The notes under the pieces: model-generated | The model's database searches: none | Seen by the model: only the letters and a program-made list of their open reading frames with translations | Told to the model about the DNA's origin: nothing | Position numbers and translations under genes: made by a program | Part shown: in pieces, positions 1-64,000 of the stretch | Position numbering within the stretch: the stretch's first letter is position 1 | Layout of the letters: each line of letters opens with the position of its first letter | Assembly: GCA_010093515.1 (NCBI GenBank) | Contig: MU001670.1 | Coordinates: 1,953,354-2,017,353 of the forward strand | Reading direction: 5' to 3' | Length of the DNA stretch: 64,000 nt | Origin: Lineolata rhizophorae | Lineage: Eukaryota; Ascomycota; Dothideomycetes; Lineolatales; Lineolataceae

Positions 1-2001
1 GCCCTGGCCACCGGACGACTCGAATAATAGAACCTCCCCAACAACTAACTCTGGACGATGGCGAGCTGGCCGGCCGATATCCCGATGGCCAACACTTGAG
101 AAGTCGCTCTCGATGGGGCCAGAATCTGGAGCAAAACAGGTAGGTACGGATAATAGACAATGAAGGGAATGGTCAAGGCCAGAGCAGAAGCCCGGCAGTA
201 TAAAGGAGTGGACCGAGAATGAGACGATGGACAGAAAGTACTCAGCGTTCGCACTAGCGTAAATCTCGTAGAGCAGCTTACCGGGCCTATTGGCACCCGA
301 GGCGTAAGAATAATCAAATCAAATCAAATCAAACCTGAATGTGTCAGCCAGCAAAGCTGTCGTATCACCACCTTCTTCTGCTTCTTGATCTCTTCATTTT
401 ATGCGCCGCACACTGTCTGGATGAAAAGTCCCCTAAATCGCCACAGTGTCATTCGAATGCTCTCTCGGCTACTTCGGCGCAGGCCCCAAGCGTTTACCGC
501 GTGCTAACGGGAAGCTAAGGCGACCCTATGGAGTATCAGGAGGTGACTCAAGAGAGTACGCCACCTACAGCCGGACAAGAGCCACGGGCAAGCTTTCTAA
601 AGGAGGCAATCTGAGGTATCTCAGAAATTGACAGCTTTCAACGTCTTGCTCTCTACTGTTCGTTCGTGAGTACTTGGGCCATGCTTACCAAAATGCGAAC
701 TTAGCACCTAAAAGTTTGTACTAATGTTCGAGCGGAGATCTCGCCAAGTTCAAAGAATATGGTTTTACCGGGTTTTTGACGGCGACTCGAGCGTTATAAT
801 TCTCTATCGAGCTGGGAGACAATGCGTATTCGCCCGGAAGAGTGATATAAGCTAGACTCGACCAAGATGAGACTTCGACGTTAATGAAGTTTAGTCACAC
901 ATGGGAGAGATTTGTTGGGATGGGAAGGGGCGAGGCCGAAGTCAAATGGTTTGAATCGAGGTGATTCACCTCGAGCGGCTTCCCGCCTCCTGCGACAGGA
1001 ACCCCAATCACGCAGCCCTCGGAGAACGCAGAGACGAAACGAGTCTAGTCCGTCTGTAGGGGCCTTTTAGAACAACTGGGAGCAACAACGGGCAGAAAGG
1101 CTAAAGATGAAGGGCTACTAGAGCTAAGCCTGATGAAGGTTTGGGAATGAAATTCGAATGACTTTCAAGCCTCTTGACGCAATGAGATCATGGATCTATG
1201 TTTGAAGGCCACGACGCTCTCACATATAATATAGACGTGATATTGCTGCTAGGTTTGGGAACGGTGACAAAGCCGGGAATGGCCATTACTATGCATGTCG
1301 CCCACGCAAGGGTGAAGAAAATGGCACAGGCACCACCTCTGGCTTGGTGGCTCAAACCTATGAAGCCGTATAATAAAAGTCTAGCTTGGAGGGGATTTCC
1401 TCGACAACATGTCATCTACATGGTCGTCTGAGTACACTTGCCGCCAAAGGTCTAACGGATATCAATTTGATCGAGTTGGACAGGCACCAAAAGGCGAAGC
1501 AGGGGATACTAACTAGATTCAACAGTTGATCGCTTAGATGTGGGAAAAAACGGCACAAATTTTCCAAAGCGGTTGAATGCCTTCTCACGGGTAAATACCC
1601 TTCGCTTGATGATCTTTCCCGTACTTAAGAACGACATACGCTTGAACATAAATACTATGGAGCTAGCAATTTGAGCCGACTTGCATCATGGATTCCGCTT
1701 ATTATTCAATTCGTAGGAAATTGTGGATAGATGGACAAATTCACCATTTTGGAGATAAACCTCAGCAATAGAAAATAGCCACCAATCACCAAGTCGTAGA
1801 TTCGAATTACGATCGTACAGTGAGCAACAGCGTATCGAGTTGTCTTTGAAGACACCACGAAATGTCTGCCTTGTTGTCTACTATCCCATGGTCCTGAGGA
1901 CTCGCTAGTCTCAGTTTGGGCCCCTTTCGGAGGCGACTAGTGGCCAGGCTGTTCTATTTCCGGCGTGTCGCAGTCATGGAGGACTTCAAGCGCTTGCTTT
2001 C
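1..2001. other. left-edge spacer, no recognised gene
   Basis: No gene could be supported here. On the minus strand one frame is open from about 323 to the window edge, but it has no convincing start and matches no family I know, so a partial exon of a gene beyond the left edge is possible but unproven. A short AAATC-type microsatellite lies near 308-332. The rest holds only short, unconserved-looking frames. The 3' end of the C2H2-SANT gene begins at 2002. Confidence 0.5.
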
Positions 2002-5000
2002 TTATTCCTCTTCTCCGGTGACAGGCTCCTGGTCTATCCCAGCTTTAGCGGCTCTATCGCGCTCGATTTTGCTTGCCCCTCCACCATCCGAAAACACGAC
2101 GTTCCGTCTCCGAGCGTACGATTTCTCCGCTCCTTCATAGTAGCTTCGTTCGCCACGCCTGCCAGCAACAACCACTTGAGGTCCACTCGCGTCATACCGT
2201 GAGTATCGGACGTCCGACCGTTTTGTGCGGACAAACGCTTCATCCTGATCCACGTTTTCCGGAGACAGCGAGACTCTACCACGCCGTTCTGAGGGTGGCG
2301 GCGGGGGCGGCGTGAACGCGGGTACGGTCGCTGCAGCGGGAGGATTCGCTATGCTTGGTTGCCTTTGTCTGACAATAGGCTTTGCCGCCTGGCGCGACTC
2401 CTCTGGAACCTCGGTATTGGAATCTGAGATACCGGGCTCTTGTCGGTACCTAATAGGCGATCTTCGACGCCTTCGGTCCCCGCTTCCTATCACCACCTCG
2501 ATGGACTTTCCTTGGTAATACCTTGCGCGCTCGCGCCTGCTAGGCAGCGCTACGGGGCGCCCAGCTACATTAAAGTATTGTAGCTCTCGTGTGCCAGAAA
2601 TTGCGCGCGGGGCATCTCGGGTAGGATAATATTGTCGTTCACGACCTCTGCGCTTGTCAGGGCCAGAGGAGACGGTGGAAAGGTCCAGATATTCATATTC
2701 CGCCTCTCCGCCCTCGTGGCTGTATGCCTCGCTCTCGAATTGGGTGTTGGGAGCCTGGGTAGTAGACGTCGAGGCCGAAGCGGCGCCACCAGCTTGAGCT
2801 TCCGCGTCCGCGATTGCGGCCGGATTCGGCGCAACCGTGCGCGGATGCGTCGCATGCGAAGTGTCGCGGTGAACCGTCGACAAGTGCGTCGGCACCGGCG
2901 GCGGTCCGATATCCTCACCGCGACGCCTCTTCTCATTGGCGGCCAGAGCTTCTTGCTCGAGCGCCCGGTCACCTTTTTCAAGCTTACGCTGGTAGTAATT
3001 CTCGACCTAAAAAGCACAACGACCATTAGCATTCTAAGCCCAATACTCTCCCTCCTGAAAATTAAACAACATACTCACCATAGTCGGCGCCTTCGTCTGC
3101 ATAAGCCCCGCGATCGTCACCCAATCTGTACCATAGTGGCTAAAGTAGCGCTCAACCTCTGCCTGCTCACCAACCGACCAATAGCTTGACACGCCGACTC
3201 TGTCCTGACCACCTTCGCCCTGCCTCGGCCGTTCCATCACCTGCGCCCTGGACGGCCCTGCCCTAGGGGCAGCCGTAGTAGCGTCTGCAGGGGTGGACGG
3301 AATCGCTGCTACCTGACCGGGAATTGCGGCTGGTGGGCTAGTCGACGGGCCAGCCGCATGCTGGTTCTGCGGTTGCTGTTGTTGCTCCAAGTCTCTATTT
3401 GAATCAGTAGCGGAGAGGAGCCTCTTTTCCTCACGCCGTAGTAGATATCTTTCTCGTTCCGTCGGCAAGTCGCGGCCTCTCCACTCCAAAGGTGGCTCAT
3501 CATCCTCCTCAATAGCGCTTGGGCTGTCGCTTTCGAACTTTTCGCGTTTTTGCCCAAAGGGCTGGATAAAGCTTTGCCTCTCGGTTATTGGCCCTTGAGT
3601 CGGCTGGCTTGGGCCCTTTTCTGTAGTCTGTGTTGATGTTTTTTGTTGGACACTTGATTTGTTTTGAACTTCTCCCTCGCCAACGTGGATAAATTGTCGG
3701 AACCGTGGTATAACATCGTCGGGGTCGAGATCATCTAACTCTGGGCCCCTGTCTGTGGCTTGAACTAGTTTAGGTGGGATGCATTCTGGCCCAGAATGGC
3801 CGTATTCTAGTTCACCCAGTTCGCGTTGGTCTGCGTCATCGTTTCCTTTCACATTGACATCCACATTCGGTACGTTCCCCGGGCTCTCAAAATCCGAACC
3901 GTCCGCTCTTGAGTCTTTCCGTTCTGATTCTTCCTGTTTCTTTCCTATCGCTTTGGGAGCAACTGCACCTTCCTCGAACGCCATGTTTTCGCCTTCGTCG
4001 AGCTCCATGCCCGAGGATTTCTCAGATGATTCCTTCGAGTGGATTGATACAGTATAAGCATTTGAATCGGCCTCCTCCTTCTCAGAGTGATGCTTCGGAA
4101 GAGCGAAAAGAGCTAATTGTTCCATGTGGAATCCTACATGCCGTCGAAACTGGGCTTGTGAAACCAAAATTATATCTTTGGCAGAGTAGCGGCTATTTGT
4201 TAACCTCAGCTTTTTCTCGAAGTCGCCGCAGAAAGGACAGTCCGAAGCTGCGATGCGGTCCAGAGGTTGGCAGCACAGCTCAAGCAATGTAGGAAGAGTC
4301 TCTGGAACGACCTTTCCAGAGTGATGGCTTTCAATGTGGATCTCAAGGCTCCTTCGAGAACTGAACGCAGCAATTGTTTTTGGACAGAATCGACATTTCC
4401 ATTTGACTCGGTGCTGCTCTAGTTCATGTTTAAACCACGCGCGCCGTTCAGGAAACAATTTGGCGTCACAGCCTTGAAACGTACAAACGTAGGGCTTTAA
4501 GTCTCGCATGACATGCCGTCTAATTTAAATTAGGGTTGAACTGAAAATGGAGTGTTTATGGGGCGAACTTACTTCCAGGATCGTTCTTTAGTGATATTGA
4601 GGATATTTCTGCAGTAAGGGCATTCAAATTCTGCGGACTCTTTCTTTACTTCTCGCAGGGGGATCACTCTGAGTCTCGTGGTATCACGCCTCCCACCATC
4701 CGAGGTCGCGAAGCTGGTCTCGGACTCATTCCCGTCAAAGTCATCCTCTTGGGCAGTATCGCTTTTCATCATTACACTCATAAATGTGGATGCCGCTGTG
4801 GAGGTGTCCCTATCCCGACCTTGGTAGGTTTTGCTTTTGTCTATTTTGGCCCTCTCGTTATCGTCTTTTTTTAGATGCTCACCATGCTCGCGGCAATACC
4901 GTAAGAACTCCCGCCGAAGGGTAATGGCCTTTCCAAGTCGTATACGAAGCCAATCATTCTCCTGACTGGCTAAGCGAGGGAACTTGTTTCCAACATGTGC

Positions 5001-5665
5001 GATGTCAAATGATTCATCATATCGCTTGTCCGTAGATGTCGAGGCCAGGAGGTATCGATCACGGGGTGTGGCTTTGCGAATGAGAAAGGAAAGTCGAAAT
5101 AGGCCGCCGGTGCTGTCCTTGACTGATAAGAATAGTTCGCGGAGTTCGCTGACTTCTCCTTCAGAGTCGAAAGCCAGCTCTTCTAGGTCCTCATCAGAAA
5201 ATTCACCTTCAGAGTTGTCGATGGTTGCATGCCGATTCTCTCGTTCTCCTCGAACAATAGCGCAGGCTTGTATTTGTTAGTATTGAAACCATAAAAAAAA
5301 TAGTACACCAAAAGCGGGAAAATATCGCAAAAGCATAAAAAAAAAGAACCAAAACGCCATTCAAGCCGGGCATATGAGATCGAAAGCTAACCGTCAGCAA
5401 GCGAATCGTTCAGGTCGTCCAAAAGCCGCAACACCTGGGCTGCTACTGTCTTCGAATCTCTCAGTCGATAATCTAACGATAGGCGACTGGGCAGAGATTG
5501 AGCCGCTCCAATATTTCCTGCCCAGAGTCTGAACCTGTCAAGTTCATCTGCAACGTCGTCGACGGTCAAATTATCCTTCGGGCAAAGCAACGCGTCGCGC
5601 AACTGGCCAAAAGCGATAAATGCAGACTTTGTTCTCTTTGCGATCGGAGATTCTAAGGTCGACAT
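2002..5665 (-). CDS. C2H2 zinc-finger plus SANT/Myb domain protein
   Basis: Four exons: 5665-5392, 5266-4573, 4519-3079, 3006-2002, giving 1137 codons; every junction is GT-AG and keeps frame. The N-terminus (about 1-91) has the helical segment with the core RFRLWAGNIGA and LDYRLRD that heads many fungal NLR-like and ankyrin proteins. Residues about 303-395 carry Cys/His finger modules (FECPYC, YVCTFQGC, WKCRFCP with following HIESHH). A long acidic, Ser/Gln-rich linker follows. Residues about 767-815 form a SANT domain, W...YFSHYGTDWVTIA, completed across the last intron by NYYQRKLEKG. The C-terminal third is Arg/Ser/Pro-rich and probably disordered. Likely a nuclear DNA- or chromatin-binding protein (inference). 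It is divergent to the DUF7580 gene over 343 bp. Domain calls are from motif recognition; the biological role is unknown. Confidence 0.8.
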
Positions 5666-6008
5666 CCTGGAAAGTGGGGCTGCATAACTATGCGACGGCG
5701 ACTCTGTTCAAAAATGAAAGCGCAGTGGAAGGAGAGGAGAGCGAGGGGGGCTACTTTCGTGTCCGCACAAGGAGGCCGTATGGACGTAAGGCTTCAGCGT
5801 GTTCTTCCCTGCCTAGGATTCAGCCTTGCTTTGATAATAAGGGAGTGGGGTTTGCCGCTACTGGTGGCTGTGTATGTAGGCTCCTGCACGATCCCCATGC
5901 AAGCGTTGGTAAGCGATCAACTAACGTTCACGGTGTTCAACCTCACACCCGAACTTCGAGCGGGGCGAAAAAGTTGCAATCCACACCACCAACAGGCAAG
6001 CCGTAAAA
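5666..6008. promoter_or_regulatory. shared divergent promoter of the C2H2-SANT and DUF7580 genes
   Basis: The two start codons (5665 minus, 6009 plus) face away from each other over 343 bp, so any promoters must lie in or overlap this spacer. No recognisable operator was found; co-regulation is inferred from the geometry only. Confidence 0.45.
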
Positions 6009-7891
6009 ATGAGCGGTGTCGAACTTGCCGGACTGCTTTTGGGCACCTTTCCTCTCATCATCTCGGCCTTGGAGAATTACAGCAAGCTTGCCGAAGCGAC
6101 GTCCGACTGGTGGCGATTCAAGAGAGTCTACACTAAGTGGATCACCGATGTGAGGCTCCACCAGCTTTTCTTCGACCGTGCTCTGGAGGAGCTCTTGTTA
6201 CCGCTTATTGTGGATGACAAGCGACTCCAATTGTTGAAAGCAGAACCGCTTGGCCTGGCATGGAAAGATCCCGACCTGGAGGAGAGACTGCAGGAGCGAC
6301 TTTCGGACTCGTATGACTTGTACATGCAGATAATTATGGACATTCAAGACGTGACAGAGAAGCTGAAGAAGGAGTTGGGAGTTGATAAACCGAGCATGAA
6401 GAGGCGAATTGGGGATTCCCCGGTAAGTTGTAGTTCGATAATTAGCTCTCGAGCGTTTGATTGGCAGTCGTTATTGTGTTGGCTAATTCTCGGCGTCATA
6501 TAGGAAACGGCATCTCAAAATTCCAGAGACCTCCGAAAAAGTGTTGATTATCACACAAAGCGCCTCAAATTATCCTTCTCAAAATACGGTCGGACCAAGC
6601 TTCTTGATGCCCTAAAAGAAAAGATTGAGCAGCTCGAGCGGCTGCTTTCCACGACCGATAGAAACTCTGCCCTGAAACACAACGCCAAACGATCCCTGGC
6701 CAGCGTCACTATTGAGAGGCTTTGTCGGCATGCACAGAGCATCTATGATTTAATGCTCAATGCTTGGGTTTGCGCCTGTCGAAGCTCCCACCTTGCGAAT
6801 ATTCGTCTCAATAAGAAAGTACCAGATGGCGACTTTGGGATTTTGTTTCTGTTTGATCGTCAATGCGAGCAGTCCCAAAAACCGTGGGTGTGGAAGTCCA
6901 CGACCATCAAATTTGACCAAGTGCTGGAGAAACCAAATGCAAATTTGACTGTACAAATGGCACCACTATCTACTCCTAGCCAGCTAAATGATTCGAGTTC
7001 TGTTCGGCCAACCTCAATATTGAGAGCATCCAAACGGGCCTCATCCTCAACGTATGTTTTTAGTATTCCTATGGGTATATACGCAAGTCTAACCAACGCA
7101 GGATCGTCGAATGTGCGACACCTCGCCTGGCTTATCGCCAAGTCTCATGGGAGATATCAGCCTCATCCTTAACACAGAACACATATTCTACTAGCTCGAG
7201 CAAGCAGACTTCAGGTGAACCTGCGCCTGTCCCCATCAAGGATCTTTGCGAGGAAATTTCGAAAGCAGGCCATGCAAGCACCTGCCTCGGGCTCCTTGCG
7301 AATGATCAGTTTCGATATACTATCAGTACTCTGCCGGACTATGGCAAACCCAACAAGCCTTCCTACGTATCGCTGGACAAATTACTGAAGCGAGATTCGC
7401 CTTTGCGCCTGAAGCGTCGCTCCGACCGATTTTCCATCGCACTCGCTCTTGCAAGCTCCCATCAGATTCTGTTCTCCACACCCTGGCTCAACGGACGCTG
7501 GAAGAAACCAGACATCATTTTCCTCCGCGACGACGGCTCGCCTTCAGGAATCGTACCGGAGCCGTACCTCATGCGGGAATTCGCCACCTCAAATCCCAGT
7601 CCACAGTTCGAAGAAGCGTTTTCGAGCCTCGGTATAGTTCTGCTAGAGCTTTGCTTTGGAACTGCCCTAGAGGAAAACAGCGTCCGGTTGAAATATCCCG
7701 CTGATGCGGACCCGTTCCTTGACTTGGCGGCGGCGCTTCAGTGGAGCCAGGAAGTGCTCGACGAGGCGGGCGAGCACTATGATCAGGCGGTGTCGTGGTG
7801 CCTCAAGGCGGGGAAGGCAGAAAGATGTGACTGGAAGAAAAGCTTTGAGGAGAGTGTTATTGAGCCGCTGAGACTCTCCCAGTTGAATTGA
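6009..7891 (+). CDS. DUF7580-type helical protein, HET-S/HeLo-like N-terminus
   Basis: Three exons: 6009-6422, 6504-7051, 7102-7891, 583 codons, GT-AG introns of 81 and 50 bp. The N-terminus MSGVELAGLLLGTFPLIISAL followed by amphipathic helices (YTKWITDVRLHQLFFDRAL) is the hallmark start of the fungal DUF7580 family and resembles the membrane-active helical domains of HET-S/SesA-type incompatibility proteins (the resemblance is inference). The middle contains SVDYHTKRLKLSFSK and a region tolerant of substitutions. The C-terminal part (about 345-583) has the conserved DUF7580 elements LCEEISKA, LASSHQILFSTPWLNGRW, and FSSLGIVLLELCFG, which look like a decayed protein-kinase C-lobe. No NACHT or WD40 repeats. 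The start was chosen because the family begins at this motif. The role is unproven; cell-death or self/non-self signalling is suggested by family and by the HET neighbour. Confidence 0.85.
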
Positions 7892-8360
7892 TTTGTTTCA
7901 CGTCTAGTTTCTTGTACGTAAGGCGGGCTTATGACGAGATTCCCATATTACTTTAGGGTTTATAAACCCAATATTTTGCAAGCGCATCTCTTGTGGACAT
8001 CTGTCTATGAGACGACCAGTAATTTAAAAACTCGCTGATAGTGGACGTAGTCCTCTTCATTTTGTTACGAATTAGCTTACTTTTAGTCAAAATACTGGTT
8101 GGAGAATTAGAAATACTTAAGCCAAAAACACTCAAACACGCCAGAAAATCGAACAGTTATAAACGTTTCAAATCCATAATTTCGGTTGTATAGTCGCAGA
8201 CCGCGATACAGGAAACTAAGTGCAGTCAAATATTACGAGCGATTGGAAATTATGTTTGTCCCAGCAGTTAGTGAAATCAAACGAAACTCAACCAGCATCT
8301 CGCTAGTCCCAGAAGCTATATTGGGTCAAGTCTGGTGATGTGGACCAGTATCTGAAGTAC
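7892..8360. other. convergent 3' spacer
   Basis: Between the stop codons of the DUF7580 gene (plus) and the HET gene (minus). AT-richer than its neighbours; nothing beyond two 3' untranslated regions is expected and nothing else was seen. Confidence 0.5.
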
Positions 8361-10157
8361 TCATTGGACCTGAAGAGTTGATGTCTCTCGGCTTTTCGTA
8401 GGAATGAATGTGCGCTCCATGTCAACGTCTAAAAACACGATCGTTTGATTGAGCACTTCTTCTTTCCTCGCACTCGCGGTGACCGTATTCTGAACGAAAA
8501 GCTTTATGTCTTGATTATTCTCCTGGTCGATGAAAGTCCGCGTCGTCGATGCAGAACCGTCAAGCTCGTCATCCCAGTCTAACTCAAGGGGATTGTTCTC
8601 TAGCCAATCCTGAAGCAAACCTTCCCCCGCAACCTGCTTCCACATTTCCTTAAATGGTATATCCACATGAAAAGAATCATAATCGGTCGTTTTTAATCTG
8701 ACTCTGAAGTCATTGTGGGCCTTCTTATTGAAGAATCTGAATTCCAGGGTAGCATCGGCCAAACCTTCCCGTTCAATGTCGATTCTCATGGTCTGAAATT
8801 GCTCGTCCCACGGAAACTGGCTGGGTTGGACTTGTACAAGTTTGTATCCGGAAGGCAAGAGCCGGTGCGACCGAACGCAGCATGTTTGCTGTCGTTTGTC
8901 TAGGAATGACTTGAGCGGGTCTTTGGATATGAATACCGTCTTAGTCTCTGCCAGTTGTGCTTCACTGCGTGGGATCTTGAGCAGTCCTATGGTAGAACAT
9001 TGTAGCCGGACATAGACGTTTGGAATATCTGTGCTCATGAGGCAAATGCCAAGGTGCTCAGAGAAATTGTTCTCAACTTGACATTCAAGCAATCCAAGGT
9101 AGCACTCATTTCCCTCCATCAATCTTTGATTTTGGTCAGGGATGTCATGCACGACTGGACGCGTCAAATTGGTATCGTCGGATGTAGTTAGAAGGGGAGG
9201 AACTGCTCGACCGGTGTCTTCGTTCGAGTCCAGCTCAAGGAGTACCGGACTGGTCAGATGACGGTTGAATAGAAAGGGGAGGACCCGCATCTGGATCTGA
9301 AGACCTTTGTTGGTCATCATGTATGGCATCGTGTCCTTACTCGGAATGGGAAGGATGTTTCCAGAGTGGACAAAAAACTTAGGGGATGGGGCGAAAACAC
9401 CATACTGTTTCGGGATCGAGTCGCAGTGAGTTCGAGCGTCCCAAGCAAAGAGGGAATGGTCGTCCATGTCCTTCATGATCTCCTCTTGGAGCCTGGTAAA
9501 AGCTTTTGCGCCTTCACCATAAAGCAAGGGCAAGTTCACATTGAAGATGCCCAATAACGAGTATGCCATGTCCTCTATCCTAGTCGTGTGCCGCTTGGAG
9601 GCCCAGGACATTCGTCTCGCCACACTGTTCCTCCAGATCCTATCTCGGTTCAGCAAAGTCCTTTTATCGATTCCGGTGGCGCTCGAAATCTTGGAGACCA
9701 GGGTCTCCCTCGATCCTAGGTGCTGGAAGTCCTTGCCGTAAAACTCCACAGATCTCGGAGCGAGCAACTCCTGAAGGGTCCAACCTCGCGTGAACCACCG
9801 ACTTGAAGAGAATGCCTCGTCCATATCAGACGCCGAGACGTCCTCGAGGTACGCGTAGCAGATGCAGGCATTTTGGTACCAGGCGAACATGGAATTGATA
9901 GCCTCCGATAGTTCCGCGCTGCTGGCCTTGTTGATGCAGCACGTGTCGATCCACACGTACTTGAACCCGTCGTCGCGAGCGCGTTTCATCGTACGAAGGA
10001 GCTTGTCGTATCCCGCTTTTTGCGCCGCGAGTCCTCCAATCATATCGTCGAATGTTACCTCGCCATTCCCCCAGGTGTGCGAGAGTATCGCATAGTCTGG
10101 TACATTTTCGCCCTGGAACTCTTCAAGCGCCTCGCTTCCTACGTTCAAAACATGCAT
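8361..10157 (-). CDS. HET-domain (heterokaryon incompatibility) protein
   Basis: Single uninterrupted 598-codon frame. Residues about 20-115 show the HET domain (PF06985): YAILSHTWG, then KYVWIDTCCINK, then the acidic YLEDV strand. After it come SSRWFTRGWTLQELLAPRSVEFY, SWASKR.TTR.EDMAYSLLGIF and LLYGEGAKAF, the usual extension of the HET-E/vegetative-incompatibility group. The remaining 350 residues show no NACHT, WD40 or ankyrin repeats, so this is a short HET protein, not an STAND receptor. HET proteins trigger regulated cell death when partners differ between strains (family knowledge); the trigger here is unknown. The first ATG at 10157 matches the family, which begins a few residues before YAILSHTWG. 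It points away from the MITE at 10.6 kb. Confidence 0.93.
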   Translation of the reverse strand: MHVLNVGSEALEEFQGENVPDYAILSHTWGNGEVTFDDMIGGLAAQKAGYDKLLRTMKRARDDGFKYVWIDTCCINKASSAELSEAINSMFAWYQNACICYAYLEDVSASDMDEAFSSSRWFTRGWTLQELLAPRSVEFYGKDFQHLGSRETLVSKISSATGIDKRTLLNRDRIWRNSVARRMSWASKRHTTRIEDMAYSLLGIFNVNLPLLYGEGAKAFTRLQEEIMKDMDDHSLFAWDARTHCDSIPKQYGVFAPSPKFFVHSGNILPIPSKDTMPYMMTNKGLQIQMRVLPFLFNRHLTSPVLLELDSNEDTGRAVPPLLTTSDDTNLTRPVVHDIPDQNQRLMEGNECYLGLLECQVENNFSEHLGICLMSTDIPNVYVRLQCSTIGLLKIPRSEAQLAETKTVFISKDPLKSFLDKRQQTCCVRSHRLLPSGYKLVQVQPSQFPWDEQFQTMRIDIEREGLADATLEFRFFNKKAHNDFRVRLKTTDYDSFHVDIPFKEMWKQVAGEGLLQDWLENNPLELDWDDELDGSASTTRTFIDQENNQDIKLFVQNTVTASARKEEVLNQTIVFLDVDMERTFIPTKSRETSTLQVQ

Positions 10158-10634
10158 TCCTCTCGTCCGAACTTCAAGCCGAGCGGCTCAAATGAAGATG
10201 AGGCTGAGTGACGTGGGCCCTAAAAAGACAGATCGAAGTAACGGGCAATCCTCGGTCACGGCCATATGTGAACGTATTTTTGATTCTGTACAGGATTCGA
10301 GTCTTCCAGTGCTGTTCTATCTAGTCATTTCGAAAGTGTGGCAAATAAGAGGACACGGCCAAATTGAGAGATGTTTATATATCACGAGAGAGTATTTAGA
10401 GATGAACATAGGGCGAAGTGGGGCGTCAGCTCGGTAGTTCAACCGCTAATTCCTACGGAGGAGAGCCACGTGATGTCGTTGTATCCTGTAGGGAAGTACA
10501 TAGTAATCTCTATTGATGTGAGACCAGACCAGACCGCTTTTGGCTGTACGGAGTCCGAGCGGCTGTACGTAGTACGGAGTAATTCTGCCCATATGGCCGC
10601 CTGTGCGGATTGCCCCCCCTCTCTCTCTATTGTA
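10158..10634. other. upstream region of the HET gene
   Basis: Presumed promoter and 5' leader of the minus-strand HET gene. Only short frames are present and no motif could be assigned. It ends at the TA target dinucleotide of the MITE. Confidence 0.4.
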
Positions 10635-10903
10635 CAGTGACTCGTCAAAAGTTTGCGTCTGCAAGCGACATGCCCCAGCGAAAGTCGATATCTTTATAAG
10701 TAAAATTCTCGCATACTTAATAAATAGCTATAATAACGTTTAAAAAGAATTTCAAGTATATAGCCTTATTTTTTAGTATATAAAGTACTTAGATATTATT
10801 TAATAAGTCCTAGGTAACTCCGCCGTTTTTATACTATATGTTAATAAATACGTTGAGTTTTGGTGTAAATCACTTAGAGACGCAAACTTTTGACATAGTG
10901 CTG
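10635..10903. mobile_element. non-autonomous Tc1/mariner-type MITE
   Basis: 269-bp element flanked by TA on both sides (10633-10634 and 10904-10905). The ends are inverted repeats of about 26 bp: left 10635-10660, right 10878-10903. They share CAG at the tip and a perfect 17-bp core, GTCAAAAGTTTGCGTCT. The interior is very AT-rich and has no coding capacity, as expected of a small internally deleted, possibly RIP-mutated, element. TA target duplication and CAGT-type termini are typical of Tc1/mariner; assignment to a subgroup would need the full-length parent. Confidence 0.75.
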
Positions 10904-13900
10904 TATCTGTACTTTCGGCCAGCATGGTGACGCCTAGTATGGTGGCGCTTTACAGCTAAGTATCGTCCCATCGCACATCGCACATCGCGCTTCGCAGGAG
11001 CGACATCTACACATGGGAGGCTGCCTCCCCCCTGGGGCTGCGGAAGGCCTCAAAAGGCGATAGAAGCGAGCGGAGCTAGCTATTTCCACCCAGTCAATGA
11101 GATTTTTTTATTTATTGCCCCGCATATGAAGTTCACTAAAAAGCAATGGCTTTTGAATAGCGCGTAGGCAATAACAGTGCCCACTGAAATAGTGTGGAGT
11201 ATTCAAACGACCTTGGATGCGGACTCGAAATGAATGAGAGCACAACCAGAGATATCTCATGCAGCTAACCTTTAATTTCTACATCGATTATTTACTAAAC
11301 AACAATAGTCGGAAGCCGCCCGTTCGATTTCCAGTCCTCCCTTGCACACTTACCCCAACCTTATCCAACTCTCAAGTCTAAACCGACGAACGCGCCAACC
11401 CCCTTCCGCCCTCCATCCAACCGACACACTCTTCTCTCCACCGCACCGCCCTCCCTCCCCCTCCGGTCCTCGCTCAATCCCAGCGCATAAACCTCTCGTC
11501 TCCACACCCCGGTCCCACTTTGCAACAGCAACGAAACACGCCCTTACCAACCCAACCCTCCTCCATACGTACCCGAACCACCCATCCGCCCGCATGGCCA
11601 CCCAGCGCCATGTACCGCCCCGGCCTCCGCCTTCGTCCCCGCCTCGCCCACCGCGCCTCCCCGTTCCCACGGCCCAGCCACGCCGGACCCCGACCCAGCG
11701 CGCGCCGCAAGAGGGCCCCCGGCGCCCGCAACGCATACCCGCGCCGCCGGCTCCATGCCCGAGCGAGGTCCCTCCTCGCCGCGCTCCCGCCCCGGGAGGC
11801 CCATTCCGGCCTGCCCGGCTGGGCGCTCGAGGGCCGGTGGAGCCGAGCGGGCCGCGCCGCGTTGACGCGGCGCGGTGCCGGGGGGCGAGAGGCCCCGTGC
11901 GGATCCGACGATCGGGTGTCGGGGCGAGGCGAGGCGGGACGGAGGAAAGCTGAGGAGAGAGACAGAGCAGCCGGCGGCTTGGGCGGGTGGCTGGCTGGTT
12001 GGTTGGTTGGTTGGAGTGCGGTGCTCACGCAGGTTGTTACGTAGACGGATAGGTGGTCAGGCGCGTGGTAGGAAGGCACCTAGCTCTGTAGGCACGATGG
12101 AGATGTCCCAAGGAGCTATGGGTAGCTACTCAGCTGCTCCAGACAGCCCGCCGGTTCTCGTGGCCGTGCGGAGGCCGGAGCCGCAAGGCGCGCACTCGCA
12201 TGGATGCGCATGAACTCGATTCTTCTTTTCGCCCTACCGCTCGACGCGCCTACCTGCTACGTAGTCAGCTATTTCGACCTGCACGGGCGAAACAGAAAAA
12301 AAGAGGAGGAAAATAAGAGTCAACAGCTCAGGTCTTCGGGGCCTGAACCTCGCCGAGAGACGCCGACATGCCGACGCATCGACGACGAGCTAAGCCCAGC
12401 AGCGCTGCTGGCGCGCGCCGTGCGCGTACGTTGCGCGGGTGACCGGTGCTGCCAGACGCCGACCCCCCGACTGCCCGACTCCCCGATAACGCAAGACGAC
12501 GCGCGAGCGCAAGGCCGCAAGCACGCACGTAATGCGGTCTGGCAGAATGCAAGGGCGCCCATGACGAATCGGCGATATGCAGGGCCCTACGGCGTAGGCG
12601 TCTGAGGCTACGTCGCGGGGCCGAGGCGCGGGGTGCTTTGAAGTACGTGTGTAGTTTGTGGATACCCGCTCGGCTTGAAGGGCGAGTGGAGAGGGCAGTG
12701 AGACGGAGGAGCGAGGGTGGGAGAGGAGGGAGGGAGGGAGGGGGCAGTGGAAGGAGATACCGGGCGCCAGCGTACACGTGGGTGGACTCGCAGCGCTCCA
12801 GGGAGGTGAGTGAGGGGGTCTAGTCTCTTCCCGCATCTAGAAGCGTACGAAAGGTGCGAGTTGGTCTGGAGTACGCACGCGTGGACCCGTGGCGCTGAGG
12901 GAAGTGAGAGTGGTTGTTCTGATCTCCGTGTGTCGAGAAGCGTACGAGAGGTGCGAGTTGGACGGGAACCAAGTTCAGGAGAGCATTTTAGTTTCGTAGA
13001 TCAATTGCAACCCTAGGTACGCCGGTGCTTTGGCAGGCAGCTATTGGCGAGCTTTTTGGTACGTCGTCTAATAGCTAGCCAGCCACAACACCCACAAGAC
13101 GAACACTAGCAACACATCACGTGCAAAACCGCAGTCCCATTTCAAGAAGAATAATTCAAGTTTCCGTTTTCACAAGCTTTGCAGCTTCATTCTGGCCGAA
13201 GTGAATCCCTCATGCCCCATAGCAGGGCCGCCATCTGTGTCTATGCTCTCTCGTTCCCATTCTGTCCCCTTAGCAATAAAACCCTCCCCACGAGCTATCC
13301 TTGATTCGCTCCCGCCCGTATCGCACCCAACCCGGCCTCCTCCCTTGAAAGATACAATCGACGCACGCACCAGAGCACGCGTCCGATCCCGGATGTAAAC
13401 AAAGCACCAGGCACAACATAACAGGCACAAAGCAGTAACATGAACCGAAGACCGAAACAGCAGAGCAGAACAAGCAAGACAAACAACGCAACGCAAGCAA
13501 CGGTGCCCGAAAAAAAGGGAGAGAAAACATCGTTTGCTGTGAACAAACACCGGAAGACAGAAAAAAAGGAAAACGACCTAGACTCGGCCAGAATAATACC
13601 CATACCCTTTCCATTTCTTTCCAGGTCCCGTAAGACCTCGGCCCTGCACCGTCGCAATCGAAAACCATATCGCATACAGTAGTAATGTTGCCGATGCCCG
13701 GACCTGGGGATAGAGTGCCGAGTCGCGGGAGATAAAAATACTGTTGAAAGAAACAATACTCGAAGGGAAAAGTCGTCGAATGTCGGACTGCCGTAAGCCG
13801 AGCAGGTGTTGCTGGCTGATGATTTAAGGGATCTGACGGGATTTCGTCTATCCCGCCAGTCCCGTCCGAACAACTAGAAAATTCCCTCCTTTGAAAGAAA

Positions 13901-14590
13901 AAAAAAGCGCGTGTAATCAATGTGCTCTCGCAGGGAAAAAGAAGAGGGGGAAACAATTGCAAAGGAAAACTTGCCCATTTTAGGGGGGTTGCGAGGCGGG
14001 CGGATATGGCGCCCGCCAGGCAGGTAACGGGAAAGTGGTTCCCGAGAAGACGAAGTGTTCGTCATTACTTCCACTTTTTATGTATCCTGCCGATGTAAGC
14101 CTCCGTAAGACCATATTACCATCCCCAGGCAAGAGAACCAACGCAAACAGCATGAAGCACGGGACTGGTGACAGAGCGGACATTCCCGACTCGTAAGCCG
14201 AAAAAAAAGAAGAAAAAACAACACAGGTTAAGAAAAACAGTAAAAGAGCGCGTCATGAGTTAACAATGTGGAAGATGTCAAAGCATCCATCCTGCAACGG
14301 ACACCCCAACGCCTTCTCCGATAGAACAATAGTCGTAGCTTGTGTAGCAGAGAGCCGCCTCGCTCGGGCCCTAGTGCCGAGGAAACCCGCAATGCAAGCA
14401 CACTCGCACAAGGAGATATCGCAGGACAGAGAAGAGCTGAAAACAGAGACCAGAGCAGAGCAAAGCATGATCGCCAGCGCCAGTAGCCCTGTGCCAGGGC
14501 TACGAGAAAAGACGCCTTCGAAAGTTTCCCAGAAGCAAGAACACGATTTAAGCCGTTAATAGGTCGGTATAGCTCAAGGCTTCAAAGTGT
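10904..14590. other. long GC-rich spacer downstream of veA
   Basis: No supported gene. 11.3-12.1 kb is C/G-rich with long overlapping frames on both strands that are Pro/Arg/Ala-rich and look like composition artefacts. A (GGTT)n microsatellite lies near 11992-12013. A diverged tandem duplication lies at 12801-12980. 13.1-14.6 kb is more AT-rich and probably includes the veA 3' untranslated region. Confidence 0.5.
12801..12980. repeat. diverged tandem duplication, about 97-bp period
   Basis: Two copies of a segment beginning GGGA(G/A)GTGAG and containing GAAGCGTACGA(A/G)AGGTGCGAGTTGG start near 12801 and 12899; the shared core starts at 12840 and 12937. The 5' halves are diverged and the cores nearly identical. 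Non-coding. Confidence 0.6.
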
Positions 14591-16537
14591 TCAAACCGCG
14601 TACGGGACGCGGCGGTTGCGCTGCGTGCCGTCTGCACGGCGGTACGTCATTGCGCGCTCGTCAAGCGTCTCTTCGTCCGAATTGTCGAAGGTATGGAGCT
14701 GGTATCCGTTTCCCAAGGGCGTCGATGACACGTCGGGACGCGCGCCCTGGCGCATCGGCTGCTCGATGTGCTGCGTGTCGAATGTCTGGGAGAACGAGCG
14801 CTTGATCGGGCCCGCGCTCGGGGGGCCTTGAGGCTGGTACGAAGAACCGGGCGACGGACCGATGTCGGGCTTGCTCTCGTGCTGATAGGGATCGGCGCTC
14901 GAAACGGAGCCCGCGAGTGGGCCGGGCATGGTGTAAGCCGGCGAGATGGGCTCGATCTTGTCGACAGGCCCCTGCAAGGGCTTCAGCGGGGCAAGTTCGT
15001 GGGCGCCATTCATGCTATGAGCCGTCTGATTCGGCGTCGGCGGGATAATTGAGGGACGGTGAGCTCCTTGCTGAGCGTTGGCCTGGGAAGGCTGAGCCGG
15101 ACGGCTGTACGAGTTGTCCATGGTGGCGAAGGGAGACATCATCTGGCTAGGATGATACTGCTGGGGCTGGTGTTGCGGTTGGGGCATAGAAGCCCGACGA
15201 TAGGTGCCATTGCTATAGTCCATGCTTTCGTGACGGACGTGGTGCTGAGACTCGTATTGCGGCTGAGAGTATTGTTGACTGCTCTGCATATTGTAGCCGT
15301 AGCCCTGCGGCATTTGCATGGATGACTGCGAAGCATATGGATGCTGTGGGGGCGGTTGCTGATAAGGAGCCTGCGGCGGTGGCTGCATCATTGTACCTTG
15401 CGGTTGAGGCGCCGCCTGCGGTGGCGGCGGAGGCGGTTGTTGTTGAGGTTGCGGCTGCGAGTACTGGCCTTGGTACTGAGGAGCCGGCATCGACGGCGGA
15501 CCATAGGGCATCTGCGGAGTATACGATCCCTGGGGTGTCTGGGGAGCGGCCATGTGAGCAGGGTAGCTCTGAGCCTGCTGGTAACTCTGGGCCATATCTT
15601 GCAGGGACGGACGGCGAGGCGGTACCATCGAGGCATTGCTAGCGTTGCTGACCGAACGAGGACGCTCGATGCCCTCAAGCATGGGCTGAGGCGTCGACAT
15701 GGAATGCGGGTTGTAATCGGGCGTAGCGGTACGCCTAGCACGCTCGTACTCTTCCTCATAATCCTCACCCCAGCCCTTGTCGGGCTTGTTATCACGGCGA
15801 CGCATCCTCACGTCACGACGAATGCGAACGCGGCATCCTTGCTCGGCAACCATGCGTGACAGCGCGGTGCTCTCAGTCAGGCCAGGGAACTTCTTGGCCG
15901 AGAACACAGTGAAAGGCGATGATTTCACCTCAAGACGGTGCGAGACGTGCTGGCCGTTGATCACCTGTTGACTGTGCTCAGACGGAGCCGGAGAGCTATC
16001 CTTGCTGTCTGCGTCCTTCGCATCCTTCAACTCCTCGTACAGAGCGAAGGCGAGGCGGTACTTTCCCTCATGACGGACGGACAAATCGGGGAAGATGAAA
16101 TATCCAGCTGGCGTCGGCCGGTCGAGATAAGCCATGCCAGCGACAGGCGTACCAGTGAGGACGGGGATGGACGCAGAGTTTTGCGGGACGCGGCCCTGGG
16201 CAATGGTGCGGGCATTCTCGAGCGTCGCGTACAGGAAGAAGTTGGCATTGTACGAGAAAGTGATTTCGGCGTCACCCTCGAAGACGCGAAGCTCCACAAT
16301 CGGTGGAGGATCGACCGGTCGGCGGTCGGCGGATGCTGCAGGCCCGTGTTAACGAAGTGTTGTCCATCCCACGGGAGAGCGAAGAAGCGTCAACTTACAC
16401 TTGGCGCCCGAGCCGCAAGCTCGAGCACGCTCGGGTTGTTGGATCACGGTCATCTGATACGTGATCTTCTTCCCCTCGGTGGTGATGCGAGACGCGCTGC
16501 TGCGCGTTTCATTGGCGACGGAGACTACTGTCGCCAT
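14591..16537 (-). CDS. veA: velvet regulator VeA (VE-1)
   Basis: Two exons, 16537-16399 and 16335-14591, with a 63-bp GT-AG intron; 627 codons. The N-terminus shows the velvet signature [34 protein letters not shown], interrupted by the intron just after GSGAK. The velvet domain (PF11754, about residues 20-235) continues with [35 protein letters not shown] and [26 protein letters not shown]. The basic stretch [15 protein letters not shown] is a candidate nuclear signal. The C-terminal half is Gln/Pro-rich and disordered, ending with the conserved KRSFSQTFD and [14 protein letters not shown]. VeA binds VelB and LaeA in the nucleus and couples light to development and secondary metabolism (family knowledge). 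The frame is open upstream to an in-frame ATG at 16768; 16537 was chosen because homologues start there. Confidence 0.95.
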
Positions 16538-18700
16538 GGTGATGGTAAGAAGCACCGCAGGTGCTTGGTTGCTGAAAAGGATACGAGGCTGTGGTAACAA
16601 AGAAGGTTGGTTTGGAGTCAGCGCTTGCGGGGTGGAGACCGAGAGGGATTGTTCGACGACCCGCGCGCGAGGGTCAAAGGCGCGGGAGGGATCCTTGCGT
16701 CGAGTTGAAACGCAGGGACCCAAAGGAGCTCGCGTCGGAATAAAAAGGGCGAAGCGGAGGGAGGTCATGCTTACCTAGTAGATAAAGGCTAGAGCGCAAT
16801 GCACTGCGGAGCCCGAATCGGGGGGGTGGGTCGGTCCCGTCCCAACGGTCTCTGGAACGGCGTCAGTCTCTCTGCGGTGGAAGGGCCACGCGGACGGGGC
16901 GCGATTCGGCGGCTCGGCGTATGGGGAGGGCGAGGCGGCTGATTCGCAGCCGTCCCGTTTGCTCTGGCCGGAGAGGCGGCGCCGCGCACCCACGGTCCAG
17001 CTTGCCGTGACCAAAGAGCGCGTGCGATGACGGGGCCCACTTTACGGCGCGCGGTCGGGCAGAGAGAACAACGCTGGGGCGGCCAGACACGCGACGTGCG
17101 GCGCAGTCCCGAGCGCGCAATCGACGCCTCGCGAGAGGATTGCAGATCCGGCGGGTCGAGACGAGCCAGCGAAACGCGACGAGCTGGCTGGTGCGCGATC
17201 TTTTTTCTCGAGTTCGAGAACGCGATGCCCGGGGGGGAGAGGCAGGAAGGCTGAGCGAGGGGGGAGAGGGCCCTCTGGTCGTGCGCGCTGACGACGGGGA
17301 GAGAGAGGTGGAAGTCGGGCGAGCCAATCCACTGGTCGGGAGGGCGCAGCGCGGCGAACGGGCGGGGGCGAGCCGGGCGAAACAAACTGCAGGAATCGTG
17401 GGCGTGTGGTGCGGCGAGCCTCGAGGGCCGGCGGGAGCGCGCTCAGGCAGTCTGGAGCCGCGGCTGCGGCTGTCGCTCGCGGGGCGGCGAGCGCAATTGG
17501 CACGGGGAGCGGTTCGCGAGAGACGCAAGACGAGAGGGAGAGAGAGAGAGAGGACGAGAGAGGAGCGCAAGGAGAGCGCGAGAGCGAGGGCAAGGGCAGG
17601 GCACGTCGGTAAGAGAGGGCGCGGGCGCGGGCAGGCGACGGCAGCCGATTGCTGGTGGCAGGGCTAGGGCGCGATGGAAGACGAACGGGCGCCAGCGGCG
17701 CGGCGGCGACGGCTGAGCAAGGGAACCTGCGCTGCGCAGCGCAGCAGCAGCGCCTCGGTGCGAGATTGAATGGGACGGGGCCGGGGCCCGGGGTCGGGGA
17801 GACGGCGCGACCAAACGCCTGCCCAGCCTGCGCCTGCAGGGATCGAGGGGCGACGCGCCGACGACTCAGCGCCCGCGCCCGCGCATCAGCCCACCCCCGC
17901 GCGGCCGTTCATTGGGCCCCCGTCTGCCGAGGCACTGCCCGCGGGCCCCTGTCCCTGCCATCGCGACGTGCCCGTGCCCCCTGGTGCCCTCTCCGTCCGC
18001 CCCAAGCCAAGCAGAGCAGGTCCACCGGGCGGCCTGGGCCGCCGTCTCAGCCATGTCCACGGCGCCCGCGAAGCCATGGCTACAGCGCATGCCAGCCGGA
18101 CTATCGGCCAGTGTGAGCCTTTGCTGGGCATAACCCAACGAGCCGTGCGAACCGGAGCGAGAGCCCGGGTGCCAGGAGCGAGGGGAGCCCTGGTTCTGCC
18201 ACCAGCGCCCGCAACCCCCCTTCCCCAAACCGCCCTCCCTGGCTTGGGCCCGGCCGGCAGCAACCTCCGTGCCGCACGCACACACACGGCGGCACAAGGC
18301 AAAATGGCGGCTGCGTCGACGCCGCGCAGACCGCCGTCGCAGCCATTTGCGATCGCACAAAAAAGCAGTCCTCCCGCGCCATATCGTACGGTCTTTCCAG
18401 CTTTCCAGGTCGTCGTTGCCCTTGTACGGAATAGCATTCGAACCTTTTCCCGGGAACCGAGGCACATAGGTACGTCCCTCCACGGACGCTTTGGTTCCCT
18501 TTTTTTTTATTGGCAATGGAAGGGCGGCCGGCAGAGTGGCCTCAAGAACGGGCGGATTTTCAGCCTGGTCTACCGTACCTGCCTGCCTATGTACTCCGCA
18601 GGCCGGAACAACGGTTCGGATACCTCCTACGCACGTAGTACAGTAGTCCTTAGAGCGCCAACAGAATTAATCGGCAGCAGCAGGCCACTCGATCTCGGAT
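16538..18700. other. upstream region and probable long 5' leader of veA
   Basis: Very GC-rich. Overlapping open frames on both strands are rich in Arg, Ala, Pro and Gly and show no domain, so I treat them as compositional. A 5' leader of veA with upstream ORFs is likely because veA genes usually have long leaders, but no transcription start can be read. The in-frame 77-codon extension (16768-16538) is the only coding-like feature on the veA strand. Confidence 0.4.
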
Positions 18701-18743
18701 GAAGTTGCCGACTGTTTCCATGGAACGTCCTCTTGGACCAGGT

Positions 18744-18793
18744 AATGCTAGAAGCCGTTGACCCAGCGAATGCTAGAGGCCGTTGACCCAGTA
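18744..18793. repeat. 25-bp tandem duplication
   Basis: Two adjacent 25-bp copies (18744-18768, 18769-18793) of AATGCTAGA(A/G)GCCGTTGACC plus CAGNN, differing at few positions. Non-coding context. Confidence 0.75.
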
Positions 18794-20852
18794 GGCGGCC
18801 AGAACTAGACGACACTCGCTTTGTAGATGGAAAATGGATGGCAATTGTTAATGTGCCAACAATGTCTCCATTTTCAAGCCATAAGAAGCTTGTGCTCGGT
18901 GCTGGTGCACTATTGCCTCTCCACCACGCATCAATCCCCCCCCGGCGGCCCGGCGCCAGGCTCAGCGACGCGCGACGCGTCTCTCGCCGAAACCCGCGGC
19001 CGTCAAACATGCCCGTTCAACTTCTCGAGTTCGAAACTTCGCGTCGAACTAAAATGGAGCCGAAACCCCACTCCACCCCCCTTCGTCCTTTTTCTTCAAG
19101 TTTAAATTCGAGCTGGCGAGGCCACATCGAGACCATCGCTCCGACGAAGTGGCTTGCCGCTAGCCCTTATCCGCCGCGGCTCCCGTGAGACGGCGCGAGC
19201 TCGAACGAACGGGCGCGGCCCGCAAAAGCAAAAAAAAAAGGGAAAATAAATGGGAACCTACGCACGGACAGCCGCTCTCCCGAAAATCGAAGAGTCCCGC
19301 CTTGGTTCCTAACTAGTTTTTTCATCAGGTATTCGTCATTCTCGTCCTTGTCGAGCGGCTTTTACTGTTTGAGCTACACTTCGTATCTGAGCCGGGCGGG
19401 GCGGACGGGAGGGCGGGTTTGAATCTCTCGAGTACATAGTCCGACGAGAACTCGTTCCCACCGCTCCCGCCGCTTTTCCTGGCCTTCCCACCCCGGGGAT
19501 CGACCTTGAGCCGCCCAGATGATGGCGTTCCGAGCTCACGTGCGAGGTTCCCACGTTTCCCTACCTAAGCCTTCGTATGTACGTACGTCGTACGGGATAG
19601 CGCCTGTCCGCTGACTCGCAAATCCCTCCGAGTGTGCCATCCACCTATTTTGGGCCGGTTTCGCTATATATATCTGAATGACGATATGATATATTTATTC
19701 CGTATCGTGGTGGAGGTGTTCTGCGTGTTCGCATTTGCGAGCCCAGTTCCGAACATTGGAACGGGGAGAGGCAAACATAGCCACTGTGCCATAAAATGCG
19801 CATGTACGTAAGTACGTCGGGACGCCCGGGAATTTTGACATCTGGCTCCAGTCGCTAGGTCAGTTGTTACCTGGTCTGGATGCGAGCTGGAGCGTGGGTG
19901 CAGAGAGCCCTTTTTTTCCATATCGTGCATATGTACCCGCGTGCATTGTACATACATGCTGCACGCGGATCCCAAAATGTACGGTCCGCATACCGAGTTA
20001 CACGGGCGGGAGAAACAGGCGCGGATTACGCCGTCGTGCTGTGTGCGCACTCGGCGCCGTCCACACCCGGAACGCCGACAAGTCCTCGTTGGCTCTTATT
20101 GGAGGGGAGAACCCGGCAAGGCCTGCCTTGACGCACGCTTGCTGCTGGGCGTGTCGCACTCGCTTCGCCGCGCCGGCGGGTTGGGCAGGACGCACTTTGC
20201 TTATTCTCCGCGCCGACGCGGCACGAGAGGGAAACGGGGACCGGGGAAGGAGCTGCATGCCCTAACCGCCAGGCTTCTGCGCGGCTTCGATGGATCATGG
20301 AGGGTCCGTCGGTTCGGTTGAATTGAGCGTGAAAAGGTGTGGAGCCCCTTCTTGTCTTGGCCCTCTTATTCTGTTTAGACTTTACTAGTACGGAGTACCG
20401 TATTTCTCAACCGCACCTAGGTACAGTTCTCAGCCCACATCTCATATGTAGACTTCCCCTGCCGTAGGTGAAGCGAGTCCCCGAGCCCACAAGCCGGCGC
20501 TGGGCAGGGCAGGTTACGTCGTAGTACGTCGGACCCAGGCTGGCTGGCTGGCCGGGATGGGGGCCTAGCATGGAGCCAGAACAGAACAGAGCGTGCGCTG
20601 TCTTGTCCTCGAAAGTTCGCTTACCGTGCCTGTCTGCAAGGCGGACGAATGAATCGGATCTGCTGCATGCTGCAGCAAGCAGGCACGCCCATTTTGCAAC
20701 CGGCCAGGAATTGCTGTCGCCGAGTTTAAGAGTCTTGGTTTGAGGCCCTTTTTTTTGGCCTTCGTCTAGCAGTAGGTGTGTCTTCTGTGGACCTTCTGTC
20801 TCGCTTAGCCGGGGAAGGGGTGCAATGACGCAGAATGAGCGCCGGGCGGCGA
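18794..20852. other. gene-free spacer
   Basis: No recognisable gene. Short frames only. Several runs of the palindromic words TACGTA and GTAC (for example around 19573-19600 and 19800-19820), a pattern shared with the other spacers of this window. Confidence 0.5.
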
Positions 20853-21108
20853 CTAGAGTCGGGTAATTCGAGGGTTTGGACTATCCTTGGCCGGCGCTAT
20901 CGATTGTGACCAAAACTCGTCGCGGTCAACTGCATACGCCCGAATGGCACCACCTCGGTTCGAGCAAGGAATGGTCGCGATAGTATCCCCGTATTGTAGT
21001 CGATCCGCCAAACAGGCTGATGCGTTGGCATAATTCATGAAGGCGCTTGCTGGTTGCGTTGACCAGCAGCAATGGGTAACGAATATTCCCAACAATATAC
21101 CCGGGCAT
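20853..21108 (-). pseudogene. fragment of a TAP-like alpha/beta-hydrolase (peptidase S33 C-terminus)
   Basis: Two overlapping minus-strand frames together resemble the C-terminal TAP-like domain of secreted tripeptidyl aminopeptidase-type hydrolases: one reads YPLLLVNATS, the other NYANASACLADRLQYGD, PCSN and GAIRAYAVD, matching the family order (PLL..N..D, NA...S..FP.S, GHCS, AIRAYFVDG). The switch of frame within 80 bp, the missing catalytic GHxS histidine context and the lack of any upstream catalytic domain argue for a broken remnant. Similarity is by eye and weak; a chance match is not excluded. Confidence 0.35.
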
Positions 21109-21129
21109 AAACAGGCAATCCTTGGGAAA

Positions 21130-21213
21130 CGCGAAGGAAACTATTGTAAGAAGTGGAAGAAAAACTATTATAAAGGGTGGAAGAAAAACTTATAAGAGGT
21201 GGAAGAAACACGG
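21130..21213. repeat. short tandem array, 22-24-bp units
   Basis: Three copies starting GTGGAAGAAA at 21153, 21177 and 21199, preceded by a more diverged copy (GAAGGAAACTATTGTAAGA) near 21133. Each copy carries a TATAA-like 3' half. Non-coding. Confidence 0.7.
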
Positions 21214-21236
21214 AACTTGATAAAAGCCTTCACGAT

Positions 21237-21400
21237 GACCGGGGGAACTGAAGAAGTTCACTATTGACGATCACTTTGCGTGCTATGCCCCTACGTACCG
21301 GCATGTAGGTATATACCTTACCGACCGGGGGAACTGAAGAAGTTCACTTCTGACGATCACGTTGCGTGCTATGCCCCTACGTATGTACATACCTTACCGG
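21237..21400. repeat. 86-bp tandem duplication
   Basis: Unit 1 begins at 21237 and unit 2 at 21323, both with GACCGGGGGAACTGAAGAAG, then TTCACT, GACGATCAC.TTGCGTGCT and ATGCCCCTACGTA. The second copy lacks a few bases near its end. It directly follows the 22-24-bp array, so the locus is a compound repeat. Confidence 0.85.
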
Positions 21401-23900
21401 GAGGTTCCCGCCATTGGCGTACTGATTTGCGGACACGCACATGAAGAAGCACGACGGGAGGGGACAGAGACGAATCAGACGACTAAAAACTGGATACACC
21501 CATCCACACACCCGCACACCATGGTGGCCCACCCCCTCGCCGCCCTCCACACGCATCGAAAAGATCTTCGAGATCTTCCTCATTTGCCGACCACAGCACA
21601 ACCCCAGCCTGCGCCGCGCCGCGAGCCCACTCATTCCTTCCGCGTTTTCTCAACGGTCTCGCAGGCAAGCGGCGGCGGAGGCGCGGATGGGGGCCTCGTA
21701 CATAGCTTACCCGATGCGTCGCCGTTGGACGGGACGATGGCATCATACATAGCAGAAAAGTGACGGCCCTACATACCAAAGGTTCCCGCCCTCGCGCGCG
21801 GGCGGCATACTGGCACATCACACGGTCGGGGGACCGGTCGGTCGTCTGCCCAGGCCGATAGCGCGGCCAGCTGCGCGCTTACTACCTAGGTAGGTACGTA
21901 CGCGTTCAAGGCGGCCTGGGGCGGGTCATATTGCGCAAGAGCGGCAACATCCTTTTCGGTTTTTCTTTTCTTTCACTTTTCTACCTTCCCTATCGTCAAT
22001 TCGCCCATGATTGCTTGTTCTCGCTGTTTGGCGCCTGGCAGAGCCGACGTACGGGATGCCGACCGACTTCGCGCTCGGCCAACAGCCCACGCCGTCCTCC
22101 CGCCGCCAAATCGCCGATTCAGCTGCGGGCGGCAGCAAAAAAAAGGCGCTGTCGTCTCAGGGCCGCGCCCGGGACCGGATGCGATATCTCGGCAGACCAG
22201 AGGAAAGCGGAGGCCACATGCAGACTACGTCTGTAGGAACAACAACTCGGTACATACGCAGTACTTAGGTACACATGTAGGGAGTATGTACCTAGGTAGT
22301 TGAAGAATGCTAGAGTGACCCGGTCGCTGGGGCATGGGGTGGGCTCGGAGAGGCAGGCGCCGGTCCGAAGTCTGCCCAGGTCAAGAGGACCAACCCGTCC
22401 CGCCCCCCCCCCTTCCCCCCCTTCCCCCCAAACAATACGTAGCACATACTATGGTTTGCGGGGCGGAATCGCGGGAGCGCGGCTCCGGTCGCTGGTGGTT
22501 GCCGACAAGGGTTCGATAAGGTGGCTGGCGCAAGCGGCTTGGCGGCCAAGCTCGAGGCGCAGATTGCCAGTTTCAATGTGTCCCATCCCGACCTGCTGTC
22601 CTACCGATGCAGCAAAGTCGTCATGCAGGCAGCATGTACGTAGGCGGTCCGTGCTTGACGGCCTCCACACTCCGCCCACCACCGCCGTCCAGCGCGGCGG
22701 GACTGCCAGGACGCCGCACTGGACTTGGAGCGACCGTGCTCCCCTCCCTCCCAGTTGATCTGTGCTGAGCTGCTATAGCAGGCCCTGCGCTAGCCCGGTG
22801 GGTAAATGTTCCGTGGACGAGCGATTGGAGATCGGGGCGCGGGCAATTCTTGTCGATGCTTGGCCTTTCTGCTCTGCCTGTCTTCCGTGTCTACCCGCGC
22901 TATGCCCAATCTGTCTCCGAGCGGCGGTGGTGGGTGTTAACAGCAGCAGCAGCAGCGACCAAAAAGAAAAAAAAAACGGTGCACGGCTCTTCTTCGACGA
23001 CGCGAAAACCAGGGACCAGCGGGAGACGGGAGCGCCGCGCTAGGCGCTCCATTTCCTTTTGGGCCTAGGGTTCGGCCTAGAGTGGCTGGGAGGGGAAAGT
23101 CTTATCTACGTAGTACATGCCTAGGTGCTCCGCAGAGCCTACCAAGATACACACCATACGTAAGTAGTAAAGGAAGAACCGGCGCAGCTGCAACGTGCAA
23201 AAACGCTCGCCGGTACGTACAAATTTAGGGCCGGGCGTTTTGGGCGCAATCCCATCGCTTCAGAAGAATCACGCGCTCACGAAACACCTACTTGGTCGGC
23301 CACAAGCAGCAGCTCCCAGTTTTCCCCCCCACCCCCTCATTCGCTTTCCCCAATGTATATTAACCCAGCCCGCCCAACCCACCAGTGACCCACGACCCAC
23401 CATTTCCCGCTCCAATCAGCGCCGCGACCGCCCGACGTGCGACCCCGCGAAAGCTCGGCCCGCGGCCAGGATCCAGTAGCCGGTTCCACGGGTGCCACGG
23501 TGGAGCGCCCGGCCGTGCCTGCGCGGACGGGAGAGAAGGGAGGGAACCGGCGACTTTCTTGGCGGCGCTGACGAAGGCGCCGGGCGCCGAGGGGGAAGGC
23601 GAGGCAGAAAAGAGGAGGTCCGAACGAGGTGGAGGAAATTGAGGGGAACTGTGTACCGTAGGTGTGTATGTGCGCGCATGGGTTAGTGGTGAGAACGTAG
23701 CTACGGTGGGTTTTGGAGGTTTGTGAATTTTGGGGTCGGGTAAAGTCGGGGGGTTGAGGGTGGTTAGCGGCGGTGGTTGTGATGGTAGGGAGCGCTTCCC
23801 TGGGACTGCTGTGAGGCTGTAAAATGGAAATGGTTGAGGAAGGTGAACGAGCAGGGCGTCATCAATACTCTGAGCGTACATGAGGGACAGGGCTTGTACT
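21401..23900. other. gene-free spacer
   Basis: No domain-bearing frame on either strand. GC-rich stretches (21.5-21.8, 22.3-22.7, 23.4-23.6 kb) give overlapping low-complexity frames. Dense CCTAGG, GTACCTA and TACGTA words occur near 21890, 22256-22290 and 23100-23220. Confidence 0.45.
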
Positions 23901-23904
23901 GCAA

Positions 23905-24454
23905 GTGATTTTTGAAATTCTCTCGCCCTCGGATTTATTTGACGCCGCGCGGACGATACCAACAGAGCTCTCTAAAATTCAGAAAGCTTTCAAGCCAGAA
24001 GTCGCCATGAATGATGAGCTTGGATTTGCCGTGGTCAATCCTTACGAACGTATATGCTTCTTCGATATGCTGTATATTCTTTCCTGGGTTTTGTACTCTT
24101 CCTTTGGTTATGTTCGCTTCCCTCCACTACTCTTTCCTACGCTATCCGCTCCTCCCTGTATTGCGAACTTCCTTGTGCTCAATCTCCAAAGAGCGAGCGC
24201 AACTCCAAATAATTCAAGGCCAACTTCCAGTCTTCCACGCGTTATAAAAGTAGAACGCTCGACCCGCTGCCAATAGCAAAACTGCAACATGCAGTCAGCC
24301 TTTCAAGTATTGTGCTCAAGGATATGATCCGATACTATGGAGACGATATTGACAGAAATGCTCATCATGATCAACCTTTGCCCACTCGAGCTATCTTAAA
24401 AATTGAAAATGGCAGATTTGGTGGTCCTAGCAGCCAAGCCACAAATTCCTGATA
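23905..24454 (+). pseudogene. possible decayed or unrecognised gene fragment
   Basis: Two protein-like plus-strand stretches in different frames. The first, about 23905-24100, reads VIFEILSPSDLFDAAR, which faintly recalls an F-box. The second, about 24245-24454, contains LQHAVSLSSIVLKDMIRYYG and ends IENGRFGG before a stop. No splice pair that joins them convincingly was found. The family is not recognised, and it could equally be chance open sequence. Confidence 0.2.
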
Positions 24455-25218
24455 GTCCTTCGGGTAGGTATATTAGTAGCTCATCGTAACTAGAACGAAT
24501 CTAGTGACTTGCACGGTTGTCACCATAAACCTCTCGCCTGCAGCCTAGAACGCAAATTTCTCTTCCTCAGTTAAAGTAGCATGGCGGCCAGATTAGGCCG
24601 GTAACACGAATGCTACGAACGAGGCAACGAGAGAAATACTACAGCTTAGAAACTTACGTAAACTTAGAGAGTATTCTGATTATTTCGAAATGAGTACGAA
24701 CCGCCAGAGGAGGAATTTGAGTAATATACCGGAGCATCGGCTTCACTGAGAACTCTGAAATCCGCTGTGGTAGGGTGTGGGATCTGGGCGGGTGCTGGTG
24801 GCTGTACCGTGTTAAGGCCCACACCGGCGGTGGCACTTGAGATTATCACATGTCGGGATTGTGTGCAAATCTGTTAGTTCCTTAAATTCATGTGAGCGTG
24901 GAAGGCCGACCACATGCAGTAAGTGTTAGCCTGAAGAAATGAAAGTGAAGTTTTCGATGAATCATGTGTTGGTGGATAAGGCGGAGACGGACGTGGCAAA
25001 GTCGTATGTTTCCACGTGTTGTTGACTGATAACAGCGGCCTCTTACATTTACGATTCCAGAAAAGTGAGTTCCAAATTCGTAAAATGTAAATGGAGGGTG
25101 GAATAAGTGCCCTTTATTGCTAAGGTACCTAGGTAGGTACTATTAAATATAGGTACCGCTAGGGCTCGTGCTAACTCCTGGCCCGCGCTGAAATCTATCT
25201 CTAAACCTAACAAGATCG
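24455..25218. other. gene-free spacer
   Basis: Moderately AT-rich, short frames only; nothing recognised apart from CCTAGGTAGGTAC-type words near 25127-25160. Confidence 0.4.
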
Positions 25219-25507
25219 TGTTAGAATTAGCTTCGAACAATAGGCTTCAATTTGATATTAGTTCGTACGAATAGCCGAACTACGCACCCTTCCCTTAGCT
25301 CCGTACTCTTCGCTGTACTATATACTCTTTGCTGGGCCGCGTACTCTTCTCTATGCCGAGTACTCTTCCCTGTACTGTGTATTCTTCTCCATTCTGTGGT
25401 CTCATCCCTGAGCCAAGGTTCCAAAGGGCAAACGAAGTGATACCCGAGCTAGCGGGCGAAGTGAAGTCGCTAGGTACCTACAGTGTCAAGTTATAAGTCT
25501 ACCAACA
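25219..25507. mobile_element. possible solo LTR, Ty1/copia type (fossil)
   Basis: A segment bounded by TGTTAGAATT at the left and CTACCAACA at the right, giving the TG...CA and TGTT/AACA ends usual for fungal copia LTRs; about 289 bp. No target-site duplication and no adjoining internal region could be shown. If real it is an old, broken element. The call rests on the termini and size only. Confidence 0.25.
25285..25398. repeat. 19-bp tandem repeat array
   Basis: Five consecutive 19-bp units starting TA(C/T)TCTT at 25304, 25323, 25342, 25361 and 25380, with a more diverged sixth unit just before. The strict 19-bp spacing with conserved TACTCTT(C/T) head and variable tail is unmistakable. It lies inside the candidate LTR. 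Confidence 0.85.
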
Positions 25508-26160
25508 CCCACAAAGCTCCTCCCTAAAATAGAGGAAGTTTACCTAACCACCCCAGATAAAATAAAAAAGCTAAAATTATAAAAAAAATTGTATCAGTGC
25601 TTTTAGAAGATAAAGTAATAGTATATACAAGAACCAGGATGATCCTTTTTACTTGTTTAAATGGAGTTTAGGTTAGAGCTGCAGAAAATTTTGATTATAA
25701 CCTATCCCTTAATTTAAATACTCTGCTTTACAACCGAATTAGTTAAAATATATACAGAATGAAAGAAGCGAATAAATATGTCTATATTCTTTGTAGTAAG
25801 ATCCGGTCTTTCTACAAAGGTAATATCATTATACAAAAGTGGGTTTACTAATTTTTAAGGTGTCAACTAATGTCCTATCACTCTGCTTAGCAGGAGCTGA
25901 GATGTTCACAGGGCTTAGACCAGGAGCAAGGCGTCAAAGTCCTAGGACTGGAATTAAAAATTTCTGGATCGGAAATATCCGATCCGCATAATTTCGAGTA
26001 CATCTGTGACTTCCTAGCTGTGAGCTCGTCTATAGTGTTCTCTAAATAAATCTGACAGTGGGTCCATTCCGTTAAAAAGACTCGCTTTATTTAAATACCA
26101 CTTGAGTTCAACTCTCCCAATATTTCTCCCATTCCATTTCTATTTTTGCCTCCCAAACAA
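25508..26160. other. AT-rich patch, probable RIP-mutated relic
   Basis: Abrupt drop in GC compared with the surroundings, especially 25540-25870, with no frames of note. The pattern fits an old repeat destroyed by C-to-T mutation. No family can be named. Confidence 0.45.
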
Positions 26161-29100
26161 ACTACTGTACCTAGGTCTTCATGTAACACCAACACGTGAT
26201 TTCGCTAAGACGTATCGTGCCGTTCTTCAGCGATGAGAGCAAACGCAATGTCTTGAGCAGAGCATAGACATCTCGGAGCGGGAGTCTTACGTTGGGCATG
26301 GACGAGGCTCAAAGTCACACAGGGTCCGCCTCGGAGCCGGACCGCTGCGGCCGTCTCGATTTCGCGCAGTTGTCCCCACGAAACGAACGGCTTGCGTGGT
26401 TCGACGGGACTTGCCCCGTCGTGGTGCCTCGTGTACACAATTCGAGAAGCTGTCAAACCATGGCTCTTACACTGCTTTTGCATGGTGGCTTTTGAATCTG
26501 TCTGTAAAGATAGAATGAACTAGCGTGGAGAAGACTTCCGACACATTCATACCTAACTATTGACCTATGCTCTGCAGGATCGATCTCATTTGATGTGGTA
26601 GGTTCCACTATCTCGGATTACATTTCCCGACCAAATCCTAGTTCTACCCGAGACCTCCACTCTCGACACGCTCTCAGGTAACCTCGAGAGTCTAGCTGGT
26701 CAGATATTGGAGCCCAACGCACTGACACTCTCAGTTTCCAGACAAACGGGTCGAAAGAGCCCATCCTACGAAGAGGTGTGCGAGAAGATCTAGAAAATTC
26801 CCCTTCTCCAGACTCCCATTCCGGATATCGAATCCCGGCTTCATCCTCATTAGACACGTCCGACGACTTCGGTATAATCCGCAAGTCCATTTGCTGCTAT
26901 TCAATCCCGGACTTCCTGAGCTCGCACAAATAGTGATCTTGACGCACTAGGTCCCTCAATATGGACAGCGCGCATTTACGTTGCCGCGGTATCTCGACGC
27001 GGCCCTGCGCACCTCCTGCTCCTCGTCCTAATCTAGCCGATCGCAGCCAGCTAGGACCCGACAAATCAGACCACCTGTACGGTTTGGAGGCATGCTCCCA
27101 CCGTTCACCGCACGGCTGCTCGCATGTTATGCCTTCAGATCCGCGCGGCCGTCGTGCACAGCACATTGTACGCCAATGGACCCCGCTCCGCAACACGCGG
27201 CCACCTGCATCTTGATGTCCATTAACAATTGACACCTAAGAAGTGCACTGGGACAGACATGGCAGGCGCCCCAGGTTTGTATGCGTACTCTGATCTTACC
27301 TGACTGGACATATTCCCGGCCATAGGCTGGCCATGAGGTAAGGTGCTACTCTGACGATGAATTGTTAGTACGGAGCGCTCGTGCGACATAACACAGACCA
27401 GTTAATGTGCTCACATACCTAGTATTAGATTCCTAGAATCCACGTCTTTCCCTACCTCCCCGTCCTAGCCCGGCCCTGAAGGTGCCGAGTTCCGAGGAAA
27501 ATATTCTATGTGTGCGGCTCGACCGCAAGCAGTCCAGTGGTACGGAGGCGCTTGAGTTCTACTCCGCTTCGCTCCGCGGTCCATACCCGCCACACAGTCA
27601 CCACGTATTCACGCGCCCCATCAGTTTAGCTTTCTCCAGCCCTCGTTGTCCAAGCCAGTCGCCTCGTAGTGCACCAAGTCCCGGACCTACTTCGCTCACC
27701 GTGACGTATCGTACGGGACTGCACAGGCTGGTACGTATGTACGCGCGGACGGGCGGGCCGCTGGGGAATTCCCCGAGGAAAGCGGGGAGGTGGTCCGGTC
27801 TGGCTGGCTAGCTGGCTGAAAGGCGTGCGTTGCAAGCCTTTACTAGCGACCCGCTCTGAGCTAGCTACTTAGAGGGGAGAGGGGGATGGCGGAGTGGTCG
27901 CTTCTGGGAGGTAGTTGCAATAGGGGGATTTGGGTAGGCGAGGGGACGTGTTGTTGGCGATGAGGGAGGGGCTCGCAGGTCTGGTATGGGATCTGGCGGA
28001 GATGTAGGACGGTAAATACGTAGGTAAGCGGAGAGAGGAGCTAGTCATGTCTTTTGCTTTTCACTTTTTCTTTGTCCTTTTCTTTCTTTTTCACCAGCCC
28101 GGCTGGTAGGCCGGATTTTTCGTATCTGCAGCTATTGCACAAATGGGTCGCATTGCTCTGTTCTGAACTGCTAAGTCGAGGGTTCTGTGATCTCTCATCC
28201 CTTTTATGGAGAATAGGGTCGCCGGCATAACACTCTCATATCGAATCTCAAGAGTCAAGACTAAAAGTTGTCTATACGACGGCACACACCAAAGACACTT
28301 TTCTCCCTCTCATCTATGATTCCACACATACGTTCCATAACAGCACCGCGTACGCAGCAATCAGACCACCCAAACGCTGTCCCGATTGAGTCTTCTATAT
28401 TCATAAACCCACCAATCAAGTCGTGCAATATTCTGGCATACTCCGAATCTCCTTTTCCCCAACCAGTCAAAAAGCCCCCTTTTCCAATGATGCCCCCGTG
28501 GACACGGAAATATCGATCGGCCAGCCGGCCCGCCAGTCAGCCGGCCATCGCCCAGCCAACCGCCCAGCTCGTTCGCCCACCTCCTTCTCCTCTACACCGC
28601 GCACAAACCAGCCGCGCCGCACGTTTGCGTAGCGTGCCACTGCGCGCGACCGAGGCGCCGGGGCAAGGCGGAACCCGGGGGGGAGGGGGGTTGCTACGGA
28701 ATGTGGCCGAAGTGAGTTGAGTGTACTGTAAGTTGGATGGACTGGGATGAGAAGCTCAGCAGGGTATGCTTCTCAAATACGGGATTTTCGCCGAATCTAG
28801 GAGAGGGTGTAAGAGGTATTTGTAGCTGTGTGGCTAGATGCTGGTGGGAGGTTTAAATGCTGTTCTTGGGGCCTTTTGGCAGAAAATTTTTTTTTGCCAA
28901 TTATCAAAGTCTAGATTTCCTACTTTTATGGCGCTCTACCTGATTAGCCTCGTCTACTGCCCACACTATGCGTGGAAGTATGGTAGACAGAAGGCCATGT
29001 ACCCGAAGGCATGAGACGATGGGTGAAAACATCAAGACAGTTGGCTCGTGCTAGTGTTGATGCAGGCGCCAGAGATCGTGTTCCCAAAGCCCCTACATAC

Positions 29101-29680
29101 CTTCCTTCCCGCTAGTTCCCACCGGATACCGCCGCGGCCCAGACAGATCCGAGATGCCTTTTCAACGCTAGGATGCGCTCACAGCAAACAGGTTGAGCAC
29201 GCTGCGGGAGAACGAGCATGGAATGGGTAGCTCGGATTAGCTAGGCGAAGAACATCAGTCGGACATTTTATCCTATTTGTATCTTTTTATTCCGGTGAGC
29301 TGGATCATGGTTACTAGTTAGAGCACCAATTTCTCCCGCGTAACGTAGAGTGCGTTTACGTCGCTTGCTTGGCCTCACTGGTCCATGGCAGCCATCGCAC
29401 TCTAGGCGGATCGAAATCGACAATGTCATTTAGATTGGAAAAATTCTGAGTTGGGGTTGAATATTTGTTGGAAAATGTGCTACGAGTCTTCGAGTTGATG
29501 CGCGCACCCGCTGATCGATGTATTGCCTGCTGGAATCCGAAGGCAACCGTTGGGGCAGGTTGTACCCTCGAAATGCTAACAGCCGAGGTTGAAGAAAGTC
29601 TCGGTGCTTTAAGCGGATTTTAAGGGTGCAGACAGGAGGGTTGCGGAAAGGAGGAATGGGTGCTTGTCTTGGTATGTCTG
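26161..29680. other. gene-poor spacer with short unassigned frames
   Basis: A 92-codon minus-strand frame at 26205-26483 has a good start context (AGCCACCATG), and a plus-strand frame near 26607-26793 reads protein-like (LPETSTLDTLSGNLESLAG). Neither matches a known family or forms a complete gene, so they are noted here and not called. The remainder is non-coding by eye. Confidence 0.4.
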
Positions 29681-30620
29681 GCCATTTTCTATCTAATAAT
29701 ATTGGCTTAGAGTTTCTTGCTTACATCATGATCGTACTTCCAGCATAGAGTTTCAAGATACAAGTTTAATACTTCAGGACAAATAGGGATCGGGAGATTA
29801 AAGGCATAGTCACATATTGCTATGGCATCATAGCATATTCGAATATTCTAAAAGCCGCTTAAGCTATAATACAGCATTTAAATCGCAACAGTTCATTATG
29901 AATGGAACTTGAGAGCCCAATAGGACAACCCCTTCATTTTGATGTCTCTTTAGATGTTGATTACTACATCGTCTCGTGGCGACAGAGTCCATCAACAGCT
30001 TAGCAGCTCGCAGTAGACTAATCGGTAAATTAATACGAATATAGTGTGCCAGGCGACTCATGATACATGGCAAAGGATTTGAATGTTCTATATCTCAATC
30101 GTATCCTTGCAATTATTTAAGCGCTTCGAATCGCAGCAAAAAGGCTAGAGCACAATGGATTGGAATGGAAGAAGATTTTTAAGATATTTTTATGCCATCA
30201 TGTAAATATCAAAGCTTATCTAGCGCTATATAGAAAATGGGAGTTTAGTTAGATGAACAATTCAACGTCCGAAGGCTATCTCACATAATATATCGACCTT
30301 GCACCGTCTTCAAGGATAAACTTGCACTATTCCTATAGATTTGTGCCAGCCTAGAATGTCGTAAGCTACATAATCGGCATATCCAAAGTTTCTTGCCAGC
30401 GGCGCAAAATTTCGACTAACAGACACGTTAGCGGCAAATCTGAAGTCAACTAAGCTACACATCGCAGCCATGCCATATTGGGGACAGAGCCCGGATAGGA
30501 ATAATTCAGCACTTCACTTTCCCCATCGTTGGATGTATGCTGCAATGTATTGCTGTATGTAGGCGCTTGGCTGAGACTACACTAGAAGTGGAAAAAGCCT
30601 CGACCAATCTTCAAGACTAC
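29681..30620. other. AT-rich relic region, possible degraded copia-type retroelement (fossil)
   Basis: AT-rich block with many stops. On the minus strand, 29864-30073 reads RINLPISLLRAAKLL, vaguely like the helix preceding the NRxP motif of copia integrases. If so, this is a heavily broken, old fragment with multiple breaks and no visible ends. The assignment is weak. Confidence 0.25.
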
Positions 30621-31144
30621 AAATTCCTATTTAAGTATAAAGCGCCATACTCTAACCATAAATGGGGAAGCAGGAACTGATTCCTTGCCAAGTATCAAGT
30701 AAGGCTACCAGCGGTACGTCCGGGCGCGCATTGGAAGTGGCGAATGGCATCGATGGGGTGCCTGACATCACTGCCATCAGCACTCAACCCCTAAACCACA
30801 GTTTTACGTCGTGGTTGGCGCAGAATAGCCCCGAAAATAGTCAATTGGGGTTTTTGAGTCGTTCCTGACTAGCGGTCTACGAACCGAGGCCTTGGCGTAC
30901 CTAACGATGCTCACATCACGTCACAACCTCGGAAGAGCTTGCCAACGGCAGGACTGCGCCTGCCCGGGTGGCGGCGATGCGGGGAGCGACTAGCTGACTT
31001 TGAGCTATACCAGTGCAGCTTGAGCGGGGATATCGGCCATGCGTTCGTGGACCAAAGGTTCATTTTCTTCTTCTGGACTGAAACATCAGCTGGGAATATT
31101 CGTCCGTGATATTTTATCGGCTCACTGCTCAATAAATTGCGGCC

Positions 31145-32361
31145 ATGTCCGACTCCTCTAATTCTTCTTCGGCCCAAAGCCGCCTCACGCAACTCAAGGG
31201 CTTCCTCACGATGAACAAGACGGCCACTACGATCCCTTGGGATCCGGATAGCACCAAGTTCCCCACCCGCAAGGAGCTTCCAAGCATTCCCGGCGCACCC
31301 AAAGACGCCGCCTGGGTGTGGGGCGAGAATGATTTCTCTGGCCGCTTGAATCTGCTCACCCCGACCCGGGTCCGGGCTGCAGCTAAAGAGATCACATACG
31401 GCGAGATTGTGCCCGTGAACCTGCCGCTCGACGTGCCCTCGACGCCGGCGTTCGGCCGTCGGTCATTCGAGCAGGAAATCAAGCCCGTTGTCGCGCCCAT
31501 CTGCTACGACGACGTCTACCACTTGAACACGCAGAGCGGGACGCAATGGGACGGGTTCCGCCACTTCGCGCATATCCCCACCGGCCAATTCTACAACAGG
31601 ACCACGGCCGAGGATCTTGTCGGCCCCAATCCCAACCACAAGTGCTCCATCCATTACTTGGCCGAGCATGGCATTGCCGGCCGCGGTGTCTTGCTCGATT
31701 ACGCTGCGTATGCCGCCAAAATGGGCGCCAGATTCGACAGCTTCGACTACCATGAGATCTCCTGGGACGAGCTGTACCAGTGCGGAAAGGATCAGGGCAT
31801 CGACATTCGACCTGCCGCGCAGGGAGGCGACATTAAAGTGGGCGACATACTGTTCGTTCGGTCCGGCTGGGTCGAGCAGTATTACCAGAAGACCCCTGAA
31901 GAACGGCACCGGCTCGCGACTCGCGAGACGACTCACGGACCGGACTCGAAGCTTCGGTATGCTGGCGTCTCGCAGGAGGAAAAGGTGCTGGACTGGCTGC
32001 ATGACTGCTACTTTGCAGCAGTCTCCGGCGATGGGCCGACATTTGAGGCGTGGCCGACTCAGAGGGGTAAGATTTTTTTTTTTAATGAAACTTTGACCGG
32101 CGGTGGATTTGTGACTTACCAAGCTCAGAGTACTACCTGCACGAATACATCCTCGCTCTCTGGGGAATGCCGCTCGGCGAGATGCTCGACTTGGAGAAGT
32201 TGGCACAGAAGTGCCGCGAGCATAACAAGTGGTTCTTTTTCTTTTCCAGCACGCCTGCAAACTGCCGAGGTCAGTATCATCTGTCTACGATAGCCCCAAA
32301 GCTTTTCTAACCTCTCTTAGGCGGCGTGGGATCCCACGTTAATGGACAGGCCATTCTATAA
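31145..32361 (+). CDS. cyclase / kynurenine-formamidase-like metal hydrolase
   Basis: Three exons: 31145-32066, 32129-32269, 32321-32361; 367 codons; introns 62 and 51 bp. It belongs to the cyclase family PF04199. The family motif region reads YHLNTQSGTQWDGFRHF, where bacterial KynB-type enzymes have H.GTH.D...H; here the first two metal-binding His positions are Gln, as is common in fungal members, while the Asp and last His remain. Other landmarks: GRGVLLDYAAYA, DILFVRSGW, VSGDGPTFEAWPT, then, after splicing, LHEYILALWGMPLGEMLDLE and the C-terminal FFFFSSTPANC.GGVGSHVNGQAIL, typical of the fungal branch. Probably cytosolic; there is no signal peptide. The substrate is unknown. The next gene starts 361 bp downstream on the same strand. 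Confidence 0.9.
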
Positions 32362-32721
32362 TTAGCAAAGGCCGACCTGCCTGTACTGCTAGTGGTCACG
32401 AAGGCAGGTATGCTCTAGAGACAAAATATTTACGCCTGAGGGATGACTGCGCGGGCGTGAGAGGCCATGAACATACTGAGAAAAAGTGAGGCCTTGAGGT
32501 GAAGTGCGGGTGAAAATCTGCGAAATGTGTCCGCGGCAGATTTACGTCCAATTGACTCACTGCCAAGTATAAATGTCTACTTCCTCACCTAAATTTCCCT
32601 CAAACAGATTTTCTACCACTGCCATAGCTCCAACATACAGAGACACGCCTAGATAACGATAGTTCCTCTTCCCAAGTTCCCGGCTTCTAACCCGATTTAC
32701 GCCCAATTTACGCACTTCAAA
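32362..32721. other. intergenic spacer with promoter of the next gene
   Basis: 360 bp between two genes on the same strand; no recognised element. Confidence 0.4.
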
Positions 32722-34115
32722 ATGTCCAGTAACCCAGACAAGCTTAGGAAATTTGTCGGCAAGGCCTTTGGCGGCTCCCCAGGGAAATCCAAGGGCAAGG
32801 AGCCCGTCATCGTGGAGTCTCCGAAGACCGTACTTATCACAAGTGGGTCCCACTAATTTCTGCTCGAGATTTCTTTGCCTTTCAGCAGCATTACATCATA
32901 CAGCTGTAGTTTTCCCTAACATTTTGAGAAAGATACCAAGGATCGTTACGGCAGAGCCTTAGCTAAAACTTTCATCCACCATGGATGGAACCCTATTGGC
33001 ATCCACGTAACACTGCTTAGCGATAAAGAGTACCAAGACAACCATCCGTGGAACACCGGAAAGGTCGAGAATGACGGCATCAACGAGTACTATATCAACA
33101 TGCAGGAGAGCAAAATCGCCAGCCAATTTGACGAAAATTTTCAGAACGTGAAGGATGAGCTCCAAGACAAGGGTGGTGTTCACGCCGTCATCTTTTGCCC
33201 ACCAAGTACGTACCCGAAGCTCCACCTCCCCTATCTGAATCTTGCTTGCCATGGACATGCCTGACTGGCGTGCAGCGCACTGTGGCCCTCACGGGAATCG
33301 CGGCTCGGCCCTCCCGAGAACGGATCTCTGGGAGCGCAAGAGTTTCGTGGACCTCCAAGAAGCGTTCAGCACCTTCGTTTTGGTGAATGTCCCGGTCCCC
33401 TGGTTTTGCGACTTACGAATCGAAAGTTCCTAACGACGAGGGGGGTTTCGCAGAAGCCGCTTTTGCTAGCTCCGTTCCTGGTGGAGACGTTCATGGGCGG
33501 CGTCCAGGCGCCGAAGCTGATCGTCACGCAGCTCGATTTTCTGCCCACCATTTGTGCGTCAGTCCCGCCCATAGGGACCCTTCTCCTATTGACGAAAAGG
33601 GATAATACTAACTGTGTCTTGTAGCCGGACGGGAGCTGAACTTGTACACGGAACGACTCCCGGATCGCCTGATGCTCGCGGCCAACCTAAGCGCTATTGT
33701 GCACATCAAACAAAATTTCAATCATACGCCGAAGAAAGCCAAGCAGGCCGGGTCGAAGAAAGACACCTCACCGACATCTGCTAAGGCCAAGTCTCGCATG
33801 AGTACTGCGGCGGTCAAAGGAGCGTCGGAATCCGAAGGCCGGACCCCGAGTCCGGGCCCGCGGGGCCATCTCGACGTCGCCGTCATGCTGCTCCCGTTCA
33901 CGGACCGCCACGGTTCTTCCAACTTCCCCGAGGACGTTCCCGTCGAATCTCACGGCACGGAAATCAAAGGGGAGTTGACGTTGCAGGTGGAGCACATTTT
34001 CAACGTGTGCAATGAGGAACGGTTGAGGGGTTACTTCATCGACGTCGAAGGGAGGCCTATCAAGGAGGAGGATTATTGCCTGCTCAAAATTTCTCCACGC
34101 GTCGCAAAGCGCTGA
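32722..34115 (+). CDS. divergent SDR/Rossmann-like protein, five exons (paralogue A)
   Basis: Exons 32722-32842, 32933-33205, 33276-33382, 33454-33553, 33625-34115; 363 codons; all GT-AG. After a basic N-tail comes SPKTVLITNTKDRYGRALAKTF, in the place of the first beta-alpha unit of a short-chain dehydrogenase, but without TGxxxGxG. GGVHAVIFCPPS sits where SDRs have NNAG, VDLQEAFSTFVLKPLLLAPFL where helix E lies, and ERLPDRLMLAANLSAIVH where the YxxxK helix lies, with neither catalytic residue. The fold is therefore inferred and the protein is probably not a standard oxidoreductase. A Lys/Ser-rich insert and an extra C-terminal domain of about 110 residues follow. The gene model is supported by paralogue B at 55.4-56.5 kb, with the same intron positions and phases. 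Function unknown. Confidence 0.72.
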
Positions 34116-37100
34116 TGACGCGCCCGGCCGTGTGCCCTCGGGATCAGAGCGGCCCTGCGGCACACGAATGTCCTTGCGCCGGTCGGTTGCCGGGCCTTGA
34201 CTTCTTAGCAACATTTTGGCTCATCTTGTTGTCGCTGAGTGACAGTTGACGTCCGGTCTACCTGCCCTGTAGAACCCCCCTTCTTGAGTGGACACTTTAC
34301 GATGGCAATATATCTGTTCTTTTCATCTGTCTTTCAATACTGTGTGTAAGTGTGAATCGCCCTTCTTCTCCTTCCCAACACAGCTATTTCTTCACTGGAA
34401 ACCAGAATACCAAATCACGCGAGGAGGGAAGCAGGGCGGGGTATCAATCAAGTTATCAACATCCGTAGTGTGCACGACATGAGTCTCACCGGGACGGACT
34501 AGGGGCCGTGCGTGCCGCGAGGACCGTGGCCGGTTCGTGATGTGTACTCGGCGTAGAACTCGAATCAAGTGGATATCGATGCATAGATCGATTCGACCTC
34601 ATGGGAGCGAGAGTTTGGTGGCCTCGCGGGTCGAGGACGGGACACGACGGCATGTTCGATGGCATGTGTTGGGTGTTCGAACCTGGGGACATTGCTGGTT
34701 TCCATGGCGGTGGAATCAAGCTATGCGGTAAGGAGCCAGCAAGACGTGGAAATAGAACGTACAAAGACATCTTTAAAACGAAGTGCCGCATTCAAGGATG
34801 TAGCGGATCCGGCCGAAGAACAGAAATACCTAGACTAGGCCGCACGTAGGCGGGTATGTACCCACTTGGCACGTTCCACCCACGTGCTCACTCCACGGGA
34901 CCCAGCCCACTCAGCCGGCCCGACTCCGACAGAACCAGCGCCTCCTCCCCTTCCCCCCGGCCCCGCTGGACCCCGCAACGGAAACTTCCCCGCCTCGGGA
35001 ACTTCGGCATGCCGTGCCATCCCGCCGTCTCACCCTCCCACCAAACCACGAGCTATCTCTCGTCCGCGAACGGCCGACCCTGTAGTAGCTGTGGAAGCAG
35101 TGCGATGAGCGAGCGGGTTAGCGCGCGTGGCTTGATGGCTACTTCCCACCACCTTCGCAGCTGTACGGCCGCAGAGAAAGGCGCGAGCGAGAGCCTGGAA
35201 GGAAGGAAGGCTGGCTGGCTACTTGACATGAAAACGGGCGAGCTAGGCCCGTTCCAGCGCGTGGAGAAAGGCTTTGCGGTCTGGCCGGATGCACGCCGAC
35301 GCGGCCTCGTCACGTCAGGCAAGAGGGATGACCATGCCGGGGGAGCTGAAAGGAAAAAAAAAAAATAGTAGTTCGCCGTGCTGGAGCGGAGCTAGCTTCA
35401 TACATAGCTGCTGTATGCGTCCTGCCCGGCGGCGGGGTCGATTGGAGCGGCAGGGCACGTTCAATTGGTCAATTGGAACTGCGCACGCTCCTGTGAGCTA
35501 AGCAGGTACCTACAGTACCTCAGCGCAGGGCCTTCATGGTGCAGAACACGCATCCGTTCTTGTCAGGATGTCGCCAGCGCCCGGCCGAACGGACGCTCTG
35601 GCGCTTGCCGGTATACAGTGGGCTCCGATCGAGTCTCGCGCAACTCCCACGTACATAGCCCAGCTAAGTGAGGCTGTCTAGGTCGCCCTACCTACCTACC
35701 TACCTCGCCTATCTAGCCACGTACCTACCACCACCCCTCTGCAGGCCTACCTATGTAGCCGGCCAGCCAGCTCGTTCTCCAACGGCTCCCACGCCGCAGC
35801 AGGTGGCGTGTGCGTCTAGGCCCCAGCACGGCGCGCCCGCGCCCAGGGTGCATACGTAGGTAGGTACTCCGTAGGTAGGTCCCCGATTATGCGGGTCCGG
35901 GCGCCCGAATCGAGGGTGTTGGGGACGAGTTTCGAGGCTGTGGCGGGTGTTCTGGAGGCGGTTAGGAGGTGCGTATGGAATGGTCAGAGTATCACGATGC
36001 GGTGCGGCGCGGGGCGGGGCGGGCGGACGCGGAACCACGTTATGGCGGAGAAAAGCCGTTGCCTCCTGTCGAGGAACTAAACTACATACCTAGGTGTCCG
36101 GCCCGCCTGCTACATAGCTACTGAGTAAGCGGGTAGGGTAGGGTAGGTAAGTTTGTGGGTGAGGCGACTTTCACGCCTCGCTGGCGTGCGTGTAGCGTGG
36201 CCAGACGGCCGGGCTAGTCTAGCCTAGCCTAAGCCCAGCGATTCCGATCACGCCTGCGTGCTATCTATCTACCTATTCCCGGCTGTCAGAGGCTGGTGGG
36301 GAGAGGGGCGAGGTGAGAGCCCCACGACGATGACGACCACCACCACTGAGAGACGATGATAGGGAATTATCGCGATCGGAAGAAGTATTTTTTTTTCCCC
36401 CTTCGCCCCTTCTTTCTTTATTCCCTCTCTTTCGACGCGCTGGGCCCTGCATATCATGATCTGATCTCCCCAGCAGCTCGAGATGGAGGTGGTTGAAATC
36501 AAAACCCCAGCTTCAGGCGCCCTCTCCCAGCCAACCAGCCGCCAGCGCCGGTCCAGGCCGCTGGATGACGGACGACCGGGGCCAAAGCGCCGCTGGCAGC
36601 TGCGCGTCGGGGTTCTGGCTCCGGATGCGCTGCTGGGTTGGGTCGGGGGGGCAGGCCAGGCAGGTACCTTGTTGTCGCCGCCGCCGGATGTCGGATCGCT
36701 GATTTAAGGCCGCTGGGAAACGCAATGGGCCATGGATATTTGTCCTCGCAGTGCCATGCCCACTTCCGATATACATACATACGCATGCCCATGATGGCCC
36801 TTTCCCAGAGAAACGGGCCAGCAAATGCACGTCGGCTGAGCGATAGGCAATTGCGGGCTGCGCGTCCATATTGTGTGCGTAGGGGCGTGGGTTGGGATGG
36901 ACGGCCGGGGGGACTCGAAGCGCCGGTGCGTGCGTGCGTGCGCCACGGACAGGCGAGGCGCACAACCTGATGTGTAGGCCGTTTGGCCGTTCTCCCTCAG
37001 GTACGGCGAAGTACTCCGACATGTACAAGTACTCGGTACCTTACATGGTCCTCCTCTTCCGGCGCCCGGGGGGAGGGGGGGAGGGGAGGGGGCGCGAAGG

Positions 37101-39367
37101 CAAATGACGATTGTAGGGATTGTAGTCCCATCTCAAGCCGTTCTAGGCAAAGCCTGCGAAAGAAAAAAGGTCCGTCCGTGATGGGTAGGGCAGATCGCTC
37201 GGTTCGAGGAGCGCTGTATGTACGTAGCTCTACGTAGCTTCGAGCAGCGACAGACAGACGTACCTATGTATACATACGACAGGACGGCCTCGACCTCGGC
37301 GGCGGGCCGAGGGGCCAAGACCGTTGGCGGTAAATTTCGTCATGCCGGGCCATGGCAACCGTCTTGTCTCCAGTCTCCAGTCTCCACTTGCGTTAACCAG
37401 AGCTGGCAAAACCCGCCCCATCGTATTCCCGCTAGAGTTTCCCCACGGCGGGGGACGGTCTGAGATCTCGACTCGGCGGTTCGATGTCGGCGGCCGTGTC
37501 GGCCAAACTGCTCGTGCGGGGGACACTGGAGTACATATGAAGGCACTGAATGCCTATGTAGCCATGTACGGACCTAACTTAGCGTTTGGTTTCCCCGGAC
37601 TGATCGCCACCGATTTCTGCGGGTGCCGGCTTGTACTCAAAGGTACCCGCTAGGCCATCGCATCTCGGCCCGCGACCAGAGCGATCCCAGTCCAGTCGCC
37701 TTGCAGCGCAGCACCAGCGCCTTCTTTCGGCTGCCGATTTGGCGTTGGGAGGGACTGGGAGGGGAGGAGAACGGAAGACCCTCGGACGCGGCGCGCATGC
37801 ATGCATGCATGCATGCATGCATGTATGCTGCCGTTGAAAAGGCAGTTCCGGCGCCGCTATCTACTGTGTCGATGGGGCCGAAGGGGCCCTTGCTGCGCCG
37901 GTTTGCATGTAGGCATGTATGTACTGTATGTGCAAGCCTGGCCTGCGCGGCGGGCGACAAGGCTTGGTACGTAAGGTACGTGCGTGCGTGGATACCTACA
38001 TAGATACTGTAGATAGGGACAGGATGGATTGGGGAGAACGATGTGCTCCCATCTTCTCTCTTCGGTCGCTTGGAGAGCGACGAGCCGAACGAACCGGGCG
38101 GAGTCAATCGTGGACAATCGGGCTCAATGGCAAAGATAAATTAAAAAAAAAGTTTTAGCGAGCGCAACCCGAGTGACGCCTGAACGTACGGCGTCCGGAC
38201 GCCATACAGAGAAGAAACTAGAGTGTTCTACCGTTTGCGCGCGCCGGACCCAAGTCTGTGCCTAGGTACCGGCCCAGTACAGCCACAGCAGCATCGCCGT
38301 CTTGGGCTCGTCCGGCCAAGGCCGCGTCCAGACGGCCAAATCAACGCGCAGCCGTTACCTAATGAGGGTCTGGCGGACGGGCCAACCCGGTCGAGGGTTT
38401 ATCGCGGGCCGGCGACGGTATGTGTGTGTGGGTGTGTGGGCGGGCGAGCGCGGGCGAGCGTGGCCCGCCTCCGCCCGCGAGGATGTCCGGGGAGGGGGAG
38501 AGAGGCGATATTCCCCAGGCCGGGGCCCGAAAGCTGCAATTAGGGCTAGGCTGGCCGGCTTCTAGCAAAAGTTAGCACGTTCGAGTTGGCCCTTTCTCCG
38601 CTTTTTTTGCAACCGTGACGATCTCGTGCTCGTCCGCCGCCATCGTGGGCTGTGGACTCGCCGCGTCGCGTCCTTGCGCCCTCCGCCCTGCAAAAGAAGG
38701 CCCGCGTCATCTCCCTCGCCGTCCGCTTCCACACCGCACACCTCGCGCCCGCTTTGCGCTCCCCGTTTCTCCGCACCCCCCCGTTGCAGCAGAGCCCGGC
38801 TTGCGCGAGTCAGAAAGGCCCGGCGGCAACAAGCGGGAGGCGACGGACGCGGCGAACTCGACTAACTTCTAGCCTGGGACCGCCTTCCCCGGCCCGCAAC
38901 CAAAACTCCACGCCCTTTGCCTGCTGCTAGCTCCTACCCGCGCAACGTACCCACCCTCTCTCTCCCCGCCGCCGCCTCCAGGGCTTACCAGCCGCAGACT
39001 CGCTCTCTTCCACGGCCATCATGGACCTCGCCTGCTCGTAGGCCGTCGCGCAGCAGGACCAGTCCGGAGCCGCCCGAGCGGAGTAAGCCCCGTGCGGGCG
39101 AGAGACCCCGGACCCCGTACGCGCATCCAGTCCATTCGCAGCACCCGCCCGCCTTCGCCGCCTTGCTCTCCGCCATCGGCTCACCACCCTTTCCCGCTAC
39201 CTGTCCACCTCCGCGCCCCCAAGACACGGCCACCCGGCCTCTGCACGCGCGTGGAGATTGCGATTTATTCGACGCCCGGCCGCGACCCAGGCTTGTACTC
39301 GGGTCCTGAGCTCCAATCCCTCCCTCCTGGTGGTCCCTGCCGGGGACGCACAAGCTCCCAGCCCAAG
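34116..39367. other. long spacer upstream of the Mga2/Spt23 gene
   Basis: No supported gene in 5.2 kb. CTAC/GTAG microsatellite-like runs lie at about 35685-35710 and 35855-35880. A (GCAT)n tract lies at about 37795-37824. There are many CCTAGG, GGTACC and TACGTA words. 38.6-39.36 kb is C-rich with pyrimidine runs and is the probable promoter and leader of the next gene. Confidence 0.5.
37795..37824. repeat. (GCAT)n microsatellite
   Basis: Seven or more uninterrupted GCAT units ending in GTATG. Self-complementary, so it can form a hairpin. Non-coding. Confidence 0.9.
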
Positions 39368-42300
39368 ATGGCCACCGGCGGCGGAGATGGCGGCGGCAAC
39401 GACGATTTTTTCGGCCAATCCATGATGATGGATCCGGACGAGAACGTGTCCAAATGGGCCGACGAGTTCAACCTCTTCGGCAACCAGGTCGACGGCGACC
39501 CGACCGACTTTGCCTTCTTCAACGACTCCCCCCGACCCTTCCCGCAAGACAGTGCCAGCACGCCTGGTTTCCCCGCTTCCACGCCGCAGGCCTCGGGCCT
39601 TGGATCCGCGCAGCTCGTTGCTCAGCAGCAGCAGCCGCAGCAGCCGCAGCAGCCGCAGCAGCCGCAGCAACAGCAGCAACAGCAGTTGCCGCAGCGACAG
39701 AACAATCAGGCGCTGCAGCTTCGCTCGCAGGGCTCCTCCTCGTCGCCGGATAGCTCGGGTCAGGATTCGGCGTCGGACGCCTCGTCGTCGCTGCGGCGGA
39801 AGCGCAAGTCGTCCTCGCAGTCGTCGCCGATGCACCTGTTCGACAACATGGACCACAACGCGGAGGGCAAGGCTTGGACCGCCAATCCGGCCGACCTCAT
39901 GGGAGACATGCACGGCGCCGGGTCCGGACAGGACCCGTCCGCTCCCGTGCCCAACCGCGCGCCTGCGGGCCTGGAGCGCAAGTTCGACAGCATGCAGGTC
40001 AACCCCCAGGACGTCCAGGTGAACAACCTGTTCGACTTCGATGGCGCCGGCGCTTCGCCGAACTACTTCGACCCTTCGGTCGGCCCGGGACCTGCCGGCT
40101 CTTCTTCGGAGCAAACCATGGCACCGCCGAATCTTCACGTCAATCCGACGCTTGTTCACCGGCAGCACCCCAAGCCTACCCGTCACAGACCGCAGAAGTC
40201 TTTCAACGATGTACGTAGCAATTCTTTTCACTATACTAGATTTAAACACCCGACTTCTGACAAATTTGCAAGATGCCTGGCCCGTCTCGCCAGCAAGCTA
40301 GTTTCTTTTTCGGCGAGTCGCGAGAACCGTCACCGACTTCGGCCGGCATCATTCCCAGCCACGAGGCGTCACCTTCGGGCCCGTACTCCGGAGATTCGCC
40401 CGAACAGCTCGACTTCTCAATGGATGCGGTTGGTGGCGGCGGCGGCAGCGGCTTCACCTCCGCGGTGAATCAGAACCCATCGTGGCCGACCGAGCAGGGT
40501 CTGGATTTCGCGTCTTCCCCGCAGCTCGGGTTGCCCAACTCGACGTCCTCTCAGCCTACCGCCGCAGGCCAGTTGGCGGACCCGCCCATCTACCTCTACA
40601 TCGACCCGGTCAACAGCAAGTCGCGGGTCGAGACCCAGATCCCCATCAAGCTCACCATGTCTCGCCTTCCTCCGGGCGTATCCAAGATGCACTTTCCTCG
40701 ACCCTCTATTTCCAAGCCTAAGCTGCTGTCGAAGGAGCCGGCCCGGTCGCCGGACACGCTCGAGCTGTACACTTCCCTCGTCTGCGCGAGCGCCATGGAG
40801 AACCAAGCGCTCAAGGACAGGGCTCTGCGTCGGGCCCGGGGCGAGTACGTGCCCCCGCTCGAGAGCCGGCGTTCGTCGATGGAGGCGCAGGCGAGCGAGG
40901 ATGGCGAGGACGGGGGAGCCGGCGGCAGGTCGGCCATTCGCGAGGAGGATAAGCCGGCCAATGGGGGCGAGGTCAGGGTGTGCGGTAACTGCATAGTGCG
41001 GGAGCGCAAGCGAGCGGCCCGCAAGCGAGTCAAGAGCGTCGACGACGAGAACGAGTGGCTGAGCATGGAGAAGAAGCGCAACGTCGTGTTCAACGTGAAC
41101 GAGTACAAGGACTGGGCCAAGCCGGCTCCGGTCAAGGACGCCAACGGTGCGATGGTTCAGGAGTGGCCCAGCAGCGCCATGCAGATCGAAGCGCCCATGC
41201 GGATCGCTTGCTACTGCCGTCATCACCAGGAGAAGAAGGGCTTTCGGGTCATTTTCACGCTCAAGGACTACGAGGATAAGCTTGTCGCTCAGAACATGAC
41301 ACAGTCGATTCTGATCACGGACGACCACAAGACCAACGGCGTGCCGGCGGTTTCGAGCGTACCCGACATGGAATACCTGCAGCAGATGCACTCGCAGAAG
41401 AAGAACTCCCAGGCGCAAGGCTCAAAAAACCCAGCCTTCGCCTTCGGCCAGCAGCGGAACCCTCATCAGCCTGGGTTCACGTCCCATCGACCGTACTTCT
41501 CTCATAGCGATCTTCAGAGCCTCCGGGCAAACCCTCCCAATTTTTACGGCAATAGGAACGCGTTGGGAGGTCAATCGCCAAATATGCCCCTTCAGGCGGC
41601 GTCGACGACCATGACGCCGCGCAATCTTTCGAGGCAGGCATCGCCGTCGATAAGCTCAGGTCCGAACAAGAGACGCAAGGGAAGTTCGTCCGTACACAAG
41701 ATGCTTAGCGATCTTACCATGACGCGAGCCGACAATCCTCCTCCGAGCGTGTCGATACCGAATACCACTTCAGCTCCCGGCAACGCCTACACGCCTACCA
41801 CGACGTCGTTTGGGACCGCCCCAAGCCAGCCGTTCGTGTCTCCGACGACCATGCCCGGCGGTTTCAATACCGGCCCACCTACGCCTAACGGTGTGACGAG
41901 CGGTCCTGTCACACCGCACCCTAGCCGCCGTTCGGAGAGCATGGACAACGGGTACGGTTTCCAGATCTACCACTCCGCGCCGAGTTCGGCCCATCAGAGT
42001 AGGGCGCCGAGCCCGCTGTCTGCCACGCGTCCGCCGACAAACCACTCTCTCTTCCCGCCGCAGCCGCCGCAGCAACATGCGCAGCTCGGCGGTCCTCTCA
42101 TGCATCCTACTGGTCTCCCATTCGACATGAACACTGCAGCGATGCAGTCTTCAACATCAGCGCCCCCGCCACAGATCCACAAGGTATCACCTGCCGAAGG
42201 GCCCAAAGCTGGTGGCATCGAGGTCACGTGCCTGGGTAGCAACTTCCATCGCGGGCTTGTGGTCATGTTTGGCGAGCTCGAGGCTACGGTGACGACGTTC

Positions 42301-44657
42301 TGGGGGCCGACGACTCTGATGGCGCTTCTGCCTCCGTCGCCGGATCCTGGGCTCGTCGCCGTGACTTTGAAAGACGACAACGGGTCCCGGCATCCGCAGC
42401 CCAACGCGCTCGGGCGCGGCCAGCCTCTGACTTTCCGCTACCTGGACGACGAGGAGCCGCAGGTCATGAAACTCGCGCTCCAAGTCCTGGCTCACAAGCA
42501 GAACGGCTCGTCGGATTCGTACCGCGAATTCGCGCAGAGCGTCATCGCCAGCATGGCGCCCGGCCAGTGGGGTTCGAGCGGCGGCGGCATGGGCGGCGCG
42601 GGCGGCGGCCAGATGACGGGCCTGCAGCACATGCTGGCGGCGGCGGCGGCGGTCAACGCCGAGGACGTGCTGCTCAGCTGCCTCAACCTCATTGACATGG
42701 ACGATAGCCCGCACCAGCCGCGCTGGAACCTGCGCTCACGGACCGGCGCCACGATGCTCTCGCTCGCGTGCGGCCTCGGCTACGAGCGCCTCGTGGCGGG
42801 GCTGCTCGCCCGCGGCGCCAACCCGGACGCCCGCGACCGCGGCGGCTTCACCCCGCTCATGTTCGCGGCCCTGCGCGGCCGCGCCGACATCGTGCGCCGC
42901 CTCATCCTCAAGGGCGCCGACCCAATGCTGCGCAGCTTGAATGGGTACCTCGCCGCCGACTTCGCGGCCGCCGTCGGCGACGACGACGTCCTCGCGGCGC
43001 TCCGCCGCGTCCAGTTCCACCGCCGCACCCGCAGTGCCGGCGCCGCTTCGTTGCGTAGCGGAGGCGGCAGCCGCGCGAGCAGCTTCGCGTCGGTGCGGAG
43101 CGGCCTCGGCGGCTGGGACGCGGGGCTGCGGCTGCGGCTGAGGCGGTCGGTGTCGCCTTTGGGCGGCGGCACGCGGCCAGGCTCCTCCTCCGCGGCCGGT
43201 GCCGAAGAGGAGGAGGAGGAGGACGACGACGACATTGACGGTGTGCTGTTGTCGGCCACGGAGGACGAGGACGAGGACGAGGATGAGGACGCCGGCTCGT
43301 GCGCCGCGCTCGACTTCGAGGATGGCGGCGCGGTCGCCGTGCGCTGCTCGCCGGTTCCGCCGGCGACGCCGCTCTGGTCGCGCTCGCGGCGGGGCAGCAA
43401 GGCTTTCGCTGTGGCAGCGGCGGCAGCGGCCGGTGTCGAGGATGTGCCGCGCTCCGACGAGGACGCGGACGAAGACGACGACGACGAGGCCGAGGACGGC
43501 GGGAGCGCCGCGGCGGCGCTGGGTGCGCCGGCAGATGCGACGGCGACGGCGGTGGCGGCGGCGGCGCGCGACTCGGCGGCGGCGTCGCTGGCGGCCTGGC
43601 GCGACCACCTCGCCGCCCAGATCAACAGCTTCCACCAGTCGGTCGGCTGGGCGGCGGCGGCGGTCGCGCTGCCGAACCTGGGCTCGCTGCCGATGCCGCA
43701 GATGCCGCAGATGCCGCAGCTGCCGCCGGCCGTGGCGGCGCTGGGCCGGCCGCAGCTGCCGCAGATCCCGGCCGAGTACCAGGCGCACCCAATGGTCAGG
43801 CGCATCAGCAGCCTGGTCCCGCAGAGGGGCGCGAGGTCCGATTTCGAGCTCACGGTCCGGCCCGGGGTGGCTGAGGGCGCCGGCGTGGCTGAGGGCGCGG
43901 GCCCGGCCCCGGCCGCGGTCGCGGTTGCGCCGGCTGCGCCGCTCGCCGAGCCGGATGCCGGCGCGGGCGCTCCGCCTGCGTACCATGAGATTTACCCCGA
44001 GGGCGGTAGCGGTGGTGGTAGCGGTGGTGGTGGTGGTGGCGCTGCCGCCACCGCGGACGCCCCCGCGCCGGATAAGAAGCGCGCGGCGTTTGCGGCGGCG
44101 GCCGAGGCGGTGCTGGATCGAAGGTGCGCGGAGGCGTTTGGGGAGGGTGGCGGCGGCGGGGAGGACGATGTCGCGGCGGCGGCGGCGCTGGCGGAGGGGG
44201 ATGAGGCGGCCGCGGCGGCGGCGGTGGATGAGGCGGGCGGCGAGCAGGCGACGCGGGCGGTGGACGTCAAGATCGGGCCCGAGCGCGACTTCCCGCCGCA
44301 GGTGCGGGACCGGATCCGCGCGGCGAGGGCGCAGGCGGTCAAGAGCGGGCCGAGGGATCGGCGGCTGTTTTTGCTCTGGGTGAGTCGCGACTTTCCTACC
44401 CTTTTTTTTCTCGTTCGGGGCCGGCGTCGGCTCAGATGTGCGGTCCTGGTCTTATCTTGTCTGGTCTGGTCTGGTTTTGGCTGACTTTGCTCCCGCTTGG
44501 CCGGATGCAGATACCGCTGCTGCTCGTCGTGGTGGGCATGATGGTCAAGAACGCGGTGCCCGACGTGGTGGCGGGGGCGAGGACCGTATACGAAGTTGGG
44601 AGGAGGGTGGTGGATGGCGAGGGAGAAGGGGGGGTCGAGCGCCTGGGGTGCGTGTGA
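39368..44657 (+). CDS. mga2: Spt23/Mga2-type membrane-anchored transcription factor
   Basis: Three exons: 39368-40210, 40273-44379, 44511-44657; 1698 codons; introns 62 and 131 bp. Order of parts: acidic Gln-rich N-terminus; Spt23/Mga2 homology region (about 385-640) with YLYIDPVNSKSRVETQIPIKL and MHFPRPSISKPKLLSKEP; an IPT/TIG domain (about 913-995; KVSPAEGPKAGGIEVTCLGS, VVMFGELEA); two ankyrin repeats (about 1101-1175; GATMLSLACGLGYERLVAGLL, GFTPLMFAALRGRADIVRRLI); long Asp/Glu and Ala-rich tracts; and a C-terminal membrane segment LFLLW/IPLLLVVVGMMVKNAV. In yeast this family sits in the ER membrane, is released by ubiquitin/proteasome processing, and activates the fatty-acid desaturase gene in response to lipid packing (family knowledge). 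The last intron splits the membrane segment. Confidence 0.95.
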
Positions 44658-46247
44658 GGGCGGAGGTGGAAGGGGAAGGCGTGGGAAGCTCTCCGGCGGA
44701 GCTTACGTGCCGACCTTTTCTTTTAGCTTCGTTTCCGGCTGGGGTAGCTTTCTGCTCTTTCTTTAGCCCGCATTCCGATGGTTAATGTATAAGTGGCATC
44801 TTTTTACTTAATAATTTGTCGTTGTCTTTTTGAGCCGGGAGTTTTTTTTGGGGGAGGGGAGGGGAGGGGAGGGGAAGAGGGGACCGGGGCTCCGCAATGA
44901 TGGCGGTAATGTTTTGGGGACTTGCAAGCCCCCTATTTTAGCTTTCCCTTCTCGCTTTTCGCGTCTGGCGGCCGGCCGGCGCCGGGGACGGATGACGCGC
45001 CGGACTCGTCCGTCGCGGGCCTCGATGGGCTGAGAGCGTGCTTTGTCCTGCGTGCTCTTGGCTTTTGCTTCCTTGTGCTGGTTGCGGTTCGTGGGTTGAG
45101 GGGAGGGGCAGGGGCAGGGGCGGGGGGAGAGGGAGACGGAAGGCGGGCTGGGCTGGTTGCTTGACTTGTTTTCTGCGTCTACCTTTTTTTTTCCTTTTTC
45201 CTTTTTTTTTTTTTTTTGGTGGCCCTCCGGTTCGGCTTCTTGTCTTTGTCTTCGTTCTACTGGTTTGTACCTGGGTTGTATCGGGCCCGCGGGGAGGCGG
45301 GGGACCCATGGCCTAGGCCGGGCGGGCGGGCGTGCCTCGTCGGTACGGCGGCGCCGGCCGTTTGCTGGGGTCGGCTGCGTGGATGGACGGCTGGTGCGCG
45401 GCTTGGGGACCTGGGCTCGGCTTTCTGTGGTCGGCCAGGGGCCTCTTGGGATGACGTGCGGGGGGGAATTTGGGGAGGCAAAGAGGGCTGGATCGTGCGG
45501 GGGAAGCGGTGAGTGTGAAATGGGGTTCTCGCGGCGTATGTTTTCGGTATTGCACGGGGTGGGTTCACGGTTTCAAGGCTCGTGGTCTTGGTATTTTTCT
45601 TTTTTTTTTTTTTCCTTTGCTCTTTTCTAGGTTTTAATCGTCATGCTGGCTTGAATGTTGGTATCGGTATCGGGCGGTGGGCGAGCGTGGGAAAGGGGGA
45701 TTGTGGACGAGCGGCCCCGCGGATCAGAGCCGAGATATGCCGCGTGCTTTGGAATGGAAAAGCTTCTTGAAGTGTGACTTGGGTTGTGGCGGGGAGTGCG
45801 CGCGTTGAGAATGAGTGGCGCGGGGGAGATTGTGTTTTGGTGACGCGGAAGGTTGTCGTTGGGATCCTGGGCATTGGACACGCTCAACGTCCGCTAGTCC
45901 GTACGTCTTGATGGCCAAGGATTGTAGATCCTGTTCTACCCCTACTCACACCAAGCCCCGGCACTGAAAACCTCTTTCCCCACACAAACACAACCATAAC
46001 CGCAGGCCCCAACGCCGGCCGAGGCATAAAAGGACAAAGGCTGTTTTCCCAGTATTCCTCCGTCCCAGTCCTATGCTCACCATGCTCCTTCCCATACCAT
46101 CTGACTGCCTCACAACACGCCCAATGCCAAATCCGCACCACGCGCCTCCGATTCATCCCGGGAGAAAGGAAAAGAAAAGAAAAGGTCACGCCGCCATCCC
46201 CCCCACCCTACCATCCGTATCCCTCAGCCCCTCCACCCACACCCACC
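44658..46247. other. convergent 3' spacer
   Basis: Between the Mga2/Spt23 stop (plus) and the XRCC4 stop (minus). T-rich runs (45185-45220, 45598-45615) are likely parts of 3' untranslated regions. A G-rich run lies at 44850-44883. No gene recognised. Confidence 0.5.
44850..44883 (+). repeat. (GGGGA)n run, G-quadruplex-prone
   Basis: Consecutive GGGGA units form at least four G4 runs in about 34 bases, 190 bp beyond the Mga2 stop codon, probably inside its 3' untranslated region. Confidence 0.6.
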
Positions 46248-47750
46248 TCAAAGCTCATCCTCCGTTTCCTCATCCTCATCCGCATCCCCACCATCATCCT
46301 CTTCCACCTCCCGCCCGCCCCCCTTCCCCCGCACCGCCCCCTTCCCAAACGGCAGCTCCCTCCTCGGCGGCACCTCGTCCTCGCCCATGCCGCCCGCCAC
46401 GCCCCCGCCGCCCCGCCTCCCCAGCGCCTCGACGTCGCTCCCGCTCTCCTCCGCCTCCGCCTCCGCCTCCTCGTCCCGCGGCGACTCGGTCGCGGACGTG
46501 CCCTCGCCCTCGCCATCGTCGTCGTCACCGTCATCGTCATCGTCATCGTCACCGTCACCGTCACCGCCGCCAGGCTCCGGTTCCGGGGTGCGCTTGGGCC
46601 GCTTGTAGGAGGAGGAAGGCGGGACGGGCGAACCAAGGGCATCGAAGGCATCGTCGTCGTCGTCGTCGTCGTCGCTGTCGTCGTCCGTGTCCGCCTCGGC
46701 GCCACCACTGCCCGGCTTCCGCTTCCGCTTCCGTTTCCACTCCCCCGCCGCTGCCGCCGCCGCGGCAGACGTCGCGCTCGCGCTCGCGGTCTCGGCCTCG
46801 CGCGCCACCTCGCCCGGCCGGCCCTCGGCCAACACGTCCCTCAGCCGGGCCTTCTTGGCGCGCAGGACGCGCGCGAATGCGGCCAGCAGGGCGGTCTGGG
46901 CGTCGTTGGCGCAGGCGCGCTGGGCGGCGAGGGCGGCGGCGAGGCGGTCGGCGCGGGCGCGGGCGTCGCGCAGGCGGCGGCGGGCGGCGCGCAGGGCGGC
47001 GTCGCGGGCGGCGTCGCGGGCAGTAGCGGCGAGGAGCCAGGCGAAGAGCGAGATGGGGGGTTGGTGGTCGTCGCGCGGGGGCGCGAGGCGGAGAGGGGGT
47101 AGGGAGAGGAAGCGGCGGATGAGGCCGCCGGCGGTGTGGCGGAGGGTGAGCGTGCAGGTGGGGGGTTGGGGGGAGATGGTGGCGACGAGGTGGGGATCGG
47201 CAGAGGAGGAGAGGTCGTTGGGGGGCGGGTTAGAGGAGGAGGATCGGGGGGAGGAAGATGGGGAGGGGGAGGGTGAGGGGGAGGGTGAGGGGGAGGGGTC
47301 GAGGAGGGAGGGGTCCCCGAGGAAGACACGTGAGATGAGGGTTTGGAGGGAGGACTGGGTGCCGGTGTAGTTGGCGGGGCGGTGGGTTTCGAGCGTTTGG
47401 GATGTTACTGGGTGGTAAGATGGGTTAGTTGGGTGAAGTTGGCTCGATGGGATGAAAGGGATGGGACTATGCTCATGTCCGATATAGGAAGTCTCGACCA
47501 GGTGTAGGACCGGAGACCAAAAAAAAAAAAAGGCTAGATAATAACAATCGAAAAAGAAAAATCCCATGAGGCACTCACTATTGCCCACGTACGGATTCTC
47601 CCCCTCCGTCGCCGTCAGCTGCAGATCGACAGGGCCCGGCCCGACGTGCTGCACGTGCAGCAGCACGAAGCGACTCTCGTCATCGTCGGCGGCGGCGTTG
47701 TTGTCTTCGACGTCGGTGCGCGGGAGGCGGAGCACGCGTTGCTCCATCAT
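46248..47750 (-). CDS. xrcc4: XRCC4/Lif1-like DNA ligase IV partner (end joining)
   Basis: Two exons, 47750-47579 and 47407-46248; 443 codons; 171-bp intron with an ACTAAC branch site. The N-terminus MEQRVLRLPRTD, FVLLHVQHVGPGPVDLQLT, EGENPYVGNIT matches the beta-rich XRCC4 head (PF06632), followed by TLISRVFLGD and CTLTLRHTAGGLIRRFLSLPPL. An Ala/Arg-rich coiled coil (LFAWLLAATARDAARDAAL ... QTALLAAFARVLRAKKARLR) is the dimer stalk that binds ligase IV. The C-terminus is Asp/Glu-rich with basic patches (KRKRKRKP, YKRPKRTPEPEPG). Serine-proline repeats interrupt the head. Acts in nuclear non-homologous end joining with ligase IV and Ku (family knowledge). The start is either of two adjacent ATGs (47750 or 47747); a third lies at 47783. 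Confidence 0.8.
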   Translation of the reverse strand: MMEQRVLRLPRTDVEDNNAAADDDESRFVLLHVQHVGPGPVDLQLTATEGENPYVGNSECLMGFFFFDCYYLAFFFFWSPVLHLVETSYIGHEHSPIPFIPSSQLHPTNPSYHPVTSQTLETHRPANYTGTQSSLQTLISRVFLGDPSLLDPSPSPSPSPSPSPSSSPRSSSSNPPPNDLSSSADPHLVATISPQPPTCTLTLRHTAGGLIRRFLSLPPLRLAPPRDDHQPPISLFAWLLAATARDAARDAALRAARRRLRDARARADRLAAALAAQRACANDAQTALLAAFARVLRAKKARLRDVLAEGRPGEVAREAETASASATSAAAAAAAGEWKRKRKRKPGSGGAEADTDDDSDDDDDDDDAFDALGSPVPPSSSYKRPKRTPEPEPGGGDGDGDDDDDDDGDDDDGEGEGTSATESPRDEEAEAEAEESGSDVEALGRRGGGGVAGGMGEDEVPPRRELPFGKGAVRGKGGGREVEEDDGGDADEDEETEDEL

Positions 47751-49624
47751 TTGGTGGCGTGTCGCCGTTTTTCTTTTCTTCACCCCCCCCTCCCTCGAGT
47801 CGTTGCGCTCTGTTTCTGGTTTTATTGTTGTCTTGCTTGACTCGCTTCGCTTGTGATGATGACGCTGACTCCGCGTGATGTGGTGAAACAGAGAGGGGAG
47901 CTAGTCGGGCGCTGCTCGAAGTGACTTGCTACTCTTCTTCTTTTGGTTTCGTCTTTCCCTGCTTCAGGTTGATGTCTAAGCAGGAGGACGTAGCACTCGA
48001 GCGGTCGGCCGTAGCTAGAGGCGGGCGGGTTGGTGATGACGGATGGCGGCGGCGACGCGGCGCGTGGGTTGGCGCCTCGCCGGACGAGGGAGGCACGTCT
48101 GCGGAGGGGCCTGCCTGCGTAGGGCGGTGGGTAGGAGCGACGGCGACGGCGGGGCAATCGGGGATGATGCGGGAAGGCGGGGCCCGCCAACAAGAGCAAC
48201 TGCAACCTGCCGATGGGAACCGGATTTTTCCCCCTCGCATCCAGGCACATATGCTGGCGATATGCCCAGGTGCTATGTAGGAGAGGTAGTGTACAGAGCG
48301 GCACGTAGATCTTGCCGGACGCGCATTCACTCAATCAGGCCGATCCGTCGTGCCGTCGTTGCCTAGATCCTGCTACCGCACTGCACACCAGTGGTTGCTA
48401 TGCGGGGGAGTCACACGGACGAGGCGTCAGTGTGGGAACGGCCGCGCAGTCGCCGTTGTCCGGCCCGGGGAAGCTCTCACGAAGCCGCCTGGCGGGCCGC
48501 ATGTACCTAGAGCTATCGATTGTGACCTCGCGCAGAGGAGAGGGAATCGCCGTGTGATCCCACGCGTCGCACTCTCCGGCCGGCGCGAGTCAAGCGAGGA
48601 GGGGCCTGCGAGACACAACAAAAGCCGCGCTCGACGCGTCGTCGTCGCGTTCGTGTGGGACCTACCTGCCCACCCACCCAGACAAGCACGTACCTACGTG
48701 TGTAGTGCATAGTACGGCTCGCCCGCCCGCCCGCCGCTCGATTCGAAATATATATGGAACCAATCTTGGGCACATTGGGCGGGGCGCGCAAAAAATAGAC
48801 AAATAAATAAAATAAAACAAAAATTGAGCGGGTCCGCGTCTCGCACCGCGTCCGCAGAGAGGGGCGTATATATATGATATGATCCAAGGGGGGAGAACGG
48901 GGTGTGTGCGCACGCGCCAGTGCTATGCTCTTGGAATGCGTACATAGATCCAGCCGGGCTGGACCGAGTCCAGGCCAAGAGACACAAGAGACAGAGAGAA
49001 AGCGGTGGTGACCGGGGTGAGCTAAGAGAGCGAGTTGACGGGGCGAGGCGCGAGAGTGACGCGCCCGGGTTTCAAGAGGCCGCGGGCAGCCACAGGCGAA
49101 CAAAACCAGGCCGTGCGCACGGCCCACCCCGCCGGCCCGGCGCCCAGCCAGCAGCTGCAGCCTGCGCCCGCCGTCCGCCCGCCCCAGCCTCCGGCCGCAG
49201 CCCTCCTCCACCGCCTCCGCAGCCGCATTCCATCCACCGCTCTTGCATCCACCACCGCCTGCATCGCGGAACCTGGCACGCGCCCGCGCACTCGCACATC
49301 CACACCCACAACGCGCATACACGCACGCACGCACGCACGCATCCCGGCTTCAAGAACCCGTCCATTGGCCTCATCGAGCGGTTGCGACGGCCGTTTGCCA
49401 AACCTTCGCCTTTGCGACCACCGCCCGACCGTCTGGCAGACCACGAAGCTTTTCGCGCGCGCGCGCAGCTCTTTTCTTTTCTTTTCTTTTCTTTTTTTTT
49501 CCCCTCTCGCCTTCCCCCTTCCTCCCATCCGAGCTTTTTTCCCGACCACACAAGATTCCTCGCTCGAACGGATCCGCCGACCTGAGAGCGCGCGCACAAA
49601 CGAACATCCGCCTTCCCGGCCGTC
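47751..49624. other. divergent promoter region between XRCC4 and Byr4 genes
   Basis: 1.9 kb between start codons pointing outwards. The right part (49.1-49.6 kb) is C/T-rich with a (CTTTT)n run near 49473-49495 just before the Byr4 start, a usual fungal promoter/leader feature. No gene recognised. Confidence 0.5.
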
Positions 49625-52600
49625 ATGGCCACTACCTCCGCCGGCAGCACGACTGGCGGCGGTAGTAGCAGTAACAAGCCGCAACCTCTTGCTCTCCAGC
49701 GCCGCGGCGCCGCCTCGCCCGTCGTCGAGAACTGGGACGACGACGGCGACTTCCAGGGCGACCTCTCCTTCGGCACCGCGCTTTCGTCCTCCAATGGCAA
49801 CAGCCACGGCGGTCACAGCTTCCACCTCGGCCACGGCGGCAACCCCTCGGCCGCCAGCACGCCCGGCAACGCCTACGCCCAGTCGGCGTCGTCCCGCCTC
49901 TCGATGCACTCCGAGTCCAACGCCGGCGACGACGACTGGCAGCTCTTGATCGCGCCCCACGACGAGTCGTCGACCCGGCACGCCATCTCGTCGGCCAACC
50001 AGGCCGGCATCCCGCTCCCCGCCAACGTGCCTTCCTCGGCCCTCCTGGGCGGGTCGATCAAGCGCCTCGGCAACCGGAAGAAGCCGACCCGTCCTAGCGA
50101 GCCGACCGCCGCCGCCGCCGCCGCCGCCGCCGCATCAGCAGCAGCAGCCGCCGGCACGGGCGGGGACGACTGGTCCGACGACTTCGACTTCCCGGCCGGC
50201 GCCGGCAGCGGCGAGCCGGGCGGCGGCCAGAGCTTCCTCGACCGTTTCCGCCGGAAGCAGCAGCAGCAGCAGCAGCCTGCTGGAAGCGGCAGCCACCTTG
50301 GCGTCAACCGGAGCGGCGGCAGCGGCGGTGGAGGCCCGCCTTCCACGCCGGGCAGCCACGCCGACGCCAACGGCGGCAAGAGCCCTGCTCCCACCTCCGC
50401 CCCTACCACCACCACCACGGGAACGGGCAACGACGATGACGACTTCGACCCGGACTGGGCCGAGGGCAGCCTCGGCATCCGCTTCGGCGGCACGCGGCGC
50501 GGCGACAACCGCGCCCGCAGCTCGTCCGTGTCGGCCTCGGCCATGAGCCCCAGCCTCGGCAGCTGCATCACGGCCGACAGCGAGCTCGACGAGGACGTGC
50601 TCGACGGCCTCGTGCTGCCCTCGGAGCCCGTCGACTTTGGCGCCATCCTCAAGAAGCGCAAGGAGATCGAGTACGACCAGGAGCACCAGGAGCACCAGAC
50701 CCACCGCCGCCAGCCCGCTTCGACCGCCGCCTCGTCTTCGCGCCCGCACTCGCCTGCCGACAACGACGACGCCTCGGCCTCTGCCTCTTCGTCCGCCGGA
50801 GCGTTCGCTAGAGCGGGTGAATATCCTCCAAACGCGGGCGGTCTCGCCGCATTCACGTCGGCCCAGCCGGCCGGTTTCGTCGGGCCGTCGCCTCGCAGAC
50901 CGTCCTCCCTCTGGGCCAAGCAAGACGACTCCAACGACATCGACCCGCTTGTCGGCCTCGACTGGGGCGACGGAAACCTCCTGAGCAACAAGAAACTCAA
51001 GTTGAACCGCAACCTGAAAATCACCGTCACTTCCAAGCGCCCGCACACGCCTGCGCCTCGCTCCGGCACCACGCTGACCTTCACCACCGCTGCTACCGAC
51101 AACAAGATGCCGCCACCATCGGTGGCGGCCTCGGCGTCGACCGCGACCGCAACCCCGACGTCTCGCATCCCGCGCCCCATGGCCGGCGCCGGCCACCACG
51201 GCGGCGCCAACGCCCCTCCGTCCCGCTCCAACAGCCGCCTCGCCCCCGTCTACGAGTCCGGCGCCCAGTCGAGCCAACAACAGCAGCAGCCCGGCGGCCG
51301 CTCCGCTTTCTCCGCAGCCCAGCAGCTGCTCCGGCAGAAGCGCTCCGCGCCCCTGCTGCGCGGCAACCGGCACCATCATCACCATCACCGCGACATCCAT
51401 GGCGGTTCGGAGACTGCGGACGCGCCGGGCAAGACGCCGCTGGTGCCGTTCCTGCCCGCCGGCGCGGCGTCCGGCGCGCGGTCGCATCACGTCTCAAGCA
51501 AGGCTTCGGCGGGCAACTTGCGGCGCGAGGAAGAGCAGCTTCGTCTCGGCGGCGCCGGCGGCGGCGCTCAGTCGCCTGCCCCTCGCTCGTTTTCTCGTCT
51601 CGGCGGCGCGACGCCTTCCGGCGACAGTCCCACGCGCACCGGCCGCAGCGGCGGTAACAACAACAACCACAACCACAACAATAATAATAACAACAAAACC
51701 AACGCATCCCACCAGCAACCCGGTGGCCCTCACGTGGCGCCCGCGTCCCTCGTCCGCGAGGCCCTTCACAAGCAGCCTTTCCCCGGCAGCTTGCTGCTGC
51801 GCCGCCGCCCGCAGTACTACGGCTCGGGCGCCGAGCTCGACGGCTTCGACGACTTGCCGACCTCGGCGGCCAAGGAAGCGCGCTTCCTGCGGGAGCCGGC
51901 GAACGCGAGCGGCAGCGCCAACAACGGTGCGAACGCCGGGACCGCGGGCCCGTCTTCGGCATCGGCCTCGGCCTCGACCTCGGCCCTGCGCCACCAGGGC
52001 AGCCGCTCCCGCGTCGCGGGCCCCACGCCCATCCTAGCCGACGCGACGAGGAATGGCGCCGGCACGCCGGCGCCCACGACAGCGTCGGCGTCGACGCCGC
52101 GGTCGCCGTCGCGCACGTACCCGCCTGGCCTGGCTGGCGGCGAGAACGCGAAGCCGCACTTTGCGAGGGACACGGCGGCCAGCCGGATCGCGCGCGAGCA
52201 GCGGTTGGCGGCGCGAGGCAATGGTGGAGGAGCGGGCGGGCCGCTGATGCCCGTGTCGACGAATTGGAAGGGCGGGAGGACGGGAACACCGGGGGGAGGA
52301 GGGGCGGCGAGTCCGAGTTCGTTGTTGAGGAGTAGGAAGAGGGGATCGGGGTTGGCGGGGGCGGCGGGGGCGGGAGCGGCAGGTGGGGTGAGGCAGCAGC
52401 CGCAGTTGATTAAGCAGTTTGCGAGTCCGAAGAGTGAGTCTTTCCTCTTTTTCTGTCTCGGTTCCCCGTTTTAGAACGTGTAAGACGAACGGGACTGACT
52501 TCAATGCAGCCGAAAAAGGGATGACGTACAACGCCGCGCTGCAGCGCTGGGAAGGCAACGAGAACGCGCTGGCGGCCTTCAACGCGCCGCTGCCGCCGCA

Positions 52601-53948
52601 GCTGCACGCCTTCAACCACGACCAAGACCCGCTCAAACACGACGCGCCGTACAAGCAGCCGCAGCACGTGCAGCATCACCATCAGCATTCGCATCCGCAT
52701 CCGCATCATTCGCATCATCCTCTCCGCGCGCATCACCAGGCCACCAGGTCAAATCCGAACTTGCCTCTAAATCACCACGGCGCCGCCCATGGCGTCTACC
52801 AGCACCATCACGGCAACCACTCGTCCTCGGCCCTGTCGCACGGCGCCGGCCAGACGCACACGCCGCGTCCCAGTTCGTCGCATGTGCACGTGCACACTTC
52901 TAGCGGCGGCACCGGCGGCATCGGCGGCTCCACCGCCGCCGCGGCTACCCCAGCGTCTCCGGCCCGCGTCCCGGGCCTCATCTCGCATCGCAGCGCGGCG
53001 CGCGGCGTGCACGTCGAGCGCGGCATGGTGTTCGACCCGCGGCAGATGAAGTGGCTGAAGCTTGGCGCGGAGCACCGGCGCAAGGGGGACGTGCATAGGG
53101 GTGGTGCCGGCGGTACCACCGCTACGAAGGGGGGCAGGCAGAGCGCGACGCCGACAGCGGACGGGACCGACGACGACGAGGATCCGTTTGCGGGATTGGA
53201 GGACTTGAGGGAGGATGGCGGTGGGGCGGCTAGTAGTGGTGCGAACGGGGCACAGGGCAAGGACAAGAGGAGCAGTGTCGGCTGCGCGGGCCCGGGCCCG
53301 GTGGGCGCGGCACTGGGTCTCGGAGGCGCGCCAGCGGCCGGAGCGGGAGGCCCGACCGGCGTCCGCATCGGCAGCTTGAACCTGAACTTGGGCGGCGCGG
53401 CGGCCGACGCCGAGATGGCAAACCAGCAACATCGGCCCCGCTCGACGCCCTCGGCCGGCCTCGTCGCCGCGGCCGCTGTCCCCGCCGTCACCCGGGGCGG
53501 CGACCCCGCCACAGTCGCCCCGTCTTGCGCCGCGCTGCCCCCGGACGCGAAGCTCGCCGGCGTCCCCGTGGCCGCCACTGCCGCCACCGCTGCCGCCACC
53601 GCCGTCCCGCCGGCCCCAGCGCCCCAGCAGGACACCTTCCTCGGCGAGGAGTTCGACGTCGGGCCGGGCTTCATTAAGCGGCTGCGCGACGAGGAGGCGG
53701 CGTGGCGGCGGCGGGTCGAGCGGTGGGTGGGCGGCGAGGTGGGGGAGAAGAGGCGGAGGGCGGAGGACGACGAGGCGGGCAGGGAGGCGGGCTTGTTGGG
53801 GGTGCTGGTCGGGGCTGCTGCGGGAGGTGGGGTGGACGGGTTGGCGGCGGTGGAGTGGGGGGCGGTCGAGGGCGGGCCGGGCGGGGATGTCGAGGGCGGG
53901 GGGTGGAGGTGGGGGATTAGGGAGGTTGCGAGGAGGGCGGGGTTGTGA
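49625..53948 (+). CDS. byr4: Byr4/Bfa1-like septation network GAP scaffold
   Basis: Two exons, 49625-52433 and 52510-53948; 76-bp intron; 1415 codons, long for the family. The N-terminus has repeated acidic-aromatic motifs, ENWDDDGDFQGDL (about 35), DDWSDDFDFP (about 180) and DDDDFDPDWAEG (about 270), as in Byr4. LVGLDWGDGNLLSNKKLKL lies near 440. Exon 2 holds the conserved block GMTYNAALQRWEGNENALAAF (about 940) and then LISHRSAARGVHVERGMVFD, PRQMKWLKLG (about 1090-1118), and GEEFDVGPGFIKRLRDEEAAWRRRVERW (about 1310). Linkers are Ala, Ser, Gly, Asn and His-rich. With Bub2/Cdc16, Byr4 forms the two-part GAP that restrains the Spg1/Tem1 GTPase at spindle poles and limits septation (family knowledge). 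Confidence 0.92.
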
Positions 53949-55443
53949 AGGTTTGGGCGCGACGAGCATTTGGTTTTTGCTGCTTTTCTGTTACGGGGAC
54001 TTTTAGATGGTTTGGGGGAGGGGTTTATTTCTTTTTTTTTTTTTTTTTGGCTTTCTTCTCCCGGGACTCCTGGGCCTTCTGAATTAGGGGTTGAGTCTTG
54101 TTTCTGCGGAAAGGAAAGGGGGATTTGGGGGAGGTTCTAGTTTCTTGCTTTTTTTTTTTTTGCTCACGACATACCATTGTTACGACGATATTGCTACGGC
54201 CGAGGGACCTGGTATTGCATGCGTGCGCGCGGGCATTTCTTCTTGTTTTTTCTTGCATTGGGGCCTTTTGGCTTTTGGCTTTGGCTTTGGCTTTTGGCTT
54301 TTGGCTTGTTCACGGGTCACGGGCGCGGGCGAGGGGCTGCTTGGGACCCGGACATGTGTGTCCCTTTGTTGGTACCCTGTTGGCCTTTTTTGTTTGTTTT
54401 TGTTTTTTGGTCCTGGGCTTTTGAGGCTTGCGGACGGGATTTTCGAAAAGTTATGATGTTATGACTGCGAGGACGTAGATTGGGGGACGGGTGCGGCGCG
54501 CGCAAGCGGGGGGTGAGGGGAGGGAGGGTAATGGGTTGGGCGCGGATGGGAAGAAGGGACAAGGAGAGGGAGAGAGAGATGGGGAGGCTGCTTGAGGCGT
54601 GGCTTTTTGGGTTCTTCTTTTCCTTCTGATTCTTGGGGTTTTTGTGCTGTGAATTGTGGGACTAGGGGCTTGTTTGTTCTTTCGGCCCCTCTCCCCCCCT
54701 TTCTCTAAGGCAGCTTTTTGCGCTTGGCCTTGTATAATTAGACTTGCGGGAGCGGACAGTGGGGGTGTAATGGGGATAGGGCTGGCTGGGCGGCTGGCTG
54801 GGTAGTTGGTCCGCGCGCTTTTTTCAGATAGAGGAGGAGGGAGGTGAGGGCGTGAATGAGAAGAGAGTAATGGTTTAATTTTTTGGTGCGCTGTCTAGGG
54901 GAGGGGTTGTGATGTGTGATGTGTGATGCGTGATGCGTGATGGTGGTTGGTATGCGGAGGGAGTGTTGGTGGAGGTGTGGTGGGGAGGTTGCTTGGGGCG
55001 AGGGATGTAGTGGTGAGTCTAGCGCTGTTTGCTGGGCGGGGAGTTTCGGTCTTGGTTGCTGGGGCCTTGGAAGTGCAGTGGGTGACTTCCTTGCTTGGAG
55101 AGAGGAGAAACGGTGGTGTGGTCCGGCGACGTTTGGGTCCACGGTAAATGGTCGGGGGTGGACCGGGGGGGGAGGTAGTTTGGGACTCGGTGGGTTTGGC
55201 AAAAGCGAGGGTCGATGCGCGCGGTCGTAAAGAGAGTATATATATTCTGGGAACAAGCTGGCTAGGTAGATAGGTCTGGGAGAGACGGGGTGGGAACACG
55301 AATGTTTTCTGGTCGGATTTTCTGGGTGCTACGTCGGTTTGGATGGGGTTGAAATGGCAAAGATGAGAGAAAACTTGTCAATATGAATGATGTGCAGGGG
55401 GATGTTTCCACGGCCCGTTTCACAGGGCAATGCGTAGGTCGTC
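53949..55443. other. convergent 3' spacer
   Basis: Between Byr4 (plus) and the Rossmann-like paralogue B (minus). Runs of T and a repeated TTGGCTTT word (54264-54308) mark probable 3' untranslated sequence. The plus strand is G/T-rich to 55.2 kb. No gene recognised. Confidence 0.5.
54264..54308. repeat. TTGGCTTT short tandem repeat
   Basis: About six copies of a 6-8-bp GGCTTT(T/TT) unit in the likely Byr4 3' untranslated region. Not a fungal telomere repeat. Confidence 0.75.
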
Positions 55444-56534
55444 CTAGCTCTTCGGAACCGGCTCGGTCGCCACCTCGAACTTCGGGGCCAGTTTCAGGCC
55501 GCAGTGCAGCTCCTCGTCGTACGGGTTCCCCCTGAAGCTGAGGTTCGCGGACAGGATCGCCCGGTCCACGATGCGGTCCGCGAACCTGTCGCCGTCCCAG
55601 GTGTCCGGGTCTGTTGGCGCGTTGTGAGCTCCTCGGGTCGTTGACGACGGTTCCGGGTGCGGGAGCGAGGACAAACCTATGACGGGGCCGAACGACGGCT
55701 GCAGGAAGAGGATCCTGGGCGACATCCGCTCGTGGCGGAGCTGGGTCAGGAAGACGTGCGTCGTGGACTGCGGGCCCTAGGATTCCATCGTCAGAAGTTG
55801 GACGCCAAGACTAGTGGGAGTCGTGCTCACGATTGCATAACGGTTGAACATGTCCTGCATGTCGTCGGGACGAAGGCTCTCCCATTTGCTGCGTGCCGAA
55901 GGCAGTCGAAGACGGCCAAAGCCTTCGACCCCAATTGCTGGGTTTTCGTCAGCCGATCCATATCGCACGGTTTACGGTTCGCATACTTGACGGGCAGCAG
56001 ATGCAGAGGTCCACGCCGCCTATTTCCTTGACCTTTGCGACCAGAGCGTCGAAAGAGTCCTCATCTCCAGCATCATGAGCTTTGCAGCCTTCTTTAAAGC
56101 AAAGCTTGTACTCCTTCATGGTCTTTGCTGCCCACGGTAGGTCGCCCCAAGTTATTGTGCTAGGGCCTGCCCGCTCGCCGGCCTCGGACACATCGTGAGT
56201 GTCAGCAAGGGCGTTGTCCTCCCTTTCTCCAGTGCACATCAGGATGCCCAAGACAGTCCACTCTTTCCTGACGAACGCTTGACCCAGGTTTCTCGCGTAG
56301 TGCGAGTCGGTATCTGTGGCTCCCAGCTCAGCTACTCATGGACCGCAAGGCTCCCCCCCCTCACGCAGAACGAGGAGGGGCTACAGTTCGACAAGGCCTT
56401 TTTCGGGAATACGCACTCGCGATGATCACGGTCTTGTCCTTGTCATCGACAGGCTGCGAAGCATGTTCCGTTTCCGCCCCTTTGCCAAAGGCATGAATGG
56501 AGGCTCTGGCTTTATGAAAGAGACAGCTCGGCAT
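55444..56534 (-). CDS. divergent SDR/Rossmann-like protein, five exons (paralogue B)
   Basis: Exons 56534-56417, 56313-55987, 55937-55831, 55776-55677, 55610-55444; 272 codons; introns 103, 49, 54 and 66 bp, all GT-AG. It aligns along its length with paralogue A: KTVIIANTDSHYARNLGQAF with KTVLITNTKDRYGRALAKTF; GVDLCICCPSST with GVHAVIFCPPST; LPSARSKWESL with LPRTDLWERKS; FADRIVDRAILSANLS with YTERLPDRLMLAANLS. All four intron positions and phases are the same, and exons 3 and 4 are exactly 107 and 100 nt in both. It lacks the Lys/Ser insert and long C-terminal domain of A. No TGxxxGxG and no YxxxK, so a catalytic SDR role is doubtful. The start is the first ATG after an upstream stop-free TTG stretch. 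Function unknown. Confidence 0.75.
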
Positions 56535-58342
56535 TTTCGACACTTTCAAAGAATGAGGCTTGGGAACGTAGGATTCAAAATAGGCCGGTCTGGGAAATGT
56601 AGTGGAGGAGCTTGTATGTGCTATGGTGGCAGGACGGGGCTAGGTTTATATATTGCGTTGTGAGTCGAAAGCTGTAGCACTATGACTTGCAAAGAGTTCG
56701 TCTACATTCACTGAAATGCCCTCAGAACATGGGCAATCGGGAGCGCCTCGACTTTCTTCGTAGTTTACTCACCTATCATTCACTCAACGTCCATTTATAT
56801 CGAGTGAAAAAGTTCCAGGCTTTTAGAATCGGAGATTCTAGGATGAACTTCTCAATTGCAGTGGCGTCTCCTTAAGATCTAGAACCCGAGTAGTCCGCTT
56901 CGAGGTCTCGTCGCTGCTTTCTTGCTCACGGGACATATGGAGGGGTTCCGGGCATGATATTTTCTATATGCAGCGCCGTTGGGCCCATCTGAATCCGTTT
57001 CAACCCTTCGAGTCTGCTGAATCTAGAGGCGGACCCATCCAGTCCCTGTGGGACGCCGGCACCGGAACCTCCGCAAGACCGACCTGCAATTTACATGGTT
57101 TCGATCCGCGGCAGAGACGTGCCTCATCTTGCCTTGCGATTAAAATGAACATGGTTGTTGACGAGGCTATCTCAATAGCTGGAGTTGTCTAAGCTTGGGT
57201 GTTCGTCTAAGCGCGATAACATTTAAGAACTAACAAAGGGTCTGCGCAGAGGTCCTTGAAGTTGTTCTACAAGCAACATATCGAGAGTAGTGTTTGGCAC
57301 AAGAATGGCTTCTCCACATGAAACAGGATCCCAAAAATGGGCTTCAAAGGAGAGAGGATTGATTGATAAAGGGCCGCATGTATGGCGATCCAATCACTCA
57401 TAGACAGTGCAACATTTACGTCTCGAATATATCTCCCCAGACACTGCCTGTAGAGGGTGCTAAATGGGCTTTAGCAAAGAAGGTTTTGCTCGTGGATTTA
57501 ACTGCGGAGTACGTGTCGCACGCGGTTGATCAAGGGCATATTACAACGTGTATTTATAGCTCCCCCACCCAAACCATCATCAGTTTGATATCACGCTTTA
57601 TAGTGTAGTAGAGTAGGGCGGCGCCACCCCTAACACCCCCTTTTTGGCAGTTTCTTTCCCCAGTTGCACGTGACTTCTTTCCCCTTCAAGTATGTTAGGT
57701 TTTTCTCCTCCACACACAACATTCATTCATTCAACACACACATACAATTCAAGTTGCCCTTGCCATACACATACACACCAAAAGCTTCTCTTTGCCTTTT
57801 CTTTCACTTTTCTCCAAAAGTTAGCAATCAACGATGCCTCCTTGAACTCGAATGCACGATGCCGTGAAGCAGTGAAGACATCTCTTCTTTTGTTCTTTAA
57901 GTGTTGGTCCTAGGTAAATTGCTCTACCCTGCTACAATAGTGCAACCTTTTCTAGTTATGTTGGTTGAGTCATGATATGGAGCAACATTCAATGTGGAAA
58001 ATCCTAGCTCCATGCGAGCGTATCTCTATTTTGTAGGAGTGTCTTTACTGTAGCAAGGCGCCTATGACTCTCAAAAGGCAACTTTAGGTTGCTGCTACTA
58101 TATAGAATAAGTCGCCAACAGACTGACGCACTCAAATTTGAGTGAGCAGTGACGCAAGAAGACTCATAGTGAGTGAAAGTAAAAGTCACGTGTGAGGGGC
58201 ATGACTGGTTTGCCGCACTGAGCTCGGCTTTATCGATAAAGGGCCTCGCAACCCCAACCCCTCCATCGAGATCTCGTCATATCCTACTTTCCAGGACAAC
58301 TACGCCAAGCTCAAAACCTGCAGCCACGACATTCATTCCATC
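56535..58342. other. divergent spacer between paralogue B and Tma64
   Basis: 1.8 kb with no recognised gene; mixed composition. A perfect palindrome, CACTCAAATTTGAGTG, lies near 58128-58143. GTCACGTG-type words occur near 58185-58192, about 155 bp before the Tma64 start. Confidence 0.4.
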
Positions 58343-60444
58343 ATGTTCAAGAAGAAGCCCCAGGTATGTCCCATGCCTCAATTTCCCGCACGGTCTTGCA
58401 ACGTCTGCTCACACCTGCATGCTGCCAACGCATTAGATCAAGCCGCTGGCCCCGCTGCGGTCGTCCGACCGCCGCAAAACAGCCGACAGCATCATCGCGG
58501 ACCTCAAGCTCTCAGTGCCCGTGCAGCCGCCCGCAAACGAGGGCGATGCATCCGCCGCCGATGCCGAAGACAAGGGCGCCTCGACGGCGGCCCTGACGGC
58601 GCTGCGCAACGCCCTGCTGCCCGAGAACGCGCAGGCGGCGCGCTTCACGACGACGGCCGGGCCCGACCTGAAGCAGGTATCGGGCACCATATACGTGGGC
58701 AGCTACGAGGACTCGGAGGCGGCGCGCATCCTGTGGTTCCGCGTCGGCGAGCGCATGCACCCGACCGTGTACGCGCTGTGGCGAAACCCGGCCATCGTGC
58801 CGCTCATACACACGCCCGACGTCGTGGTGCAGAAGCTGCGCGGCGGCGCGGACCTGATGACGCCGGGCCTGGCGCGCGGGCCGCCGTTCCCTGCTAGGGC
58901 GAAGAAGGGCGCGATCGTTGCGGTGGCGCCGCTGGAGAGCCCGAGTGTGCCGCTCGCGGTGGGGACGTGTTTGATCGATATTTGTGACCTGCAGGAGGTG
59001 AGAGGCGCGAAGGGACATGCAGTGCAGACGGCGCACTGGATGGGTGATGAGCTGTGGGCCTGGAGTCCGAATGGGAAGCCGGGAGCGGAGCCGCCGGCGG
59101 AGATCGACGGATGGGACCAGGACGAGGAGTTGGCGAAACAGACAGAAGGGCTGCAGATAGACGACAATGAAGATGGAGGCGTGGCACTGAATGCGGGCGC
59201 AGGTGGAAGCGCAAGCGGAGTGGAACCAGGCCCCGGAGCTCCGGTGGATGGAGAGGATACTGGGTTGTTCGAGCAGGTACCACCGGAGCCCGTCAACCTG
59301 ACGACGAAAGGTAAATATAAATTTTTGTCTTTCCTATAGGCATCCGTTGACATTACCCTCAGACATCGACGCCGCATTTCGCAACGCTTTTCTCTACGGC
59401 GTGACGCACTACAAGAATACGGGTGGCGATGCGCCGAACTTCGGGCTACAGTTCCCACTAAGCCAATCCTTCGTCATGTCCAACCTGGTACAGCCTTTCC
59501 TGCCGACCTTCACGCCACAGCACGCGCAGCAACTGCAGATGAAGAAGACGAGCTGGAAGAACATCAAGAAGTTTATCAAGTCGCTGGACAAGGAGAAAAT
59601 CATCAAGGCCAAGGACCGTGACGGCAACGAGGTGGTCATACTCGACATCGACTTCGATGACCAGGCCATCCTCGACTTTGTCCCATACAAACTGCCCAAG
59701 AAGGAAACAGCCACCGGAACCAGCCTAGGCCGCGGCGAAAAGGCAACGGCGCAGGCGGGCAGCGCCGACCCGGCTGTTGGCCAGAAGCTCAAGAAGTTGG
59801 AACTGTACCGCCCACGCGACAAGCTTGCGCCGCTCTTCACGGCCGCCAAGGCCGACACCAAGGCCTTCTACACGGCAGCGGAGCTACGCCCCATTGTGAC
59901 GACGTATATCGAGGCGGAAGACCTCATCTCTGCCACGAACAAGCGCCTCGTCCGCGTGGACCCGGTGCTAGCCAACGCCGTCTTCGACGGGTCCGCCGGC
60001 GCCATGGACAAGGAAGTCGTGGCCAAGGGCTCCGTGCCGCGCGACACGCTCATCGACCGCGTCATCAAAGCTTGCGCGTCCTACTACGTCATCCTGCGCA
60101 ACGGCGAGACGTTCGACGCGGCGACGGCGAAGCCGCGCGCGGGCGCCGCGCCGAAGGTGCACGTGGTGCTGGAGACGCGGTCCGGGAACAAGACGGTCAC
60201 GAAGGTGAGCGGCGTCGAGGCGTACTTTGTGTCGCCGCAGCCGCTGGCGGACGAGCTGCGCAAGGCGTGCGCGGGGAGCACGAGTGTCGAGAGGCTGGTC
60301 GGGAGCAGTCCGAAGAACCCGGTCATGGAGGTCATGGTGCAGGGTCCGCAGAAAGATGCGGTGATTAAAGCGTTGGAGAAGAGGGGCGTAAACAAGGCGT
60401 GGGTTGAGGTCGTGGACAAGACGAAGGGGAAGAAGAAGGGATAG
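58343..60444 (+). CDS. tma64: eIF2D/Tma64 translation factor (PUA + SWIB + SUI1)
   Basis: Three exons: 58343-58363 (only seven codons), 58437-59310, 59363-60444; 658 codons. The start MFKKKPQIKPLAPLRSSDRRK is the standard N-terminus of the family and fixes the tiny first exon. A PUA domain covers about 90-190 (LMTPGLARGPPFPARAKKG, AVAPLESPSVPLAVG). An acidic linker follows. DIDAAFRNAFLYGV opens the second half, then WKNIKKFIKSLDKEKIIKAKD, a SWIB-like region (FYTAAELRPIVTTYIE) and the C-terminal SUI1/eIF1 domain (about 557-645; VHVVLETRSGNKTVTKVSGVE). The nearer AG at 59338-59339 was rejected because it gives an immediate stop. It acts at the ribosome P site in non-canonical initiation and 40S recycling (family knowledge). 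Confidence 0.95.
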
Positions 60445-60751
60445 TGGGAGTAAGCAAGGGGAGGTTGGAAGAGTGGCCACGTGGTTATAGCCCCAGTTCC
60501 TACCACTATGTGATAACTTGAGTGAAGAGCTTAGAAAAAACGCATGGATAGGTCTATTGCAACATAGTTAAAAGTTCGGACAAGAAAAATATGGAAACCA
60601 TGTATGACGTTCCATTGTTCGACCGCAGGAGCTAATAAACCCGGTTCGAACGGAAAACCTTAACAGGCACGGTCTAAGGGTCTAGGGGGTATCCGCAAGC
60701 TTCTTCTACTAGAAATGCATATATGCGCAGCGGCAACTTGAGCAAGACACT
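60445..60751. other. short convergent 3' spacer
   Basis: 307 bp between the Tma64 stop (plus) and the thioesterase-like stop (minus); AT-richer; shared 3' untranslated sequence, nothing else seen. Confidence 0.5.
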
Positions 60752-62142
60752 CTAAAAGGCCAAGTCGTTATACTCGCCCAAGACGCCCGACGCCCCGCCC
60801 GTGAACTCATCATGCAGCCCATCCAAGCTATTAAACATCTCGGCGAGCCTCAGCCCGCGCACGCGTTCCTCCTCGACCTTCTCCCACGTCCACGCCCCCT
60901 GCCCGTCCGCGCCGCCCATATCCGGCGGGACGACGGCCGCGTCAACAGCGTCCCGGGACGCGGCGGCGGCGGCGGCGGCGGCAACGTTAGCATCGCCGTC
61001 GACCGACTCGACGGAGAAGACGAGGTCGTCGGCCTCAGCCTTGTCGGCCGGCCTGGGCGGCAGCAGGCCCGAGTCGGCGAGCACGCGCTCGGGCGGGACC
61101 GTCAGCCGGCCGTTCTTGACGACGTACTTCGCGATGCTGGTGGCGAAGACGGCCTTCTTGAGCCTCTCGGCGCGGGCGGGGTCGGCCGGGTCGGCGGCCG
61201 CGCCGGCGCCGGCGCCGGCCCTGCTGGACGAGGCCGGCGTCCGCCAGGGCTGCAGCGTGTACGAGGACGGCGGCGCGCCCGAGCCCGGCGCCACGAAGTG
61301 CGTGATGGTGTACAGCCACTTGCGGTCCCAGCTGAGCAGCCGGGTCCACATCTCGTAGCCGGCGTAGGGCTTGATCTCGCGGCGGAAGTGGCAGCTTATG
61401 GCGCCGAGGGCGACGATGAAGTTGTCGCCGACGCCGTCGGCGGCCGGCGGGGCGCCTGCGCCGGTGTTCGCGGCGCCATTCGCGGCGCTGTTGGCCGTGG
61501 CCCCGGTGCCGCTGCTGCTGTTGTGCTTGGTGCGGCTCTTCCGCCCCTTGTTCCGGATCACGGTGCGGAGCAGCACCGCCATGTACTGCATGCGCGCATT
61601 GTCGGCGTCGGTGAAGTAGGTGCTGTTGGACTTGTGGATGTTGTAGTCGCACTCGCTGAGGGGGGCGCGGGCGCAGCGCGTGACGAGGGGCTGGAAGAGG
61701 GCGCGCGGCGGGAGCGGCGTCGGCTGCAGGTATATCTGGTAGATGTAGGAGCGGAAGAGGCGGAACTAAATCGCGGCCGCGGCGCGCGGCGCGAGTTAAT
61801 CAGTTCGTTGCATTCTGTGGGCGAGGTATGTCGCTATTCCCGGTCGGAGATGCCAGGCGGTTGTGCAGGGGAGAGTGGTCGGGGTGGTTGCAGTTGATGA
61901 CGGCATCGTCGTCTCGCCGGAAGCTCGCGGCGCCTCGTCAACGCGGAGACCTCACTTACATGCCACACGAACGGTAGATTCTTGAAGTTGATCAGCATCA
62001 ATATCAGCGCCACGATGCGCCATGCGGAGCCCTTGGATGGCCACGCTACAAATCGCGCGGCGCGGCGCCAGAGCTTGGGCGCGATCCAGGCGGCTACGCC
62101 GACCGCGCTGGTCGTTGTGGCCGCGCGCTGGAGTGCTGTCAT
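60752..62142 (-). CDS. membrane-anchored thioesterase-like (4HBT_2 / THEM6-like) protein
   Basis: Two exons, 62142-61960 and 61765-60752; 398 codons; 194-bp intron with a CTGATTAAC branch region. A hydrophobic segment, AWRIVALILMLINF, followed by KNLPFVWH/FRLFRSYIYQIY, anchors the protein near its N-terminus. The hot-dog domain is recognised from SECDYNIHKSNSTYFTDADNARMQYM (about 95-121), the conserved block of the fungal thioesterase-like/capsule-biosynthesis-like group (4HBT_2, PF13279), and from ISCHFRREIKPYAGYEMWTRLLSWDRKWLY further on. The segment between is expanded with Ser/Gly/Ala-rich sequence. The tail has VRGLRLAEMFNSLDGLHDEF. Probably acts on acyl-CoA or acyl thioesters at a membrane; substrate unknown. 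An upstream in-frame ATG at 62193 would add 17 residues; 62142 was preferred. Confidence 0.82.
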
Positions 62143-64000
62143 CTGCGGTTCACTTGTCCGGAGCGGTACGTATGGTCGGATAGGGCAAGGCACGTCCGAC
62201 GATGTTGATAAGATGCCTTGGAGTTGTTCATGAGGGTATTTAACGCCGCCCTTCAGCTCCTCGTTCTCGGCGCTGAGGCTCGCTTACGGGCCTCGGGACG
62301 CCCAGCTTCGCGTCGCGTCGTGGCACGACCGTGATGCGAGCCCAATCGGGCAAGTACCGAGGTCCACGGCATGGCATATGATTCTGCGAGCGACGCTGTC
62401 GCAACGTCTTCTCAATAGGGTATGCTTCGCACGAGAGAGATCGTCACGATGCCGATTCGAAGCGCGAGTCAGGATCTTCTGGAATTCCGAGCAGTTACTG
62501 GACGAGGAGTCGTACATGTCCACTGCATGAGTCGCGCCGCTGAATGAACTCACTGACCTCTCACTCAGTGAACGGCCAAGACGACGGTGGAATCTCACTG
62601 TTGCCGCTGCGCCGTGACTCAATTTCACTGTCATTTACATGCGACCTCGCAGAATATGTATACAAATTAGACATAAGTCTGCGCCGGTAGCAACCGGATA
62701 TTCGTGCCGGGGGTTTTCTGTTGTCGAGTGACCGCTCCTCGGGTGCGGACAAGTATGCTATCTCTCCCGCGGTCGATCGCATGGTTCATGGATCGTGGGT
62801 AAGGTTAACGGTAGAGTTGTGCTCAAGGTTCCTGTAGTTCGAGGCTTACTTTTGGTATTAGCCGGGTTCCTACCGGATGCAATGTCAGCAAGCAACCCCA
62901 CACGTAGATATCGAGTGTGCCGCCCAATCGCAGGGATTGTCGCAGGACAAATTCGAAGGACTCACACCTAGATTGGGCTACACGGTAGATGGATGAGGTG
63001 TAAGGTTTCGAGTTGTCTCTTCAATCTGTCTAGGCCAATCAGAGAATGCATATACCTCGAGTGAAAAGACTCGAATCCGGACAGAGTGGAAATCCACAGT
63101 CACGTGACACTCTTTGTTGTTGAACGCCGTGAACAAAGAAGCATTTCAATCTCCCATTTCCATGAGCTTAGCTTGAGCTTAAAGCTATAAACAGCTCCAG
63201 TCTACGTGGCGGCTCGCAATCTCACCATGAGGGACTGGCCCGACTCACACCGGACAGTTTTCCTTATCGATTATATCGGACCCCACGCCGCAGTGGGGCC
63301 AGCGATCCTACCCTTCGTCCAGTTCGGCAACTCAGTATGTAGGCTGTGAGTCAAAAGACCTGTGGTGTCGGGCCACAGTCACACACATACACACACTGAT
63401 GGACCGGCACATGTTTCAGTTACGCATTCCGGCGTTCTCCCCTCACATTCCCCACGTCGACGGAGCCGGGGCTTGGGGTCAGGCCGCGCACGGCACGCGT
63501 GGCTAGTGACGAATCAACGATCCGGCTGAGAGGAGGTGCTCAGCATTCCGAGGATTGTCGATGGCTTCATGGGTGCCTGTTGCTCGGGGCAATTGGTGGC
63601 CTCGAGGCGATCGGGATCCCTGGCGGCGGAGCACGAGTTGGTCCCCGTCCCACCACCACGGGCCGCATCGCGCGGATAGCGACAGCGCGTCGGGCTAGTG
63701 TGCGTTGCGGGCTCAAAGCACGATGGCGCGGCCTATATAAGTGGCGCTGAACACCTAAGGCTTCTGGTTAGGACGATCCAATTTAGATTATTGTATAGCC
63801 ACGTGGGAGCAGCGCGCAGCCTTTGTCCAGACGCGGTCCGGATTGGACGCTAAGGGCTCACCAGAATACAAGTCCGCATTCTCCTCGAGTCAGCCGCCTC
63901 ACGGTATAAGGTTCCGGCAGCTCGCCCTTTTTGCTCCGCCCCGCCCCGCCCCCGCCCAGCAACAAGAACGACCCAACAGCAACCGCGAGGCCCCGCGAGA
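62143..64000. other. right-edge spacer, probable promoter of a gene beyond the window
   Basis: No recognised coding sequence. It includes a TCACTGA...TCAGTGA inverted repeat near 62550-62571, a TATATAAG element near 63733, a CACGTG near 63800 and a C-rich run of CCGCCCC words at 63930-63960, which together resemble a promoter and 5' leader reading to the right. No start codon of a known protein lies before the edge. Confidence 0.35.

What the first reader, a model, noticed from the sequence alone, without database searches (positions are those of the whole stretch)
32722..56534. Two paralogues of an apparently undescribed Rossmann-like family share intron architecture exactly
The genes at 32722-34115 (plus) and 55444-56534 (minus) align from end to end at low identity. 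They have the same four introns at the same positions and phases, and exons 3 and 4 are identical in length (107 and 100 nt). The order of motifs mirrors a short-chain dehydrogenase, but the glycine-rich cofactor loop and the Tyr-Lys pair are absent in both. Paralogue A also carries a basic insert and an extra C-terminal domain. Loss of the same residues in two long-separated copies suggests a maintained non-catalytic role, perhaps ligand sensing or scaffolding. The alignment and exon lengths are read from the sequence; fold and role are inference.
Basis: partly seen in the sequence, partly recalled or inferred. Interest (0 to 1): 0.7.

Follow-up and report, generated by a model that had tools for sequence, protein, structure and literature searches.

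The report
Two degenerate dehydrogenase-like fungal paralogues
Two neighbouring fungal genes are old copies of one ancestor that looks like a common dehydrogenase that lost its cofactor and catalytic residues, so they probably work by binding other molecules rather than as ordinary dehydrogenases, a modest but testable case of enzyme retirement.

Summary
Gene A (32722-34115, +; 363 aa) and gene B (55444-56534, -; 272 aa) each splice into one open frame with four GT-AG introns. All four sit at aligned codons in the same phase (1,1,0,1), and exons 3 and 4 are 107 and 100 nt in both. Identity is about 31% over 240 aligned residues, far above shuffles. Shared introns are what duplication of one ancestor predicts.

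Neither protein hits Pfam, NCBIfam or PDB sequences above threshold. The A+B profile aligns in order with classical short-chain dehydrogenase/reductase (SDR) genes of the same genome (score 37; 0 of 200 column shuffles reach it, maximum 23.7). NmrA, epimerase, zinc-alcohol-dehydrogenase and methyltransferase sets score 16-22. GxxxGxG, NNAG and the active-site YxxxK are absent from both. Some replacements are identical, so one loss before the duplication is simpler than two.

Best reading: an SDR-derived pseudoenzyme pair, probably a binding or regulatory scaffold. Function is inferred. Full-length folds and fungal relatives could not be tested.

The parts
32722..34115 (+). Gene A, 363 aa, five exons: 32722-32842, 32933-33205, 33276-33382, 33454-33553, 33625-34115 (stop included)
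   Evidence: Splice model giving one open frame; all four introns GT-AG
32843..32932 (+). A intron 1, phase 1, splits the codon at the first-glycine position of the SDR TGxxxGxG loop (here Asn41)
   Evidence: position against the SDR profile read from the alignment
33206..33275 (+). A intron 2, phase 1, just after the NNAG-equivalent (FCPP)
33383..33453 (+). A intron 3, phase 0
33554..33624 (+). A intron 4, phase 1
33693..34043 (+). A-only internal block (residues 224-340 in the MAFFT alignment): a basic, Ser/Pro-rich 57-residue stretch (12 K+R, 3 D+E, 4 SP/TP) and then about 60 further residues; absent from B
   Evidence: genomic limits computed by hand from the exon table
55444..56534 (-). 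Gene B, 272 aa, five exons on the minus strand: 56534-56417, 56313-55987, 55937-55831, 55776-55677, 55610-55444 (stop included)
   Evidence: Splice model giving one open frame; all four introns GT-AG
56314..56416 (-). B intron 1, phase 1, same codon as A intron 1
55938..55986 (-). B intron 2, phase 1, 49 nt, same codon as A intron 2
55777..55830 (-). B intron 3, phase 0, same place as A intron 3
55611..55676 (-). B intron 4, phase 1, 66 nt, open in frame if retained; called by homology with A intron 4

Best explanation
A and B are paralogues from one old gene duplication whose ancestor was already a degenerate classical SDR. The N-terminal two thirds keep the SDR order (beta1 - alpha - ... - beta4 - alpha4). 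The dinucleotide-binding glycines, NNAG and the Tyr-x-x-x-Lys catalytic pair are gone. I infer that the products are non-catalytic (pseudoenzymes) and act through the surface of the remaining fold, as a protein- or ligand-binding regulatory subunit, without canonical NAD(P) redox chemistry. The basic Ser/Pro-rich stretch in A would be a flexible interaction or regulatory segment that B lacks. Shown: gene models (from sequence), paralogy, shared introns, motif loss. Supported by profile statistics: SDR ancestry. Inferred only: lack of activity, a binding role, the role of A's insert, and the order of loss and duplication.
For: The A+B profile (two sequences) against 16 SDR stretches of the same genome scores 37.0 local (129 columns, residues 27-180 of A, P 1.7e-4, HH-suite probability 49%). 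0 of 200 column shuffles reach it (maximum 23.7), and the reversed alignment gives 13.9; in global mode 23.4 against a shuffle maximum of 11.5. A second set of 11 SDR stretches gives 37.4; 107 six-frame segments of the window and its flanks reach at most 18.2. Other sets score lower: NmrA 21.6 (7 genes), epimerase 16.0, zinc-ADH 17.3, methyltransferase 18.8 (8 loci each). The part from residue 67 of A onward still aligns in register with the beta4/alpha4 region, 23.2 against at most 21.1 in 100 shuffles. Sub-threshold hits of A to an SDR model in NCBIfam (PRK09134, E 0.033) and of the profile to an SDR structure 4nbr (E 0.98) fall on the same beta1 segment. No GxxxGxG, no N[NTA][AC]G, and no active-site YxxxK in either protein. 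Intron 1 sits at the same codon and phase as in 2 of 16 SDR loci of this genome, L006 and L027, read by eye. Coding constraint: intact frames, and codon differences of 129, 94 and 148 at positions 1, 2 and 3 over 240 codons.
Against: HH-suite probability is only 49-55%, while 5 of the 11 SDR stretches, each left out of the set in turn, score 141-197. A alone barely scores (21.9, 30 columns). In the family searches chance-like hits rank above the SDR ones: GspD E 0.028, glycogen debranching enzymes E 0.052 and a dynein regulatory protein E 0.3. A's C-terminal part shows no SDR signal (11.9; 49 of 150 shuffles do as well). The exon-wise AlphaFold models are of low confidence (pLDDT 48 and 35), and Foldseek on the better one listed nothing with E below 1. 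No expression, binding or knockout data. An unusual cofactor or relocated active site is not excluded.
Confidence: 0.6

Rival explanations
1. The pair belongs to another Rossmann-like or alpha/beta family, unrelated to SDRs by descent; the SDR resemblance is a generic beta-alpha-beta signal.
For: Family searches give no significant SDR hit. HH-suite probability is about 50%. The C-terminal part of A shows no SDR signal. The weaker NmrA match also lies on the first beta-alpha unit (residues 26-63).
Against: Other Rossmann-type sets from the same genome score 16-22 against 37 for SDRs, and two separate segments align in the SDR order. Only four other sets were tried.
Confidence: 0.2
2. They are active enzymes with an altered cofactor site and relocated catalytic residues (a divergent SDR).
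For: A keeps a tyrosine (Y208) near the expected place and one loop glycine, G47. The first-half profile signal is retained.
Against: After Y208 the next lysine in A is K229; B has no Tyr at residues 183-247 and no Lys at 167-256. Two of three loop glycines are replaced in A and all three in B; NNAG is replaced.
Confidence: 0.12
3. They are decaying remnants with no present function.
For: Strong divergence and loss of defining residues; B lacks a block that A has.
Against: Both frames are intact over 363 and 272 codons with 8 of 8 canonical introns. Second codon positions differ least and third most (94 against 148 of 240), and 35 of 71 identical residues (Met and Trp aside) are written with different codons: this fits protein-level constraint over a long time, though sites may be saturated.
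Confidence: 0.08

Closest known systems
Classical short-chain dehydrogenases/reductases (SDR superfamily; Pfam adh_short PF00106 / adh_short_C2 PF13561)
   Same: Order of the beta1-alpha, beta4 and alpha4 segments; profile similarity above all nulls tried; intron 1 at the TG codon, phase 1, as in 2 of 16 SDR loci read in this genome.
   Different: TGxxxGxG, NNAG and active-site YxxxK missing; no Pfam SDR model listed even with the cut-off at E 10.
NmrA and HSCARG/NMRAL1 (regulatory NAD(P)-sensing SDR relatives)
   Same: Precedent for an SDR fold acting as a regulator by protein binding; NmrA lacks the catalytic Tyr (PMC10219401 and PMC3793261, passages seen).
   Different: A and B match the NmrA set of this genome only weakly (21.6, probability 1%). 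NmrA-type regulators sense dinucleotides (same passages), whereas A and B have lost loop glycines.
MAT2B, regulatory subunit of methionine adenosyltransferase
   Same: An SDR-fold protein used as a regulatory subunit (PMC3793261, abstract parts and passages).
   Different: MAT2B keeps the glycine motif, NADP binding and the YxxxK triad (same passages); A and B do not.

Membership tests
SDR superfamily (classical) | Profile similarity to the family above its threshold | tested here: not met
   No adh_short or adh_short_C2 hit listed in Pfam with the cut-off at E 10; only sub-threshold SDR hits. Profile-profile similarity is above nulls but at about 50% probability.
SDR superfamily (classical) | Cofactor loop TGxxxGxG | tested here: not met
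   No G...G.G in A or B; aligned residues TNTKDRYG (A) and ANTDSHYA (B). Motif named as diagnostic in PMC9859523 (passage).
SDR superfamily (classical) | NNAG motif | tested here: not met
   Aligned residues FCPP (A) and CCPS (B); no N[NTA][AC]G in either. Motif named in PMC11354438 (passage).
SDR superfamily (classical) | Catalytic YxxxK | tested here: not met
   Y208 in A is followed at +4 by Leu; B has no Tyr at residues 183-247 and no Lys at 167-256. A's one Y...K is in the tail (351).
SDR superfamily (classical) | Rossmann fold with the SDR topology | tested here: inconclusive
   Only single exons could be folded; B exon 2 gave helix-strand-(loop)-strand-strand-helix-strand at pLDDT 48, A exon 5 pLDDT 35; Foldseek uninformative.
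NmrA-like family (PF05368) | Profile similarity | tested here: not met
   No Pfam hit; profile comparison with seven NmrA-type loci of the genome gave score 21.6, probability 1%.
SDR-derived pseudoenzymes (as a working class) | No oxidoreductase activity with retained fold | not testable with these tools
   Needs purified protein; only the loss of residues is shown.

The most novel reading that the evidence does not exclude
A fungal SDR-derived family that has shed both the dinucleotide-binding loop and the catalytic pair, was then duplicated and kept, and now works as a cofactor-independent scaffold. It would go one step beyond NmrA and MAT2B, which retain nucleotide binding.
Probability: 0.35. 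Interest if true: 0.42.

Novelty: new variant of a known kind. Interest (0 to 1): 0.24.

Why it matters
SDR-fold regulators are known, but the published examples whose passages I saw keep NAD(P) sensing. A pair that lost the cofactor loop before duplicating and still stayed under protein-level constraint would show that the fold alone can be retained as a binding platform. It would also give what are probably 'hypothetical' fungal proteins a likely ancestry. The shared introns themselves are ordinary.

Tried and rejected
Third paralogue: single-protein searches of the own genome with A, B and a 98-residue part of A returned only the genes themselves. That tool scored only 1-4 candidates each time and did not find A from B or B from A, so more distant copies are not excluded. 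An A+B profile over the six frames of the window and 10 kb on each side put only pieces of A and B above the inclusion threshold; one further segment had E 0.24. Prokaryotic and viral contigs: no relative confirmed (both work from two short peptide patterns).

My own idea that A's C-terminal part is the SDR beta6-alphaG-beta7 stretch, deleted in B, was tested and not supported: 11.9, equalled by 49 of 150 shuffles. It stays a guess.

Intron positions as proof of SDR ancestry: only intron 1 coincides exactly with an SDR intron (2 of 16 loci, L006 and L027). Of the 16, by eye, 7 have an intron somewhere in the glycine loop. Further SDR introns looked at (L037, L026, L036) lie off A/B intron 3 by about two bases to several codons or more. 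This is weak support, since introns cluster there.

Segmental duplication: a self-comparison of the window's six-frame segments of 50 residues or more at E 1e-4 listed only the A/B pair. Introns of A and B aligned above letter shuffles by 1.4 to 3.5 standard deviations; shared splice signals may explain that, and it was not pursued.

Structure: exon-wise models and Foldseek were uninformative. Sub-threshold hits to glycogen debranching enzymes, a dynein regulatory protein, 2H phosphoesterase, GspD and an unnamed PHROG family were put aside as chance. Papers: the listings of searches showed no report that I recognised as this family; this covers only the open-licence library and those terms, and one search listed 10 of 136 papers.
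Full report
Observation. Both gene models were rebuilt from the sequence. Gene A runs 32722-34115 (+), 363 aa; gene B runs 56534-55444 (-), 272 aa. Each has five exons and four GT-AG introns. Intron phases are 1, 1, 0, 1 in both, and each intron falls on the aligned codon in the two proteins. Exons 3 and 4 are 107 and 100 nt in both; exons 1, 2 and 5 differ (121/118, 273/327, 491/167 nt). The proteins score 158 in local alignment against at most 59 in 500 shuffles, with 74 identities in 240 aligned residues. B is longer in exon 2. Residues 224-340 of A (117 residues) have no counterpart in B, and a 17-residue stretch after that block is shared (score 45, 1 of 2000 shuffles reach it). B's intron 4 is open in frame if retained, so it is called by homology.

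Is the intron sharing remarkable? No. Two copies of one ancestral gene inherit its introns. Conservation of splice-site position and phase across vertebrates within SDR families is described in PMC9859523, which also reports invertebrate exceptions (passages seen). At about 31% identity it shows common descent well. It says nothing about function.

Constraint. Frames are intact. Over 240 aligned codons, differences number 129, 94 and 148 at codon positions 1, 2 and 3; of 71 identical residues other than Met and Trp, 35 use different codons. That fits long protein-level constraint. No expression data were available.

Known families. Pfam, NCBIfam and PHROGs gave nothing above threshold (two proteins each). 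A profile of the two against PDB sequences gave no significant hit. Two sub-threshold hits are to SDRs and both lie on the first strand-loop-helix (PRK09134, E 0.033; 4nbr, E 0.98), but other, chance-like hits rank above each of them (GspD E 0.028; glycogen debranching enzymes E 0.052 and a dynein regulatory protein E 0.3). No fungal protein collection could be searched, so 'undescribed' means undescribed in these libraries.

SDR ancestry. I built SDR profiles from loci of the same genome. With 16 SDR stretches the A+B alignment scores 37.0 over 129 columns (P 1.7e-4, probability 49%). None of 200 column shuffles reaches it (mean 13.5, maximum 23.7), and the reversed alignment gives 13.9. A second, trimmed set of 11 gives 37.4; 107 six-frame segments of 180 aa or more from the window and its 10-kb flanks give at most 18.2. 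Other sets score lower: NmrA 21.6 (7 loci), epimerase 16.0, zinc-ADH 17.3, methyltransferase 18.8 (8 loci each). From residue 67 of A onward alone, the alignment still matches in register with the NNAG/alpha4 region at 23.2, above 100 shuffles (maximum 21.1). Against this: 5 SDR stretches left out of the set in turn score 141-197, A alone scores 21.9 over 30 columns and A's C-terminal part shows no SDR signal. I read this as remote but real SDR ancestry for the N-terminal two thirds.

Motifs. The SDR loop TGxxxGxG is aligned with TNTKDRYG in A and ANTDSHYA in B; NNAG with FCPP and CCPS; the alpha4 asparagine with Phe165 in A and Tyr182 in B (read from the alignments). A has Y208 near the catalytic tyrosine's place, but +4 is Leu and the next Lys is K229; B has no Tyr at residues 183-247 and no Lys at 167-256. 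Alignment in this last region is uncertain by a residue or more.

Introns against SDR genes. Of 16 SDR loci whose 5' part was printed, I read by eye 7 with an intron inside the glycine loop, and 2 (L006, L027) at the codon and phase of A/B intron 1. The other A/B introns have no exact match among the few further SDR introns inspected. Weak support only.

Structure. B exon 2 with A exon 2 gave pLDDT 48 with elements H-E-E-E-H-E; A exon 5 gave pLDDT 35. Foldseek on the first listed nothing with E below 1. No conclusion is drawn.

Mechanism. The best reading is a retired SDR kept as a binding or regulatory subunit. Precedents are NmrA, HSCARG and MAT2B; PMC3793261 says that NAD(P) sensing unifies such SDR regulators (passages), and PMC10219401 that in NmrA the catalytic Tyr is replaced (passages). 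A and B differ in having lost the cofactor loop too, so dinucleotide sensing is not expected. The 57-residue basic Ser/Pro-rich stretch in A (12 K+R, 3 D+E, 4 SP/TP) could be a flexible interaction or localisation segment. These last steps are inference.

Surroundings. No third copy was found in the window or 10 kb on each side or by single-protein search of the genome, within the limits of those searches. The A/B pair is the only paralogous pair listed in the window's six-frame self-comparison, so this is not a visible block duplication. Neighbours include a putative cyclase next to A and an eIF2D/SUI1-type gene beyond B.

Verdict. Interest is modest: an SDR-derived pseudoenzyme pair with unknown role.

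Noticed in passing
window 8361-10157 (-): ORF with a heterokaryon-incompatibility HET domain (Pfam PF06985, E 4.4e-15).
   Followed up: no
window 14591-16297 (-): ORF with the C-terminal half of a Velvet factor domain (PF11754, E 7.4e-36, profile 123-236); the first half is perhaps in another exon (not looked for).
   Followed up: no
window 31145-32293 (+): Putative cyclase (PF04199, E 4.9e-10) ending about 430 bases before gene A on the same strand.
   Followed up: no
window 40273-44484 (+): 1403-aa ORF of the SPT23/MGA2 type, with DNA-binding, TIG and ankyrin domains.
   Followed up: no
window 49625-52474 (+): 949-aa ORF without any Pfam match at E 0.01.
   Followed up: no
L006, L027, L029, L032, L033, L034, L036 (SDR loci of the same genome): 7 of 16 SDR loci read by eye have an intron inside the glycine-loop codons, at five different codon/phase positions: introns seem to cluster at this loop.
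   Followed up: partly
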